Assembly (NCBI GenBank): GCA_012517325.1
Contig: JAAYVF010000058.1
Coordinates: 1-64,000, forward strand
Source of the DNA: Myxococcales bacterium
GTDB lineage: Bacteria > Lernaellota > Lernaellaia > Lernaellales > Lernaellaceae
Reading direction: 5' to 3'
Length of the DNA: 64,000 nt
Under the pieces are notes generated by a model, which worked only from the letters and a program-made list of their open reading frames with translations, made no database searches and had not been told where the DNA came from. The position numbers and the translations under genes were made by a program. Each line of letters starts with the position of its first letter. The first letter of the stretch is position 1. Shown here one piece after another: positions 1 through 64,000 of the stretch.

Positions 1-78
1 TCAAAGCCCGATGCAAAACGGAAAATCGAAAGGGAACAACCAACTGGACGTGGGTCTATCAGGCCTCGGCTCCGAACT

Positions 79-657
79 CTACGTAACCAAGGGGACATTT
101 TTGCTGCACAGTTGAGGGGACATATTGCCTAAGTATAAACACACGGCTGTTTGAGCTTTCAGGGGGTCCGTCCCGGCGGGCAGCGTTTCGATGCAGGCAT
201 GATACGTTCCATCGTGATTCATGAGATAGCCGTCCACCACGCCCTTTTCATCCGTCGGCCAGACGCTTTCCAGCCAGACCCGGCCCAGGAGACCGTTCTC
301 GACTTTGTACCAGGTTTCGAAGACGAGAACCGAGTGGTCCTTGAGGTGGATCACATCGGCGAAATCCGCGGCGACGCAGACGCCTTCCACATCGGGAGAC
401 CCCGGCGCCTTATGGCTTTTGTAGCCTCCGTGTGTTTCCGTTGGAAATCCCGGCCCGCCGGTGTACCGGAGCTTGCCGTCCACGTTAATTACGACCCGAC
501 CCGGGCTGGTGATTTCGACCACGACCTTCTTTTCCAGGACGACGAATTCCTTGGTCAGGTTGATGCCCTTATCGGTCGGGGATTTGGCGGCGAGGCTCGC
601 CACCACGGTCAGCGCCAAGACCAGGCCGATCACGAGGCAAAACGGTCCCCGTCTCAT
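79..657 (-). CDS. Secreted protein of unknown function, C-terminus possibly altered by an IS end
   Basis: A 192-residue protein. The start at 657 is chosen because AGGAGGAG lies just upstream and the protein then opens with a typical Sec signal peptide (Met-Arg-Arg, hydrophobic stretch, cleavage near the Ala-Ala at residues 23-24). The mature part looks beta-rich, with motifs such as VVINVDGKLRYTGG and VFETWYKVENG; I recognise no family. The last about 16 residues (GNMSPQLCSKNVPLVT) are encoded by the GGGGACAT repeat region, so the natural C-terminus may have been replaced by an inserted element. A strong sigma-70-type promoter lies 67 bases upstream of the start codon. Confidence 0.7.
   Translation of the reverse strand: MRRGPFCLVIGLVLALTVVASLAAKSPTDKGINLTKEFVVLEKKVVVEITSPGRVVINVDGKLRYTGGPGFPTETHGGYKSHKAPGSPDVEGVCVAADFADVIHLKDHSVLVFETWYKVENGLLGRVWLESVWPTDEKGVVDGYLMNHDGTYHACIETLPAGTDPLKAQTAVCLYLGNMSPQLCSKNVPLVT
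91..123. mobile_element. Possible insertion-sequence terminus (GGGGACAT repeats)
   Basis: The octamer GGGGACAT occurs twice, at 91-98 and 116-123, separated by a short spacer containing TTGCTGCACAGTTGA. From memory, repeated GGGGACAT motifs of this kind mark the ends of some integrase-core (DDE) insertion sequences; I could not check this. No transposase is visible in bases 1-90; the element would lie mostly left of the window. The repeat supplies the last codons of the neighbouring minus-strand gene. Confidence 0.35.
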
Positions 658-723
658 GATTGCTCCTCCTGATAAAGATTGTTTGGCTCCACTGTGGTGT
701 CGATTCTTATTTGTAGTAATTAA

Positions 724-752
724 ATAATACAAGTGTTGCGACGGATTGTCAA
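724..752 (-). promoter_or_regulatory. Sigma-70-type promoter for the secreted protein at 79-657
   Basis: Read on the minus strand there is a perfect TTGACA (-35, 747-752), a 17-base spacer and TATTAT (-10, 724-729). It points at the gene starting at 657, giving a leader of about 60 bases. The match is visible in the sequence; activity is inferred. Confidence 0.65.
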
Positions 753-882
753 AATTGATTTATCTCGCTCGCCCACCGTGGCGATCGGAGCTTGGAATTG
801 TCAAATCAGCCCTGGTCGAGAGGCGAATTCTTTCGACCGGCGATTTCAGCCGATTCCCTTCTGGCTGCCGGGCGCGAAACGA

Positions 883-2154
883 TCAGTATTGGAATGGGGA
901 ATAGCTGACTGGCGGCGCGCCGTCGCCAAGCGCGTGGACGCTTTGCAAACCGGACAATTCCGGCGGCAGTTCGATCCGGGTGATCGTTTCGGCGGTGATT
1001 TCCAGCAAGCACGGTTCGTAATTACCCTCATTGATGACGGCATAGGCGCGCCCGTCGGTCGTCACCAAGGCGTGCTCCCAGAACCCGCCGTCAGGCAGCG
1101 GATCGGCGGTCCGGCAACTCCACTCGCCGTTGCGCCGTTCCCAAAAAACGCCGGTGCGCCGGGTAGTGTCGATGACGATGGCGTCGTCGCCCGTCGCGAA
1201 GACCAAAGAGGGATCCACCACATCGCAACCTTCCGGAGCGGGAATCGTTTCCCAATTCTCGCCGTCCGTTTCCAGCAAGTAATTATCCCAGAATCCTTTT
1301 GAAAGCACGGCGTACCCGTGGTGAGGATCGGTAAACCAGAACCAGTCGATCTCGCCCGCGGCCATCTGCGGCGGTTTATCCGCGATGGCCCAATTCGCTC
1401 CGTCGTAGGACCACAGCGTTCCCGTTCCGTCAATGCTCTCGGCCCAGGCCAGACCGAAATCCGGCGACGGCACCGCCAGCGCGAGGATGGATTGATCCGT
1501 CAGCGACAATCGTTTTCTCGCCTGCTCGCCGTAGCGAAAAACGTCGTCGCGCGAGTAGTAGTAATCATGCGGACCGGGCCCCATCCCGTTGTCCGCCCAG
1601 GTGAGAATGAACTGCGCGCCCGTCCACACCGAACCGTCTCCCGGCGCCTGAAGGTGCATGATATTCACATACTCTCCGGCCGACGGACGCGCTTCATCCA
1701 GCCGCCAACCGGCCTCGGCGTCGAAATCCATCCAGGTATGGCCGAGGCTTGCATAAAGTGAAAAACCGCGCTTGAGGCTGCCCGTGAAGTAGTTGACGGC
1801 AGAGTAACCATACCGCCCTTCCAGAATGAGAATGGGACCGAAGCCGCGCACTGCCTCGGGTTCCGGACCGACGGAAGGCGGCACTTCCCACTCGCGCCAA
1901 CCGTCAGCGGTCTGTTCCCACGATTTCAAGCCGGCGCCGTCGGTTCCGTTGATCAACAGGCGAAACGGGTTGGGCGCCGAAGTATCGTCGTCCCCTGCGG
2001 CATCGTCATCCGAGCCGTTATCGTCGTCAGTTTGGTCGTTGTCGTCATCGCTCTTGGTTCCCGATCCGGAGTCATCATCGTTTTCGCCGCAGGAAATCAA
2101 CAGGGCGACGGCCAAGGGTAACGCGATGAATAAAATGAAGGCGAGTTTTTTCAT
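883..2154 (-). CDS. Asp-rich lipoprotein, possible beta-propeller
   Basis: 423 residues from the Met at 2154 (weak GAGGACC ribosome site). A lipoprotein signal peptide ends in LLISC, so Cys is the likely lipidated residue. It is followed by an Asp/Asn/Ser tract of about 35 residues that would act as a flexible acidic spacer. The rest contains repeated Trp/Tyr-Asp-Gly elements (for example LWSYDGANW and LLETDGENWETI), suggesting a secreted propeller of the sialidase/BNR type. No catalytic motif is recognised. It shares the lipobox-plus-Asp-tract layout with proteins at 3938, 4554 and 53180. Confidence 0.7.
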   Translation of the reverse strand: MKKLAFILFIALPLAVALLISCGENDDDSGSGTKSDDDNDQTDDDNGSDDDAAGDDDTSAPNPFRLLINGTDGAGLKSWEQTADGWREWEVPPSVGPEPEAVRGFGPILILEGRYGYSAVNYFTGSLKRGFSLYASLGHTWMDFDAEAGWRLDEARPSAGEYVNIMHLQAPGDGSVWTGAQFILTWADNGMGPGPHDYYYSRDDVFRYGEQARKRLSLTDQSILALAVPSPDFGLAWAESIDGTGTLWSYDGANWAIADKPPQMAAGEIDWFWFTDPHHGYAVLSKGFWDNYLLETDGENWETIPAPEGCDVVDPSLVFATGDDAIVIDTTRRTGVFWERRNGEWSCRTADPLPDGGFWEHALVTTDGRAYAVINEGNYEPCLLEITAETITRIELPPELSGLQSVHALGDGAPPVSYSPFQY

Positions 2155-2283
2155 CGGGTCCTCACGGATCGTCGGCAAGGGTTTCCGTGCCGATTTCTTC
2201 CTAAATTATCATCCAATTGTGTCCTGTTTTATATCGTTTATAAATATGGAGCCGATCGCCTGCCGGGCGAGGGGTTCAACGGC

Positions 2284-2838
2284 CTATCGCTTTTCAACCG
2301 ATTCGGGTTTTTGCAATCGGAAGCGGACGGTATCCGGCTCTTCGCCCGGACCGGTCATTTGAAAACCAGCGCGCTCGAGAACCTTGACGGATGCGGCATT
2401 GGCTAGGGTCGTTTGCGCGATCACCGCTGTGACGTGGCCCGAGGCGAAGGCATAATCCGCTAGCGCGGCGACGATTTCGGTCGCAAAGCCTTGGCGGCGG
2501 GCGGAAGGGATCACCGAAAAACCAATTTCGACGAGGCCGGCGGCCGGTGGGCCGTGGAATCCGGCTCCGGCGACGAGAGTTTCCCGCCTGCCCGTTGGAT
2601 TGCGCACGACCGCATACCAGACGTACCAACCGACGGCCGCCGCGCCATCCTCATTGAGTCGGGTCAGAAAAAACCGCATCGCCTCGCGGTCGTATTCGCC
2701 CGGCGGCCATTCAGCGGTGACGATCGCGCCGAGGAGCGGTTCGAGTTCCCGCGGGTGGCGCAATTCGCGTTCGAGGTGTTCCGCCGTGGCGGGAATCAGG
2801 TCGAGTCGTCTAGTCTGCAGCATAGTCGACGTTACCAT
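2284..2838 (-). CDS. GNAT family N-acetyltransferase (RimJ/RimL-like)
   Basis: 184 residues from the ATG at 2838; an internal Met at 2823 is an alternative start. The opening LQTRRLDLIPATAEH is typical of RimJ/RimL-type GNATs. The acetyl-CoA pyrophosphate loop appears as IPSARRQGFATE (the R/Q-x-x-G-x-A pattern), followed by NAASVKVLERAGF, the classical C-terminal GNAT motif. It should transfer an acetyl group from acetyl-CoA to an amine; the substrate cannot be told. It is divergent from the SDR-like gene at 3075, with 236 bases between them. Confidence 0.85.
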   Translation of the reverse strand: MVTSTMLQTRRLDLIPATAEHLERELRHPRELEPLLGAIVTAEWPPGEYDREAMRFFLTRLNEDGAAAVGWYVWYAVVRNPTGRRETLVAGAGFHGPPAAGLVEIGFSVIPSARRQGFATEIVAALADYAFASGHVTAVIAQTTLANAASVKVLERAGFQMTGPGEEPDTVRFRLQKPESVEKR

Positions 2839-3074
2839 GATTTCGCCCGGCCGGGCAGTGAGGTTTTTCTTGCTCGACCGGAAAATCTGTCGGCACCGCC
2901 GGCATCCAGGCCGGTTTCGGCACGGCACGGATGATTTCCAACCGCCAGTCCGGCAAGCGGATTTGACGACGTGAGCCCGGAACGCTAGCTTCGAAGCGGA
3001 TTCGCTTTCTTCAATCGTTTCGCGCGGCGCTTTTCAAACGGCGTTGCCCCGAGGATTTGGCGGGAGAGACGGAC

Positions 3075-3821
3075 ATGTCCATACCACCAACGGTTCTGCT
3101 CGTCGGCGGCACGGGTCGCACCGGCGGGCGCGTGCTGCGGCAACTCCTGGACCGCGGCGTTGCCGTTCGCGCCATCGTGCGATCCGTCGGGAAGATCCCG
3201 CCCGACGTCGCGGGAAATCCGAACCTGACGCTGATCGAAGCAAGCTTGCTGTCGCTGGGCGACGAGGAACTGCGGCGGCACCTGCGCGGCTGCGAGGCCG
3301 TCATTTCCTGCCTCGGCCACGTCATCAACTTCAAGGGCGTCTTCGGACCGCCGCGCGATCTGGTCGCGAGCGCGACGGCGCGCCTTTGCCGGGCCATCGA
3401 AGCGTTGGGGCAACCGGCGCCGGTCAAATTCATCCTCATGAGCAGTGTTTCGGTCCATCGCCCGGGCAGCCTCGACACGCGCCGAAGTTTGTTTGAGCGG
3501 GCGTTTCTTTTCCTGCTCCGCGGCGTGCTTCCTCCGGCCAGGGACAACCAGCGAGCGGCGGATTTTCTGCGCGAAAAAATCGGTCCGGACAACGCGTTCG
3601 TCCAATGGGTGGCGGTGCGGCCGGATTCGCTGTTGGAAGGCGATATCACGGCGTACACGCTGCACGAGGGTCTCGTGAACCGCCTCTTCGCGCCCGGCAG
3701 CACGAACATGGCCAACGTCGCGCACTTCATGTGCGATCTGGCGACGGACCCGCGGGCATGGGCCGACTGGAAGTTCAAGCTGCCCGTGATCGTCAATGCC
3801 ACGGCGGAGAAGCCCGCCTGA
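3075..3821 (+). CDS. NAD(P)-binding atypical SDR / NmrA-like protein
   Basis: 248 residues from the ATG at 3075, preferred over one 18 bases earlier because GGGAGAG sits at good distance. The N-terminus has a Rossmann dinucleotide-binding motif, LLVGGTGRTGGRVL, typical of atypical short-chain dehydrogenases of the NAD(P)-binding NmrA/SDR group. HLRGCEAVISCLGH and FILMSSVSVHRPG fit the usual beta4 and beta5 strands. The canonical YxxxK catalytic pair is not evident, so it may bind the cofactor and act as a sensor or on an unusual substrate. Monocistronic as far as can be seen. Confidence 0.8.
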   Translation: MSIPPTVLLVGGTGRTGGRVLRQLLDRGVAVRAIVRSVGKIPPDVAGNPNLTLIEASLLSLGDEELRRHLRGCEAVISCLGHVINFKGVFGPPRDLVASATARLCRAIEALGQPAPVKFILMSSVSVHRPGSLDTRRSLFERAFLFLLRGVLPPARDNQRAADFLREKIGPDNAFVQWVAVRPDSLLEGDITAYTLHEGLVNRLFAPGSTNMANVAHFMCDLATDPRAWADWKFKLPVIVNATAEKPA

Positions 3822-3937
3822 GCGGCGGGCGAGTTCATCCGCGATCACAAGAGTTGTTTCTTGAATCGTACTGGAGTACTGTGTCGCCATTCGATCCAAT
3901 GAATATTTTGATCCGCTATCGATGACGGAGACAAACA

Positions 3938-4399
3938 ATGCGAAACGCGCTTCTCGTGCTTCTGGCCATGGTCGCGGCGGTGTTTTTCCTTTTCATTGCC
4001 GCCAACTGCGACAGCAACGATGACGACGACGACGACAACGACGACGACGCCGGTGACGACACGAACAACGGCGCGGACGACGATGATGATGACGATAACG
4101 ACGACAACGACGACAACGACGACGATACGAGCCCGGGCGACGATGACGACGACGATGACGACGACAACGACGACGAAGCCATCGAGCAATGCATGGAGGA
4201 ATGCCAGGACGCGTATTCCACCTGCGAATACGACTGCGAAACAACCCAATGGTTCTGCGAATCGGACTGCGAGTTCGACTACTGGGACGACCCGGAAGGG
4301 TTGGCGGAATGCTACGAGGTATGCGCCGAAGCCGCAGCCGATTGCATCGCCGTTTGCGACGACGCCTGGGAAACGTGCTGGCGGGATTGTTACTTTTAG
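3938..4399 (+). CDS. Lipoprotein with Asp tract and six-fold CX3C cysteine module
   Basis: 153 residues. A lipoprotein signal peptide ends FIAANC (Cys24 lipidated), followed by about 55 residues made almost only of Asp and Asn. The C-terminal 70 residues hold twelve Cys arranged as six CX3C pairs: CX3C-X6-CX3C-X6-CX3C-X13-CX3C-X6-CX3C-X6-CX3C. The 11-residue period puts every pair on the same face of a helix, so the module looks like two helices, three pairs each, joined by a 13-residue loop containing Trp-Asp-Asp-Pro. I know no named family with this six-pair pattern; it resembles an extended version of the twin-CX3C hairpin of small Tim proteins by spacing only. Confidence 0.75.
   Translation: MRNALLVLLAMVAAVFFLFIAANCDSNDDDDDDNDDDAGDDTNNGADDDDDDDNDDNDDNDDDTSPGDDDDDDDDDNDDEAIEQCMEECQDAYSTCEYDCETTQWFCESDCEFDYWDDPEGLAECYEVCAEAAADCIAVCDDAWETCWRDCYF
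4014..4175 (+). repeat. Asp/Asn-coding low-complexity repeat (GAC/AAC)
   Basis: Nearly pure GAC, GAT and AAC codons encode the acidic spacer of the CX3C lipoprotein. GAC-GAC-AAC units give a 9-base period in places. Such tracts can change length by slippage. Confidence 0.8.
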
Positions 4400-4553
4400 C
4401 CGCGTAGGCGTCGCCACGCCGCACGGCCGGATCAGCAATCGTCGGTAATCCAAGGTTCCGTTTGACTGCCCAGGGGACCGTACTTTCATTCTCTTTTCAT
4501 CAATGATTTATTTTGATACAGTCGTTCCGTCCTTGGATTGACGGGAGGACCGG

Positions 4554-5834
4554 ATGTCTTTCATTCGCCACCAACGATTGTTTTTACTGATTTTACTTCT
4601 GGCGGTTTTCAACGTCTTGATCGGCTGTGAAGACGACGATGACGCCGGATCGAGTTCGGAGCAGCCTCAGGACGACGATAATAACGACAACGACAGCGGC
4701 GACGATGACAACGACGACGGTGACGACGACAACGACAGCGGCGACGATGACAACGACAGCGGCGACGATGACAACGACAGCGGCGACGACGACAACGATA
4801 GCAGCGATGACGATTCGATCGATGACGACGACGATAGCGAAAGTCCCTTCAATGGGATGAGCTGGTCGATAACGACGCTCTACGAAACCAGCAACACTGC
4901 CTACGATCCAGTGCTCGGTGTCGGTAGTGACGGCGTGGTTCACATTGTTTATCTGGACCATGCGGCTCATTTGATCCACCTGAAAAAGACCGGTTCGGAA
5001 TGGCAACAAAATCTTTTGAACGATCAGGAATCCCTCGGGCAGCCGTCGCTGGCGATCGAAAACCCCGGGATTCCGCGTCTGGCCTATTCAGTCGGCGACG
5101 CCATGGTTTATGGGATTGAAAATGAATCGTCCTACAGCGAGTCAACGATTCCCGGGGTACACTGCGATTATTATGCGCTTGCCGTAGATATACTTGGGAA
5201 CGCCTATCTGGCCTGCGCTTCCGATGATTCGTCGTTTTTACGATTGGTCACGAACGGTTCCGGCGAATGGCAGGAAGAAGAAATCTATCCCCAAACCGGG
5301 ATCTACCAAATGGCGATTCGACTGGACCAGGATGCGAATACTCATCTTGCCTTTGTGTCCTTTGAAAACAGTGGTGTTACGCCCTATTCGTCGGCTTACT
5401 ATGTCCATAATGTAAACGGAAACTGGATCGGCGGTGTGATCGGCGGCAATAGGTGCTGGGTATTTAAATCAATTGATCTGGCCGTCTCTCCCGACCAACT
5501 TTTGCATTTCAGCTATTCCGTCGGAGAATGCGAACTGGGTTCGGTGTTTGTTTCTTATGACGGCCAGCGGATTGTTTATGATTTTCCGACCAATTTCAGG
5601 GTCGGTTCTTCGATGAACCTTGATGGCGCCGGTACGCCCTATATCGGTTTTTTTCTCGGGAATGATACCCAATTGAATATCGCCACCATCACGGACGGCC
5701 ATGTCTACACGGGGATCATCGATGACAGCCTGGGGCCATACAGAAAACCATCCCTGGCGGTCGACTCGGAAGGATACATCCACGTGGCTTATACTTTTCT
5801 CGCCGATCTTCGGTATGCGACCAACAGACCCTGA
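4554..5834 (+). CDS. Asp-rich lipoprotein with seven-repeat beta-propeller
   Basis: 426 residues. The signal peptide ends FNVLIGC (lipobox), followed by an Asp/Asn/Ser/Gly tract of about 70 residues, partly made of a GDDDNDS heptapeptide. The remaining 310 residues hold about seven repeats of the pattern Gly-x-hydrophobic-His/Tyr-hydrophobic-x-Tyr (GVVHIVYLDHA, GIPRLAYSVGDA, GNAYLACASDD, ANTHLAFVSFEN, QLLHFSYSVGE, GTPYIGFFLGN, GYIHVAYTFL). This fits a seven-bladed propeller displayed on the cell envelope. No catalytic residues are recognised; a binding or scaffold role is inference. Confidence 0.78.
   Translation: MSFIRHQRLFLLILLLAVFNVLIGCEDDDDAGSSSEQPQDDDNNDNDSGDDDNDDGDDDNDSGDDDNDSGDDDNDSGDDDNDSSDDDSIDDDDDSESPFNGMSWSITTLYETSNTAYDPVLGVGSDGVVHIVYLDHAAHLIHLKKTGSEWQQNLLNDQESLGQPSLAIENPGIPRLAYSVGDAMVYGIENESSYSESTIPGVHCDYYALAVDILGNAYLACASDDSSFLRLVTNGSGEWQEEEIYPQTGIYQMAIRLDQDANTHLAFVSFENSGVTPYSSAYYVHNVNGNWIGGVIGGNRCWVFKSIDLAVSPDQLLHFSYSVGECELGSVFVSYDGQRIVYDFPTNFRVGSSMNLDGAGTPYIGFFLGNDTQLNIATITDGHVYTGIIDDSLGPYRKPSLAVDSEGYIHVAYTFLADLRYATNRP
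4698..4802 (+). repeat. Five tandem 21-base repeats inside the lipoprotein gene
   Basis: Five units of 21 bases (4698, 4719, 4740, 4761, 4782), each close to GGCGACGATGACAACGACAG plus C, encode GDDDNDS or GDDDNDD. Units three and four are identical. The repeat is in frame, so gain or loss of units changes spacer length without disrupting the protein. Confidence 0.85.
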
Positions 5835-5960
5835 TAAATCGGTTCGAAATCGCCTAATATGAGTCGCGAGGTTTGGTAACGCGAGGTCGGCATCGTAATC
5901 GACGGTGCGAACGCGGCCTGGGGTGATTTCGATCGCGCTCATTCGCCGTGGAGTCATTCC

Positions 5961-6479
5961 ATGCAAACATTCATCGCTTTGTTGCGGGCGATCAACGTCG
6001 GCGGCACCGGCAAATTGCCGATGGCCGACTTGGTGAGGATTTGCGAAACCGCCGGGTTCTCGGACGTAAAAACGTACATTCAAAGCGGCAATGTCGTGTT
6101 CAAAAGCGACTTGGAAGCGGGTGCGATCCAAGCGTTGATCGAAGACGCACTGGCGAAAAAGGTCGGCAAGCCGGTCGGCGTGCAGATTCGCCGCGCGGCG
6201 GATTTCGATCGACTGCTGGCCGAAAATCCATTTAAAAAGGCGCCGCCGAACCAGGTGATTGTCATGTTCTTCGACGAACCGCCGCCAAAAGACGCGTTGG
6301 CCGAGATCCGGTCGCCCGGCGGTGAGGAACTGCAACTCCGCGGCCGCGAACTTTATATCCACTATCCGAACGGGCAGGGCCGATCGAAGCTGAAAATACC
6401 GTTCGCCGCCGCCGCCACCGGACGGAATATCAACACCGTGGCCAAGCTCGCTGCAATGGCGCGGGAATTATCGAAGTAA
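5961..6479 (+). CDS. DUF1697 family protein
   Basis: 172 residues, the usual DUF1697 length. The diagnostic N-terminal pattern is present: FIALLRAINVGGTGKLPMADL, then a Gly-Phe-Ser segment and YIQSGNVVF. The conserved NPF (residues in ENPFKKAPP) and a C-terminal segment near NINTVAKLAAMA also fit. Proteins of this family are small cytosolic proteins without an established biochemical role. GGAG lies 9 bases before the start. The gene stands alone between the propeller lipoprotein and the hybrid kinase. Confidence 0.88.
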   Translation: MQTFIALLRAINVGGTGKLPMADLVRICETAGFSDVKTYIQSGNVVFKSDLEAGAIQALIEDALAKKVGKPVGVQIRRAADFDRLLAENPFKKAPPNQVIVMFFDEPPPKDALAEIRSPGGEELQLRGRELYIHYPNGQGRSKLKIPFAAAATGRNINTVAKLAAMARELSK

Positions 6480-6755
6480 ATCCCTATCAAACTGCACTGC
6501 ATTCCAATCTGGCATTGTCTGAAAAATTTCAATTAGAATACAATTAGTTATTTTTTACATATACCAAAACGGTATTATTTTGGCATAGGTGACGCATTTT
6601 TGCGACAGATAGAAAAGCTGGAAATAATATTGACATATCAATGGTTTGCAAAATTTCGGTGTGTTGGCACCGCATTTGCTCAAGCTCAGGTCATCGAAAC
6701 GAAACATCTTGAATCATCGATCGCATTTAAATCCTAAGATGGTCGGGGTTGGGCG
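6480..6755. other. AT-rich intergenic region upstream of the hybrid kinase
   Basis: 276 bases, clearly more AT-rich than the surroundings. A TTGACA is present at 6630-6635, but no convincing -10 box follows at 16-18 bases. I see no gene or RNA structure here; it probably carries the kinase promoter. Confidence 0.4.
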
Positions 6756-8669
6756 ATGAAATTTTCTCATTGCAGCTTGGTCATGGTGGTTTTGATTATA
6801 CTGTCCGTTGCTTTTGGCGTTCTGGCGGAAGAGACCATCTCTTCATCCGCGCCGGAAACGGCGGATCAAGAACTACTTCAACCGTTGCCGTCGATCATCG
6901 ATCTGGGCGACCAGAATACCCCCGCCAGGCGCCACCATGCCGAAAATCAAAACAAGCCGGCTAGCGCCGATGCTCAGGTGATTTGCTGGCGGCAAATCGG
7001 TCTGCTCCTGGCGGCGATCTTTGCGCTTTCAGCCCTCGTTGCCGGGTGGATTTTTCACCTGCACCGGCGGATTACCGAAGCCAATCGAAACCTCCGGGAA
7101 CGCGAGGAAACCTTTCGGGCGTTGAGCGAGGGCTCGCAGGACGTCATCATGCGCCTCGATCGCCAGGGGCGATACCTGTACATCAATCCGATCGTCGAGA
7201 AACAGACGGGAATTCCGGCGCCGGAATTCATCGGCAAAACGTTTGAAGAACTGGGATTTCCAGCCGATCTATGCGCGCTCTGGGAACGGACGCTTCGGGA
7301 AGTCGTAACGGCCAAGGCGGTGCGGCGGGTCGAGTTCCGCCTGCGGACGGGTGTCTGGATCGATTGCCTGGTCCGGCCGGAATTCGATCCGGCCGGCGAG
7401 GTCAAGGCGGTCATCGCCGCCGCCCGCGACATCACCGAACGCAAGCAGGCCGAGAAAGAGCGCGCGCGTTTGGAAGGTCAGTTGTTGCAGGCGATGAAAA
7501 TGGAGGCGGTGGGCCGGCTGGCGGGCGGGGTGGCGCACGACTTCAACAATCTGCTGACGAGCATCATCGGTAACGTGCAGCTTGCATTGCTCGATTTGCA
7601 CCCCGGCGAACCGCTGGCCGGCACGATCGGCGAGATCGGCAAGGCGGCGGACAGCGCGGTTTCGCTCACCCGTCAATTGTTGGGCTTTTCGCGCAAGCAA
7701 CACATCGAGCCGCGGGTGCTCGATCTGAACGAGTTGATCGCGAACCTGGAAAAGATCCTGATCCGGCTGATCGGCGAGGACGTCGCCCTGCGCGTCATCC
7801 CCGGAAAAAAACTGGGCGCGGTCAAGGCCGACCAGGGACAGTTCGAGCAGATCCTGGTGAACCTGGCGATCAACGCCCGCGACGCCATGCCGGAAGGCGG
7901 CCGGCTGTTGATCGAGACCGCGAACATCGATCTGGACGAGGAATACTGCCGGCGCCACACGCAGTTGCAACCCGGCAAGTACGTCGTTCTCGCCGTCAGC
8001 GACTCCGGTCAAGGCATGAGCGAGGAAGTAAAACGGCATCTGTTCGAGCCGTTCTTCACCACCAAACCGATCGGCCAGGGCACCGGCCTGGGCCTGGCGA
8101 CGATCTACGGCGCGGTCATGCAGGCGGGCGGAGCGATCGAGGTTTACTCGGAGGTCGGCGACGGCACCACTTTCAAGATCTACCTGCCGCGGCTCGGTGA
8201 GGAAGCCAAGCGGAAGGAGACCGAGGCTGGGGCGTTGAACATGGCGGCCGGCAAGGAGGCCGTGCTGATCGTCGAGGACGAGGAACTGGTGCGCGGGCTG
8301 GCCATCAAGGCTTTGAGCCGGCTGGGCTATCGGGTGTTGCAGGCGGCCGACGGCCAGCAGGCCCTGGCGATGGCCGAACACCACGAAGGCCGCATCGACT
8401 TGCTGTTGACCGACGTGGTGATGCCGGGCATGAACGGCAAACAACTGGCCGAACGCCTGCGGCGGACGCATCCCGAAACCAAGGTGATTTTCACCTCCGG
8501 CTATACCGAAAACACCATCACGCATCAGGGCGTCATCGAACCCGGCCTGCATTTCATCGGCAAACCCTATACGCCCCAGGTCCTGGCGAAAATAGTGCAC
8601 GAAGTGTTGTTGGACGGCAAAGCCACCGACTCTTCCGCCTATGCCGGGAAGGAGAACTACCGCAACTGA
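6756..8669 (+). CDS. Hybrid sensor histidine kinase (TM-PAS-HisKA-HATPase-REC)
   Basis: 637 residues. An N-terminal signal-type hydrophobic segment (residues 7-24) and a second membrane helix (about 80-102) flank a short periplasmic loop. A PAS domain follows (about 118-238, starting EETFRALSEGSQDV). The HisKA H-box GGVAHDFNN has the phosphorylated His261; the ATPase has the N-box NLAINARDAMP and G-boxes DSGQGM and GTGLGLATIYG. The C-terminal receiver domain carries Asp553 (LLLTDVVMPG) and Lys in GKPYTP. A phosphorelay through an unlinked phosphotransfer protein is expected; none is encoded nearby. Its PAS-kinase-receiver part closely resembles the C-terminal part of the kinase at 57227. Confidence 0.92.
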   Translation: MKFSHCSLVMVVLIILSVAFGVLAEETISSSAPETADQELLQPLPSIIDLGDQNTPARRHHAENQNKPASADAQVICWRQIGLLLAAIFALSALVAGWIFHLHRRITEANRNLREREETFRALSEGSQDVIMRLDRQGRYLYINPIVEKQTGIPAPEFIGKTFEELGFPADLCALWERTLREVVTAKAVRRVEFRLRTGVWIDCLVRPEFDPAGEVKAVIAAARDITERKQAEKERARLEGQLLQAMKMEAVGRLAGGVAHDFNNLLTSIIGNVQLALLDLHPGEPLAGTIGEIGKAADSAVSLTRQLLGFSRKQHIEPRVLDLNELIANLEKILIRLIGEDVALRVIPGKKLGAVKADQGQFEQILVNLAINARDAMPEGGRLLIETANIDLDEEYCRRHTQLQPGKYVVLAVSDSGQGMSEEVKRHLFEPFFTTKPIGQGTGLGLATIYGAVMQAGGAIEVYSEVGDGTTFKIYLPRLGEEAKRKETEAGALNMAAGKEAVLIVEDEELVRGLAIKALSRLGYRVLQAADGQQALAMAEHHEGRIDLLLTDVVMPGMNGKQLAERLRRTHPETKVIFTSGYTENTITHQGVIEPGLHFIGKPYTPQVLAKIVHEVLLDGKATDSSAYAGKENYRN

Positions 8670-8780
8670 TTCGCTCCCGCGTTCGGGCCGCTTTTCGCCG
8701 CTTTCCCAGTCCGGCTCCTTGCTTTGTTCCGGCGGTCGGGGTAGGTTGAACGACCGGTAAATGTCGGTAAGGATTGGTGT

Positions 8781-9425
8781 ATGTTCATTACGTTCGAAGG
8801 GCCCGAAGGTTCCGGCAAATCGACGCAAATCGTGCTCGCTCAGCAGTATCTGGAGGCTGGCGGCCGGCGCGTCGTGCGCACCCGCGAACCGGGCGGGACG
8901 CCCATCGCCGACCGCATCCGCGGCATTTTGCTGGCGGCGGAAAACGCGTCGCTGACGCCGAAGGCCGAGTTGTTCTTGTATTTCGCGGCGCGCGCCCAAC
9001 ACGTGGCCGAGGTCATTCGGCCCGCCCTGGAATCCGGAGCCGTGGTATTGTGCGACCGCTTCGCCGATTCGACCTGGGCCTACCAGGGTTACGCGCGGGG
9101 GTTGGGCACGGAGCTGGTCGAGCAGATGAACGCGCTGGCCACCGGCGGCCTGACGCCCGATTGCACCCTGTTGTTCGACCTGCCGGTCGAAATCGGCCTG
9201 ACGCGGGCGCAGGCGCGGGCGGACGGCAAGCCCGGCGAGTTGCGCGAGGACCGTTTCGAACGCGAGGAACTGGATTTTCACCGGCGGCTGCGCGCCGGTT
9301 TTCTGGAATTGGCGCGGCGGTATCCCGCGCGGTTCCGCGTGCTGGACGCCGCGGCCGGGATCGACGAGGTCTGGCGGCGGACCCGGGCGATTTTAGATGA
9401 ATTTTTACCGGGCGAGGTGAAATGA
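8781..9425 (+). CDS. tmk: Thymidylate kinase
   Basis: 214 residues, standard length. It phosphorylates dTMP to dTDP. The P-loop GPEGSGKST is at residues 7-15, the TREPGGT motif follows near residue 34, the DRF motif (VLCDRFADSTWAYQG) binds nucleotide, and a LID segment rich in Arg (REDRFEREELDFHRR) is present. AAGG precedes the start. Its stop overlaps the start of holB by four bases (ATGA), the usual tmk-holB coupling, so both belong to the DNA replication operon that continues to 13844. Confidence 0.97.
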   Translation: MFITFEGPEGSGKSTQIVLAQQYLEAGGRRVVRTREPGGTPIADRIRGILLAAENASLTPKAELFLYFAARAQHVAEVIRPALESGAVVLCDRFADSTWAYQGYARGLGTELVEQMNALATGGLTPDCTLLFDLPVEIGLTRAQARADGKPGELREDRFEREELDFHRRLRAGFLELARRYPARFRVLDAAAGIDEVWRRTRAILDEFLPGEVK

Positions 9426-10444
9426 GCGGCTTCGGCGACATCATCGGGCATCGCCGGACGATCGGGGTTCTGCGCAACGCCATGCGGCAGGGCAAGGTGG
9501 CCCATGCCTACCTGTTCGCCGGCCCGCCGGGCATCGGCAAGTATACCGTCGCCCGGACCTTCGCCGCCGCCCTCAACTGCCAGACGCTGCCCGACGATGC
9601 CTGCGGCGTCTGTCCCAGTTGCCGCAAATTCGCGGCGGGCAACCATCCGGATTTCGTCGCGGTGACCCGGCGTGACGACAAGACGGTCATTGTCATCGAG
9701 CAGATTCGCGAGGTCATTCACTCCGCGCAGTACGCGCCGTTCGAGGGCAAGTTCAAGGTCTACCTGATCGACGGCGCGGAACAGCTGAACACCGAAGCCG
9801 CGAACGCGCTGCTCAAGACGCTGGAAGAACCGAACGCGCGGACGGTCTTCGTGCTGGTGACGCCGGCCTCGCATTTGCTGTTGCCGACGGTGGTGAGCCG
9901 TTGCCAGACGTTGCGCTTCGGTTTGCTGGAGGATTCGCAAATCCGCGCCTGGCTGGATCAACAGGGCGAATGGCCGCCGGAGGACGCCGCCCTGCTGGCG
10001 CGGCTGGCCGAAGGCAGCATCGGCCGGGCGACGGCCCTGGACCTGGATTTTATCCGGGGTCCGCGTTTATCATTGTTTCAGGACCTGGCGGCCGCGGCGC
10101 CCGACGATGCCGCGGCGGCGGTGCTGTTGGGCGATCGGCTGTCCGCAGCGGCGCCGGACCTGCGCGACGGCCTCGAGCTGCTCGCCGGTTTCGTGCGCGA
10201 CGCGCTGATCTGGCGGATTTCGGGCGACGCGGAACGGGTGCGCAACCGCGACGCGCTGGAGGCGATCCAACGCTACGCCGCGCGGCTGCCGCTCGCGGCG
10301 CTGGGTGCTAAAATCCGGTCGCTGGTGCAGGCGCGCCGGCTGATCGAACGCAACGTGAATAAGTCGGCGATCGTCGGCGGGTTGTGCCTCGACCTGATCG
10401 CGACCGCGCCGACTTCGTTCGCCGAGGGGAGATTGCCCCGATGA
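9422..10444 (+). CDS. holB: DNA polymerase III subunit delta prime
   Basis: 340 residues; clamp-loader subunit. The Walker A motif GPPGIGK is at residues 34-40, and the zinc-binding cysteines of the clamp-loader family are Cys53, Cys61, Cys64 and Cys67. LNTEAANALLKTLEEP and the arginine-finger-region motif VVSRCQTLRF are both conserved. GAGGTG precedes the start; the 5' end overlaps tmk and the 3' end overlaps the PSP1 gene (ATGA each), so the three genes are translationally coupled. Confidence 0.95.
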   Translation: MSGFGDIIGHRRTIGVLRNAMRQGKVAHAYLFAGPPGIGKYTVARTFAAALNCQTLPDDACGVCPSCRKFAAGNHPDFVAVTRRDDKTVIVIEQIREVIHSAQYAPFEGKFKVYLIDGAEQLNTEAANALLKTLEEPNARTVFVLVTPASHLLLPTVVSRCQTLRFGLLEDSQIRAWLDQQGEWPPEDAALLARLAEGSIGRATALDLDFIRGPRLSLFQDLAAAAPDDAAAAVLLGDRLSAAAPDLRDGLELLAGFVRDALIWRISGDAERVRNRDALEAIQRYAARLPLAALGAKIRSLVQARRLIERNVNKSAIVGGLCLDLIATAPTSFAEGRLPR

Positions 10445-11310
10445 AAATCATCAATATCCGCTTTCCGGGAAGCCGGCGGCTGTATCCGCATCAGCCCGGC
10501 GAACTGGAAGTCGCCCCCAACGAGATCCTCGTGGCGGAGGGCGAGCGCGGCCCACGGCTGGGCAGCGCGATCGGCGAGCCGCTCGAGATCGAGTGGACCC
10601 TGCCGACGCCGCCGCCGGTCATCTCGCGCAAGGCCCGCGACGAGGATCTGCACAAGGCGCAGGAATTCCGGGCGCGCGAACCCGAGGCTTGCCAGGTCTG
10701 CCGGGCCGCCATCGGCGAGCACAACCTGCCGATGAAGCTGGTCAAGGCGGAATACATTTTCGACGGCTCGAAGGTGATCTTCTATTTCACCTCCGAGGGC
10801 CGCGTCGATTTTCGCGAACTGGTCCGCAAACTCGCGCAGCGCCTGCGCACCCGCATCGAGATGTACCAGATCGGCGTGCGCGACGAGGCCAAGCTGCTGG
10901 GCGGCCTGGGCGTCTGCGGGCGCTCGTTCTGCTGTTCCTCCTGGCTGTCGAACTTCGCCCCGGTGTCGATCCGCATGGCGAAGGATCAGGGGCTGTCGCT
11001 CAACCCGGCGAAAGTCTCCGGCGGCTGCGGGCGGCTCTTGTGCTGCCTGGCCTACGAGCACGAGGTTTACGCCGCCTACCGCGAGGGCATGCCGAAGATC
11101 GGCAAGCGCGCCGTCACGCCCAAGGGCATCGGACGCGTTTCGCGTTACGACATTTTCACCGACCGGGTGTTCGTCATTTTCGAGGAAGGCCGCGAGGAAG
11201 GGTTCAAACGCGAGGAAGTGCAGCGGTTGTCGCCGAACGCCGAGCAAGCCGGACCGGCCGAGCCCGAACCGGCCGACAACGCGGACGCGGAGTTGGAAGG
11301 CAATGAGTGA
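10441..11310 (+). CDS. PSP1 domain protein (RicT/YaaT-like)
   Basis: 289 residues from the ATG at 10441, which overlaps the holB stop. The PSP1 domain is recognised from VKAEYIFDGSKVIFYFTSEGRVDFRELV and the cysteine-rich segments CGRSFCCSSWL and GGCGRLLCCLAYE. In Bacillus the homologue RicT (YaaT) sits in a complex holding iron-sulfur clusters and affects RNA maturation and development; the location after tmk-holB is conserved in many bacteria. An acidic Pro/Glu/Asn tail follows the domain. The role in this organism is inferred from family only. Confidence 0.9.
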   Translation: MKIINIRFPGSRRLYPHQPGELEVAPNEILVAEGERGPRLGSAIGEPLEIEWTLPTPPPVISRKARDEDLHKAQEFRAREPEACQVCRAAIGEHNLPMKLVKAEYIFDGSKVIFYFTSEGRVDFRELVRKLAQRLRTRIEMYQIGVRDEAKLLGGLGVCGRSFCCSSWLSNFAPVSIRMAKDQGLSLNPAKVSGGCGRLLCCLAYEHEVYAAYREGMPKIGKRAVTPKGIGRVSRYDIFTDRVFVIFEEGREEGFKREEVQRLSPNAEQAGPAEPEPADNADAELEGNE

Positions 11311-12199
11311 ACCGACGCCGGTAAACGGTTTCGGGCGCGACATTTTTCAGAGCATGCGCCCGCGCCATTGGGCGAAGAACGTCCTCGTTTTCGTGCCGCT
11401 GGTGTTTGCGCAACACGCCGGCGAGTTGCTGCCGCTCTTCAAGGCCACGGCGGCCTTCGTCCTGTTTTGCGGCTTGTCCGGCGCCGGCTATCTGCTCAAC
11501 GACTACGTCGATCGCGAGGGCGACCGCCTGCACAAGATCAAGGCCACGCGGCCGGTGGCGTCCGGGCGGCTGCCGATCGGCAAGGCGCTGCAAAGCAGCG
11601 TGCTGTTGTATCTGGTCTGCCTCGTCGCCTCTTTCCTGCTGAACGTCCACTTCGGTTACGTCGCGCTGGTGTACGCGGCGATCGGCATCGCCTACAGCCT
11701 GATGCTGAAGAACCTGGTGATCGTCGACCTGTTCATGGTGGCGGCGGGTTACGTGCTGCGCGTCGTGGCCGGCGCGGTGGTCATTCCGGTGACGATCTCG
11801 AGTTGGCTGCTGATCTGCGCCATGTTGCTGTCGCTGTTCATCGCCTTGTCCAAGCGCAGCATCGAACTGCGACTGCTGCAGGGCGACGCGGTCCATCACC
11901 GCAAGACCCTGGCCGAGTACAACCCCTACCTGCTCGACCAGATGACCGCGGTCATCACCAGCGCGTTGCTGGTGGCCTACACGCTTTACACGCGTTCGCC
12001 AGGCACCCTCGAAAAATTCCACACCGGCGGGCTGGTCTACACGGTGCCGTTCGTGCTTTACGGCATCTTCCGCTACCTGTACCTGATTCACGTCAAGGAA
12101 GGCTACCACACGCTCGAACGCGTCCTGGTGACCGACAAGCCGATGATCGTCAACCTGATCCTCTATCTCCTCGTGGTGGGCATCGTATTGTATGTCTGA
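11303..12199 (+). CDS. UbiA-family prenyltransferase, decaprenyl-phosphate phosphoribosyltransferase-like
   Basis: 298 residues with about nine membrane helices. The prenyl-diphosphate/Mg-binding motif NDxxDxxxD is Asn66-Asp67-Asp70-Asp74, and a second Asp-containing region (YSLMLKNLVIVDLFMVAAG) follows. The opening SMRPRHWAKNVLVFVPL and ATRPVASGRLP match the decaprenyl-phosphate 5-phosphoribosyltransferase branch rather than menaquinone or haem enzymes. That branch attaches phosphoribose to a polyprenyl phosphate, giving a sugar donor for cell-surface glycans. It overlaps the PSP1 gene and the next glycosyltransferase by 8 bases each, supporting a shared glycolipid pathway. Confidence 0.85.
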   Translation: MSEPTPVNGFGRDIFQSMRPRHWAKNVLVFVPLVFAQHAGELLPLFKATAAFVLFCGLSGAGYLLNDYVDREGDRLHKIKATRPVASGRLPIGKALQSSVLLYLVCLVASFLLNVHFGYVALVYAAIGIAYSLMLKNLVIVDLFMVAAGYVLRVVAGAVVIPVTISSWLLICAMLLSLFIALSKRSIELRLLQGDAVHHRKTLAEYNPYLLDQMTAVITSALLVAYTLYTRSPGTLEKFHTGGLVYTVPFVLYGIFRYLYLIHVKEGYHTLERVLVTDKPMIVNLILYLLVVGIVLYV

Positions 12200-13844
12200 C
12201 GCGCGCGCCACGACCGTCGCCGCGCCGCCGATTTCCACCGTCGATCCCGCGTCCGCACCGAGCCGGATTCACGCCCTTTTGCTCGCGGCGTTGCTCGCCT
12301 TCGTCGCCGCCGCGCATTTCGCCTGGCTGACCGCCGACGGTTCGTTCGCCGGGTTCAACGAACTGGCCTTTTTGGAATGGCAACTGAAATTCAATCAGGC
12401 CCTGCTGAGCGCCCCGGCGGCGGAATGGCTGTCCTGGCATCATCTGCGGCCGGCCGGTTTTTTTCTCGTCGGCAGCCTGTTTCAGTGGATCGGCGGCGGG
12501 TCGATTTTATCGCTGCGTTGCCTGAGCGCGTTTTTCCACCTGCTGTGGATCGGGCTCGTTTACGCGGCCGGGAAGCGTTGGCATTCGCCGACGACGGGAT
12601 TGGCCGCGGCGTTCGTCGCCGGTCTGTCGCCGCTCGGCACGATCATGGCGCATCAGTACGCGCCGTTTTTGTTGGAGGCGGCGCTGACGACGCTGGCGGC
12701 CTACACCGCGCTGGCCGACGGCAGGCGGCATCCCGGGCGCTGGATCGCGATCAACGGATTGGCCTTCGGCGCGGCCCTGTGGATCGAGCGGTTCACGCCT
12801 TTCCTCTACCTCACGGCGATTTCGCTTTCTGTGTTGATTCTGTGGCGCGAGCCGCGCGACCGGTTGCCGTGGCGCGGCATCGTCCGGTCGCTGGCGGCGG
12901 TATGGCTGATCGCGCTGGCGATCGCTGGGCCAAGCCTCGTCGGCTGGGCGCGGGAAAACTGGTCTTACGGGCAAGCCTTGTTTCATCAAGCGGACATCCC
13001 CGGTCGCGAATCGCTGTACTACCTTCGCTATCTCGTGCCGCACCTGACCGGCGCCGCCGCGCTGCCGCTGCTGATCGCGGGCGCGGTCGTCTTGGCGCTG
13101 CGGGATCGGCGCCGCGCCTGGCTGATTCTGCTTTGGCTCGGGCTGCCGCTCGCCGTTCTGTCGGCCGCCGCCTCGAAAAACATGGTTTATACCCTGTCGC
13201 TGACCACGCCGCTGGCATTGCTGGCCGGTCGCGGTTTGAGCGCCGTGCCTGGCCGTGGCCGGCGCGCCGTGATCGGCGGGGCGCTGCTGCTGGTCCACCT
13301 CGCGACCTGGGCCTGGGTCGTCGATTCGCACGGGGCGCTGGCCGCCGAGTTGCGACCGCTGGCCGAGGGCGACCGCTGGTGGCGTCCTTACATTCCGAAA
13401 AGCGAACCGAAGGCGTATTTTTCCGCGGCTCCCCTCCTGGCGGCGTTGGCCGGCGTCGCGGCCGAACCGCAAGACGTTTGGATCGCGCCGACCGCCGCCT
13501 GGCCGCCCGACGATGATCTGCCGCCGGTCGACTGGGCCGTCGTGTCGATGCTGACGGCGGCTTGGAACCGCGTGCCCGGGCGGTATCTGTTGGTCGGTGA
13601 AAAATTCTTCGCCGGCGCGGCATTCTCGCGGCCGGGAGAAGTCAACCTGGTTCGCCTGCCGGCGGCGGCGGCGCGGGCCTTGCCGCTGCTGGAGGAGTGC
13701 GGGCCCTATCGGTTCGTATTGGTCGAGAACGACGAATGGTCAACCCGGCTGGCGACGGCGCTGGGCGGCTATCGGCTGGAACGGACGCGCGGTTTTTACG
13801 CGGGTTTGTTGCCCGTCACTCTGTGGACGGCGTCTCCGCAATAA
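12192..13844 (+). CDS. Multi-pass membrane glycosyltransferase (GT39/ArnT-like)
   Basis: 550 residues with about ten hydrophobic helices and a soluble C-terminal part. The layout, with an early acidic loop (FAGFNELAFLEWQ), a helix with HHLRPAGFFLVG and AAAFVAGLSPLGTIMAHQYAPFLLEA, matches the GT-C fold of ArnT/PMT proteins, which use polyprenyl-phosphate sugars on the outer face of the inner membrane. It is the last gene of the tmk operon and directly follows the phosphoribosyl-polyprenol synthase-like gene, a likely donor supplier. Its 3' end overlaps the convergent M23 gene by 29 bases. Confidence 0.75.
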   Translation: MSDARATTVAAPPISTVDPASAPSRIHALLLAALLAFVAAAHFAWLTADGSFAGFNELAFLEWQLKFNQALLSAPAAEWLSWHHLRPAGFFLVGSLFQWIGGGSILSLRCLSAFFHLLWIGLVYAAGKRWHSPTTGLAAAFVAGLSPLGTIMAHQYAPFLLEAALTTLAAYTALADGRRHPGRWIAINGLAFGAALWIERFTPFLYLTAISLSVLILWREPRDRLPWRGIVRSLAAVWLIALAIAGPSLVGWARENWSYGQALFHQADIPGRESLYYLRYLVPHLTGAAALPLLIAGAVVLALRDRRRAWLILLWLGLPLAVLSAAASKNMVYTLSLTTPLALLAGRGLSAVPGRGRRAVIGGALLLVHLATWAWVVDSHGALAAELRPLAEGDRWWRPYIPKSEPKAYFSAAPLLAALAGVAAEPQDVWIAPTAAWPPDDDLPPVDWAVVSMLTAAWNRVPGRYLLVGEKFFAGAAFSRPGEVNLVRLPAAAARALPLLEECGPYRFVLVENDEWSTRLATALGGYRLERTRGFYAGLLPVTLWTASPQ

Positions 13845-15090
13845 CCTCGGGAACGGCGATCGCCTCCAATTGCGGCTTCAGTTTTTCGATGGTCGCGGCG
13901 AACGCCGGCCGGTATTGCTCCGGCAATTTTTTCAGCGGCGAGGCGATCATCCGCATTTTCAGCGGGTTGACGTAACGGCCGCCCTGCTGAATGCGGAAAT
14001 CCAGATGCGGCCCGGTGGACCGGCCCGTGGAGCCGACGCGGCCGATCAGCTGGCGCTGGCGGACGTGCTGGCCGGTGCGCACGGCGATGCGCGACAAGTG
14101 CATGTACATCGTGACGTACCCGCCGTCGTGCGCCAGCTTGATCAGGTTGCCGGCCGCGCCCGCGTGTCCCGCCGACAGCACCTTGCCGTCGGCGACCGCC
14201 CAGACCGGCGTGCCGACCGCCGCGCCGTAATCGACGCCGCTGTGCATCATGCGCCGTCCCAGGACCGGATGCAGGCGCATGCCGAAACGGCTGGTGATGC
14301 GCATCGTATCGAGCGGTGCGACGAGAAAAGTCTTGCGCAACTGCGTGCCGTTTTCGTCGTAGAACCCCGCGAAATCGGGGTCGTCGATCTCCAGCCAATA
14401 GCCGCGCTTGAGGCCCGTGACCTGGCCGTCGTACTCGGCGGCTAGCAGGCGGCCGTAGCCGTAAGGCTCGGCGCCGGGCAACAGCGTCCGCTCGAAGACC
14501 AGCTTGAACGAATCGCCGCGCCGCGGATCGGTATAAAAGTTGATGTCCCACGCAAACAGATTGGAAACCAGTGACGCCAGTTCGTCGGTGTGACCGTGGC
14601 CGATGATTTCCTCGTAGACGCTGGTATAGACGCGCGCGCCGAGGGTTTCGATCCGGGTTGTGGTGGGAACGTCGACCCGCTCGGCGGCGAGGGCGCCCTC
14701 CTTTTCGCGCAGGTGGTAGGTCTGGATGCGGCTGACCTGAAAATCGAAGGCGCGGCAGACGCCGTTTTCGTCAAGCCAGACGGTAAACGGCTGATCGCCG
14801 CGGATGCGTTTAAACGGAAAATCCACCGTTTCCAGGCTTTGGCGGATTTTCTCGAATTGTTCGGGGGAGACGCCGACGCGCGCCAGCGCCGCGGCGAGGC
14901 CTTCGCCGCTTTGGATTTGACCGTCGACCTTCATGCCGGGCGGCGGGGTCGGGGTCGCCGGTTCGACCGGGGTCGGCGCGGGCGCCGGCGGCGGTTTGGG
15001 CGAGGAACAGCCGGCGATCAGACAGGCCAACGCGCATAAGACGGCGAAGAGGCCGAAGAAATTGAGTGAAAATGGGCGACGCCAGAACAT
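13816..15090 (-). CDS. M23 family peptidoglycan endopeptidase lipoprotein (MepM-like)
   Basis: 424 residues from the ATG at 15090 (AAGG upstream). A signal peptide ends LIAGC, followed by a Pro/Ala spacer. A middle region resembles the LysM-like/OapA part of MepM proteins. The C-terminal peptidase M23 domain has SRFGMRLHP, the HxxxD zinc motif (MHSGVDYG) and GPHLDFRI. In the last motif the second His of the common HxH is Asp, a variant I have seen in other M23 proteins; activity therefore needs testing. It would cleave peptide cross-links during envelope growth. Confidence 0.88.
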   Translation of the reverse strand: MFWRRPFSLNFFGLFAVLCALACLIAGCSSPKPPPAPAPTPVEPATPTPPPGMKVDGQIQSGEGLAAALARVGVSPEQFEKIRQSLETVDFPFKRIRGDQPFTVWLDENGVCRAFDFQVSRIQTYHLREKEGALAAERVDVPTTTRIETLGARVYTSVYEEIIGHGHTDELASLVSNLFAWDINFYTDPRRGDSFKLVFERTLLPGAEPYGYGRLLAAEYDGQVTGLKRGYWLEIDDPDFAGFYDENGTQLRKTFLVAPLDTMRITSRFGMRLHPVLGRRMMHSGVDYGAAVGTPVWAVADGKVLSAGHAGAAGNLIKLAHDGGYVTMYMHLSRIAVRTGQHVRQRQLIGRVGSTGRSTGPHLDFRIQQGGRYVNPLKMRMIASPLKKLPEQYRPAFAATIEKLKPQLEAIAVPEVIAETPSTE

Positions 15091-15204
15091 TTCGGCGACC
15101 TTAGCGAAAAGCGTCGGGAATGGCAAACAACTTTTTCGCGCGCGGCGGACTTTGCCCCACCGGGCCGGCCGGTAAAGGCGGGGCGAAAGCGCCGATCTTT
15201 CAGC

Positions 15205-15233
15205 TTGACAAGTCCGGATCGGATCGGTAAAAG
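15205..15233 (+). promoter_or_regulatory. Promoter of the tRNA-Leu gene
   Basis: A perfect TTGACA (15205-15210), 17-base spacer and TAAAAG (15228-15233) lie 30 bases before the tRNA. The same hexamer pair with the same spacing occurs at 30955-30983. Confidence 0.6.
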
Positions 15234-15263
15234 ATCAGGCGCATTTGCTGTTTATCAAGTTAT

Positions 15264-15347
15264 GCGGAAGTGGTGGAATTGGTAGACGCGCTGGGTTCAG
15301 GGTCCAGTGACCGTACGGTCATGGGGGTTCAAGTCCCCCCTTCCGCA
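15264..15347 (+). tRNA. tRNA-Leu (anticodon CAG)
   Basis: 84 bases fold into a class II tRNA. The acceptor stem pairs GCGGAAG with CTTCCGC, followed by discriminator A. The anticodon stem CTGGG/TCCAG encloses the loop TTCAGGG with anticodon CAG. The long variable arm forms TGACCG-TAC-GGTCA and the T arm has GGGGGTTCAAGTCCCCC. CCA is not encoded, so it must be added after transcription. The long arm and D-loop GGTAGAC fit leucine; it reads the codon CUG, abundant in this genome. Confidence 0.95.
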
Positions 15348-15360
15348 GCCGATGAATACG

Positions 15361-15400
15361 GCGGGAGATCCCACGACGGGCTCTTCCGCTTTTTCTTTTA
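15361..15400 (+). terminator. Rho-independent terminator after tRNA-Leu
   Basis: An imperfect 12-base stem (GCGGGAGATCCC with GGGCTCTTCCGC, one wobble and one mismatch), 5-base loop, then TTTTTCTTTTA. Confidence 0.75.
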
Positions 15401-15730
15401 ATTCCTCCAATAATGGTCATCCACTTCCTACTTTCGGCCGAATTCTAGATTGACGGCGCGGTTTTCTTGCCGCGGCGGTGCGACCGAATCGTGATCAGTG
15501 GTTGAAAAGTGTTAAAATAATGCCAGCCGGGCCGGAGGTGATTCCCAGGTTTTCGCGTGGGCGCGCGAAAATCGGCCGGGAAAGCGGCCGGAAAGCAAAG
15601 AAGTGGTCGGATTTTCATTGAATTCGCCTGTTTTTCCGCCGGTGGCGATCGAAAAGTAACCCGTGTTTTTTTGTTGTCGGATTCGATAATTATGATTACA
15701 TTCAAGGCGAGTAGAAAAAGGAGTCGCCAC
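15401..15730. other. Intergenic region upstream of lon
   Basis: 330 bases between the tRNA terminator and lon. A TATGAT at 15691-15696 could be a -10 box, but no good -35 partner is seen, and no heat-shock promoter is obvious. No gene is recognised. Confidence 0.35.
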
Positions 15731-18067
<2,337 letters not shown>

Positions 18068-18083
18068 ACGGCCATTAAACGCG

Positions 18084-18125
18084 AACGCCCGATCCTGCTT
18101 TCCGGCGGGTTCGGGCGTTTTTTTT
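18084..18125 (+). terminator. Rho-independent terminator after lon
   Basis: Stem AACGCCCGA/TCGGGCGTT (9 perfect pairs, extendable), followed by a run of eight or more T. Confidence 0.9.
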
Positions 18126-18132
18126 GCGGCGA

Positions 18133-19296
18133 TCAGCGGCCTTTTTTAACCTCGTCCAACAACCGCAACGCCTCGGCGATCGGCAGGCCGGACTGCGCCA
18201 GATCGGCGTATTCGGGTTTTGAATGCACCAGTTTGCCGCGGTAGTAGGCGTGCTTGATCCGCACCTTGCCGAACGGCGCCTCGATCGTTTCCACGCGCCG
18301 CTCGCAAACCGCGCGGGCGGTCGGGTAGTAGCGCAATCCCAGCGTCGTCGAGTGGACGAACACCGTTTCGATCAACTCTTCCAGCTTCGACTGTGGCGCG
18401 AGCACCTCGAGCAGGATGCCGGGCCGGCCGCGCTTCATGACGCAGGGGATCAGCGTCACGTCGAGCGCGCCGTTTTCCTCCAACCGGCGCGCCAACGGCT
18501 CGTAATATTCCGGATTCATGTCGTCGATGTTGGCGGTGATGGTGAAGGTCGTTTCCGCCGTTTCCGGCAAGGTCTGCGCGAGGCCCAGCAGCGCCCGCAC
18601 GACGTTCGGCGGCCCGGCGGCGTCGACGCGCGTTCCCGCGCCGTAACCGACCGCCAGCAGGGTCATGGCGGGCACCGCCGCGAAACCGGCGGCGAGGGTC
18701 GAGATCAGCGCCGCGCCGGTCGGTGTGACGGTTTCGACCTCCAACGGGTAGGCGTAGACGGGCGCGTCGCCGAGCAGCGCCACGGTGGCCGGCGCCGGTA
18801 GGGGAATCGTGCCGTGCGCGCTGTCGGTCTGGCCGCGGCCGAGGGGCAGGGGGCTGGCGATGATCCGTTCGATTTCCAGTTCGTGGATCGCCAGGCAAAA
18901 ACCGACGATGTCGATCAGCGCGTCGACGGCGCCCACTTCGTGAAAGTGCACGTGGTGCGGCGAATGGCCATGAATCGCGGCCTCGGCCTCCGCGAGGCGG
19001 CGAAAGACGCGGCGGGCGTTGTCGCGGACCGGTGCCGGCAGTTCGGCGGCGGCGAGCCGCGCGTCGATTTCGGCCCAGTGCCGGTGCGGTTGTTCGGGCG
19101 GCGCCTCGACCCGCAGCAGCGGCGCCTGGATCGCGCCGCGCATCACGCGGGTGACGGTCACCCGGACGCCGGTCAGGCCCAACCGCGCCGCGAGGTCGTC
19201 GAGCCGCCCGGCGTCGAAGCCCAGATCGATCAGGGCGCCGAGCAGCATGTCGCCGGCCGCGCCCGCGAAACAATCGAGGTAAAGCGTTTTTCCCAT
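18133..19296 (-). CDS. larC: Nickel pincer cofactor biosynthesis protein LarC
   Basis: 387 residues from the ATG at 19296. LarC is the CTP-dependent nickel insertase (cyclometallase) that completes the nickel-pincer nucleotide of lactate racemase and related enzymes. Family motifs: YLDCFAGAAGDMLLGALIDLG at the start, HFHEVGAVDALIDIVG, SPLPLGRG, and the C-terminal NIDDMNPEYYEPL and KRGRPGILLEVL. In Lactobacillus the gene is read through a frameshift; here it is one continuous frame. It starts 5 bases after larB. Confidence 0.93.
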   Translation of the reverse strand: MGKTLYLDCFAGAAGDMLLGALIDLGFDAGRLDDLAARLGLTGVRVTVTRVMRGAIQAPLLRVEAPPEQPHRHWAEIDARLAAAELPAPVRDNARRVFRRLAEAEAAIHGHSPHHVHFHEVGAVDALIDIVGFCLAIHELEIERIIASPLPLGRGQTDSAHGTIPLPAPATVALLGDAPVYAYPLEVETVTPTGAALISTLAAGFAAVPAMTLLAVGYGAGTRVDAAGPPNVVRALLGLAQTLPETAETTFTITANIDDMNPEYYEPLARRLEENGALDVTLIPCVMKRGRPGILLEVLAPQSKLEELIETVFVHSTTLGLRYYPTARAVCERRVETIEAPFGKVRIKHAYYRGKLVHSKPEYADLAQSGLPIAEALRLLDEVKKGR

Positions 19297-19301
19297 GGCT
19301 T

Positions 19302-20063
19302 TCACAATCCCAGGCGATTGATGCGCGTGGCCGCGCAGGCCGCGCCGAAACCGTTGTCGATGTTCACCACCAGTGTGCCGCTGGCGCAGGAATTGAGCAT
19401 GCCCAGGAGCGCCGCCAGGCCGTTGAAGCTGGCGCCGTAGCCGACGCTGGTCGGCACGGCGATCAACGGCTTGTCGGTCAGGCCGCCCACGACGCTCGGC
19501 AGCGCGCCTTCCATTCCCGCGACGACGACGAGCACCGCCGCTTGGCGGATGATTTCCACGTTGTTCAGCAGGCGGTGCAGGCCGGCCACGCCGACGTCGT
19601 ACAACCGCGCCACCTCGTTGCCCATGATCTCGGCGGAAAGCACCGCTTCCTCGGCCACGGGCAGGTCGGCGGTGCCGGCGGTGACGACCAGCACGGCGCC
19701 GTGCCCGCGCCGGTCGATCGGCCGTTGCAACAGGCGCAGGCAACGGCTCGTTTCGTCGTAAAGCGCCGCGGGAAAACGCGAGGCGACGGCGTCGGCCTGC
19801 CGGGCGTTGGCGCGGGTGATCAGCACGTTGTTTTGTTTTTGCGCCAGGCGTTCGACGATCGCGACCACCTGATCCGGCGTCTTGCCCTGGGCCAGCACCA
19901 CTTCCGGAAAACCGTTGCGCAAGCCGCGGTGGTGATCGAGTTTGGCGAATTCCAGATCCTCGTACGGCAGATCCTTCAGATCGGCCAGCGCGGCGTCCAC
20001 GCCGATTTCGCCGGCGGCGAGCCGCGCGAGGATCTCGCGGATCCATTGATCATAAGCGCTCAT
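19302..20063 (-). CDS. larB: Nickel pincer cofactor biosynthesis protein LarB
   Basis: 253 residues. LarB carboxylates and hydrolyses nicotinic acid adenine dinucleotide in the first step of nickel-pincer cofactor synthesis. The C-terminal half is AIR-carboxylase (PurE)-like, with NSCASGTLVVNIDNGFGAA; Cys226 corresponds to the catalytic cysteine of the family. GTADLPVAEEA and GMEGALPSVVGGL are also characteristic. AAAGGACC precedes the start. The sulfur transferase LarE and any LarA-type racemase are not in this window. Confidence 0.94.
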   Translation of the reverse strand: MSAYDQWIREILARLAAGEIGVDAALADLKDLPYEDLEFAKLDHHRGLRNGFPEVVLAQGKTPDQVVAIVERLAQKQNNVLITRANARQADAVASRFPAALYDETSRCLRLLQRPIDRRGHGAVLVVTAGTADLPVAEEAVLSAEIMGNEVARLYDVGVAGLHRLLNNVEIIRQAAVLVVVAGMEGALPSVVGGLTDKPLIAVPTSVGYGASFNGLAALLGMLNSCASGTLVVNIDNGFGAACAATRINRLGL

Positions 20064-20084
20064 CGATCGGTCCTTTCTTCCCCG

Positions 20085-21047
20085 TCATTTTTTTCTGCCG
20101 TGTTCGTAGCCGCGCCGGCGCGGTTCGACCGGCCGGCCGTTTTGCCGCGCGACGACCGCCGACCCGGCGACGAATTCCCCGATCGGCGTCAGGTCCGGCA
20201 ATTCGCCCGCCAACTCGGCCAGACGGGATGGCGGCACGGCGGCCAGCAATTGATACTCGTCGCCGAAGCCGGCCGCGTATTCGAGCGGGTCCGCGCCCAA
20301 TCGTCGCGCGACCTCGCGGGCCGCCGCCGCGACCGGCAACCGGTCGAGATCGACGTTCGCGCCGACGCCGCTCGCCGCGCCGACGTGGCCGAGATCCTGC
20401 AGCAGGCCGTCGGAAATGTCGATCAGGGCCGTTGCGACGCGGGCCAGCGCGAAACCGGCCGCCAGGCGGGCTCGCGGGCGGCGATAGGCGAGCGCGCAAC
20501 GGCGCGCGTCGTCGTCATCCCAACCGGCGCGCAAGGCTGCCAGGCCCAGGCCGGCCGCGCCCAGTTCGCCGGTGACGACCAGGAGGTCGCCGGGCCGGGC
20601 GCCGCGCCGCCAGACGGGCCGGTCAGCGCTGCCCAGCACCGTGACGGTGATCGCCAGCGGGCCGGGCGTGCCGACGGTGTCGCCGCCGACGATCCGGCCG
20701 CCGTGCTCCCGGGCACAGTCGCGCAGGCCTGCCGCCAGGCCGAGCAACTCGGTGTCGGGAAAATCGTCGGGTAGTTGCAGTGAAAGCAGAACGTGAATCG
20801 GCCGCGCGGGGTCGGCGCCGCAAGCCGCCAGATCGGAAAGCGCCACCGCCAACGCCCGCCAACCGATGTCCGGCGCGGTCATCAGGCACGGCTCGAAATG
20901 AACGCCCGCGACGACGGTATCGATACTCGCCAGGACGGGACCGGGGCCGGTCAGCAGGGCGCAGTCGTCGCCGATGCCGACGGGTGCGCCGTCGTGTTCG
21001 CGGCCGAACAATTCCGCCGCCTTCCCGATCCATTCGAATTCGCGCAA
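20085..21047 (-). CDS. thiL: Thiamine-monophosphate kinase
   Basis: 320 residues, starting at TTG (21047) behind AAGGAAGG. ThiL phosphorylates thiamine phosphate to thiamine diphosphate using ATP. The PurM-like fold is shown by IGDDCALL, ASIDTVVAGVHF, ALAVALSDLAACGA and GGDTVG (metal- and ATP-binding Asp residues), plus DISDGLLQDLGH. It lies between the DinG-like helicase (48 bases upstream) and larB (21 bases downstream) in the same direction. Confidence 0.93.
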   Translation of the reverse strand: MREFEWIGKAAELFGREHDGAPVGIGDDCALLTGPGPVLASIDTVVAGVHFEPCLMTAPDIGWRALAVALSDLAACGADPARPIHVLLSLQLPDDFPDTELLGLAAGLRDCAREHGGRIVGGDTVGTPGPLAITVTVLGSADRPVWRRGARPGDLLVVTGELGAAGLGLAALRAGWDDDDARRCALAYRRPRARLAAGFALARVATALIDISDGLLQDLGHVGAASGVGANVDLDRLPVAAAAREVARRLGADPLEYAAGFGDEYQLLAAVPPSRLAELAGELPDLTPIGEFVAGSAVVARQNGRPVEPRRRGYEHGRKK

Positions 21048-21095
21048 CGGTGACCTTCCTTGTGGCGGTGAACAGCGCTCAGGATGAACCCCGGT

Positions 21096-23024
21096 CTAGG
21101 CCTGCCAGAAACGCAACACGTCTTCCATTTTGCTTGTCTTCGCGAATGACGGCAAGCTGCCGAGGATCTGTTTGCCGTAGCCCTTGCGGTGGATCCGACT
21201 GTCGAGAACGGCCAGCACGCCGCGGTCGTCCGAGGTGCGAATGAGGCGACCCAGGCCCTGTTTGAGCATGATGATCGCCGCCGGCAGTTGATAGTCGAGA
21301 AACGCCTGGCCGCCGTCCGCGGTCAGCTTTTCGATGCGGGCCGCGACGATCGGTTCGCCCGGACTGGCAAAGGGCAGCTTGTCGATGATAACGCAGCCCA
21401 GGGCGTCGCCCGCGATGTCCACGCCCTCCCAGAAACTGGCGGTGGCGAACAGCACGGTCGCGGGCTCGTTTCGCTTGCGCTCGAGCAACAGGTGTTTGGG
21501 CGCCTCGCCCTGCAACAGGCAGGGATAGGGCAGGCGCGGCCGCAAGGCTTCGTAGGCGGCTTCCATATTGCGGATGGAAGTGAACAGGCACAGGCTGCGC
21601 CCGCCCGCCGCCCGCACGAGCGGTTCGATCCGCGCGATCGCCGCCTCGGCGAAGGCCGGTTCGCGCGGGTCGGGCATGTCGGTCGGCAGGTAGAGCAAGC
21701 CCTGCCGGGGATAATCGAAGCAGGTGGGCAGGCTTTCCTCGAGGGTGTCGAAAGTGATGCCCAGCCGGTTCTTGATGTAGCGAAAGCTGCCCTGGGCGGT
21801 CAGCGTGGCGCTGGTGAACACCACCGCCGTCGTGAAGGCGAAGAGACTGTCCTGCATGGCCGTCGCCAGTTCGATCGGATCCTTGTGCAGGATGACGCTG
21901 CGCGGCCGCCGCTCGCGCCAGTAAACGAACGCCGCGTCGTCGGCGATGCAAATCTCGTCGGTGGCGACGGCCAAATCCTTGATCCGGCGGGCCAGCGCCT
22001 CGAGGTCGACCGAATTGCCGGCGGCGGCCAACGAACTCAACCGCGCCGCCAGACGATCGGCGTTTTCGCGCAGGGCTACCAGGCGTTCGCCGATCTCCGG
22101 GGTGCAGCTTTCCGCCGTCAACCGGCTGCGCTCCTCGCCCGGAAAGCGATAGCACTCGAACAGGCCGTCGCGGATTTTGCGCAGACTTCCCAGCAGCGGC
22201 GGGATTTCCGTGTCGATCAGATGCAGGGCGGTCAGGGTGCGCGTCAGGTCGCGTTCCCATTCGTCGTAGCGGTAGGAGCTGGTGCTCAGGCCGAAGTAGC
22301 TGGTCGCCGTGTCCTCGAGCTGATGCGCCTCGTCGCAGATCACGGCGTTGTAATCGGGCAGTACCTGCCCCTCGCCGCCGCTGTTGAGCCGCACCGACAG
22401 ATCGGCGAAGAGCAGATGGTGATTGGTCACCACCGCCTCGGCCTGGGCGGCGCGTTGGCGCAGCTTGGTGATGAAACAGGTCGGGTTGTGTTGGCAACGC
22501 TGGCCGGCGCAGGTTTCGGGCGTGGAGCAGATGTCGTTCCAGACGGCGCAATCGTCGGGCAGTTGCGGAATCTCGGCCCGGTCGCCGAACTCGGTCTGCG
22601 CGGCCCAGCGTTCGATGATTTTAAACAGCGAGGATTCCTGGCGCGACTCGAACACCGGTTGCTGCAGAAAGAGGTGCAGCCGGTAGCGGCAGAGGTAATT
22701 GCGCCGGCCCTTCATCAGCACGGCGCGGATCTCCCGGCCCAGGATGCGTTCGGCCAGCGGAATATCCTTGCGCATGACCTGTTCCTGCAGCGCCTTGGTG
22801 CCGGTGGAAATGACGACGCGACGCGGGGATTGCAGCGCGGGAAGGAGATAGGCGATGGTCTTGCCGGTGCCGGTCGGGGCCTCGATGAGGGCGACCTGGT
22901 CTTCCTGCAAGGCGCGCCGGACCAACTCGGCCATCCGCAGTTGGCCGGGTCGATGCTCGTACTTGTCGAATGCCGCGGCCAGCAGGCCGCGCGGTCCGAA
23001 AATGGCCGCCAGTTCGTCTTTCAC
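21096..23024 (-). CDS. DinG/YoaA-type iron-sulfur ATP-dependent DNA helicase
   Basis: 642 residues, GTG start. XPD-like superfamily 2 helicase. Walker A is EAPTGTGKT (residues 48-56), the DEAH box lies in VICDEAHQLED, and four cysteines at 112, 172, 177 and 183 have the 5- and 6-residue spacing of the DinG 4Fe-4S cluster. The C-terminal helicase motif GLGRLIRTSDDRGV is intact. It probably unwinds DNA, R-loops or forks during repair. It starts 5 bases after the LpoA-like gene. Confidence 0.93.
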   Translation of the reverse strand: MKDELAAIFGPRGLLAAAFDKYEHRPGQLRMAELVRRALQEDQVALIEAPTGTGKTIAYLLPALQSPRRVVISTGTKALQEQVMRKDIPLAERILGREIRAVLMKGRRNYLCRYRLHLFLQQPVFESRQESSLFKIIERWAAQTEFGDRAEIPQLPDDCAVWNDICSTPETCAGQRCQHNPTCFITKLRQRAAQAEAVVTNHHLLFADLSVRLNSGGEGQVLPDYNAVICDEAHQLEDTATSYFGLSTSSYRYDEWERDLTRTLTALHLIDTEIPPLLGSLRKIRDGLFECYRFPGEERSRLTAESCTPEIGERLVALRENADRLAARLSSLAAAGNSVDLEALARRIKDLAVATDEICIADDAAFVYWRERRPRSVILHKDPIELATAMQDSLFAFTTAVVFTSATLTAQGSFRYIKNRLGITFDTLEESLPTCFDYPRQGLLYLPTDMPDPREPAFAEAAIARIEPLVRAAGGRSLCLFTSIRNMEAAYEALRPRLPYPCLLQGEAPKHLLLERKRNEPATVLFATASFWEGVDIAGDALGCVIIDKLPFASPGEPIVAARIEKLTADGGQAFLDYQLPAAIIMLKQGLGRLIRTSDDRGVLAVLDSRIHRKGYGKQILGSLPSFAKTSKMEDVLRFWQA

Positions 23025-23029
23025 GATCG

Positions 23030-24940
23030 TTAAAAAAGTTCCTCGATGCGTTCGCCGCCGACGCGCAACAAGTACAGATGCCGTTGAATTTCGCGATCCT
23101 CGCCGACCGTCATTTCGCCCGTCACGCCCGACAGATCGTGAACCTTCAGCAATTCGCGGCGGAACCCCTCACGGTCCAGTTCGCCATGCCCGCCGAGCGC
23201 GCGGGCGACCAGGTGCGCGGTGTCGTAGCCGATGGCCGCGAGGAAGGAAGGCGGCTGGTGAAAGGAATCCTGATATTGCTGCACGAACGGCGCCACTTCG
23301 CCGTTCGCGGTGCTGTGGGCGAAAAAGCCGTCGACGAACACCGAACGGCTGAGGTAGGAACCGGCCTTGCGGGCCAGCTCGTCGGTGTTCCAGGAATTGA
23401 TGCCGAGCAACATGACGTCCTTCAGGCCGTAATACACCAATTGCGGCGCGAGCAGGGCGACCTGGCGCGAATTGTCCGGAATGAACAGGGCGTGGATCTG
23501 GCCGTGGGCGTTGAGCTGCTGCACGGCGCCGCGAAAATCCGTCTCGTTCGGGTTGTAGCCGACGCTGGCCACCAGGCGATAACGGGTCGAGTCGAGGTTC
23601 TGGCTGAACAGGTCGCGGTACAGCCGGCCGCGCGTGTTGTCGGGATACAGGACGGCGAAGCGGAACGCGCCCTGGTTCATCGTCGCGTAGCGGATCAGCG
23701 CTTTGACCTGTTCGGAGGCGGTGAGGAAATTGCGAAAGACGAAAAAACCGTGGTCGAGAATGTTCTCGCGCGTGGTCAGCGTGATCAGGGTGATGCCGCG
23801 TTTTTCCGCTTCGATCGCGGCGGATTTGGCGCAGGAACTGAGCAACGGCCCGACGATCGCCAGGACGCCGGGATCGTCGGCCAGTTCGTTGACGAGTTTG
23901 GCCGCGACGGCGGGGTCGCCCTGGGTGTCGCGGATCACGATGCGGAACGCGGCGCCTTGCCCAGCGCCGAACAATTCGCTGCCTTGCATCAGGCCGTGCA
24001 ACACCTCGCGGCCGAAGACCGCGCGGTCGCCGGACAGCGGCAGCAGGACGCCGATCGCGGCCTTGATTTCGGAGGGCGCCGGCGCCAGGGGCTTGGCCGC
24101 TTCGCGCGCGGCGGGCGGCGCGGCCTCGGCGGTGCGCGGGGCGGGCGCTTCGGCGGTTTGCAGCAACTGTTCCGCCTTTTCGTAGAACTTGTACTGCGGC
24201 TTGGCGAAATTGATCTGCCGCAACAGCTTGGCGGCGTCGGCGCGGCGGTTTTCCTTCACCAGGTATTGCGCGGCCCGGTAGCGGGTGAAATCGACGACGG
24301 TGCCGTCGGCCATCCGCGGCAGCAGGGTCAGCAAGTCCGGACCGCCGAGGTGCTCGTCGATGAGGATCCGGACGTCCTTCAGGATTTCCACTTGCGCGGC
24401 CCGGTCGAGATTTTTCGCGCCGGCGGCGTATTGCGGCAGCGCGTCGGCATAACGCTGCAGCGCCTCGTAGCAGTCGGCGAGCGCCAAATGCGCCTGATCG
24501 GCGTGCTTGGTGTTGTTGATGCTCAGATAGTAGTTCAGCGCCGTGACCGCCGATTCGTACTGCCGCAGTTGCTGCCGGCAAACGCCCATTTCGTAATGCG
24601 CCTCGACCGCATAGGGATTGTCGGGGAACCGACTGACGAGCATTTCGTAATAATAGACCGCTTTGTCGGGCGAATTCTTTTCTTGGTAGAGGCGGGCCGC
24701 TTTGAACAGGCAGGCGGGGGCCGGCGCGCTGTTCGGATAGCGTTCGATCACGATGACGTAATGCTGCAGCGCCTTGCCTTGAAAATTGTTGCGGTAGTAA
24801 GCCTCGGCCTTTTCGTACAGCGCCGCGGCCTCGTCGCCGCCCGCCGCTGGCGGCGGAGGCGGCGGCACCGCCGCGGAAGCGCAGGCGGCCAGGCAGAACA
24901 GCAGGCCCAGGACGGTCAGCAAATCGAAACGTCGCCGCAT
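23030..24940 (-). CDS. Penicillin-binding-protein activator (LpoA-like) lipoprotein with TPR and periplasmic-binding fold
   Basis: 636 residues. The signal peptide ends LFCLAAC, so it is lipidated, and a short poly-Pro spacer follows. Residues about 35-240 hold tetratricopeptide-like repeats (AAALYEKAEAYYRN, ACLFKAARLYQEK, AHYEMGVCRQQL). From about 290 a type I periplasmic-binding domain begins (IGVLLPLSGDRAVFGREVLHGLMQG), continuing to the end. This TPR plus binding-protein layout is that of LpoA/YraM, which activates peptidoglycan synthases at the outer membrane. Substrate binding is not implied. Confidence 0.85.
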   Translation of the reverse strand: MRRRFDLLTVLGLLFCLAACASAAVPPPPPPAAGGDEAAALYEKAEAYYRNNFQGKALQHYVIVIERYPNSAPAPACLFKAARLYQEKNSPDKAVYYYEMLVSRFPDNPYAVEAHYEMGVCRQQLRQYESAVTALNYYLSINNTKHADQAHLALADCYEALQRYADALPQYAAGAKNLDRAAQVEILKDVRILIDEHLGGPDLLTLLPRMADGTVVDFTRYRAAQYLVKENRRADAAKLLRQINFAKPQYKFYEKAEQLLQTAEAPAPRTAEAAPPAAREAAKPLAPAPSEIKAAIGVLLPLSGDRAVFGREVLHGLMQGSELFGAGQGAAFRIVIRDTQGDPAVAAKLVNELADDPGVLAIVGPLLSSCAKSAAIEAEKRGITLITLTTRENILDHGFFVFRNFLTASEQVKALIRYATMNQGAFRFAVLYPDNTRGRLYRDLFSQNLDSTRYRLVASVGYNPNETDFRGAVQQLNAHGQIHALFIPDNSRQVALLAPQLVYYGLKDVMLLGINSWNTDELARKAGSYLSRSVFVDGFFAHSTANGEVAPFVQQYQDSFHQPPSFLAAIGYDTAHLVARALGGHGELDREGFRRELLKVHDLSGVTGEMTVGEDREIQRHLYLLRVGGERIEELF

Positions 24941-24945
24941 CGTCG

Positions 24946-26034
24946 TTACTCCAACGCGCCGGTCAGGACTTCGGCCAGCCGGGCTGCCTTCTCCTCGCGG
25001 CCGTGCCGCAGGGCATCAAACCAATGCATGACGGTCCGGCGCGCTTTTTCGCTCAGATCGTCGGGCAAAGAGACTTCCAGCGTCAATACCAGATCACCCG
25101 GCCGGCCATCCCGATTGGGAAAGCCGCGGCCGGGGAAACGCACCTGCCGGCCCGGATAAAGCGCGGCGGGCAGATCGAGTTCCACCACGGATTGATCGGG
25201 CAGCGCCAGCGCGATCTGGCCGCCCGTCAACGCGATCGACAACGGCACCACCTTTTCCGCCAGCAGCTCGTCGCCCTGGCGGGAAAAATGCAGCGAGCCG
25301 GAAACGCGGATTTCCACAAACAACTGGCCGTCGCTGCCCGGACGGGCGCCCTGGTGCCCCTTTTCCTTGAGGCGCAGGCGGGTGCCGTCGGTGATACCCG
25401 CCGGCAGGCGCAGGGTCGTCGTCGTTTTTTCGTTTTGCCAGCCGGCGCCCCGGCAGTCGCGGCAACGGCCGTGGCCGCTCAGGCCGCGCCCGCCGCAGCG
25501 CGGGCAGATTTTTTTCAGGCCGGCCAGGCCGGGAAAACGGATTTCGCCGGCGCCGTTGCACAACGGGCAGGCCTCCGGATGGGCGCGACCCGAGCCGTGG
25601 CAGGTGGCGCACCGGACCCGACGTTCGTAGACGAGCGGCAAGTGGCCGCCGCGGTAACTGTCGGCGAATTCGATCGTCCGGGTCAGCGTCAGATCCTCGC
25701 CGGCCAGGCGCTCCTCCGGCCGCGCGAAAATCGTGCGCAGACCGTCGCTCAGGCGATCGGCGAGCTGCCGGCGCGCCTGCGGCTCTTGCAGGGTCCGGAG
25801 GAAAAACCGCAGGGGCGGCGCCAGCAACAGGAGGCGCCAGGCGTCAAAACGCTTGCGGCTGAGCGGATCGGAGAGGACGCGGTAGGCCGCGGTGAGGTTG
25901 GCGAACTGGGCCGAATCGACGGGCGTTTGATTGAGGTCGGGGTGCGACTCGCGCACCAATCGCCGATAGGCGGCGCGAATCGCTTCGCGGTCCGCCGTCG
26001 GAGAGACGCCCAGCACTCGGTAATGGTCTTGCAT
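24946..26034 (-). CDS. dnaJ: DnaJ-type co-chaperone
   Basis: 362 residues from the ATG at 26034; a GTG six bases earlier is possible. The J domain has the essential HPD (ESHPDLNQ). All four zinc-binding CxxCxGxG repeats are present (CATCHGSG, CPLCNGAG, CPRCGGRG, CRDCRGAG), followed by the two C-terminal substrate-binding barrels. The usual Gly/Phe-rich linker after the J domain is missing; an Arg/Leu/Phe stretch (LLLLAPPLRFFLRTLQ) takes its place. It follows dnaK by about 76 bases, across a GC-rich hairpin. Confidence 0.92.
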   Translation of the reverse strand: MQDHYRVLGVSPTADREAIRAAYRRLVRESHPDLNQTPVDSAQFANLTAAYRVLSDPLSRKRFDAWRLLLLAPPLRFFLRTLQEPQARRQLADRLSDGLRTIFARPEERLAGEDLTLTRTIEFADSYRGGHLPLVYERRVRCATCHGSGRAHPEACPLCNGAGEIRFPGLAGLKKICPRCGGRGLSGHGRCRDCRGAGWQNEKTTTTLRLPAGITDGTRLRLKEKGHQGARPGSDGQLFVEIRVSGSLHFSRQGDELLAEKVVPLSIALTGGQIALALPDQSVVELDLPAALYPGRQVRFPGRGFPNRDGRPGDLVLTLEVSLPDDLSEKARRTVMHWFDALRHGREEKAARLAEVLTGALE

Positions 26035-26047
26035 CGCCACCGGCTCG

Positions 26048-26085
26048 TCAAATGAGAAAGGGGCACGGCCGCCGGCCCGTGCCCC
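26048..26085 (-). terminator. Hairpin between dnaK and dnaJ (attenuator or partial terminator)
   Basis: On the minus strand a perfect 9-base stem, GGGGCACGG/CCGTGCCCC with an 8-base loop, is followed by TTTCTCATTT. The T tract is broken, so partial termination that lowers dnaJ and downstream expression relative to dnaK is more likely than a full stop. Confidence 0.55.
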
Positions 26086-26110
26086 CGTTTGGGGTCTATT
26101 TGCCGCGGAA

Positions 26111-27994
<1,884 letters not shown>

Positions 27995-28045
27995 CTTGTC
28001 TTCCTCCTCAACGACAAACGCTTTCCTCACCGGATAAGGAACCGA

Positions 28046-29017
28046 TTATGTACCCTGGCTTCCATCCCCCGATTCGGAGGCTTCGGACAATTTGGTTTCG
28101 CCAGTCGGTGCGGCTGGCGCGGCCGGCACGGCCGGCTTCTCTGTCTTCGCGTTCTGGTTGTTCTGGCGCATGCTGACCACCACGCGCGTCGGGCGGATCA
28201 GCCGATCGAACAACATGTAACCCTTTTGATACTCGGCGATCACGATGTTCGGCGGCATTTCCGCCGTTTCCACGGTCGTGATCGCTTCGTGATAGTTCGG
28301 ATCGAACACATGCCCCATGGCATCGATCGCTTGCATTCCGGCGCTCATCAGAGCATCCATCAGTTGCTTGTGAACCAAGCGTACGCCCTGAATCATGGCG
28401 GAATTCTTATCGACCGTGTCGGCGTGTTCGATGGCGCGCTCCAGATTATCGAGAATGGGAAGAATTTTCAATATTAATGCTTCATTGCTAAAGCGTTTTG
28501 TAATTTCAGCTTCTTTGGTCAACCGCTGGCGGAATTTTTCGAACTCGTTTTGCAGTTTGGACAGCCGGTCCATCAATACCTGGATCTGATCTTCTTTTTC
28601 TTTCAGGAGGCTTTCATCGATTTTGGCCTTGTTGCCTTGCAGATCGTCGAAGAGGACCGATTTGAAAAACTCCGCCTCTTTCTCGAGGTTGTATTCTTCT
28701 TCCAACAGGTTCGAGAGCAGTTGCAGATCGGATTCCAATTCGGCATCGGGCTGGCTTGCCGGACGGGCCGTCGACGCCGCGGCTTTCCGATCTTCGTTTG
28801 AATCCAGCAATTGCATGATATCGCTAAGCTGTTTAGCGGCGGCTTCGTTTTTTATCGTGGGTTTTGCTTTGGACGGCGGAGTTGCGGTTTCGGCCGGGGC
28901 TGACCGAACTTCAGCCTGGATTTTTTCGACCGCCTTTAAGGCCTCTTCAAATACCGATTCCGGGATGTTGGCCTTAAAAGGGCTGGTCTCTTTTTCGTCC
29001 GGTTTCAAAACGCACAT
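28046..29017 (-). CDS. grpE: Nucleotide exchange factor GrpE with long N-terminal extension
   Basis: 323 residues, against about 180-200 for typical GrpE. The GrpE core lies in the C-terminal half: a long coiled coil (KEDQIQVLMDRLSKLQNEFE), then ILPILDNLERAIEHAD, GVRLVHKQLMDAL and the C-terminal beta domain with FDPNYHEAITTVE and ILFD-like GYMLFDRLIRPTRVVVS. The first about 130 residues are acidic, helical and Ala/Ser/Pro-rich; no domain is recognised there. It releases ADP from DnaK. It is first in the chaperone gene run. Confidence 0.93.
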   Translation of the reverse strand: MCVLKPDEKETSPFKANIPESVFEEALKAVEKIQAEVRSAPAETATPPSKAKPTIKNEAAAKQLSDIMQLLDSNEDRKAAASTARPASQPDAELESDLQLLSNLLEEEYNLEKEAEFFKSVLFDDLQGNKAKIDESLLKEKEDQIQVLMDRLSKLQNEFEKFRQRLTKEAEITKRFSNEALILKILPILDNLERAIEHADTVDKNSAMIQGVRLVHKQLMDALMSAGMQAIDAMGHVFDPNYHEAITTVETAEMPPNIVIAEYQKGYMLFDRLIRPTRVVVSMRQNNQNAKTEKPAVPAAPAAPTGETKLSEASESGDGSQGT

Positions 29018-29101
29018 ACTCCAACGCCAAGGTACGGTTTAAGCGATTACCCTTAAGCGTTCGATAATAAGAGGTGTCAATCTCCCCAATCTTGTTCCTC
29101 A

Positions 29102-29131
29102 CATATAGGACAAGGATTGAAATATTGTCAA
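29102..29131 (-). promoter_or_regulatory. Candidate promoter of the grpE-dnaK run
   Basis: On the minus strand CTTGACA (TTGACA at 29126-29131) is followed after 18 bases by TATATG (29102-29107). The sequence CCTTGACA with downstream TCCTATAT also loosely resembles a heat-shock sigma-32 promoter. No CIRCE inverted repeat is seen. It leaves an 85-base leader before grpE. Confidence 0.5.
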
Positions 29132-29407
29132 GGCGTCAGACGATAACATTTTCCGTTTCCTGGTCGTTCGCGGAGCGCCCCGATCACAACATTGCAATCC
29201 GTCCTTTTCCCGTTCGATCCTTAAGGCTTTTTATTCAGGAGGGGCTAAACTTTCCGATCTGATTTCTTATCGGTAGGCCGATCGCGTCCCGCCGTCGCCC
29301 CAATCCCCTGCGAATCCCACTTGCCGGATGATTATAATTTTCCGCGTACTCCGGCGCAACAAAAAATTTTGTTTTTTTCAAGCTTTTTATCCGCCGGGCG
29401 CGCTTTG

Positions 29408-30487
29408 TCAGAAAATGTACCGCATGTTCAAGTACAAAATCAGATATTCTTCGGTTACATCCTCTGATTTGGTCTCTTCACGCAGGAAGGTCGCCCCCAG
29501 ATCCAGATTTCTTCTCCCGGTGTATAAAATGCCGCCGCCCAAGGTCATATCGTCGTAGGTCGTATCGTCGTCCTTGGTTTGCGAATAATCGAATTCGGCT
29601 TTTAATCCCATGTGCAACCGGGAAATCGGGTTGAAGTCGAAGGTGCCGGTCACTCCGGCCATGATCGAAGTCGGCGGATCGCCGGCATCCATCTCGAATT
29701 CGTCGGGGGCGCTGATGTGTTCCTGAATGCCGTAATCGTAGCGCAGGCCGGCCTGCAGTCCGAACGTGGGGTGCAGGGTCTGGGCAATCAGCAGGGAAGG
29801 CCGGATCGACAAGGTGTCTTGGGTGACGGTGGCGTCCTTCAAGTTGATTTTGGACAGATCGCGGATATCGTCTTCATCGGGAAGCTGCTGGGTCTTTTCG
29901 ATTTTTTCCAGCATCTCGAGCATGTTGTTGAGCATTTGCACCATCAGAATGGCCGGCGAGCTTTGAACACCTTGATCGTAAATCACATCGGAAGCCAGGG
30001 CGACGCACGTTCCCCAACTTTCGCTTTGCACCAGCGAAACCTTGGGAGTGAAAAACGCGGAGTATTGTCCCTGGCCGCCGTAAACGACCGCCGTGGTTTC
30101 ATCGGCGCCGGCCAAAGCCCGGCCGATCAATTGCGCTTCAAAGCTGAACCGATTGAAAAAGGCGAATTCAAGGTCCATTACTTCCGCCAGGCCGCCGGCG
30201 TGGAACGTGTCCTCCTGCACCACGAGGAAATCCTGCACGTCCTTGAATTTGGTCGTCACGTAGGCGTAGCCCAGATTGACGCCGACATTGGTCGTCGGGA
30301 TCGCCAGCGGAAAGTTCAGCGAACGGAAAAACATGTGCCCCTTCAGGGTGCGGTCGTCCAGGTCGGGGGCGGTCGCCGTCGGTTCCGCGGCGTCGGTTTT
30401 TTTCTTTTTCGCGGCCCAGGCATCGGCCGCCTGAACGCATAAAACGATCGTCAGCAGAAAAATGAAATAACGCTTCATCACCTGCAT
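29408..30487 (-). CDS. Outer-membrane beta-barrel protein of unknown function
   Basis: 359 residues from the ATG at 30487, which has a strong GGAGGAGA site. A Sec signal peptide ends near ADAWA, followed by a Lys/Thr/Ala segment. The rest shows alternating hydrophobic strands typical of barrels (NVGVNLGYAYVTTKF, FGLQAGLRYDYGIQ, LHMGLKAEFDYSQT) and ends with an aromatic residue (NMRYIF), the usual BAM recognition signature. A central Met/Leu/Glu helix (MLNNMLEMLEKIEKT) is an insertion that could plug the pore or face outside. No close family is recognised. Confidence 0.75.
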   Translation of the reverse strand: MQVMKRYFIFLLTIVLCVQAADAWAAKKKKTDAAEPTATAPDLDDRTLKGHMFFRSLNFPLAIPTTNVGVNLGYAYVTTKFKDVQDFLVVQEDTFHAGGLAEVMDLEFAFFNRFSFEAQLIGRALAGADETTAVVYGGQGQYSAFFTPKVSLVQSESWGTCVALASDVIYDQGVQSSPAILMVQMLNNMLEMLEKIEKTQQLPDEDDIRDLSKINLKDATVTQDTLSIRPSLLIAQTLHPTFGLQAGLRYDYGIQEHISAPDEFEMDAGDPPTSIMAGVTGTFDFNPISRLHMGLKAEFDYSQTKDDDTTYDDMTLGGGILYTGRRNLDLGATFLREETKSEDVTEEYLILYLNMRYIF

Positions 30488-31204
30488 GGGGATCTCCTCC
30501 ATTAATTAACAATAACGAATGGACTGAATGCCTGACGAGTATGCCGATCCGCGATGAAAAATGCAAAACTTTTTCGATGATCCCACGGTGACGATCCCCT
30601 CCGGGTCGGCGGGCCATTAGCGCGAGGAAGGAAAAGGCCGGCCGGCGATTTTTTTCGGCGTAATCGCCTTTCGATGAAACCATTCCGGCGATCTCGTGTC
30701 GATAACAACGGGGACAGCGGCTTTTTTTTGATTCAGGGTCGCTGGCCAGGATTTGTTGAAAATGAATGAGGAATTCACCGGAGGGTTCCTAAGGGGACGA
30801 ATGTAAAGGGAGAAAATCGGGAAAATCGCGATGTCGATTTGATGAAATTATTCAACAATTGAGCTTAAATAATTCAAATGAAATATTGATTTGAATTTCA
30901 ATAATATCAAAATAAATTATTATCCAAAAAATGAGGGCAATAAAGTAAAAAATATTGACAGGTAATCAGTTCGGCGGTAAAAGCGCGACCGTTGTTTGAA
31001 TGAATGCGCGGCATCTCGCTTGACAATCAAATCCGGCAAAAGAATTCAAAAAATTTTAACCTATTTTTGAATTCGTTCATCTAACCGGCGTCACAAATTC
31101 GTCCAAGCAAGGACGATTGACCTTTGACGTGTTTGGGGGCGCCTACTTCGTAAAGAAGGGCGCACTGAGAAAAGGTAATGGATCATCAACAAAGGAGACT
31201 CGAG
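30488..31204. other. AT-rich intergenic region with leader of the YHS gene
   Basis: About 700 bases without a gene. The middle (30820-31060) is much more AT-rich than the rest of the window. It holds a promoter at 30955-30983 and a hairpin at 31139-31163 (GCGCC/GGCGC and CTTC/GAAG with a two-base bulge) shortly before the next gene. An RNA gene in here cannot be excluded, but I see no known family. Confidence 0.4.
30955..30983 (+). promoter_or_regulatory. Candidate promoter upstream of the YHS gene
   Basis: TTGACA (30955-30960), 17 bases, TAAAAG (30978-30983). It is the same box pair and spacing as for the tRNA-Leu gene. If used, it gives a leader of about 215 bases before the ATG at 31205. 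Confidence 0.5.
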
Positions 31205-31471
31205 ATGAAGAAGATGGTTGCTGCCCTGGTTATCGTGTGCTTCCTGGGTGTTGCGATTGCCGCTTTCGCCGCTGACGCCGCCAAACCGGCGCCGACCTCG
31301 TTCGACAAAGAGCAGGCCGTGGGCACCAAGGCCACCTGCATCGTCGACGGCAAAGAGATCACCGTCGCCGCCACCACCCTGAAGTCCGTCCACAACGGCA
31401 AAGTTTACTATTTCGACAGCGCCGCCTGCAAAACCGCTTTCGATGCGGCTCCGGCGAAGTTCGTGAAATAG
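31205..31471 (+). CDS. Small secreted YHS-domain-like protein
   Basis: 88 residues from the ATG at 31205 behind AGGAGAC. The signal peptide ends AAFAADA. The mature part follows the YHS pattern, a short Cys-containing strand (ATCIVDGKEI) and then GKVYYFDSAACKTAFDAAPAKF, with two cysteines. YHS domains often bind heavy metals or occur beside metal transporters; here the first Cys lacks the usual Pro-Val-Cys-Gly context, so metal binding is only possible. It has its own promoter region and terminator. Confidence 0.8.
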   Translation: MKKMVAALVIVCFLGVAIAAFAADAAKPAPTSFDKEQAVGTKATCIVDGKEITVAATTLKSVHNGKVYYFDSAACKTAFDAAPAKFVK

Positions 31472-31490
31472 TACGAAGCTGAGCTGAAAA

Positions 31491-31522
31491 AACCGGCGGC
31501 GATCAGCCGTCGGTTTTTTTTT
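31491..31522 (+). terminator. Rho-independent terminator after the YHS gene
   Basis: Stem AACCGGCGGC/GCCGTCGGTT (10 pairs with one wobble), loop GATCA, then nine T. Confidence 0.9.
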
Positions 31523-31536
31523 GCCGAAAATCGGGA

Positions 31537-32198
31537 TCAGACGGTCAGCGGCCGGCCACGCGGGTGGGAATGCAACGGTCGATGCAATTGCTTTTCCAGT
31601 TCGGCGATGAAGGCCGCGTCGCCGCAGGGACGGCCGGAACGGGTATTGGCGCGGATTTCATTCAACCATCGCGGATCGTCCGCGTCCTTTAAAAAGGCCT
31701 GCCAATCGGCGGGAGCGGTCGGCAGTTCCTCGATCGTGAAAACCGGCGCACCGTCCAAGCCGCCGACGTGCGAACGGGCGCTGGACCATTCGTAATCCGC
31801 GGCCGTTTGCGTCAGTCCCAGGCGCACGGGATTGCGTTCGACGTAGCGGATCGCCGCCGGCAACAGTTTTTTTCGCAGACGCAGGAAGCGAATCGTCCTT
31901 GCCACAAATGGCCGGTCTCTCCCAAACGGTGATTGAAATATTGCGTGTAGCGCATGTGCGCCTGGTTGAAGATCAACGACAGCGAGTCTTCCATCTCGGG
32001 GACGATCACGAAATGGACGTGGTTGTCCAGCAGGCAATAAGCCAGCACCCGCGCGCCGTAAAAATCGACCTCGTGCGCCAGGATTTCGAGGTAATGCCGG
32101 CGATCGTCGTCGGTCAGAAAAACCTTTTGATGATAGTTGCCCCGCTGTTCCACGTGGTGCGGCAAACCGGGGATGACGACTCGGGCGATCCTGGACAT
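31537..32198 (-). pseudogene. REP-associated tyrosine transposase (RAYT), split by a -1 frameshift
   Basis: Residues 1-110, from the ATG at 32198, form the N-terminal part of a Y1/TnpA_REP transposase: VVIPGLPHHVEQRGNY, the metal-binding HxH in LLDNHVHFV (His60, His62), candidate catalytic Tyr84/Tyr87 and GHLWQGRFASC. The rest, LLPAAIRYVERNPVRLG to the typical RAYT tail TRSGRPCGDAAFIAELEKQL, continues in the -1 frame down to 31537. The switch point falls on A_AAA_AAC. Either a single-base change inactivated the gene, or both halves are joined by programmed frameshifting. RAYTs are single-copy domesticated relatives of IS200/IS605 transposases. Confidence 0.85.
31866..31872 (-). promoter_or_regulatory. 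In-phase A_AAA_AAC slippery heptamer in the RAYT gene
   Basis: Within a run of seven A, the zero-frame codons GAA-AAA-AAC contain X_XXY_YYZ in the correct phase. A -1 slip gives ...Cys-Glu-Lys-Asn followed by LLPAAIRYVERN, restoring the full transposase. Only a weak hairpin (GCGG/CCGC) follows. Confidence 0.5.
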
Positions 32199-32414
32199 GG
32201 CGCGAGATCATAGGAGCGAGGCGGCGCGGGGTCAAGAAAAATGGCCTGGACCGGCGAATTTTGGGCGGTTTTCAGGAAGGCCGGGGCGCGGCCGACCCGC
32301 GACGGCTGGAATCACGAGATACTTTTTTTCCTAGGCAAATTCACTTATTCTCGCCGAGAGGTTGATTCTTTGCTTTGGCTTCGGGTGCGCGCCGGAGGAG
32401 GTTGCTGAAACGCC

Positions 32415-33824
32415 GTGCGGATTCTGCTCGTCAATCCGCCGCCCTTTCATCGGGCGGTAACTTCCAGTCAGCGGATCATGGCGGAAAGCGCCCAATATCC
32501 ACCGTTGGGTCTGTTATACCTGGCCGCCAGCGTTCGCCGACAGGACCCGACCGCCGAAATCCGGCTGCTCGATGCCTACGATTTTCGAAATTCGGTGGAC
32601 GAGATCAAGCCGGTAATTCGTGAATTTCGCCCGGATATTCTCGGCCTGACCGCCAATACCTGGTTGTGGGGCGATTGTTTGGCCCTGGCGCAATGCGCCA
32701 AGCAAGCAATGCCGAAATTGCAGGTGACGATGGGCGGTTATCACCTTTCCATCTATCCCGGGGAATCGATCATGTCCCCGGCGGTGGATTCCATCGTCAT
32801 CGGCGAAGGCGAGGATGTATTCCCGGAAATGATCGCGCGTCTGACGGCCGGTCATTCGCTGGAAGGATTGGCCGGCGTATGGTTCAAGCGTCAAGGGCAG
32901 GTGGTTCGCAATCCACCGGCCGGCCGGATCGAGGATTTGGACCGGTTGGCCTTTCCGGAGCGGGAATTGCTGCCGAACCGGCGCCGCTACACGTTCAGCA
33001 CCGATCCGGAAGTGCGGACGACGACGATGCTTTCGAGCCGGGGTTGCCCGTATCAATGCCTGTTCTGCAATTCCTTCGGCCGGTATATCATGCGTTCGCC
33101 CGAAAACGTGGTCGCGGAAATGGCGGTTTGCCGGGCGCAAGGATTTGAATCGATCAATTTCGTCGATGACGGCTTCAATATCGATCTGGCGCGGACGAAA
33201 CGTTTGTGCGATCGAATTGAAGAAGCCTCTCTGGGTTTGACCTGGAGTTTTCGCGGCCGGGTGGACGGAATGGACGAGGAACTGGCGGCAAAACTTGCGC
33301 GGGCGGGTTGCCGGCGCGTCAATTTCGGGATGGAATCCGGTTCGGACCGTATACTTGGATTGATCGGCAAACGAGCCAGCGTCGCGGAGGGTCGACGGGC
33401 CGTCCGAATCGTCAAGCAAGCGGGATTGAGCCCGGTCGGGTATTTCATCGTCGGCTTTCCGGGCGAAACCGAAGCGGAATTTCAAGCGACCGTCCGTCTG
33501 GCCCGCGAGTCGCCGTTCGATTACGTTCAGTTCAACACCCTGATGATCTTTCCGAAAACGCGATTGAACGACCTGGCCGTCGAACAAGGAGTGCTGGCCG
33601 CCGATTATTTCGACCGCTACCTGAAAAACCCGGCCGGCCGCCTGATGATTCCGCTCTGGACGGCGGACCGGCCGCGCGCCGCACTGATTCGAATGATGCG
33701 CCGAGCTTATCGCAGTTTTTATCTGCGCCCTTCGTATGTGTGGGCCCGTCTTCGCGAGGTTCGATCCTGGCGCGAATTGCGAAAAAAAGCCCGGATGGCG
33801 ATCTATGCTTTTACCGGAGCCTGA
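32415..33824 (+). CDS. B12-binding-domain radical SAM protein (first of three)
   Basis: 469 residues, GTG start with GGAGGAGG upstream. The N-terminal cobalamin-binding-type Rossmann domain (residues about 1-165) shows VNPPPF, PPLGLLYLAA and TMGGYHLSIYP. The radical SAM barrel has the cluster motif CPYQCLFC (Cys211, Cys215, Cys218) and a later FGMESGSDRILGLIGK. Such enzymes often methylate unreactive carbons or form C-C bonds using adenosyl radicals. The start codon of the next gene overlaps its stop (TGATG). First gene of the 32.4-40.0 kb operon. Confidence 0.92.
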   Translation: MRILLVNPPPFHRAVTSSQRIMAESAQYPPLGLLYLAASVRRQDPTAEIRLLDAYDFRNSVDEIKPVIREFRPDILGLTANTWLWGDCLALAQCAKQAMPKLQVTMGGYHLSIYPGESIMSPAVDSIVIGEGEDVFPEMIARLTAGHSLEGLAGVWFKRQGQVVRNPPAGRIEDLDRLAFPERELLPNRRRYTFSTDPEVRTTTMLSSRGCPYQCLFCNSFGRYIMRSPENVVAEMAVCRAQGFESINFVDDGFNIDLARTKRLCDRIEEASLGLTWSFRGRVDGMDEELAAKLARAGCRRVNFGMESGSDRILGLIGKRASVAEGRRAVRIVKQAGLSPVGYFIVGFPGETEAEFQATVRLARESPFDYVQFNTLMIFPKTRLNDLAVEQGVLAADYFDRYLKNPAGRLMIPLWTADRPRAALIRMMRRAYRSFYLRPSYVWARLREVRSWRELRKKARMAIYAFTGA

Positions 33825-35464
33825 TGAAAAGCGAAACGACCAGCGAGCGTGAAAATTTTGACCGGGCACAACGGGTGAGATCTCGATTCGAACCTGGCGG
33901 CGCGGTGGCGGTCGGTTTGCTTTCGCTGGTGTTTTTCATCGTCGGTGCCGTTCTGCTTTGGGCGAAATGGCGGAACCAGGCGGACGGCCTGCTCGATTTC
34001 GCGAAAATGGCCCGCAATTACGAAATGCTTCTGCAAGGCTTTCCTTATCAGTACCGGGCACTTTATTACGGCTATTTTTACGCCGGGTTTTTGGTTTTGA
34101 TTTTGCCGCTCTATGCGCTCTGCCGTTCGGTGACGACGATTTTCGCGGTTCATTTATTGGCCTTCACCGCCGCCGTACCGCTGCTTTATCTGCTGGCGCG
34201 GCGGCGCCTCCCCGGGGTGGCTCTGCCGTTGGCGATCGCCGCGATGTATGTGTTAAGCCCAACGGTCGATTTGTTGACGATCGGAGTGTTGCGCTTCGAG
34301 GCAATGTGGTCGTTGGTTTACCTGCTGACGGTCTATTGCCTGTGGACCGGCCGCTGGCGGGCGGCGCTCTGGTTGACGACGCTCGGCTGTTTTTTGCGCC
34401 TGGACGGAATGCCGGCATTTTTCATTCTGGGATTGCTTTGGCGGCGGGAAAATCGTGTCATCGGCCGGTCGATGATCCGCCGGTCGATTTTCGTCGCGGT
34501 TCTGATGATCGCGGCAATGGTGGTGTTTCGCCTGGTGAGCGGCATCGCGCCCGAACTCGGGCAATCGCATCTGGGCGACGACGGTTTGAGCGGCCTGCTC
34601 AAATCGCTTGGGTCGGCGGCCGGCTATCGGCACGGCCTGCTTCTGCTGCAACTGCTGCTGTTGCCGTTATTGGCGCCCCGTTGGCTTTGGCCGGCCGCGG
34701 CGAGCGCGCTTTACATCTTGGCGAGCGCCGGAACATTTTACAAGTTACCGCTGGTCCATACCTTGCTCGTGACCGATAGCTGGTACACGCCAGCGCTTCA
34801 TACCCACGATACGATTCTCCTGCCGGTCTTGTTCGTCGCGGCGATTGAAGGATTGCGCAATGGGCTGGCCTGGCTCGAACGGCGGCGCGGCGCCCGTCGC
34901 TGGGACGCGCCGGCGCTGGCCGGGATTTTGGCGGTGCTGGCTCTTGCCGGGCACTGGTTCGGCACGCCGACCAATCTGGGCCCGGTTCCGCTGACGCCGG
35001 CGTTCAATCTGGATTATTACCGTCAGACGCCGCATAGCCGGGCGGCCTGGCAAGCCTTGGCTTTGGCGCCACGGGATCGGCCGGGTTTGATGCAATTCAA
35101 TTTCGCCGAACGCGCCTGGGATTACCCGCTGATCGAGGAGATTTATCCGAACACGGTCGTTTGGGACAAGTACGAGTATGCGCTGATCGATCTGTACGCC
35201 TACAGCGTCAATATGGAGAAGGACGAGCTGCTCATGAAGGTCGACGAACTGCTCGCACGCGGCGATTTTCAGGTCGAGCGGTTCGCCGATGGGATCGTGT
35301 TTTTCCGCCGGGGACAGCCCGACGCGAAAAACGAGGAGTTGCGGGCGTTCCTGGCGGCCGACCGCGAACGGTTGCGCCAAAACCTGCCGTCGCCCTATCG
35401 GGACGGCCCGCGCGAGCGTCAACGGGCGCTGGATCTGACTTTTTCGGCCGCCATGCTGCCGTAG
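33824..35464 (+). CDS. Polytopic membrane protein, DUF2079-like (GT-C fold)
   Basis: 546 residues; the start overlaps the preceding stop by one base. About ten hydrophobic helices (for example AVGLLSLVFFIVGAVLLWA) are followed by a soluble C-terminal domain that contains LIEEIYPNTVVWDKYEY and DGIVFFRRG, as in DUF2079 proteins. DUF2079 members have GT-C-like topology, and an acidic first loop (NQADGLLDFAKMA) would be the active-site position. It may add a sugar from a polyprenyl carrier to the product of this cluster; that role is inference. Confidence 0.75.
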   Translation: MKSETTSERENFDRAQRVRSRFEPGGAVAVGLLSLVFFIVGAVLLWAKWRNQADGLLDFAKMARNYEMLLQGFPYQYRALYYGYFYAGFLVLILPLYALCRSVTTIFAVHLLAFTAAVPLLYLLARRRLPGVALPLAIAAMYVLSPTVDLLTIGVLRFEAMWSLVYLLTVYCLWTGRWRAALWLTTLGCFLRLDGMPAFFILGLLWRRENRVIGRSMIRRSIFVAVLMIAAMVVFRLVSGIAPELGQSHLGDDGLSGLLKSLGSAAGYRHGLLLLQLLLLPLLAPRWLWPAAASALYILASAGTFYKLPLVHTLLVTDSWYTPALHTHDTILLPVLFVAAIEGLRNGLAWLERRRGARRWDAPALAGILAVLALAGHWFGTPTNLGPVPLTPAFNLDYYRQTPHSRAAWQALALAPRDRPGLMQFNFAERAWDYPLIEEIYPNTVVWDKYEYALIDLYAYSVNMEKDELLMKVDELLARGDFQVERFADGIVFFRRGQPDAKNEELRAFLAADRERLRQNLPSPYRDGPRERQRALDLTFSAAMLP

Positions 35465-35501
35465 CGGGCCGGCGACCGATCGAATAATACGGGAGGAATC
35501 G

Positions 35502-36929
35502 TTGGCGGTTTTGCAAGCGCGCGATCCGCGGGTGTTGCTGGTCGTGCCGCGCTACGCGGACCGGATCAGCAACGTCGCGCAGACAACCGTCGGACCGCCC
35601 TTGGGCCTGGCCTATCTGGCGGCCGCGCTGCGGCAACGCGGGATTCGCGTCGAAATCCTAGACGCCAACGCCGAGGGGTTGTCCGATGCCGCGACAGTGG
35701 CCCGCGCCATTGCCGCGCGGCCTGATGTGATCGGTTTGACGGCCGTCACGCCGACCGCCGATCAATGCGGACGGTTGGCCGCCGAATGGAAACGCCGGCT
35801 TCCCTCCGCTTACATTGTGATGGGCGGCATTCACCCGACGGTCGAGCCGGAAAAAACGCTGGCGCGCCTGCCGGCGATCGACCTGCTGGTGCGTGGCGAG
35901 GCCGATGTGCGCTTCGCCGATCTGCTGATCGGATTGCGCGACGGCAAGGCGCCGGCCGATTTTCCCGGTTTGGCCTGGCGGGAAGAGGGCGGATCAATCC
36001 GGGTCGCGGCGATCCCGCCGGAGCTGGCCGATCTGGATGCGCTGCCGTTTCCGGCGCGCGAGCTGTTGCCGATGGACCGTTACCAGGGGCCGGACGGGGC
36101 GCGTTTCACCACGATGATCGGGGCGCGCGGCTGTCCCGGCCGGTGCATCTATTGCAGCGTCAACCAGGCGTTCGGCGGCCGCCTGCGCCTCCGCCGGCCC
36201 GATGGAATCGTCGCCGAAATGCGCGAATGCCGCGAGCGATTCGACACGCGGTTGTTCGGTTTCATCGACGACACCTTCACGACCGATCGCGATTGGGTGC
36301 GGCAACTTTGCGAGCGGATGGCGGCGGCGGGCTTGCCGGAGCAGGCCCGGTGGTTTTGCCTGACGCGGGTCGATCGCGTGGACCGGGACCTGTTGGCCGC
36401 CATGAAAAGGGCGGGCTGTTTCAAGGTGGAACTGGGCATCGAGTCGGGCGATCAGGCCGTGCTCGATTACCTCGGCAAAGGGGTGTCGCCGACGCAAATT
36501 CGCGATTCGTTCCGCTGGGCCCGGCAGGCCGGTTTGCAGACGCTGGCCTTCGTGATGCTCTTTTCACCCGCCGAAACGCCCGCGACCCTGGCGGCGACCA
36601 AACGAATGATTTTCCAGGCCGACCCGGATCTGTTGCAGGCTTCGTTCTGCACGCCGTACCCCGGTACGCAACTGGCCCGGGATTGCGAACGACGCGGCAT
36701 CGCGATCAGCGACGATTGGAGCCGCTTCGTTTTCTTGACCGGGCCGGTGATTGAGCATCCGCTGTTTGGCCGGGAAGAAATGATCGCCTGGCAAAAAAAA
36801 TTACTGCGCGCCTTTTACCTCCGGCCGCGAACCATTTGGCGCCTCGCCGCCGCCGCGTTGCAATCCGGCGAATGGCGCGGCCTGTTCCGCGCGGCCCGGC
36901 AGGCGCTGCGCCGGCTCGGACGTAATTGA
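35502..36929 (+). CDS. B12-binding-domain radical SAM protein (second of three)
   Basis: 475 residues, starting at TTG 35502 because GGGAGG is well placed. The cobalamin-type domain has VGPPLGLAYLAAAL, ILDANAEGL and VMGGIHPTVEPE. The radical SAM motif is CPGRCIYC (Cys211, Cys215, Cys218), followed by FIDDTFTTDRDW and VELGIESGDQAVLDYLGKG. The C-terminal region is Arg-rich and may be membrane-proximal. It is only distantly alike to its two neighbours, so the three are likely to act on different positions or steps rather than being recent duplicates. Confidence 0.92.
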   Translation: MAVLQARDPRVLLVVPRYADRISNVAQTTVGPPLGLAYLAAALRQRGIRVEILDANAEGLSDAATVARAIAARPDVIGLTAVTPTADQCGRLAAEWKRRLPSAYIVMGGIHPTVEPEKTLARLPAIDLLVRGEADVRFADLLIGLRDGKAPADFPGLAWREEGGSIRVAAIPPELADLDALPFPARELLPMDRYQGPDGARFTTMIGARGCPGRCIYCSVNQAFGGRLRLRRPDGIVAEMRECRERFDTRLFGFIDDTFTTDRDWVRQLCERMAAAGLPEQARWFCLTRVDRVDRDLLAAMKRAGCFKVELGIESGDQAVLDYLGKGVSPTQIRDSFRWARQAGLQTLAFVMLFSPAETPATLAATKRMIFQADPDLLQASFCTPYPGTQLARDCERRGIAISDDWSRFVFLTGPVIEHPLFGREEMIAWQKKLLRAFYLRPRTIWRLAAAALQSGEWRGLFRAARQALRRLGRN

Positions 36930-36932
36930 ACC

Positions 36933-37916
36933 ATGTTGGAATTCTTCCGCCGTTTGTTCGCCAATCGCCCCGCGATGCTGTCGCTTTCGCTGGCGATCAC
37001 CGCGTTGTCGTTGTGGCTGGTTTTCGGCGCGGTCCGCTGGTCGGCGCTGGCCGATGCGCTGCGCGGGTTGTCGTGGTGGCCGTTCGCCTTCAGTCTGGCG
37101 GGATTGGCGGCCGGTACGCTGCTGCGCGCGGGGCGACTTAGGGTGCTGCTCCGGCGACGCGGCGTGACTTTTGTCATGGCGCTGGAAACCGTGCTGATCG
37201 GCTATCTGTTCACCACGCTGCTGCCGTTGCGGACCGGCGAATTGTTGCGGATCGCCTATCTGGGCCAACGTTCCGGCGCTCCGAACGCGACCGTACTGGC
37301 GGCGGTCGGCGTGGAGCGCGTGGCGGACCTGATCGCGTTGGCGCTGCTGGCGGCGGTTTTTCTTTCGGGATGGGCTGGGCGGCAGATCGCCGGTCTGCCG
37401 GTCGATCCATGGCTGCTGGCGGCGCTGGCCGGCACCGGGATCTTCGCGGCGCTGCTGGCCGGCCGGCTGGCGCGGCGGCGTTTCGCCGGCGGTTTGGCGC
37501 CGGCGGCGGGGCGCGGCGCGCGGTTGCGGCAACATTTTTTTCAGGGTATCGAAGCGCTCGGTTCGGGTCGCGAGGCCGGCCTGCTGATCGGGCTGAGCCT
37601 GGCCCTGTGGCTGCTCGTGTCGTTTTCGATGAAGATCGCTTTTCTCGCGGCCGGGCAAAACATCCCCTATGCCGCGGCGGTGGTGATCATGCTCGGGACG
37701 TGCTTCGCCATCGCGCTGCCGTCGTCGCCGGGCTTCATCGGCACGTATCATCTGGGTTTTGTCGCCGGCGCGCGGCTGGCCGGCATTCCGCCGGAGGTTT
37801 CCCTGCCGGTGGCGATCGTTTTTCATCTGGTGATTCAGGTGCCGTTTCTGCCGTTGGGCGGGATAATTCTTTTTTGCCAGCGGCGTAAGCTGCTGGCCGA
37901 GGCGACGGATGGTTGA
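36933..37916 (+). CDS. Flippase-like / lysylphosphatidylglycerol-synthase TM family protein
   Basis: 327 residues with about eight membrane helices. The pattern LGYLFTTLLPLRTGELLRIAYL and GVERVADLIALALL is typical of the UPF0104/LPG_synthase_TM family (MprF N-terminal half, AglD-type). Members move or modify lipid-linked head groups. It starts 3 bases after the second radical SAM gene and overlaps the following GT2 gene by 8 bases, so it probably handles the lipid-linked intermediate of this cluster. Confidence 0.83.
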   Translation: MLEFFRRLFANRPAMLSLSLAITALSLWLVFGAVRWSALADALRGLSWWPFAFSLAGLAAGTLLRAGRLRVLLRRRGVTFVMALETVLIGYLFTTLLPLRTGELLRIAYLGQRSGAPNATVLAAVGVERVADLIALALLAAVFLSGWAGRQIAGLPVDPWLLAALAGTGIFAALLAGRLARRRFAGGLAPAAGRGARLRQHFFQGIEALGSGREAGLLIGLSLALWLLVSFSMKIAFLAAGQNIPYAAAVVIMLGTCFAIALPSSPGFIGTYHLGFVAGARLAGIPPEVSLPVAIVFHLVIQVPFLPLGGIILFCQRRKLLAEATDG

Positions 37917-38586
37917 AACCAGCATCATCGTTCCCTGCCACAACGAAGCCGGAGCCGTTCGCGAGGTGCTGGCGGGAATCCGCCGCGCGGTTCCGGCGGC
38001 CGAGATCCTGGTGGTGGATGACGGTTCCGACGACGGCACCGCCGACCGGGCGGCCGAAATCGACGGCGTGCGCGTGATCCGGCTGTCGCCCAATCGCGGC
38101 AAGGGTCTGGCGTTGCAGGCCGGCATGACCGCCGCCGCGGGCCGGACGTTCGTTTTCATCGACGGCGACGGCCAGGACGACCCGGCGGATTTGCCGCGTT
38201 TGCTGCGGGAGATTGAGGCCGGGAGCCGATTCGTCAACGGCAGTAAATTCATCGGGACGATCGAACGCGGCGCGATTTCCCGGCCGAATTTCTGGGGTAA
38301 TCGCTTCATGAGCGGGCTGATTCGCCTGCTGTTCGGCGGCGCGGTGACCGATTCGCAGTCCGGATTTCGCGCGCTCCGGCGCGATCTCGCACAGAGCTTT
38401 CGGCTGCGGTCGGTGCAGTACGAAATCGAAACCGAAATGTTGTGTCAGGCGTTGAAGCAAGGGGTGCGGGTGACGGAAATCCCGGTGACGCGCAAGGCGC
38501 GCGCGGCCGGCGCGACCGGTTTTCGTCGCATCCGCAACGGCCTGCGGATTCTGTGGACCATCCTACGCGAACGCCTGATACGGTGA
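37909..38586 (+). CDS. Glycosyltransferase family 2 (dolichyl-phosphate mannose synthase-like)
   Basis: 225 residues. The GT-A fold is recognised by TSIIVPCHNEAGAV, ILVVDDGSDDGTA, NRGKGLALQAGM and the metal-binding region FIDGDGQDDP; SGFRALRR is a further signature. Short, without a C-terminal membrane region except for a weakly hydrophobic end. It likely transfers a sugar from a nucleotide donor to a polyprenyl phosphate, feeding a GT-C enzyme. It overlaps the flippase-like gene. Confidence 0.9.
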   Translation: MVETSIIVPCHNEAGAVREVLAGIRRAVPAAEILVVDDGSDDGTADRAAEIDGVRVIRLSPNRGKGLALQAGMTAAAGRTFVFIDGDGQDDPADLPRLLREIEAGSRFVNGSKFIGTIERGAISRPNFWGNRFMSGLIRLLFGGAVTDSQSGFRALRRDLAQSFRLRSVQYEIETEMLCQALKQGVRVTEIPVTRKARAAGATGFRRIRNGLRILWTILRERLIR

Positions 38587-38589
38587 ACC

Positions 38590-39993
38590 ATGCTGCACGT
38601 CGCCCTGATCAACGGTCCTTTGCCCGACGGCGCGCTGTTCATGCGCGAAGGCCGCTGCACCCAGCGGTCCTCGATCTGGGCCACCCAATGGCCGCCGATT
38701 TCCCTGGCTTACCTGGCGGCGGTCGTCCGCGACGCGGGCGCGCGGCCGTTCGTTTTCGATTGCCCCCCGGCCGGTCTCACGTTGTCGGGCCTCGCGGCGG
38801 CGTTGCGCGCGCTGGCCGTCGATTGGTGTTTGCTGGCCGTTTCCACGCCAACCGCGCGGGACGATTTGCGGCTGGCCGGCGAAATCAAACGCCGCTTGCC
38901 GGCGGTGAAAATCGGCGCGTTCGGCGTCCATCCGACCGTGCTCGATCGCGAAATCCTGGACGCGGCCCCGGCGGTGGATTGCATTGTGCGCGGCGAGCCC
39001 GAGGAAACGGTGCGGGAATTGCTGGCGCGCGAGCCGGCGGAAGTCGCGGGCGTCACCTGGCGCGACGGCGCGATGGCGCGGCACAATCCGGACCGGCCGG
39101 CGATCGCCAACCTCGATCGTTTGCCCTGGCCGGCGTGGGACGCGCTCGACACGGGCCTCTACCGCCTGCCGTTCAGCCGGCGCCGATTCCTGTGCGCGGG
39201 GCCGTCGCGCGGCTGCGCCTTCGGTTGTTCGTTCTGCACGGCCGGGGCGTATTACGGGCGGCGCGTCCGCTTCCGGAGCCCGGTGTCGCTGGCGGCCGAA
39301 ATCGTTCGCGACCGGCGCGAGTTCGGCGTGGACGATTTTTTCATGTGGGCCGAAACCTTCACGCTGAATCGCGCTTTCGTCCTCGAGTTGTGCCGGCGGC
39401 TGCGCCACGACGCGCCCGGCATCCGCTGGACTTGCAACAGCCGCGTCGATTCGGCGGACGAGGCGCTGTTTCGGGAAATGCGCGCGGCCGGCTGTTGGAT
39501 GGTCAGCTTCGGCATCGAATCGACCGACGAAAACGTCCTGGCGGCGATGGGCAAGAAAATCGCCCCGATCGATATTGAAAACGCACTGGAGGCGGCGCGC
39601 CGGGCCGGTCTGAAAACGGTCGGGCATTTCATCCTGGGCCTGCCGGGCGATTCGCCGCGCACGATCGCGCAAACGAGCGCGGATGCGCGCCGCTTCGATC
39701 TCGACTTCGCGCAGTTCTATGCCGCCGCGCCGTTCGTCGGTTCGCCGCTTTACGCGACTGCCAGCCGAAGCGGGATGGTGTCGGCGGAGGATTTCCCAGC
39801 CGTCGGCCAGCACCGGGCGACGCTGCGCCTGCCGGGCCTGCCGCCGGCCGAGGTGGATCGGGCGCTGCGCCGGGCGGTCTGGGATTTTTACGGACGGCCG
39901 CGCCAAATCGTTCGGGTGTTGCGTACGGTCGGGTGGGGCGTCGGCCGGCAGATCGCTCACGAAATCGGCAAGCGCTTGCGGTTCGGCGTTTGA
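38590..39993 (+). CDS. B12-binding-domain radical SAM protein (third of three)
   Basis: 467 residues. The cobalamin-type domain has PPISLAYLAAVVRDAGARP and GAFGVHPTVLDRE; the radical SAM motif CAFGCSFC has Cys209, Cys213 and Cys216. Later motifs are MWAETFTLNRAF and VSFGIESTDENVLAAMGKK. The N-terminus has a long insert (LFMREGRCTQRSSIWATQ) that the other two lack. It is the last gene of the operon and its stop is 3 bases from the stop of the convergent substrate-binding protein gene. Confidence 0.92.
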   Translation: MLHVALINGPLPDGALFMREGRCTQRSSIWATQWPPISLAYLAAVVRDAGARPFVFDCPPAGLTLSGLAAALRALAVDWCLLAVSTPTARDDLRLAGEIKRRLPAVKIGAFGVHPTVLDREILDAAPAVDCIVRGEPEETVRELLAREPAEVAGVTWRDGAMARHNPDRPAIANLDRLPWPAWDALDTGLYRLPFSRRRFLCAGPSRGCAFGCSFCTAGAYYGRRVRFRSPVSLAAEIVRDRREFGVDDFFMWAETFTLNRAFVLELCRRLRHDAPGIRWTCNSRVDSADEALFREMRAAGCWMVSFGIESTDENVLAAMGKKIAPIDIENALEAARRAGLKTVGHFILGLPGDSPRTIAQTSADARRFDLDFAQFYAAAPFVGSPLYATASRSGMVSAEDFPAVGQHRATLRLPGLPPAEVDRALRRAVWDFYGRPRQIVRVLRTVGWGVGRQIAHEIGKRLRFGV

Positions 39994-39996
39994 TCG

Positions 39997-40833
39997 TTAC
40001 GGCTTGTATTGCTGAAAAATACCTTGGTAGACGCTTTCCTCGACCGGCGCGAAACCGGTGATTTCCATCAACTGGCAGATCGGCAGCCCCGCCGGGTTCT
40101 GGCAGAAGTTGGTCGTCCCTTTTTGCAGCGCCGCCCAATCCGCCGCCGTGGCGTTGTTGCCGACCGCCACGATGCCGGTGTTGGGGATGGCCGGCGAGGT
40201 ATAGAGCGTCGCGAGTTGCGCGGCGAAGGGCAGCACGCCCAGGCTCTTGTATTCCTTCGAATCCACGAGCACCGCGCCGACCTCGCCGTTGTTCAACTTG
40301 CGCAGCGCCGCGAGGCCCGACATCGTCTGCACGGTGACGTCCTTGCCGAACTTGAGCTGCTTGCCCAGCACGACCCGTTCGACGTACTCCGGCTCGGCCA
40401 GGTGGGCGCCGACGAGCGTCTTGCCCTTCAGGTCGGCCAGCGACGCGGCGGTTCCCTTTTTCACGATGACGTAATACTGGATCTGCGCGCCTTCGTTGAG
40501 CACGATCTTGTTCAGCGGGCGCAACTTTAGTTCGTCTCGGTATTTCAGGTAAAAGCCGGGCGTGAGCAGGGCGAAGCCGGGCTTGGACTTCTTGAGGTAG
40601 TTGTAGCCGGATTCGGTCGTGTTGCAGTACTGCGCGTTGGCCGATTCGACCGGCCAGCCGGCGACGGCGGCGATCTGCTTGATCAGCTTGCCGACCTGCG
40701 ATTGCGCGGTGGCGTCGGCGGTCGGGCCGCCGGGGCGAATGACAGCCAGGTCGTGCGGTCCGGCCCAAACGACGCCGGCGAAAATCAGCAAAAACAGTGC
40801 GGCAAAAAGCCCGGTGCGAAACGAACGATTCAT
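39997..40833 (-). CDS. Periplasmic substrate-binding protein, PhnD/SsuA-like
   Basis: 278 residues behind GAGAGGT. The signal peptide ends VVWAG. The mature protein has the type II periplasmic-binding layout of the PhnD/transferrin-like group: SLADLKGKTLVGAHLAEPEYVE, GLAALRKLNNGEVGAVLVDSKEY and a C-terminal TGFAPVEESVYQGI. Such proteins usually serve ABC importers for phosphonate, sulfonate or metal-like ligands, but no permease or ATPase gene is near. Ligand unknown. It follows a TPR lipoprotein gene with 92 bases between. Confidence 0.8.
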   Translation of the reverse strand: MNRSFRTGLFAALFLLIFAGVVWAGPHDLAVIRPGGPTADATAQSQVGKLIKQIAAVAGWPVESANAQYCNTTESGYNYLKKSKPGFALLTPGFYLKYRDELKLRPLNKIVLNEGAQIQYYVIVKKGTAASLADLKGKTLVGAHLAEPEYVERVVLGKQLKFGKDVTVQTMSGLAALRKLNNGEVGAVLVDSKEYKSLGVLPFAAQLATLYTSPAIPNTGIVAVGNNATAADWAALQKGTTNFCQNPAGLPICQLMEITGFAPVEESVYQGIFQQYKP

Positions 40834-40925
40834 CGATTTACCTCTCGGCGGAATGCGTTTTTTCTCGGGCGCTCATGTTCGTCTTTCGCCGGGCGCGGGT
40901 CAAGTCGCCGGGTGCGAAACAGCGG

Positions 40926-41720
40926 CTACCGGAGGCGCGCGGCCAGCTTGTCGGCCTGTTTTCGCCAGACCTCGCCCGGCGTGCCCCAATCTTCCTTGGC
41001 CAGCAAGTCCCGCGCTTTTTGCAGGGGCGCCGCGGCGTCGGCCGGGCGGTCCAGCGCCAGGTAACCCTCGGCCAGGTAGAGGCAATTGGCCGGGAACGAG
41101 GGAAAGAGGCCGGCGGCGCGGGTGAGGTGTTCGAGGCCGGTCTCGGGGTCGCCGACGCCCGTCGGCCACGCCGGCGCGCGGATCAACAGCATGCCCAGGG
41201 CGCGCAGCGGGGCGCCCTGCTCGAACGAGACGTCCAGTTCGATGGCCCGCGACAGGTGATCGTACACGGTCTTCAGATCACTCAGCTTGGGCACCAGAGC
41301 GAGCTCCATCTGCATGCCCAGCAAGGCGCCGGCGATGAAGTGATACTCGGCGGGTTTGTCGTTCTTCGCGAGGGCGGCGAGGGCGTAGCGGTAACCGGTT
41401 TCGGCGAGTTGCCGCCGGTCCAGGGAATCGCCGCCGAATTCCTCGAGCCAAAGGACGGCGCGGGCGGCGAGGAAATTCGCCCGCTCACTGTCCGGTTCGA
41501 GGCGCCGTAATTTTTCGGCGGCGGCCAGCGACCGGGCGATCGCCTCCGGCGGGCCGTTGAATTGATAGGCCTGCTCCGCGATCAGCAACAGGGAAGCGGC
41601 GTCGTCCGGCAACGCCGCGGGCGGCGCGGCCGTCGGATGCGTAACCGGCGCGCAGGCCAGAAACCACAGCAACGACAGGGTTGCCGAGGCGATGAGGCAA
41701 ATGCGGGTAAGGCGGTACAT
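40926..41720 (-). CDS. TPR-containing lipoprotein
   Basis: 264 residues with GAGGAACC upstream. The lipobox is WFLAC. The mature protein is helical throughout, with tetratricopeptide-like repeats (LLLIAEQAYQFNGPPEAI, AAEKLRRLEPDSERA, GLEHLTRAAGLFPSF, CLYLAEGYLALDRPADAA). The layout resembles TatT-type lipoproteins seen next to TRAP transporters, yet no TRAP genes are here. It starts 11 bases after the carbamoyltransferase stop and is probably co-transcribed with it and with the substrate-binding protein. Confidence 0.75.
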   Translation of the reverse strand: MYRLTRICLIASATLSLLWFLACAPVTHPTAAPPAALPDDAASLLLIAEQAYQFNGPPEAIARSLAAAEKLRRLEPDSERANFLAARAVLWLEEFGGDSLDRRQLAETGYRYALAALAKNDKPAEYHFIAGALLGMQMELALVPKLSDLKTVYDHLSRAIELDVSFEQGAPLRALGMLLIRAPAWPTGVGDPETGLEHLTRAAGLFPSFPANCLYLAEGYLALDRPADAAAPLQKARDLLAKEDWGTPGEVWRKQADKLAARLR

Positions 41721-41731
41721 GGTGGTTCCTC

Positions 41732-43462
41732 TTATTCGTCAGACCGGCGCGCCAGAAACGGGCCGGCGATCAGGTAGTCGAGTTTCGCCGCCCGGAACGC
41801 GCGGCAGGCGTCCGCGGCCGAGCAGACGATCGGTTCCTCATGCAGGTTGAAGCTGGTGTTGAGCAGGCACGGGATGCCGGTCAGCCGATGGAATTCCTCG
41901 AGGAGGCGGTACATCGGCGGGTTGTCGTCGCGGTCGATGATCTGCGGCCGCACCGTGCCGTCGACGTGCACGACGCCGGGGCAGTTCTGCTTCAACCAAT
42001 CGGTCGCGTAAAAACTGATGGTCATGAACCGACCGGGTTCGCGGGCGGCCGCGGCGTTAAGGAAGCATTGCGCGGCATGGGATGCCATGACCAGCGGGGC
42101 GAACGGCATGTACCAGGCGCGGTGCAGTTGGGCGTTGAGCCGAGCCTGCAAAGCGGGATCGCGCGGATCGTACAGCACGCTGCGGTTGCCGAGCGCCCGG
42201 GGGCCGTATTCGGTCGGCCCGGCGAAACGAGCCACCACCTGGCCGGCCGCCAGCAACCGCGCCGCCTCGGCCGCCGGATCGGCGGGCCGGGTGTAAGGCA
42301 ACCCGGCGGCGCGCAAGGCGGCTTCGATTTCGGCTTCGTGCGGCTCGGGACCGAGAAAGACGTCCGGCAGCCGGAAGGGCAGGCGTGGTTTTTGCGCCGC
42401 CAGATAAGCCAGCGCCGCGCCCAGGGCGATTCCCTGATCGCTCATCGCCGGGTGGATCCACACCGAATCGATTTCCGGAAGTTCGCGGATGCGCTGATTG
42501 ACGCGCACGTTGCCGAAACAGCCGCCGGCCAGGACGACGTCGCGCCGGCCGGTGTCGCGCGCCGCCGTTTGCACGAACGCAACGACGGCATCCTCGAAAA
42601 CGGCTTGCGCGGCGGCGGCGAGTTCGGGCGGCGCGAAGCGGGTGAGGTCCGCGAAGGGCGGGCGCCGGGCGGAACGCCGCCAGCCGAAGGTGCGGCTGAA
42701 GTCGCGGCCGTCCGGAGAGACGCCGAAGAGCTTTTGCAGCGGCTCGCGGGCCGGCGCGGGATCGCCGTGCGCCGCCAGGCCGGTCAGCTTGCCCGCCAGC
42801 AGCGGGTGGATGCCGGCAAGCTGGGCGATCTCGCCGTAAAACTGTCCCGGCGAATCGAGCGCCGAGACGCTACGGACCGGGCGAATGACCGGTCCTTCGC
42901 AATCGAAGACCCGGGCCGCGCAGCCGTCGCCGTAGTTGTCGATCGACACCGCGCACGCCGCGGTTTTGCCGGAGGTGTAGTAAGCCGACGCGGCATGGGC
43001 AAAATGATGATCGACGATCGCCGCGCGTTTTCCGAAGCGCCGGCGGAGCAGCGCCCGATTGAAACCCTCCAGCCCGCGCGCAAAAAGCGGCGAACGAAAA
43101 ACCAGGTGGTGGAAAAACAACATCGTCTTGTGCGGCAGGCCGAACAGATCGTGCTCGAACGAGGGAAACAGCGAACCGAGCAGGCGCGGCAAAAAATGGG
43201 TGCGGTTGCCGAACACCAGCACCGGCGCCGCGGCCAGTGGCACGCCGGAGGCTTGCTCGATCCAGGCCAGCGACCGCCGGGGGAAACCGCCCTGGAAACG
43301 CCGGCGCGTCAGTCGTTCCTCGGCCACCGCGAAAATCCGGCCGTCGGTGTCGATCAGCACCGCGTTGGCGTTGGTATCCTCGTGGAAGGCGAACAGCGGC
43401 TGATTCGGCCGCCATTCCGCCGGCAGACGCCAACGGCAGTTTTCGTCACTTTCCCGCGTCAA
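41732..43462 (-). CDS. Carbamoyltransferase, NodU/CmcH/TobZ family (first of two)
   Basis: 576 residues from a TTG at 43462 behind AAAGGA. The N-terminal Kae1-like domain has FAVAEERLTRRRFQGGFP and the metal-binding histidines in VDHHFAHAASAY (His152, His153, His156). The C-terminal domain has FAGPTEYGPRALGNRS and LNTSFNLHEEPIV. This family makes carbamoyl-adenylate from carbamoyl phosphate and ATP and transfers the carbamoyl group to a hydroxyl, commonly on sugars or antibiotics. Its start lies inside the end of the upstream MBL gene (17-base overlap). Confidence 0.93.
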   Translation of the reverse strand: MTRESDENCRWRLPAEWRPNQPLFAFHEDTNANAVLIDTDGRIFAVAEERLTRRRFQGGFPRRSLAWIEQASGVPLAAAPVLVFGNRTHFLPRLLGSLFPSFEHDLFGLPHKTMLFFHHLVFRSPLFARGLEGFNRALLRRRFGKRAAIVDHHFAHAASAYYTSGKTAACAVSIDNYGDGCAARVFDCEGPVIRPVRSVSALDSPGQFYGEIAQLAGIHPLLAGKLTGLAAHGDPAPAREPLQKLFGVSPDGRDFSRTFGWRRSARRPPFADLTRFAPPELAAAAQAVFEDAVVAFVQTAARDTGRRDVVLAGGCFGNVRVNQRIRELPEIDSVWIHPAMSDQGIALGAALAYLAAQKPRLPFRLPDVFLGPEPHEAEIEAALRAAGLPYTRPADPAAEAARLLAAGQVVARFAGPTEYGPRALGNRSVLYDPRDPALQARLNAQLHRAWYMPFAPLVMASHAAQCFLNAAAAREPGRFMTISFYATDWLKQNCPGVVHVDGTVRPQIIDRDDNPPMYRLLEEFHRLTGIPCLLNTSFNLHEEPIVCSAADACRAFRAAKLDYLIAGPFLARRSDE

Positions 43463-44231
43463 GCTCGGTCCTTTCCCGGTCGAGAGGATGCCAGCGGCCC
43501 GCCAGGTCCGCCGCGCCGCGTTCGCCCGGCGCCAGGACGCCGACCGCGAAGGTCGAACCGCATTCGCGGGCCAGTTCGGCCAGGCGCGCCGCCCGGCCGG
43601 GATGCCGCGACAACGGCGGAACGCTCAGCCATTCGCCGCCGGGATGAATCGGCACCGTGACCTTCGTTCCCAGATCGGTCGCCGCCTGCCAGGCGTCCGC
43701 CGGGTCCATCACGATCCGCCGCCCGAGAATTTCCGTGCCACCCACGGGCAGCAGGGAAACCAGCGGCTTGCATTGCGCGGCGATGCGCCGAAACACCGGC
43801 GAATAACGGGCGTCACCGGCGAACAACAGCGACGACTCGCCCCGCTCGACCAGATAGGCATTTTCGTAGCCGGAATGCTCGACGGCAAACGCGGTGATGC
43901 GGTAATCCGATTCGGAAATGCGCTGGCCGTCGCCGAGCGCGACGAACCGTTCGTGCCGGACGCCGGTGAGTTTTTTCGCCAGGGCCGGCGGCCCGACGAG
44001 CAGCTTGCATGGTGCGGCCAGACGCGACAAGGCCCGGCGGTCGAAGTGGTCGGGATGCAAGTGGCTGACGAGCACCAGATCCAGCGCCGGCAACTCCGCC
44101 GGCGTCAGGCAGGGCCGGACGAACACCGGCAGGCCGCGCATCCGCCGCGCAAACCATGGGTCGGTCAGCAGGGTCAGGCCGTCCCAGCGGATCAATACGG
44201 TCGCGGCGCGGAGGTAACGGATTTCGATCAT
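43446..44231 (-). CDS. Metallo-beta-lactamase-fold hydrolase
   Basis: 261 residues from the ATG at 44231. The signature HxHxDH is HLHPDH (His57-His62), with further ligands expected in FAVEHSG and FAGDARYSPV. It belongs to the UlaG/N-acyl-phosphatidylethanolamine-phospholipase-D-like group by its simple beta-sheet opening (IRYLRAATVLIRWDGLTLLTDPW). Those members hydrolyse lipid phosphodiesters or lactones; the substrate here is unknown. It overlaps the carbamoyltransferase by 17 bases and is divergent from the PP-loop gene, 107 bases away. Confidence 0.85.
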   Translation of the reverse strand: MIEIRYLRAATVLIRWDGLTLLTDPWFARRMRGLPVFVRPCLTPAELPALDLVLVSHLHPDHFDRRALSRLAAPCKLLVGPPALAKKLTGVRHERFVALGDGQRISESDYRITAFAVEHSGYENAYLVERGESSLLFAGDARYSPVFRRIAAQCKPLVSLLPVGGTEILGRRIVMDPADAWQAATDLGTKVTVPIHPGGEWLSVPPLSRHPGRAARLAELARECGSTFAVGVLAPGERGAADLAGRWHPLDRERTELDAGK

Positions 44232-44338
44232 TTGGGTTTGCCGAGCTTCGTTCGTCTCGTCGTTGTTGCCGATGATTTCCGGGTTATCGCTTGCCTGTTT
44301 GAACCTCTTTGAGGCACAGTAACACAAATGGAGCCGAG

Positions 44339-45103
44339 ATGACGACCGTCCAACCCGCCGTTTCCCCGCCCGCGGCGATCCGCCGCGTCACGCTGCTTTT
44401 TTCCGGCGGCGTCGATTCCACCGCGGCGGCGCTGCGGTTGGCGGAGGCCTACGATTGCGTCGATCTGGTTTCCTACCACAACGGGTACGGCCACTATCAT
44501 CTGACCCGCACGGCGGCCCGGTTTCGCGAGCTCGGTCGCCTGCTGCCGAACCGATTTTCGCACGAGATGATTTCGGTCCGGGATCTGTTTGAGACCCTGG
44601 TGATCGACGGCCTCGAAGCCGATTACGAACGGTATCGCTCGGGGTTCATCTGGTGCCTGGGTTGCAAGATCGCGATGCACGTGCGCACCGTCGCCTACAA
44701 CCGCGAAAAAGGCATCAACGTCGTGGCCGACGGTTCCTCGGCGGAAACGAGCGAGATGGTCGAGCAGATGCCGGCCAGCGTGGCGCGAATCCGCCGCTTC
44801 TACGCCGATCACGGCATCGCTTTCGAAACACCGGTTTACGGGGAGCGCCGCGAATCATCGATCCGCGCCCTTAGCGAGAAAGGCCTGCGCCTGGGCCTAC
44901 GCGTGGGCGATCGCTTCCTCGGCACGCAACCGAAATGCAAGCCGGGCGAGTTGTATTACCTGCCGTTTTTGCTGCTGGGCTCGGCCATGCGGCATCCCGA
45001 GGAAGCAGTGGTGGATTTCATCGACCGCAAACTGGCGCTAGGCGACCGCTGGCTGCGCGATTACCTGCAACGGCGCGGCATCGTGGACGGGGTGACGCCG
45101 TGA
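44339..45103 (+). CDS. PP-loop ATPase of unknown specificity
   Basis: 254 residues from the ATG at 44339 with GGAG upstream. The pyrophosphate-binding PP-loop SGGVDS is residues 22-27. A CxxC (WCLGCK, Cys106 and Cys109) and VADGSSAETSEM follow. The superfamily adenylates a substrate (carboxyl, amide or tRNA base) for later attack by amine or sulfur. It is not convincingly QueC, LarE or ThiI. In this context it may activate a carboxylate or an amide of the cluster product. It overlaps the small membrane protein gene (GTGA). Confidence 0.75.
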   Translation: MTTVQPAVSPPAAIRRVTLLFSGGVDSTAAALRLAEAYDCVDLVSYHNGYGHYHLTRTAARFRELGRLLPNRFSHEMISVRDLFETLVIDGLEADYERYRSGFIWCLGCKIAMHVRTVAYNREKGINVVADGSSAETSEMVEQMPASVARIRRFYADHGIAFETPVYGERRESSIRALSEKGLRLGLRVGDRFLGTQPKCKPGELYYLPFLLLGSAMRHPEEAVVDFIDRKLALGDRWLRDYLQRRGIVDGVTP

Positions 45104-45315
45104 ATCCGAACCCAACCATGGCGCGGCCGATGGGAACGCTGCGGCGCGGCTTCGGCTGGCTGTTCCTCATCGGCTTTCACTCACTGTACCTGGCGTGGTC
45201 GGGATTGATGGCACTCGGCTCGCCGCGTTACCGCCGGATCTGGCGTTTTCAACTGCGTTATTTTTTCGACGTGGTGAAGCAGGAATGGCGCGGCGGCTCC
45301 GGCGCCGCTCAGTAA
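45100..45315 (+). CDS. Small single-helix membrane protein
   Basis: 71 residues, starting with GTG that overlaps the PP-loop stop (GTGA); an ATG at 45118 is possible. One hydrophobic helix (GWLFLIGFHSLYLAWSGLMALG) is followed by a basic/aromatic tail (YRRIWRFQLRYFFDVV). No family recognised. Tight coupling suggests it anchors or assists the PP-loop enzyme at the membrane. Its end overlaps the convergent gene by 7 bases. Confidence 0.6.
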   Translation: MNPNPTMARPMGTLRRGFGWLFLIGFHSLYLAWSGLMALGSPRYRRIWRFQLRYFFDVVKQEWRGGSGAAQ

Positions 45316-46781
45316 CCGTAGATCCGATCCCAAACGTCGAAAATCGGGGGCTCGTAATGGCCCCATTCGGCCGCGAGGTCCGGCCACCGCAGCCGCACCG
45401 GGTAGTAGAGGCGCGGCAGCGGATTGCCGCGCGTCAGCTTCGCGCGTTGTTCCCGCAGCTCGGCCGGGCATTCGTCGGTGTGAAAGAACATCCATTCGCG
45501 CCGCTGCTCGTCGGCCAGGCAGCCGATTTGCGCCGCCTCGATCTTCGCCTTGGGAAAACGCACGTACCAACGCTCGTCCACCGGCGTTTGCATACCGGCC
45601 GCCAGCCGCACCAGGCCGGTCAACGCGATCGTCAGCAGCGCCACCGCCAGCCAGTGCCGCCCGGAACGGCGATGCTCGCCCAACCATTCCAGGCCACGCG
45701 TCATCAGCACCGCCAGCGGAACGATCGCCAGCGCGCCGAAGGTGGTCTTGGGCTCTTCCCAATTTTCCTGAAACAAAAACAGGCCCAAGGCGAAAAATAG
45801 CCAGAGCGCATGAAAAGCCCACCAGCGGCGGTCCCGGCGCCACTGCGCCCACAGGCCCGTCAGGAAAAAAGCGGTCAGCACCGTGCCGAAACAGAGGACG
45901 AGCGTCAGCGGCAGCGTCAGGTAGGTCGGAAACGGATAATGGGGTGTCCGCACCAGGTGATCGTAAAACGGCCAGTTGAACAATCCGTTGAGGTCGAAGC
46001 GCCAGCCGAAAAAACGATGCGGGAAAACCGGTCGCCAGCCGTCGAAATCCGCGAATTGCGAGGCGTGAATCAGCATCCGGCCGAAAGCGTAGCGGTTCCA
46101 GGCCAGATACGGAGCGATGCTGGCCAGCGCGCCCGCGGTAAAGAACGGCAAGCCCCGACGGCTCTCGCGGGTCGCCAGTAGCAACACCAGCAGCGCCGGC
46201 GCCAGGACGATCGCCTCGTTGCGGATACCGCCCAGCGCCCCGTAAACCAGGCCGATGATTCCCCAGCGCGGCCGCTCCGCGAGCAGCAGTGCCAGCAGGC
46301 CGATGAGAATCGGCACGCTGATGAAATTGGCGTTGAGGCGGTCCATCAGCAGCATGAACGGGTTGACCGCGACGAGCAGCCCGAGCATCACCGCCCACGC
46401 CTCGCGGTCGAAAAGCAGGCGGCCCGCCATCACGGAAAGCAAAAAGGCCAGCGCCCCGAACGCCGCGTAAAACAGCCGGAAGCCCAGCATTCCGAAAACC
46501 CGGTAGGGCGCCGCGAAGGTGACGCCCGCGCCGATGCGCTGGTCCTTGGAAACGATGTTGTAGGCGGCGCGGTCGATCAAGTCCCGCGGTAGACTGCCGC
46601 GCAGATGGTATCCGTAGCGCGGCTGCCCTTGTTCGTCGACGAACACGCCCGGCCGGCCCGCGATGAACGTGGCCGGGGCGACGATGTAGGTGTCCCAGTA
46701 GTCGAGTCCCGCGCCGGCGAACTGCAGGAAGTAGAAAATAAAAATCAGCCCGGCGAGCAACGGCACGAGAGCGCGGTTCAC
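45309..46781 (-). CDS. Membrane glycosyltransferase-like protein (GT-C fold)
   Basis: 490 residues from a GTG at 46781 that overlaps the upstream carbamoyltransferase stop (GTGA). About ten hydrophobic helices; the first periplasmic loop contains GLDYWDTYIVAPATF, where GT-C enzymes have their catalytic acidic residue. The C-terminal soluble part has FFHTDECPAELREQ and ends WDRIYGY. It probably transfers a sugar or a similar group from a polyprenyl carrier outside the inner membrane. It is coupled to the second carbamoyltransferase, so the carbamoylated group may be part of its substrate. Confidence 0.72.
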   Translation of the reverse strand: MNRALVPLLAGLIFIFYFLQFAGAGLDYWDTYIVAPATFIAGRPGVFVDEQGQPRYGYHLRGSLPRDLIDRAAYNIVSKDQRIGAGVTFAAPYRVFGMLGFRLFYAAFGALAFLLSVMAGRLLFDREAWAVMLGLLVAVNPFMLLMDRLNANFISVPILIGLLALLLAERPRWGIIGLVYGALGGIRNEAIVLAPALLVLLLATRESRRGLPFFTAGALASIAPYLAWNRYAFGRMLIHASQFADFDGWRPVFPHRFFGWRFDLNGLFNWPFYDHLVRTPHYPFPTYLTLPLTLVLCFGTVLTAFFLTGLWAQWRRDRRWWAFHALWLFFALGLFLFQENWEEPKTTFGALAIVPLAVLMTRGLEWLGEHRRSGRHWLAVALLTIALTGLVRLAAGMQTPVDERWYVRFPKAKIEAAQIGCLADEQRREWMFFHTDECPAELREQRAKLTRGNPLPRLYYPVRLRWPDLAAEWGHYEPPIFDVWDRIYGY

Positions 46782-48448
46782 GGCTGTCCCCCGTCGCGTT
46801 TTTCCAGGCACCAACCCGGCAGCAAAAGCATCGCCAGCGGCAGGCGGCGGAATAGTTCGAGGGCGCCGTCCGTGCCGGCCACGATCGGTTCAGTGTGCCG
46901 GTTGAAACTGGTGTTGATCGTCATCGCCGGGTTCATGTGCCGACTGTACGCGGCGAGCAGATCGTGGAGCAATGGGGTCGTCGCCGGCCGGGCGATTTGC
47001 AGGCGCATGGTGCCGTCGGCGTGAACCGCGACCGGGAAGCGCGCCGCGATGCCCTCCCGCGCGGTGACGGTCGCCGTCATGTGTTCCAGGGCCAGCCGGC
47101 GTGGCGAATCCGTAACCAGCGGCAAATCGGCTTCGCTCGCGACGGGAGCGAACGGCATGATGTCCGGTCGGCCCAGCGCCCGATTCCAACGCGCGGCGAT
47201 TTCCGGCGAGCGCGCGGAAAACAGGATCGACCGGTTGCCCAGGGCGCGCGGGCCGAATTCGAGCGGACCTTGGACCAACGCCACCGCTGCGCCGGCATGA
47301 ATCGCCGTCGCGGCGCGGTCGACGGCCGCCGCATCGAGCGGTCGCACCGTCCAGGCCTCGTCGGCCAGCGCCTCGGCGGGCAAGCGCGCCGCTTCCGGTC
47401 CGAGAAACGGCGACATCGCCACCGTCGGCAACGCCGGATCGACCACCCAGCCAGCGCCGGCGCAGAGGCCGCCGTCGCCCATGTGAGGAAAGACGAACAA
47501 ATCCCGCGCGCCGCCGGCGTCGGCGAGGATTTGGTTCAGCCGGACGTTGGCGAACAGCCCGCCCGCCAGGCAAAGCCGATCGGCCCCGGCGCGCGGCAGC
47601 CAGAATTCAACCAGACGGGTAAGATTCGCTTCCACGCTTAGTTGCAGACCGGCCGCGATATCGGCGGGCGAATAGCCGGCCAGGGCGCGACGCAGCGCGG
47701 TGAACGGGCGAGGCGCATTGAGGTACGGAACGCCGTCGGCGTGCGTCAGCAGACGGTCGAAAACGAGACGTGTCACCCGCGGATCGCCGGTCGCCGCCAG
47801 TCCGGCGACCTTGCCTTCCTCGCCCTCGGCGAAACCCAGGAGCGCGGCGGTCAGGCCGTACAGCAAGGCCGGGCTGTGCGGGTAGGGGATGCGCGCCAGG
47901 AATTCGAGTCGCCCGTCGCTCCACCGGGCCACGCTGCCCGAAAGTCCGTCGCCGTAAGCGTCCTGCGTCAGCACCAGCGCCGCCGCGAAGCCCGATCCCT
48001 TCGCCGCGCTCATGGCATGGGCAAGGTGGTGATCCACCAGCGTCAACGGCGCGGTGAAGCCCAGTCGCCGGAAGCGGCGGCGTAGCACGGCCTCGGCGAG
48101 GCGGCGGTCGGCGGCAGCGAGGGCGGACCAGGCGGTGATCCGGTTCTGCACCGCCGATGAAAGGCGGTTGCCGAGGCGATTCATCGGGAGGTTCGGGTCG
48201 GTCCGGCGATAACGGGCGTCAAGCAGCCGATGTAGGGCGCGGCCGCTTCGTTCGGCGACGGCGAGAGCGGTCACGTCGGCCGGCTTGGCGCCGATCGATT
48301 CCAGGCACCAGTGCAGCGCGGCGTAGGGGAAACCCGGTTGCCGTTTGCGGCCGGTCAGCCGCTCCTCGGAAACCGCCGCCAGCAATTTGCCGTTTTCGAG
48401 CAGGCACGCGCCGGCATCGTGACCGTCCCCGATTCCCAGCGTCAGCAT
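46778..48448 (-). CDS. Carbamoyltransferase, NodU/CmcH/TobZ family (second of two)
   Basis: 556 residues from the ATG at 48448 (TGATG overlap with the upstream gene). It opens with LGIGDGHDAGACLLENGKLLAAVSEERL when read in segments, the classic N-terminus of this family. The metal-binding motif is VDHHLAHAMS (His140, His141, His144); the C-terminal part has EFGPRALGNRSILF and INTSFNRHTEPIV. Same chemistry as the copy at 41732, but the sequences differ enough to suggest a different acceptor. It lies between two membrane proteins in a three-gene operon. Confidence 0.93.
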   Translation of the reverse strand: MLTLGIGDGHDAGACLLENGKLLAAVSEERLTGRKRQPGFPYAALHWCLESIGAKPADVTALAVAERSGRALHRLLDARYRRTDPNLPMNRLGNRLSSAVQNRITAWSALAAADRRLAEAVLRRRFRRLGFTAPLTLVDHHLAHAMSAAKGSGFAAALVLTQDAYGDGLSGSVARWSDGRLEFLARIPYPHSPALLYGLTAALLGFAEGEEGKVAGLAATGDPRVTRLVFDRLLTHADGVPYLNAPRPFTALRRALAGYSPADIAAGLQLSVEANLTRLVEFWLPRAGADRLCLAGGLFANVRLNQILADAGGARDLFVFPHMGDGGLCAGAGWVVDPALPTVAMSPFLGPEAARLPAEALADEAWTVRPLDAAAVDRAATAIHAGAAVALVQGPLEFGPRALGNRSILFSARSPEIAARWNRALGRPDIMPFAPVASEADLPLVTDSPRRLALEHMTATVTAREGIAARFPVAVHADGTMRLQIARPATTPLLHDLLAAYSRHMNPAMTINTSFNRHTEPIVAGTDGALELFRRLPLAMLLLPGWCLEKRDGGQP

Positions 48449-48714
48449 CAGGCGGCCGGCTTTTGGTCGCGGCGCGGCCAATAAAGGCCGGGTGCGCCCA
48501 TGACGATCGTCAACGGAAACAGCAATTCAGGGCGGACGGTGGTTCCCAGGAGCATGGCGCAGGCGAAGGCGGCCGGCGGCAACAGGACGAGGCTGAAGAA
48601 AAACGCCCAGACCAGCGTCCAACCCGTGACCGGTTTGCCGGTCACCAGCCGCGCCGGCAGCAAGCCCGGCAACAGGAACAACAGCGGACTGGACAGCAAC
48701 CACAGGATTTTCAC
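48448..48714 (-). CDS. Small polytopic membrane protein
   Basis: 88 residues from a GTG at 48714 with GGGAG upstream; an ATG at 48753 would add 13 polar residues and has no ribosome site. Three hydrophobic segments (ILWLLSSPLLFLLPGLLP, VWAFFFSLVLLPPAAFACAM, LLFPLTIVMGAPGLYWP) and a short basic end. No family recognised. First gene of an operon with a carbamoyltransferase and a membrane glycosyltransferase, coupled to the former. Confidence 0.6.
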   Translation of the reverse strand: MKILWLLSSPLLFLLPGLLPARLVTGKPVTGWTLVWAFFFSLVLLPPAAFACAMLLGTTVRPELLFPLTIVMGAPGLYWPRRDQKPAA

Positions 48715-48824
48715 TCGCCGGCTCCCGTCTCCCGAACGAGGGGTATGGTTCATATTGAACGAAGCGTAGCATCCGGACGGAGGGTTTTCAAATATTGATG
48801 TGTTGTGGCGGCGACCGGCCCCCG

Positions 48825-48917
48825 CTATCGCTTGATGGTCCAGTAAAAACAGAATCCCGTCAGGCTGAGGATCAGCACCCAGGAAAACGCCATGAATACG
48901 ATGCCGCCGGCCGTCAT
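48825..48917 (-). CDS. MetS-like small subunit of an NSS transporter
   Basis: Only 30 residues, with one membrane helix (IVFMAFSWVLILSLTGFCFYW) and a basic end (TIKR). Its ATG at 48917 overlaps the stop of the symporter gene (ATGA). Tiny one-helix proteins coupled to NSS-family symporters are known as MetS in Corynebacterium, where MetS is needed with MetP for methionine uptake. Assignment rests on position and shape. Confidence 0.7.
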   Translation of the reverse strand: MTAGGIVFMAFSWVLILSLTGFCFYWTIKR

Positions 48918-50467
48918 GACTGCGCCTCCTTGCCCCGCCGTTTCCAGGCGATCGCCACCAGGATGATGATGATTCCCCACAGGCCGAAAACCAGGGCGCG
49001 GGCGCCCCAGACGTAGGGCAGATCGGTCGGGGCGACGCCCTTCAATCGGAAGGTGTCCCAGAACTGCTGGTAAGTCCAGGTGATGAGCAGAATCAGCAGA
49101 TAGGCCGGGGTGACGTATTTGATAATGAACCGGTAAAGCCCGGGAAGCTTGATTTTCGCGCTGCGGTTCATCTCCTCCCACCCTCTCTTCATTCCGAAGC
49201 CGAACACGAAGAGGAACGTTTCCAGCGTCGCGAAGACGACGAGGAACAGCGTCCCGCCCCAGAAATCCAGTTCGTCGAGGAAGCCGTGGGCGAGAAAGAA
49301 AATTACCGGTTGGCTGGCCAGGAAGGCGACCACTCCCAAAACGACGGTCGCTTTACCCCGGCTGAATTTAAACTCGTCTTCCAAAAAGGAAATGGCCGGT
49401 TGAATCAGCGATACCGACGAGGTGATTCCAGCCAGAAACAACAGGATGAACCAGAGCGCGGAAAACAACGAACCGCCCGGCAGCTTGTCGAAAATGAGCG
49501 GCATCGTGACGAAGCCGATGTTGAAGGTGCCGCTCTTCGCCACCTCCACCGCGCCGACCGCGCCGAAAAAGACGAACGCCGCCGGAATGACGATCGAGCC
49601 GCCCAGGAGGACCTCGCAAAACTCGTTGGCCGAGGCCGAGGTCAGGCCGGACAGCGCCACGTCGTCGTCGCGCTTCAGATAGCTGGCGTAAGTCAGGATG
49701 ACGCCGATGCCGACCGAAAGGGTGAAGAAAATCTGCCCCGCCGCTTCCAACCAGACGCGGGCGTCCAATAGTTTCGAGAAGTCCGGATTCCAGACGAATC
49801 CCAGGGCGTTGCCGATCGACAACTCGGGCTTGGTCAAATCCGGTGTGCCCAGCGACAACACCCGCGCGGCGAGGGCGATGCCGACCACCACCAGGATCGG
49901 CATGGCGATCTTGCTAAGCGTTTCTATACCGCCTTTGACGCCGCGGTAGATGAAATAGAAATTGACCAGAAAGGTGATCGCGAAAAACACGTAGGCGGTA
50001 CCGGGGCCCGTGAAGAAAGCGTTATCAGCCAAACCCTGATAGCCGGAGAGAAACGCTTTCATCGAGGCCTGGTCGGTCGCCTGGTAGAGTTTGCCGGTCA
50101 TCGAGAAAAACGCGTAGCCGAGGGCCCAGGATTCGATGAACATGTAATAGATGAGGATGATGAACGGGCCGAGTACGCCGATCGTGCCGAGGTACTTCGC
50201 CAGCCGCGTCCGGCCGATGGCGTGGAAAATGCCCGGTGCCGTGCCGTGGCCGTAGGCGCCGCCGAAGCGGCCCAGCGTCCATTCCACCCACATCAACGGA
50301 ATGCCCAGTAATAAAAACGCGATGAAATAGGGAATCATGAACGCGCCGCCGCCGTTCAGCGTGGCCTTGGCGGGAAAGCGCAGAAAATTGCCCAGGCCCA
50401 CGGCGCTGCCCGCCACCGCGAGAATCACGCCGATCTGCGACCCCCAATGCTCTCTCGGTTTGGCCAT
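48914..50467 (-). CDS. Sodium-dependent transporter of the NSS (SNF) family
   Basis: 517 residues from the ATG at 50467 behind GAGGTG. The first helix carries the family signature WGSQIGVILAVAGSAVGLGNFLRFP, which forms the sodium and substrate sites as in LeuT, and GGGAFMIPYFIAFLLLGIPLM follows. About twelve helices in total, like MetP, with a longer C-terminus than 11-helix members. It should import an amino acid or similar amine with sodium ions. It is coupled to a 30-residue partner. Confidence 0.92.
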   Translation of the reverse strand: MAKPREHWGSQIGVILAVAGSAVGLGNFLRFPAKATLNGGGAFMIPYFIAFLLLGIPLMWVEWTLGRFGGAYGHGTAPGIFHAIGRTRLAKYLGTIGVLGPFIILIYYMFIESWALGYAFFSMTGKLYQATDQASMKAFLSGYQGLADNAFFTGPGTAYVFFAITFLVNFYFIYRGVKGGIETLSKIAMPILVVVGIALAARVLSLGTPDLTKPELSIGNALGFVWNPDFSKLLDARVWLEAAGQIFFTLSVGIGVILTYASYLKRDDDVALSGLTSASANEFCEVLLGGSIVIPAAFVFFGAVGAVEVAKSGTFNIGFVTMPLIFDKLPGGSLFSALWFILLFLAGITSSVSLIQPAISFLEDEFKFSRGKATVVLGVVAFLASQPVIFFLAHGFLDELDFWGGTLFLVVFATLETFLFVFGFGMKRGWEEMNRSAKIKLPGLYRFIIKYVTPAYLLILLITWTYQQFWDTFRLKGVAPTDLPYVWGARALVFGLWGIIIILVAIAWKRRGKEAQS

Positions 50468-50681
50468 CCCACACCTCGTGTTTGAAGTGGCGTCGTTTCG
50501 GTCCTGTGAAAAACCGGACGAACGGCGACTCAATTCATTGTTGGGCTACATTCGGGATGCACAAAGAATAGCCGGTTGACCAAGGAAGATCAATTTGGAA
50601 ATCGTGACGGGGTGATGACTGACATTTTTTCTTTACCGGCGGGAAGATGATGACTTCTGCATCGGGAAAAGACAGGGAAGG

Positions 50682-50859
50682 AACCGCGAATTCACATGAC
50701 TAAACACGAATAAGAAGAAATTAACAATTTTTAATTTTTGCCCTTCATTCGTGGTGATTGACGACTCTCGATCTGCCACACTTTCAACCGAGAAACGAGG
50801 TTGAAGGTGTGGTGAAAAGTTATTCACCAATTCTGTCTTATTCGCGTTCATTCGTGGTT
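50682..50859. repeat. MITE-like inverted-repeat element
   Basis: The left end (AACCGCGAAT, then AACACGAATAAG at 50703-50714) is the inverse of the right end (CTTATTCGCG, then TTCATTCGTGGTT, 50837-50859), enclosing about 178 bases. TTCATTCGTGGT is also repeated directly at 50744-50755 and 50847-50858. It has no coding capacity. A small transposed or structured repeat is likely. Confidence 0.5.
50776..50812. other. Long perfect-type hairpin inside the MITE-like element
   Basis: CCACACTTTCAACC pairs with GGTTGAAGGTGTGG (14 pairs, one a wobble) around a 9-base loop. No T run follows on the plus strand, so it is not a plain terminator. Confidence 0.6.
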
Positions 50860-51037
50860 AAAAAAGCACACCCAATCTCTCGCCACGGATAGCCGGCCGC
50901 GAAGGCGGCCGGCTACTTGATCCCATCCAGAAAGGCGTTCCAGGCGGGGCGGGGCGAACCGTCGGCGCCTACCGTTTTTTACCGGTATATGGTAAAAGAA
51001 TAAGCAAGTTCCTTTTTCCAGCAGGCGAGGAAATCCG

Positions 51038-53176
51038 ATGAAACGAAAATATTGGTTACCGCTGATCATTTTGTTGGCGGTCGGGCTGACCGCCGGTGCC
51101 GCCTCGGCCGATTACCTGGTCGGGCTGTCGCACGGCACCGACAAGCAACGGCCGGAGTACTCCTTCACCTCGAACGACACGTTCGCGCTGCAAGCGGCGG
51201 GCAACGAGTGGGAACCGTTTGCCGTGCTGATTCGCGACGACCAGGGCCTGACCAACGTGAACGTCGAGGTGAGCGAGTTCACCGGTCCGGGCGACCCGAT
51301 CGACGAAATCGAGCCCTATCGCGCGGCGTATGTTCCGGTGCCGGCCGAACACATCAGCCACGTACCGCCCGATCCGGACATGGCCGGCGATTGGCCGGAC
51401 GGCCTGATTCCGTTCGTCGATCATTTCACCGGCGAAACGCGGGACGGCGCGCCGTTCGATCTGGCGGCGAATTACACGCAAATGATCTTCGTCGACGTGT
51501 TCATCCCCGAAGGCCAGGAGCCCGGCACGTACACGGCCACGGTGACCGTGACGGCCGACGATCGGGCGGATTGGACGGGCACGGTGACGTTGGAGGTCTG
51601 GGACTTCACGTTGCCCACCGGCATTTCGCTGGCGAGCAACTACGGGTGGAGCCTCTCGACGGTTTACAACTGGCACCAGGCACACGGCGGCGTGACCGAT
51701 CGCGCCACCCTCAACACCCGGTACCTGCAGGAATTCGCCCGCCACCGGATGGCGCTCTACGGCTGGAACACCAAGAGCCCGGCCTACACCTGGAACGACA
51801 CCAACCAAACCTTCGATTGGGATTGGACGGAATTCGATACGGTCGACGGGCCGGTGCTCGACGGCACCTTCTATCGGCCCGGCTACAAATTCACCGGCCT
51901 GACCCTGCCGGGCGCGCCGGGCGGTTGCCCGGGAACCGTCGATCCGGTGGTCTGGGAACGCGAATACTGGAAAGGCTGGGCGCAGCATTTCCGCGATCGG
52001 GGTTGGAACGACGTGCTGTGGTATTACATGCCCGACGAGCCGCGCCCGGAGATGTATCCGGCGTTGCGGGAGCTGGCGGCGCGCCTGCACGCGGCCGATC
52101 CCGATTTGCAGCCGCTGGTGACCGAGCAATTCGAGGAAGATCTGGCCGGCGACGTGGACATCTGGTGTCCCGACGAGCCGTTCTTCAGCGATTCGATGCC
52201 GTACCCGCCGTTTCCCGAAGTGTACGAGGAGCGGCGTGCGTTGGGCGAAAAAACCTGGTGGTACAACTGCGTCAGCGCCACGATCCTGCTCGATTTCGCC
52301 AGCCACGCGGTCGACGCGGAATCCAGCTACATGCGCATCTGGCCTTGGCTGACCCGCCGGTATCATTTCACCGGCATCCTGTTCTGGCACACGGTGTACG
52401 TCATCGGCCAGGGCCACGACCCGTGGGAATCGATGTACGCCTCGCCGTTCTTCCAGGGCGACGGCTCGGTGATCTATCCGGGAACCATCGACCACATCGG
52501 CGGCGAAACCGACATCCCGGTCGCCTCGCTGCGCATGAAGTACCTGCGCGAGGGCATGGAGGATTACGAATACTTCCACCTCCTGGACAACCAGGGAGAC
52601 GCCGAGTGGGTCGACGCGGTGACGCGGACTGTCGGGCCGAAATCCTACGTTTGGGAACATGACTGGAGCACCCTGCTGAACTGGCGCGAACGCGTCGCGC
52701 AACGGATTTTGGGAACTTCCGACGACACGCCGCCCGCGCCGCCGACCAACCTGACGGCGGCGGGTGTCGCCAACGGAGTGGAACTGACCTGGACCAAGCC
52801 GACCGCGCCCGATCTCGCGGGTTACGAATTCTGGTACGGCCTCTACGAGGGCGACGCCTTCTTCGGCGGATCGATCGACAACGCCGCGGCCACGAGCGCC
52901 GTGATCGACGGGCTCATGCCCGGCCGCGAATACCTGCTGTGGGTCAAAGCCTTCGATGAAAGCGGCAACCGCTCCGCCGACAGCGAGGTGGTGACCGCCA
53001 CGCCCACCGAAGGCGACGACGACGCCGGCAAGCCCGACGATGACGGTGGCGACGACGACGCCGGCGGCGGCGATACCGGTTCGGACGACGACGACCAAGG
53101 CAATCGCAACGGCGTGAATGTTGCGGAAAAGAGTGCGGACGATTCCGACTCCGCCTCCGGCTGTGGGGGGTGGTAA
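51038..53176 (+). CDS. Secreted DUF4091/GH123-like glycoside hydrolase with FN3 and Asp-rich tail
   Basis: 712 residues behind GAGGAA. Signal peptide ends AASAD. Residues 25-190 form a beta-sandwich domain; the central barrel (about 190-560) is DUF4091/GH123-like with a candidate catalytic Asp333-Glu334 pair in WYYMPDEPRP and the family motif ASLRMKYLREGMEDYEYF. A fibronectin type III domain follows (TPPAPPTNLTAAGV to VVTATP), then an Asp/Gly tract and the end SASGCGGW. GH123 enzymes remove N-acetylgalactosamine by substrate-assisted catalysis; activity here is inference. It starts an apparent two-gene unit with the next gene (3 bases apart). Confidence 0.8.
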   Translation: MKRKYWLPLIILLAVGLTAGAASADYLVGLSHGTDKQRPEYSFTSNDTFALQAAGNEWEPFAVLIRDDQGLTNVNVEVSEFTGPGDPIDEIEPYRAAYVPVPAEHISHVPPDPDMAGDWPDGLIPFVDHFTGETRDGAPFDLAANYTQMIFVDVFIPEGQEPGTYTATVTVTADDRADWTGTVTLEVWDFTLPTGISLASNYGWSLSTVYNWHQAHGGVTDRATLNTRYLQEFARHRMALYGWNTKSPAYTWNDTNQTFDWDWTEFDTVDGPVLDGTFYRPGYKFTGLTLPGAPGGCPGTVDPVVWEREYWKGWAQHFRDRGWNDVLWYYMPDEPRPEMYPALRELAARLHAADPDLQPLVTEQFEEDLAGDVDIWCPDEPFFSDSMPYPPFPEVYEERRALGEKTWWYNCVSATILLDFASHAVDAESSYMRIWPWLTRRYHFTGILFWHTVYVIGQGHDPWESMYASPFFQGDGSVIYPGTIDHIGGETDIPVASLRMKYLREGMEDYEYFHLLDNQGDAEWVDAVTRTVGPKSYVWEHDWSTLLNWRERVAQRILGTSDDTPPAPPTNLTAAGVANGVELTWTKPTAPDLAGYEFWYGLYEGDAFFGGSIDNAAATSAVIDGLMPGREYLLWVKAFDESGNRSADSEVVTATPTEGDDDAGKPDDDGGDDDAGGGDTGSDDDDQGNRNGVNVAEKSADDSDSASGCGGW

Positions 53177-53179
53177 GCC

Positions 53180-54517
53180 ATGAAAAACATCATCCTGTTC
53201 CTGTTTGCTTTACTGCTCCTGGCGGCGCCGTTGGCTTGCGGCAACGGCGACGATGACGACGACAACGACAACGGCAATCCGGCCGACGACGACGACAACG
53301 ACAACGACGACCAGACCGACGACGACAACGACGACGACTCCTCGCCGCCGGACGATGACGACGACAACGACGACAATGACGACAACGACGACGACAACGA
53401 CGATGACGACACGACGCCGCTCTGCGATTGGGACGCCTACAATCCGCCGATGATCGCCGGCAAGGCCGCGCTGGCCGATTACGACCCGGCGACCGGTTTG
53501 GCCGCGTTCGAGACCGCGGCGGCGATCTGCCCCGTCGTCGGCGACGCGCAACTGGGGATCCTGCTGGCGAAATTTCAGGCCTACCTGCAGGCGTTGCAGG
53601 CGCTGATGGCGGAGTACCCGGAATTCCCGATCATCGACTGGGCGGCGTTTCAGGCTTCGCTGACCGACGATCTGCTGCCGCTCAACGACGAGTTGCGTGA
53701 CGCGGCGAACGCCGTGATCTTGAATTTCTCCGCCAATCGTTTGTACCTGTCCTCGTTTCCGCTGTTCCTGAACGGCGAAACGGTGGTGGTGGACTGCGGC
53801 GGGGAATGGGACTACGCGGATGTGATCAACCTGAGCGCCCTGGTGAATCTGTTCGACGCCGTCGAACGTTTCTTCCTGGCCTTCCATTTGGAAGCCGATT
53901 GGACGCTGCTTTCGACCTTGCCGTATCTCTACGACCCGATGGAGATCATCCATTACTATGCGGGGCAACTCCTCCAGATGTTCGCCGACGAGAATTACCC
54001 CGATTTCATGACTTTCCAGGACGGCGGCGAAGCGGCGTTCGCCGAATTCGCGACCTCGCTCGGGTTCGCGGCGATCGACGGCCAGACCGGCTTCGACGCG
54101 GTCTTGCTGGAAACCGACCCGCAGGAGGATGACATCACCTTTTACGTCGATGATAACGGCAACGGCCAATGGGACGAGAGCGAGAATTACGGGATCCCGT
54201 TCTACGGTCCGTTGGCCGACGAGATGAACGACTTTCTGGTCTCGACGCTGATCCTGATGGGCGATCTCGGCCCGGCCCTGCTGGACACGGGCCCGGAGGA
54301 TCTGCGGCCGCTGGCGCCCGATTGGCTGCCGCTCGGCGATCTCAATTACATTTTGGAGGCGCTCCAAGCCTGGGTGGGCGGCATCACGCTGCCCGACGTG
54401 CCGATTCCGGTCGGTCGGTGGTTCTACAATCCGCCCGACGACGGTTTGCGCACTGTGATGATCGCCGTGATTCAGGTGCTCTACGATTACACGGCCCCCA
54501 AAGAAGACGGGCAATAG
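53180..54517 (+). CDS. Asp-rich lipoprotein of unknown function
   Basis: 445 residues. Lipobox APLAC, followed by an Asp/Asn tract of about 58 residues. The remaining 380 residues look mostly helical with several Trp/Tyr-rich loops (FDAVERFFLAFHLEADW, YYAGQLLQMFADENYPDF) and one Ca-binding-like segment, DDNGNGQWDESENYG, which resembles EF-hand or dockerin loops. No family recognised. It follows the DUF4091 gene by 3 bases and is ended by a strong hairpin, so the two secreted proteins may act together. Confidence 0.72.
   Translation: MKNIILFLFALLLLAAPLACGNGDDDDDNDNGNPADDDDNDNDDQTDDDNDDDSSPPDDDDDNDDNDDNDDDNDDDDTTPLCDWDAYNPPMIAGKAALADYDPATGLAAFETAAAICPVVGDAQLGILLAKFQAYLQALQALMAEYPEFPIIDWAAFQASLTDDLLPLNDELRDAANAVILNFSANRLYLSSFPLFLNGETVVVDCGGEWDYADVINLSALVNLFDAVERFFLAFHLEADWTLLSTLPYLYDPMEIIHYYAGQLLQMFADENYPDFMTFQDGGEAAFAEFATSLGFAAIDGQTGFDAVLLETDPQEDDITFYVDDNGNGQWDESENYGIPFYGPLADEMNDFLVSTLILMGDLGPALLDTGPEDLRPLAPDWLPLGDLNYILEALQAWVGGITLPDVPIPVGRWFYNPPDDGLRTVMIAVIQVLYDYTAPKEDGQ
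53248..53412 (+). repeat. Asp/Asn-coding low-complexity repeat
   Basis: GAC/GAT/AAC codons in frame, with GAC-GAC-AAC units, encode the spacer directly after the lipobox cysteine. Confidence 0.8.
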
Positions 54518-54540
54518 CTTTTCAATTCGCAATGAATGAA

Positions 54541-54572
54541 ACAGCGGCCGCGAGATTCGTCGCGGCCGCTGT
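54541..54572. terminator. Strong hairpin after the Asp-rich lipoprotein
   Basis: Perfect 13-base stem ACAGCGGCCGCGA/TCGCGGCCGCTGT with loop GATTCG. The downstream T tract is poor (CGTTTCTG), so termination may be Rho-assisted or the hairpin may protect the mRNA end. Confidence 0.6.
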
Positions 54573-54623
54573 CGTTTCTGCACGCCGGACCGGTGTCTCC
54601 CCAATTCCGCACCCGGATATTAC

Positions 54624-54653
54624 TTGTCGTTTTCTTGACGGGAATGTTATGAT
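54624..54653 (+). promoter_or_regulatory. Possible promoter of the Cache kinase operon
   Basis: TTGTCG (54624-54629), 18 bases, TATGAT (54648-54653), 13 bases before the first in-frame ATG at 54666. The -35 box is weak. Confidence 0.3.
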
Positions 54654-54665
54654 CGCCAAGGGGGG

Positions 54666-54794
54666 ATGATGGGCCTATATCAAGAAAACAATGACCGATT
54701 TTTCCGAGACCTCGGATTGAATATCAAAATATCTCTTGTTGGAATCGGCGGGGTGTTGATCGAGGCGCTGGCGTTGGTCTTGTTGGCCGTTTGA
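54666..54794 (+). other. N-terminal membrane-helix segment of the Cache kinase, ended by in-frame TGA
   Basis: From the ATG at 54666 (or 54669, behind GGGGGG) the frame reads a short polar start and then a membrane helix (NIKISLVGIGGVLIEALALVLLAV) when joined, followed by TGA at 54792-54794 and then [17 protein letters not shown] in the same frame as the kinase. A Trp codon (TGG) at this place would give one complete membrane sensor. A point mutation, base-calling error or read-through are the options. Confidence 0.7.
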
Positions 54795-54815
54795 CAAAGC
54801 GGTCAATACAACCGC

Positions 54816-56759
54816 TTGGCGCAAACCGAAGTGGATCAGTTGATCGAAGCCGATTTGGATCACATCACGAATGACGTTTACAATTTGGTGGCGACGGAAA
54901 ACGAGGCCGTTCAACTGCAAGTCGACAACAATCTGAACGTGGCGCGGCATGTTCTGAACGCGCACGGCGACGTTCGGTTGCTGCCGGATACCGTCGATTG
55001 GCGGGCGGTCAATCAATACACGAAAGAGACGCGTGATATCCGTCTGCCGAAAATGACGGTCGGTGGCCAATGGTTGGGGCAAACGGCCGACGCGAAAACC
55101 CGGGTGGCGATCGTCGACGAGGTTACCGATCTGGTCGGTGAAACGGCTACGATTTTCCAAGTGATGAATGATGACGGCGATATGCTGCGCGTAGCCACGA
55201 CGGTCAAGGATATCCTGGGCAATCGCGCGATCGGAACCTACATTCCCGCCACCAATCCCGACGGCAGCCCGAATCCGGTTATTGCCACGATCCGGGCCGG
55301 CAAGACGTACCACGGCCGCGCTTTCGTCGTGAACGACTGGTTTTTGACCGCTTATGAGCCGTTGCGGGATGGCGACGATCAGCTGGTGGGAATGCTGTAT
55401 GTCGGTATCCAGCAAAAAGCCGTCGAATCGCGCCTGCGTCAGGCCATCCTGAAAATCCGGATCGGCCGGACCGGGTACGTCTACGTGCTCGAGGGAAAGG
55501 GCGAAAAAAAAGGACATTATATCATTTCCCAGAACGGCGAACGCGACGGTGAAGATATCTGGGATAGCCGGGACAGCGACGGGAATTACGTGATTCAAGC
55601 CATCATCAATAACGCGATCGCCCTGGCGCCCGGCGAGTTGTCGACCATCCATTATCGCTGGCAGAACCCCGGCGAGGCCGAGCCGCGCTGGAAGACGGCT
55701 CGGCTGGTTTATTTCGCACCGTGGAACTGGGTGATCGGCACCAGCGTTTATGATGACGAACTGCAGGTCTTCCGCGCCGTCCTGCAAAACGGTCGGCTGC
55801 GAATGACGAGCATCATGAGCATCGCCGGCGTACTGATCGTGATTTTAGCCGGACTGGTCGGCTGGCTTTTGGCCCGCACGATTTCGCGGCCGGTGCAGAA
55901 AATGAAAGAAGCGGTCGAAACGATCATCGACGGCAATCTGGATCAGGTGGTGGCGGTTCATTCGCGCGACGAAATCGGCGTTTTGGCCGACGCGTTCAAC
56001 GTCATGACCGGCCGCCTGAAAAGGACCCTCGCCGAGTTGGAGCAACGGGTCGCGGAGCGAACGCGGCAGTTGGAAGCCGCCAACCAGGAGTTGGAGTCGT
56101 TCAGCTACTCGGTTTCGCACGATTTGCGCTCGCCGCTGCGCGGCATTGACGGTTTCAGCCAAGCCTTGCTTGAGGATTATCACGACAAGCTCGACCCGGA
56201 GGGCCGGGATTATCTCCGGCGCGTCCGGCAGGCGAGTCAACGCATGGCGCGGTTGATCGACGATTTGCTCCAACTGTCGCGGGTGACGCGCGGCGAGCTC
56301 CGCCGGACCACGGTCGACCTGAGCCGGTTGGCAGGGGAAATCGTGAATGAGTTGATCCAGCGCGATCCCCGGCGCCGGATCGAATGGACGATCGCCGCGG
56401 GGGCGGTGGCCTCGGCGGATGAAAACCTGATCCGCGCCGCGTTGGAAAACCTGCTCAACAACGCCTGGAAATTTACCGGCAAGCGGGAGGCGGCGCGGAT
56501 CGAGTTCGGCGTGGTTCCGCCGTCCGGCGACGAAAAAAATATGATTTATTTCGTCCGCGACAACGGCGCCGGATTCAACATGGCCTATGCCGATAAACTG
56601 TTCGGCGCGTTCCAACGGATGCATTCCCCGGCCGAATTCGAGGGCTCGGGGATCGGCTTGGCCACCGTGCAACGGATTGTCCATCGGCATGGCGGCCGAA
56701 TCTGGGCCGAGGCGGCGGTTGGTGAAGGCGCCACCTTTTATTTCACTCTACCGGAATAG
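54816..56759 (+). CDS. Cache-HAMP sensor histidine kinase, lacking first membrane helix because of an upstream TGA
   Basis: 647 residues if read from the TTG at 54816; the true start is probably 54666 with the TGA at 54792 in between. Domains: periplasmic Cache 3/Cache 2 fusion sensor (about 10-320), membrane helix ([20 protein letters not shown]), HAMP ([14 protein letters not shown] to [10 protein letters not shown]), coiled coil, HisKA with His435 in [12 protein letters not shown], and ATPase with [17 protein letters not shown] and [13 protein letters not shown]. This kinase type often pairs with a stand-alone receiver, and one follows 11 bases downstream. Confidence 0.88.
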
Positions 56760-56770
56760 GGGGAGGAGCG

Positions 56771-57211
56771 ATGAACAAGGGCCATATCCTGTTGGTGGAA
56801 GACAATCCCGACGACGAAGCGCTGACGCTGCGGGCTTTTCGTAAAAACAATATCGCCAACCGGGTGGAGGTCGTTCGCGACGGCGCGGAAGCGCTTGATT
56901 TTCTTTTCGGCACCGGAGCCTATCCCGAGCGTGTCGCGGCGGAATTGCCGTTGCTGATTTTACTGGATTTGAAACTGCCGAAAATCGACGGGCTGGAGGT
57001 GTTGCGCCGGATCCGCGCCAATGCCCGCACCAAATTGGTGCCCGTGGTGATCCTGACCTCGTCGCGCGAGGAAACGGACATCGTGCGCGGGTACGATCTG
57101 GGCGCCAACAGTTATATCCGCAAACCGGTCGATTTTCAGCAATTCATCGACGCCATCGGCCAACTGGGCTTTTATTGGCTGGTGCTCAACGAGCCGCCGA
57201 TACACTTGTGA
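56771..57211 (+). CDS. Single-domain response regulator (Rcp1-like)
   Basis: 146 residues; receiver domain only. Acidic pocket EDNPDDE, phosphorylated Asp66 (LLDLKLPK), Thr in ILTSS and Lys in IRKPVDF. The extended VARDG-like loop and the hydrophobic end [14 protein letters not shown] are typical of Rcp1-type regulators that partner phytochrome-class kinases. It has no output domain, so it should pass phosphate on or act by protein contact. It lies between two kinases. Confidence 0.93.
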
Positions 57212-57226
57212 GAAAGGGTCGCCGTC

Positions 57227-60200
57227 ATGAGTGAAAAGCTGCGCATCCTGATCGTCGAGGACTCGGAGAATGACGCCTTGCTGTTGGTGCGTCACCTCCG
57301 GCAGGGCGGTTACGAGGTGGCGTTTCAACGGGTCGACGACGCTCTCACCTTCGAGGCGGCGTTGGATGCCGGGGGTTGGGATCTGGTTGTCGCCGATTAC
57401 AACATTCCGGGCTTCGGTGGTCTGGCCGCGCTCCGGCTGTTTCAGCAAAGAAACAGCGACCTGCCGTTCATCGTCGTTTCCGGAACGATCGGGGAGAGCA
57501 AAGCGGTCGAAATGATGAAGGCCGGCGCCCACGATTACCTGATGAAAGACAACCTGGCGCGGCTGATCCCGGCCGTCGAACGCGAACTGCGCGAGGCGGA
57601 AACCAGGCGCGAACGCCGGCGCGCCGAGCAGGAATTGCAGCGCTCACAACAGAATTGGGCGACCATTTTTCAGGCGATCGGCCACCAGGTTCTGCTCCTC
57701 AGCCCCGACCATAAAATTCTGGCCGCCAACCAAGCCGCCATCAAGGCGATCGGCTTGTCGGAACGGGAAATGATCGGCCAGGATTGTCGGGAATTGCTGC
57801 ACTACACATACCAGGGTGGCTTGCCGGAAGGGTGTCCCCTGGAAGCGGTGTGTACGACCGGCCGGATGGAAACCGTCGAAATGGAAATGAAAGCCCTGGA
57901 AGGGTATTTCCTGGTTTCGTGCACGCCCATGCTGGACGCCGACGGCAAGGTCGAAAAGATCATCCATATCGCCACCGATATCACCGCGCGGCGGCAGGCC
58001 GAGTTGTCGTTGTCCGAAAACGAGAACTACCTCGACAAAATCATCAATACGGTCGCCGACCCGCTGCTGGTCAAGGACCGGCAACACCGCTGGGTGCTGT
58101 TGAACGACGCTTTCTGCCAATTCTTCGGCTATCCGCGCGAGGTTTTGCTCGGCAAGTCGGATTACGATTTTTTCCCCAAAAGCGAGGCCGATGTCTTTTG
58201 GCGGAATGACGAACTCGTCTTGGCTTCCGGTGTCGAGAATATTAATGAGGAGAAAGTCACCGACGCGCGCGGCGTCACCCATACCATCATCACCAAAAAA
58301 TCGCGTTACGTGAACGAAACCGGCGAGCCGTTCATCGTCGGCATCATTCGCGACGTGACCGAAATCAAGGCGATTGCCGACCATTTGGCGCTGGCGAAAA
58401 GCCAATTGGAAAACATCATCGAGTTCCTGCCGGACGCCACTTTCATCGTGGATCAGGACAAGCGGTTGATCGCCTGGAACCGGGCCATGGAGGAAATGAC
58501 GGGGATCCCCAAGGAACAGATGTTGGGAAAAGAACATCTTCACGCGGCGACCCCGTTTTACGGCACCCCGCGAAAGTTCCTGATGGATCTGATCGGCCTG
58601 GACGATGACGACCTGGCGCAGCGGTACGATTACGTGAAAAAAAGAGGCGATGCCATTTTCGCCGAAGTATTCACCCCCGCGCTCCATCGAGGCCGGGGCG
58701 GCTATGTGTGGGCCATCGCTTCCCCCCTTTTCGATCAAAATGGAAAGGTCGTCGGCGCCATCGAGTCCATCCGCGAGATCACCGAACGCATCAAAGCCGA
58801 AACGGCGCTTCAGGAAAGCGAGGAAACCTTCCGGGCGTTGGCCGAAAACAGCCAGGACACCATCATGCGGTTTGACCGCCAGTTGCGACATCTCTATGCC
58901 AACCCGGCGGTGGAACGGGAAACCGGAATTCCGCCTGAAAAATTCATCGGGAAAACCCACGAGGAATTGGGGTTCCCGCCTGAGCTTTGTCGTTTGTGGG
59001 GCGAGGCGATCACGCGGGTCTTTGACCGTGCCCAGCCGGTACGGGTGGAGTTTCAATTACCCGCGGGCGGTTGGATCGATTGGATTCTGATGCCGGAGTT
59101 CGCCGCGGACGGGAGTGTCAAGGCGGTGATCACCTCGGCCCGCGACATCACGGAACTCAAGAAAACCGAACAGGCGTTGCATGAAAGCGAGTCGCGCTAT
59201 CGCTTGATCGCCACCAACGTCGGCGACGTCATCTGGACCACCGATCTGGATCTGCATTTCACCTATATCAGCCCGTCCATTCAGCGCATGCGCGGGTTCA
59301 CCGTCGAGGAAATGAAAGCGCGGACGTTGCGGGACATTCTGCCGCCGAAATCCCTGGAAAGAGCGCTCGCCTTGTTTTCCGAGGCGATGGGAGCGGATGG
59401 GGAGTGGTCGTCCGATCTTTCCCGCACGGCGACCCTGGAGTGGGAGGAATATCGCAAGGACGGTTCCTTGATCTGGACGGAAAACGAGGTCTCGTTTCTG
59501 CGCGATGATCAACAGAAGGTGGTCGGGATCGTCGGGATTTCCCGCGATTGCAGCCGGCGCAAGCAAGATGAGGAAGAGCGGAACAAGCTCGAGAACCAGT
59601 TGCGGCAATCGCAGAAAATGGAAGCGATCGGGCGGCTGGCCGGCGGCGTGGCGCACGATTTCAACAACATTCTCACCGGCATCATCGGCTATTCCGACAT
59701 CTTGCTGCACAGCCTCAGCCCGCACGATCCGTCCAGCCAGGATTTGCTGGAGATCAAGAAGGCGGCGGAACGCGCTTCCCGGCTGACCGGTCAATTGCTT
59801 GCTTTTTCGCGCAAGCAAATCATCGATCCCAAGGTCATCGACCTCAATGTTTTATTGGCCGACTCCAGCGCGATGCTCCAACGGCTGGTCGGCGAGGACG
59901 TCGAGTTGCTGTTCAAGCCGGCCGAACGGATCGGCCGCATCAAGGTCGATCCGGGACAGATCGAACAGGTGCTGGTCAACCTGGTCGTCAACGCGCGCGA
60001 CGCGATGCCCGATGGCGGCAAGCTGATCGTGCAAACCGATAACGTCATTATCGATCAGGGCTATCTCCAGCAAAACCCCGAGGCGATTCCGGGCGATTAC
60101 GTCCAGGTTTCGGTGAGCGACACCGGCTGCGGCATGGATGGCTCGGTGCTGAAACATTTGTTCGAGCCGTTTTTCACCACCAAGGCGAAAGGCAAGGGAA

Positions 60201-60739
60201 CCGGGCTCGGCTTGTCGACGGTTTACGGCATCGTCAAGCAAAACAAGGGCTTCATCAACGTTTATTCGGAAGTCGACCTCGGGACGACCTTCAAGGTGTA
60301 TTTCCCCCTGGTTGAAGAGGAACCGGAGACGATTACGGCCGCCAAGACCTCGGCCTTGCCGCTCGGCAACGAAATGATTCTCTTGGTTGAAGACGAGGAA
60401 ATGGTGCGCAATCTGGCAAAAAAAATCCTCGAACGGCACGGCTACAAGGTGTTTTCCGCCGACAGCGGCGGCGACGCCTATCTCTTCGGCAAGGAGCATC
60501 CGCGGCGCATCGATCTGTTGCTGACCGATGTCGTCTTACCGGACATCAACGGCCGGGCGCTGTTCGAACAGTTGGCGCCGCTGCGACCCGGCTTGAAGGT
60601 GATTTTCATGTCGGGTTATACGGACGACGTCATCGCCTATCGCGGCGTTCTGCAAAAAGGCCAACATTTCATCCAGAAGCCTTTTACGATCGAAACGCTC
60701 GTTCGCAAGGTCCGCGAGGTGCTGGACCTGCCCGCCTGA
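57227..60739 (+). CDS. Large hybrid histidine kinase (REC-PAS x5-HisKA-HATPase-REC)
   Basis: 1170 residues with no membrane helix, so cytosolic. An N-terminal receiver (Asp57 in VVADYNIPG) is followed by about five PAS domains (starting near residues 145, 265, 390, 525 and 655), the H-box GGVAHDFNN (His810), ATPase motifs NLVVNARDAMP, DTGCGM and GTGLGLSTVYG, and a C-terminal receiver with Asp1101 (LLTDVVLPD). The N-terminal receiver may take phosphate from the upstream kinase. The fourth PAS and the kinase-receiver part closely match the kinase at 6756. Third gene of the signalling operon (15-base gap). Confidence 0.92.
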   Translation: MSEKLRILIVEDSENDALLLVRHLRQGGYEVAFQRVDDALTFEAALDAGGWDLVVADYNIPGFGGLAALRLFQQRNSDLPFIVVSGTIGESKAVEMMKAGAHDYLMKDNLARLIPAVERELREAETRRERRRAEQELQRSQQNWATIFQAIGHQVLLLSPDHKILAANQAAIKAIGLSEREMIGQDCRELLHYTYQGGLPEGCPLEAVCTTGRMETVEMEMKALEGYFLVSCTPMLDADGKVEKIIHIATDITARRQAELSLSENENYLDKIINTVADPLLVKDRQHRWVLLNDAFCQFFGYPREVLLGKSDYDFFPKSEADVFWRNDELVLASGVENINEEKVTDARGVTHTIITKKSRYVNETGEPFIVGIIRDVTEIKAIADHLALAKSQLENIIEFLPDATFIVDQDKRLIAWNRAMEEMTGIPKEQMLGKEHLHAATPFYGTPRKFLMDLIGLDDDDLAQRYDYVKKRGDAIFAEVFTPALHRGRGGYVWAIASPLFDQNGKVVGAIESIREITERIKAETALQESEETFRALAENSQDTIMRFDRQLRHLYANPAVERETGIPPEKFIGKTHEELGFPPELCRLWGEAITRVFDRAQPVRVEFQLPAGGWIDWILMPEFAADGSVKAVITSARDITELKKTEQALHESESRYRLIATNVGDVIWTTDLDLHFTYISPSIQRMRGFTVEEMKARTLRDILPPKSLERALALFSEAMGADGEWSSDLSRTATLEWEEYRKDGSLIWTENEVSFLRDDQQKVVGIVGISRDCSRRKQDEEERNKLENQLRQSQKMEAIGRLAGGVAHDFNNILTGIIGYSDILLHSLSPHDPSSQDLLEIKKAAERASRLTGQLLAFSRKQIIDPKVIDLNVLLADSSAMLQRLVGEDVELLFKPAERIGRIKVDPGQIEQVLVNLVVNARDAMPDGGKLIVQTDNVIIDQGYLQQNPEAIPGDYVQVSVSDTGCGMDGSVLKHLFEPFFTTKAKGKGTGLGLSTVYGIVKQNKGFINVYSEVDLGTTFKVYFPLVEEEPETITAAKTSALPLGNEMILLVEDEEMVRNLAKKILERHGYKVFSADSGGDAYLFGKEHPRRIDLLLTDVVLPDINGRALFEQLAPLRPGLKVIFMSGYTDDVIAYRGVLQKGQHFIQKPFTIETLVRKVREVLDLPA

Positions 60740-60744
60740 CGGTT

Positions 60745-60785
60745 AAAAAAACCGACGGCCGTGGAAGGAAAAGCCACGGCCGTCG
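60745..60785 (-). terminator. Terminator for the minus-strand lipoprotein gene at 60808
   Basis: Perfect 12-base stem CGACGGCCGTGG/CCACGGCCGTCG with a 9-base loop; on the minus strand it is followed by seven T. It also lies directly after the plus-strand kinase and may slow transcription from both sides. Confidence 0.85.
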
Positions 60786-60807
60786 TCCGTTAAAGCTCGA
60801 ATCGGAA

Positions 60808-62406
60808 CTATTTGAATTTCAGGTAGTCGATCACGCCCACCGAGTCGTAAATCTTGTCGGCGACATCCGAGATGGTGGCGATGATCGTGATCGTGGTGGA
60901 ACCTTCCGGCAACGCCACAGTGGAAATCCGGCCCAGATTCTGGTTCGGCGGGCCGCCGCGCGGCGTATCGCCGTCATTGCCGCCCCAGATCAGGTGGCCG
61001 TCGAACAGGTACGGGCCGTTGCTGTGCGGCGTCGTGCTCGTCGGGTTGTATTGCGCGTCGGCCGAACTGGCGACCTGGGCAAAACCCGCCAACGCTGAAT
61101 CAGCCGCGATGGCCAGCCAATCGTTGGCCAACGCCACGTTGTTCACGGTGCGGTTCACCAGGTAATCCGGCGAGCCTTGGATGATGACCGTGAAGATGTC
61201 GTTGTAGACGCTGCCGACCCATTCCTCGTATTCCTGACTGACGAAGTCGTAGCTGATTTCCAACTCCGAAGCGCCGGTGGGCACGGTCGCGGTCAGGGTC
61301 ATGGTGCAGCTCGGCACCAGGTTGCCGCCGGAAGAGACGTAAAGGTAGTACGCTTCCGTGCCGCCGGGGAACAATTCGTCGTAAGCCTCGCCGCTGATGC
61401 CGTAGATTTCGCAACTCGACGTGATTTGCCAGCCTTCCAGCGAGCCGTTTTCAAAGTCGATCGCGGTCAAATCGTCGTTGTCGTCGTTGTCGTCGTTGTC
61501 GTCGTTGTCGTCGTTATCGTCATTATCGTCATTGTCGTCATTGTCGTCGTTGTCGTCGTTATCGTCATCATCATCGTCGTCGTCGTCGTCATCGTCATCA
61601 TCATCATCGTCGTCACCGGCGGGGATCGGCGGGCAGCATTCGCAGACGCCTGCATTCACCGCGTTTGTGCCGTCGGCGAACTGGTCGCTGTCGGGGGTGT
61701 CCGCCGGATCGTTGGATTTCGGGTTCTGGTTCGCGGCGGTGTCGGTAACCGGGGCGGCCAGAGCGCAGGCGCAATTGTCGTTGGAAATGGTGATCGCGCC
61801 GGGAACGCCGTCGAGCGTGGGCAGGGCGATGGTGCCGTCATCGGCCGAATAGGTGAAGAAGCCGCCGGCGGTGATGACCGCCAGCGCGCCGCTGATCGGA
61901 TCGCCGTTGCATTCCACCGAACCCCGAATGTAGCCGTTTTGCACGTCGGCGTAATAAATCGCGTACCAACCCTCGCCGGATTCGCCGATCGATTCGCCGA
62001 GCTTGTCAATGGTTTCGGTGTCCAATTGCAGGATATTGTTTTTGAGGATCAGCTTGTTGGCGTAACGCAGGCGTTTGCCGAAACCGGGCAGATCGTCGAC
62101 CTTGGCGATCGCGATCATCTGGTCGATTTCCGAAAGGTCGATCCCCTTGATCTCGTCGAGCAGCGACAAATCGACCTTGAAGCCGCTTTCGACCAGATTC
62201 ACTTTTTTACCTTCCAATTTCGCGGCAAACAGGAAGTGCCAGCCGTCCGGCGTCGGCACGCCCAGCGCATCCTCGTCGAATTCGATTTCGAAGCCCAAGG
62301 CATCCTCGGCCGCTTCCTCCGCATCGTCCTCACTAGTACTACAGGCGGGAAGAACGACCAGCGCGGTTAGAATGAACAGCAAACCAAACCACCAATAATT
62401 TTTCAT
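60808..62406 (-). CDS. Lipoprotein with central Asp/Asn tract and C-terminal jelly-roll-like domain
   Basis: 532 residues from the ATG at 62406 behind AAGGAGGG. Lipobox VVLPAC. The N-terminal half contains a carboxypeptidase-regulatory-like strand set (YIRGSVECNGDPISGALAVIT) and a Cys-rich linker (CECCPP). Then comes an Asp/Asn tract of about 48 residues, placed in the middle rather than after the lipobox. The C-terminal 210 residues (AIDFENGSLEGWQITSSCEIYG and onward) look like a choice-of-anchor/jelly-roll domain that may bind glycans. No catalytic motif is visible. It is divergent from the PHP gene. Confidence 0.75.
   Translation of the reverse strand: MKNYWWFGLLFILTALVVLPACSTSEDDAEEAAEDALGFEIEFDEDALGVPTPDGWHFLFAAKLEGKKVNLVESGFKVDLSLLDEIKGIDLSEIDQMIAIAKVDDLPGFGKRLRYANKLILKNNILQLDTETIDKLGESIGESGEGWYAIYYADVQNGYIRGSVECNGDPISGALAVITAGGFFTYSADDGTIALPTLDGVPGAITISNDNCACALAAPVTDTAANQNPKSNDPADTPDSDQFADGTNAVNAGVCECCPPIPAGDDDDDDDDDDDDDDDDDDNDDNDDNDDNDDNDDNDDNDDNDDNDDNDDLTAIDFENGSLEGWQITSSCEIYGISGEAYDELFPGGTEAYYLYVSSGGNLVPSCTMTLTATVPTGASELEISYDFVSQEYEEWVGSVYNDIFTVIIQGSPDYLVNRTVNNVALANDWLAIAADSALAGFAQVASSADAQYNPTSTTPHSNGPYLFDGHLIWGGNDGDTPRGGPPNQNLGRISTVALPEGSTTITIIATISDVADKIYDSVGVIDYLKFK
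61471..61614 (-). repeat. Nine-base Asp-Asp-Asn microsatellite
   Basis: On the coding strand GAC-GAC-AAC is repeated about ten times with small variations (AAT, GAT), next to a pure GAC/GAT run. The purest stretch is 61475-61560. Confidence 0.88.
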
Positions 62407-62484
62407 CGGCGCCCTCCTTTTTAAAAGTCCAATTCGGTTTATACCAGCGGCGAAGAGGCTAGTCCATCTGGCGAATGAGAAAGT

Positions 62485-62490
62485 ATTATA
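62485..62490 (-). promoter_or_regulatory. Possible -10 box of the lipoprotein gene at 60808
   Basis: TATAAT on the minus strand, about 78 bases before the start codon, in a local AT-rich patch. The sequence 17 bases further upstream is a poor -35. Confidence 0.35.
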
Positions 62491-62620
62491 ATAAGTATGT
62501 ATTGTTTTGAGGGGCCGACATCCACGGCACGGCTTAAGTTCTGGACAGATCGGGAAAATCCAATTACGCTGCAAAATGTTGAGCCGATCAAATCGTCCGT
62601 CGCATGGGGAGGGGAGAACC

Positions 62621-64000
62621 ATGAAGCGGCCGTATGTCCTTTGGCTATCGATGATTCTCAGCGGACTCGGCTGGTGGCTGGGCGGTCCCGGTGCCGCCGT
62701 CGCCCAGGATTACGAGTTCAGCGGCGTCAAGACCCACGACGACTCCGGCGTTTACACCTATCACCCGTTCGAGGTTCCCGCCGGGGCCACGAAAATCTAC
62801 GTTTCCTACGAATACACACCGGCCAAACCCGAGTCCTTGTCGGCCGCCAATCCCTGGCCAGTCGACGGCGGACGAAAACTGGGCAACGTCATCGATATCG
62901 CGGTTTTCGATTCGTTGGGTTTTCGCGGCGCCAGCGGCAGCAACAAACATTCGTTCACCATCGCCGAATCGGCCGAACACACCACGCCTTCCTATATTCC
63001 GGGCCCTTTGCCGGTCGGAACCTGGCAAATCGAATTGGGCGTCGGTTGGATCGATCCCGGCAACAGCTTGTCGTATACCGTTTCGATCACCTTGTCGGAC
63101 GAAGCAGTCGGCGAGACGTTCGTGCCGCCGGATTACACGCCGGTCGTGCTGGCCGATCAGCCGGGTTGGTACAAAGGGGATTTGCATTGCCATTCGAACC
63201 ACAGCGACGGCGGTTACTCCATGGAGGTGGTGGCCGACTACGCCGTGTCGCGCGGGTTGGATTTTCTGGCGATTACCGATCACAACGCCATCAGTCAGAA
63301 CTATTTTCTGCCGACCGTTCAGGAAAATTACGACGATCTGCTGTTGATCCCCGGAGTGGAAATGACCGCCTACAATGGTCATGCCAACGTCTACAACTAT
63401 ATCGGTTACGTTCCGTATCAAGGCACCACGCCGGATTACGACGTCAACGCGGTGATGGCCACGATCCACGAGGCCGGCGGCTATTTTTCACCGAATCATC
63501 CGGCGGTGCCCAATCTTCCCGTCGGCGATTTCGCGGTCGGTCTGGGCTGGGCGTTTCCCGACACCGATTGGTCGCAGGTCGATTTCATGGAAGCGATCAA
63601 CGGGCCGATGATCGTTTTCGATTTGATTCCGAACCCGGTGAATTTGCTGGCGGTGGAATGGTGGGACGCGCTGCAGAACGAGGGCCGGACCCTGACGATC
63701 CGCGGCGGCAGCGACGACCACTCGGCCGGTCACGGCGGCGGCTCGATCCCGGCGTACATCGGCCAGCCCACCACGATGGTTTACGCGACGGAATTGAGCG
63801 CCACGGCGATCCTGACGGCGATCGCGCAAGGCCATTGTTTTTTGAAGGCCGCCGGGCCGGATGGTCCGGAACTTTATCTGAATGCGAGCGACGGCCGGCA
63901 AACGGTGATGATGGGCGATACGATTCAAGGCGCGGCGATTGAATTGACCGCCCGCGTGCTGGGCGGCAAGGACACCCGGCTCGATTTTAAGGAAAACGGC
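62621..64000 (+). CDS. Secreted PHP-domain metal-dependent phosphoesterase (CehA/McbA-like), 3' end cut by window
   Basis: 460 residues visible from the ATG at 62621, which is preceded by GGGGAGAA; the frame is open to the window edge. The signal peptide ends PGAAVAQD. Residues about 30-175 form a beta-sandwich. The PHP domain starts at residue 187 with the metal-binding DLHCHSNHSDGG (His189, His191) and continues with AITDHNAI, IPGVEMTAYNGHANVY, SPNHPA and GGSDDHSAGH, all expected metal ligands. Secreted PHP proteins hydrolyse phosphoesters or amide-like bonds; the substrate is unknown. Another domain may follow beyond the window. Confidence 0.85.
   Translation, partial: MKRPYVLWLSMILSGLGWWLGGPGAAVAQDYEFSGVKTHDDSGVYTYHPFEVPAGATKIYVSYEYTPAKPESLSAANPWPVDGGRKLGNVIDIAVFDSLGFRGASGSNKHSFTIAESAEHTTPSYIPGPLPVGTWQIELGVGWIDPGNSLSYTVSITLSDEAVGETFVPPDYTPVVLADQPGWYKGDLHCHSNHSDGGYSMEVVADYAVSRGLDFLAITDHNAISQNYFLPTVQENYDDLLLIPGVEMTAYNGHANVYNYIGYVPYQGTTPDYDVNAVMATIHEAGGYFSPNHPAVPNLPVGDFAVGLGWAFPDTDWSQVDFMEAINGPMIVFDLIPNPVNLLAVEWWDALQNEGRTLTIRGGSDDHSAGHGGGSIPAYIGQPTTMVYATELSATAILTAIAQGHCFLKAAGPDGPELYLNASDGRQTVMMGDTIQGAAIELTARVLGGKDTRLDFKENG

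Follow-up and report, generated by a model that had tools for sequence, protein, structure and literature searches.

A sparsely distributed gene cluster of carbamoyltransferases, B12-binding radical SAM enzymes and a GT-C glycosyltransferase with a proposed role in envelope glycan biosynthesis

The window analyzed here, 64,000 nucleotides of contig JAAYVF010000058.1, comes from an uncultured bacterium and contains a gene cluster (Table 1) that combines carbamoyl transfer with B12 radical chemistry and polyprenyl-phosphate glycosylation, is sparsely distributed and makes testable predictions. With moderate confidence, we consider it to direct the biosynthesis of an envelope glycan or glycolipid that depends on polyprenyl phosphate and whose sugars are O-carbamoylated, radical-modified and possibly thiolated. 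In the titles and abstracts of the literature searched, we found no account of a pathway combining these genes. All six plus-strand genes, the carbamoyltransferases CT1 and CT2, the MBL-fold hydrolase, the PP-loop ATPase, the GT-C protein and the tiny membrane proteins are present; Pfam, motifs and AlphaFold confirm this inventory of a first-pass annotation, its coordinates agree with the re-analysis, and GC content per codon position backs the called reading frames. The start codon of the DUF2079 gene overlaps the stop codon of rSAM_A. The start positions of the MBL gene (44231; frame open to 44327) and the PP-loop gene (44339; frame open from 44309) are inferred.

Table 1. Genes of the cluster and its neighbors in the window.
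Feature	Position	Strand	Status and evidence
rSAM_A, B12-binding radical SAM protein, 469 aa	32415..33824	+	accessory; Pfam B12-binding 2e-16, Radical_SAM 1e-22; CxxxCxxC
DUF2079 membrane protein	33824..35464	+	accessory; PF09852 2e-15
rSAM_B, B12-binding radical SAM protein	35502..36929	+	conserved core; PF02310 2e-25, PF04055 9e-23
Flippase-like LPG_synthase_TM protein	36933..37916	+	PF03706 1e-40; TIGR00374 over cut-off
GT2, polyprenyl-phosphate-sugar-synthase-like	37909..38586	+	conserved core; PF00535 1e-28
rSAM_C, B12-binding radical SAM protein	38590..39993	+	Pfam domains
PhnD-like periplasmic binding protein	39997..40833	-	PF12974 2e-13
TAtT/TPR lipoprotein-like gene, behind CT1	40926..41720	-	PF16811 4e-6
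CT1, TobZ/NovN-type O-carbamoyltransferase	41732..43462	-	conserved core; PF16861 2e-55, PF02543 4e-22
MBL-fold hydrolase	43446..44231	-	conserved core; PF12706 (Lactamase_B_2) 9e-19, HxHxDH
PP-loop ATPase, paired Cys	44339..45103	+	conserved core; weak DUF7411, PDB profile match
Small membrane protein, 3' of PP-loop gene	45118..45315	+	like small ORFs in relatives, by eye
GTC2, GT-C glycosyltransferase	45309..46814	-	conserved core; predicted structure
CT2, second TobZ-type O-carbamoyltransferase	46778..48481	-	PF16861 1e-37, PF02543 5e-32
Small membrane protein, before CT2	48448..48753	-	homologues in L047, L051

Homologous clusters with 36-67% identity are present in further families of this phylum (loci L051, L047 with L049, and L032) and carry CT1, CT2, GTC2, the PP-loop ATPase, the MBL protein, GT2 and a B12-radical-SAM gene. 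These clusters join genes of both strands, and the link between the plus-strand operon and the minus-strand genes, previously drawn from proximity and matching chemistry, holds. In Omnitrophota, Myxococcota, Bradymonadales and Coatesbacteria, the CT1-clade loci are reduced or rearranged, with partners among GTC2, PP-loop, MBL, GT2, CT2 and rSAM genes and with the order of the core partly shuffled between phyla; at the poor end, CT1 of L077 has no partner within 10 kb, and L083 has only a SPASM gene. The proposed co-conservation of radical SAM and carbamoyltransferase genes thus stands for rSAM_B and rSAM_C, together with GT2, CT1, CT2, GTC2, the PP-loop ATPase and the MBL protein, and falls away for rSAM_A (no ortholog in the L032, L047 and L051 clusters), DUF2079 and the flippase, which were not found in the core of the related clusters. 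The MBL protein reaches 43-62% identity in L032, L049 and L051 and 38-44% in Myxococcota-type clusters. The small ORF before CT2 has 54% identical homologues in L047 and L051 and, by eye, look-alikes in L074 and L080, and the one at 45118-45315 resembles, by eye, ORFs that follow the PP-loop genes of L032, L072 and L076 at the same place.

Both carbamoyltransferases contain Carbam_trans_N and Carbam_trans_C domains over cut-off and the HHxxHA metal/active-site motif, of which HHxAH is retained across the CT1 alignment. Profile searches of the PDB with CT1 returned decarbamoylnovobiocin carbamoyltransferase (9s2t, 7e-87), TobZ (5e-83) and GdmN structures, with matches to these enzymes spanning 1e-81 to 1e-87. 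What sets the cluster apart from these O-carbamoyltransferase systems is its setting in membrane glycosylation, its radical SAM partners and a separate carbamoyltransferase clade. NodU, which carbamoylates Nod factors, offers a second comparison, a carbamoylated saccharide with a deacetylase; here, a deacetylase occurs in the Omnitrophota clusters, the cluster adds radical SAM and GT-C proteins, and the scores of 134 and 73 bits lie far from the NodU cut-off of 1000 (NF041651). In a tree of carbamoyltransferase homologues, the CT1 proteins of related clusters form one clade with support 100, and the CT2 and CT1 groups fall on opposite sides of one branch. Among 80 homologues, at least two cluster partners lie near 9 of the 14 clade members as opposed to 1 of the 66 others (p = 8e-8). 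GT2 genes are not themselves enriched (3/14 against 17/66); only their identity is higher within the clade.

The 45309-46814 protein, GTC2, has no Pfam match and no meaningful sequence match in the PDB, and a fold search then placed it. Its AlphaFold model (pLDDT 81) has a GT-C fold; the top Foldseek hit is ArnT (5f15; E 5e-5, probability 1.0, TM about 0.5), and the model resembles ArnT with undecaprenyl phosphate, oligosaccharyltransferase (OST), ALG and Emb, a fold which suggests a polyprenyl-phosphate sugar as donor. Identity among cluster relatives is 35-59% for GTC2 and 46-63% for GT2. The closest NCBIfam model to GT2 is AglJ (TIGR04182; 8e-38), at 130.5 bits under a cut-off of 325. The cluster resembles polyprenyl-phosphate glycosylation systems (ArnC/ArnT, GtrA/B/C, AglJ-type) in its polyprenyl-phosphate-sugar-type GT2, flippase-like protein and ArnT-like GT-C protein. 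It differs from them by its pair of carbamoyltransferases, its B12 radical SAM enzymes and a PP-loop and an MBL protein, and its GT-C protein belongs to a family without a Pfam match. The DUF2079 protein, which we take to be GT-C-like from its Pfam clan, has homologues in the class that adjoin B12-radical-SAM genes at 5 of 8 loci. In L032, L047 and L051, the flippase slot is occupied by a different protein, predicted to be helical and toroid-like, which is kept in this genome unlinked to the cluster (E 1e-68) and has no match in Pfam or the PDB; its two-sequence AlphaFold model (pLDDT 42) is too poor for use, so the label "toroid" reflects only the look of the sequence.

A diffusible sugar-based natural product resembling an aminoglycoside or nucleoside antibiotic, with the membrane proteins only anchoring, modifying or exporting it, is the strongest alternative and is rated improbable. 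Antibiotics are the substrates of TobZ, of the novobiocin enzyme and of GdmN, there is a weak relationship to AprD4-type radical SAM enzymes, and the distribution is sparse. However, the GT-C protein, akin to polyprenyl-phosphate-sugar enzymes, ranks with the best-conserved partners, and in the conserved set we noticed no gene for resistance, for a PKS/NRPS or for a dedicated exporter.

The PP-loop ATPase (41-53% identity in L032, L072, L076 and L084) has a cysteine pair, C116/C119, plus C208 in the alignment. Its best PDB profile match is 9kq6_N (4e-22), for which a literature search gave no relevant paper, and QueC follows at 9e-6. Neither the QueC nor the MnmA NCBIfam model matched the window protein, and the L072 ortholog scores 25 bits for MnmA and 24 for QueC (cut-offs 284 and 150). 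Sulfur chemistry, absent from the earlier proposal, is suggested by related clusters: NifS- and SufS-type cysteine desulfurases adjoin the PP-loop genes in L076 and L084, and L076 has a NifU-like gene. The IscS/MnmA and DndA/DndC thiolation pairs are alike in combining a PP-loop protein with paired cysteines and, as in these two loci, a desulfurase; the similarity to MnmA is only marginal, and the partners here are glycan enzymes. This distant QueC/MnmA likeness and the weak reach of the carbamoyltransferase profile to TsaD-type structures could also indicate nucleoside or cofactor modification by QueC-/TsaD-like chemistry, which is very unlikely given the full TobZ-type C-terminal domain on both carbamoyltransferases and partners that indicate glycans: GT2, GT-C, a WecB UDP-GlcNAc 2-epimerase within L080 (over its cut-off) and polysaccharide deacetylases in the Omnitrophota clusters L072 and L073. 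Related clusters also add SPASM radical SAM enzymes; desulfurase, SPASM, epimerase and deacetylase genes are all absent from the window.

Each of the three radical SAM proteins combines B12-binding and Radical_SAM domains (Pfam E 1e-13 to 1e-25) with an intact CxxxCxxC motif and thus has the domains and motif of a cobalamin-dependent radical SAM enzyme. rSAM_B reaches 55-57% identity in L047 and L051, 45% in L084, 42% in L074 and 36% in L032, and rSAM_C 53% in L051, with distant versions (32%) in the Omnitrophota loci L072 and L073. HpnJ (TIGR03471) and BchE (TIGR02026) are among the best-scoring models, though far under their equivalog cut-offs (161-203 bits against 577.6; 158-216 against 481). 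Both carbamoyl bacteriohopanepolyols and cyclitol ethers made with HpnJ are known, and the HpnI/HpnK/HpnJ pathway to bacteriohopanetetrol cyclitol ether likewise applies a glycosyltransferase, a deacetylase and a radical SAM enzyme to a lipid-linked sugar (PMC12583986). Decoration of hopanoids or polycyclic terpenoids by an HpnI-like GT2, an HpnJ-like radical SAM enzyme and carbamoyl transfer is nevertheless strongly disfavored and fails because this genome (G000, 97% complete) has no squalene-hopene cyclase; neither does cluster-bearing G003. The cyclase is present in cluster-bearing G005 and also in G004, a genome in which the search for GTC2 came up empty. An HpnH search gave no match, but none in its controls either, and so carries no information. 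B12-binding domains are very common in the phylum (45-74 matches per genome), so three such genes alone are less striking and their conserved association is what counts. A chance gathering in such a genome, to which the unconserved rSAM_A, DUF2079, flippase, PhnD and TPR genes also point, is refuted for the core by its retention across phyla despite partly shuffled order and hardly merits credence. The PhnD-like and TAtT/TPR genes have no counterparts in related clusters, hence no evidence for membership, and are likely chance neighbors.

For the envelope glycan or glycolipid, we infer the following substrates and order of reactions. GT2 would place a sugar on polyprenyl phosphate at the cytoplasmic side, and CT1 and CT2 are predicted to carbamoylate hydroxyl groups of the sugar, with carbamoyl phosphate as the donor. 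The B12-radical-SAM enzymes, joined in relatives by SPASM enzymes, would act on an otherwise inert carbon in either the sugar or the acceptor, with methylation, deoxygenation or ring formation as candidates. The PP-loop enzyme may activate a group with ATP, possibly for insertion of sulfur supplied by a cysteine desulfurase, while the MBL protein would hydrolyze an intermediate. The lipid-linked sugar would then be flipped and moved by GTC2 to an outer-face acceptor, and DUF2079 perhaps acts as a further outer-face transferase in this genome; alternatively, the acceptor may be soluble. If correct, this would assign roles to the GTC2 family, the PP-loop protein and the helical toroid-like protein and imply that uncultured phyla make a new surface glycan.

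More tentatively, the clusters may represent a novel envelope glycoconjugate class, disseminated between uncultured bacterial phyla by transfer, in which a lipid-linked sugar is O-carbamoylated and radically modified, possibly thiolated, alongside a parallel soluble system of the same phylum composed of CT-SPASM and GT4-SPASM fusions and a protein with five radical SAM domains. Such fusions also favor the envelope glycan reading: elsewhere in this genome, SPASM radical SAM domains are joined to a carbamoyltransferase domain and, separately, to a GT4 domain, and elsewhere in the phylum Carbam_trans_N-SPASM (L022, L040) and GT4-SPASM radical SAM fusions occur.

The genes that the first-pass annotation had named between positions 32415 and 48753 of the window are all present where it placed them. 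The start codon (ATG) of the DUF2079 gene overlaps the rSAM_A stop codon, and motifs are intact in the three B12-binding radical SAM proteins rSAM_A, rSAM_B and rSAM_C (CxxxCxxC), both TobZ-type carbamoyltransferases, CT1 and CT2 (HHxxHA), the MBL-fold hydrolase (HxHxDH) and the polyprenyl-phosphate-sugar-synthase-like glycosyltransferase GT2 (DD/DGD). A GH123 family protein is encoded at 51038-53176 (plus strand) and has a 61% identical paralogue in the same genome (L069, G000:C100).

Gene arrangement in the window and positions of related radical SAM fusions
Feature	Locus	Position	Strand	Remark
rSAM_A, DUF2079, rSAM_B, flippase-like, GT2, rSAM_C	window		+	operon, in this order
MBL-CT1-TPR-PhnD	window		-	first minus-strand group
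small-CT2-GTC2	window		-	second minus-strand group
PP-loop	window		+	divergent from MBL
Multi-module radical SAM frame	L021 (G000:C64)	10987-17823	+	directly behind carbamoyltransferase gene; also L040, L045, L050
Carbam_trans_N-SPASM fusion	L022	7759-10431	-
GT4-SPASM fusion	L022	11047-13560	-
Carbam_trans_N-SPASM fusion	L040	4736-7426	+
GT4-SPASM fusion	L040	1387-4107	+

The connection between the plus- and minus-strand genes, previously drawn from proximity, proved correct in a comparison of seven genomes of the phylum (G000-G006, with G000 carrying the window): the genes form one unit, since homologous clusters in three genomes hold both sets. The G006 cluster (L051) comprises MBL, CT1, rSAM_C, GT2, rSAM_B, the small membrane protein, CT2, the GT-C membrane protein GTC2 and the PP-loop ATPase at 46-67% identity, in an assembly with frameshifts. 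In G005, GTC2, CT2, the small protein, rSAM_B and GT2 (48-63%) lie together (L047), with CT1 and MBL on a separate contig (L049), while the G003 cluster (L032) holds MBL, GT2, rSAM_B, CT2, GTC2, PP-loop and CT1 (36-58%). No conservation was found in this comparison for PhnD and TPR, and neither rSAM_A nor DUF2079 occurs in the other clusters. Within the class, homologues of DUF2079 adjoin B12 radical SAM genes at five of eight loci; this pair is therefore a second recurring module.

To look beyond the phylum, CT1 was searched against 85,462 species genomes, which yielded at least 80 loci. The best 14 of these (43-51% identity) form one group with the window, L032 and L049 (support 100) in a quick tree built from 65 rows; L116 (44%) is not part of this group. 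Among the matches listed, neighbours of the 14 group loci versus the 66 others include GTC2 (7 vs 0), MBL (5 vs 0), PP-loop (4 vs 1), SPASM radical SAM (6 vs 1) and B12 radical SAM proteins (6 vs 8). Two or more partners occur near 9/14 against 1/66 (p = 8e-8, among matches listed), where the ranking by CT1 similarity preceded the reading of neighbours, the dividing line was chosen once both were known, several of the contigs are short, and related MAGs contribute loci that are not fully independent. As GT2 genes are common, their presence shows no enrichment among these matches, but their identity does rise at L078-L080 (46-53% versus 25-37% elsewhere). Another locus outside the phylum (L188, G231:C49) contains two carbamoyltransferase matches, a long GT-C protein (68% to that of the Omnitrophota locus L072), a B12 radical SAM protein and a PP-loop protein.

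No Pfam family was found for GTC2. Its AlphaFold model (pLDDT 81) matches the folds of ArnT with bound undecaprenyl phosphate and of OST, ALG and Emb enzymes, and we read an invariant YWDxYI motif close to the protein's N-terminus as the acidic site typical of GT-C enzymes. Strong GTC2 matches among 386 sampled genomes came only from G000, G003, G005 and G006, the remainder being weaker and shorter. In the proposed pathway, GT2 would make a polyprenyl-phosphate sugar, the carbamoyltransferases and radical SAM enzymes, with the PP-loop enzyme, would tailor sugar or acceptor, and GTC2 would transfer the polyprenyl-phosphate-derived sugar outside; we infer the step order, substrate, involvement of sulfur and location. 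Reactions described for cobalamin radical SAM enzymes include methylation, ring contraction, ring formation and thioether formation (PMC13331322), and radical SAM chemistry acting on a lipid-linked sugar has a precedent in HpnJ (PMC12583986). A hopanoid version of the pathway is disfavoured, as no hopene cyclase was found in G000. The cluster is a combination of known enzyme families for which no described system was found in the literature searched, which is weak evidence given that most subscription journals lie outside its coverage.

Related clusters add further partners. SPASM radical SAM genes adjoin CT1, GT2 or rSAM_B, and cysteine desulfurase genes lie near the PP-loop gene in L076 (NifS-type, with a NifU-like gene also in the locus) and L084 (SufS-type). 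Within the PP-loop family C119 is invariant, C116 mostly kept and C208 present in five of six, a pattern that we take to resemble the cysteine pairs of thiolation enzymes. L080 encodes a UDP-GlcNAc 2-epimerase (above its cut-off), and the Omnitrophota loci L072 and L073 encode polysaccharide deacetylases. A toroid-like helical protein, for which no Pfam or PDB match was found, lies between rSAM_B and GT2 in L032, L047 and L051, whereas in L076 and L080 its neighbour is MBL or GT2; the flippase (LPG_synthase_TM) holds its slot in the window, and G000 carries a toroid-like gene unlinked to the cluster (G000:C94:20308-21303, E 1e-68).

Elsewhere in the phylum, one SPASM and four B12 radical SAM modules are joined in a single protein next to a carbamoyltransferase gene. 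The frame is open over 2,363-2,606 codons in 6/7 genomes and broken up in the frameshifted G006 assembly; Pfam recognizes five radical SAM domains in the G000 and G001 versions, and those of G002 and G003 carry five CxxxCxxC motifs. Our literature search found no paper on tandem radical SAM domain proteins. Carbam_trans_N-SPASM and GT4-SPASM fusions lie near this gene or, in G000, on another contig (L022), and in L040 a separate carbamoyltransferase C-domain match immediately precedes the carbamoyltransferase fusion. Because carbamoyltransferase and glycosyltransferase domains are here fused to radical SAM domains, these proteins independently support a joint pathway. A third, paralogous set (L033, L037 and L039) brings together PP-loop, GT2, carbamoyltransferase and radical SAM genes, with an additional SPASM radical SAM and polysaccharide deacetylase in L037. 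B12-binding domain matches number 45-74 per genome across G000-G006.
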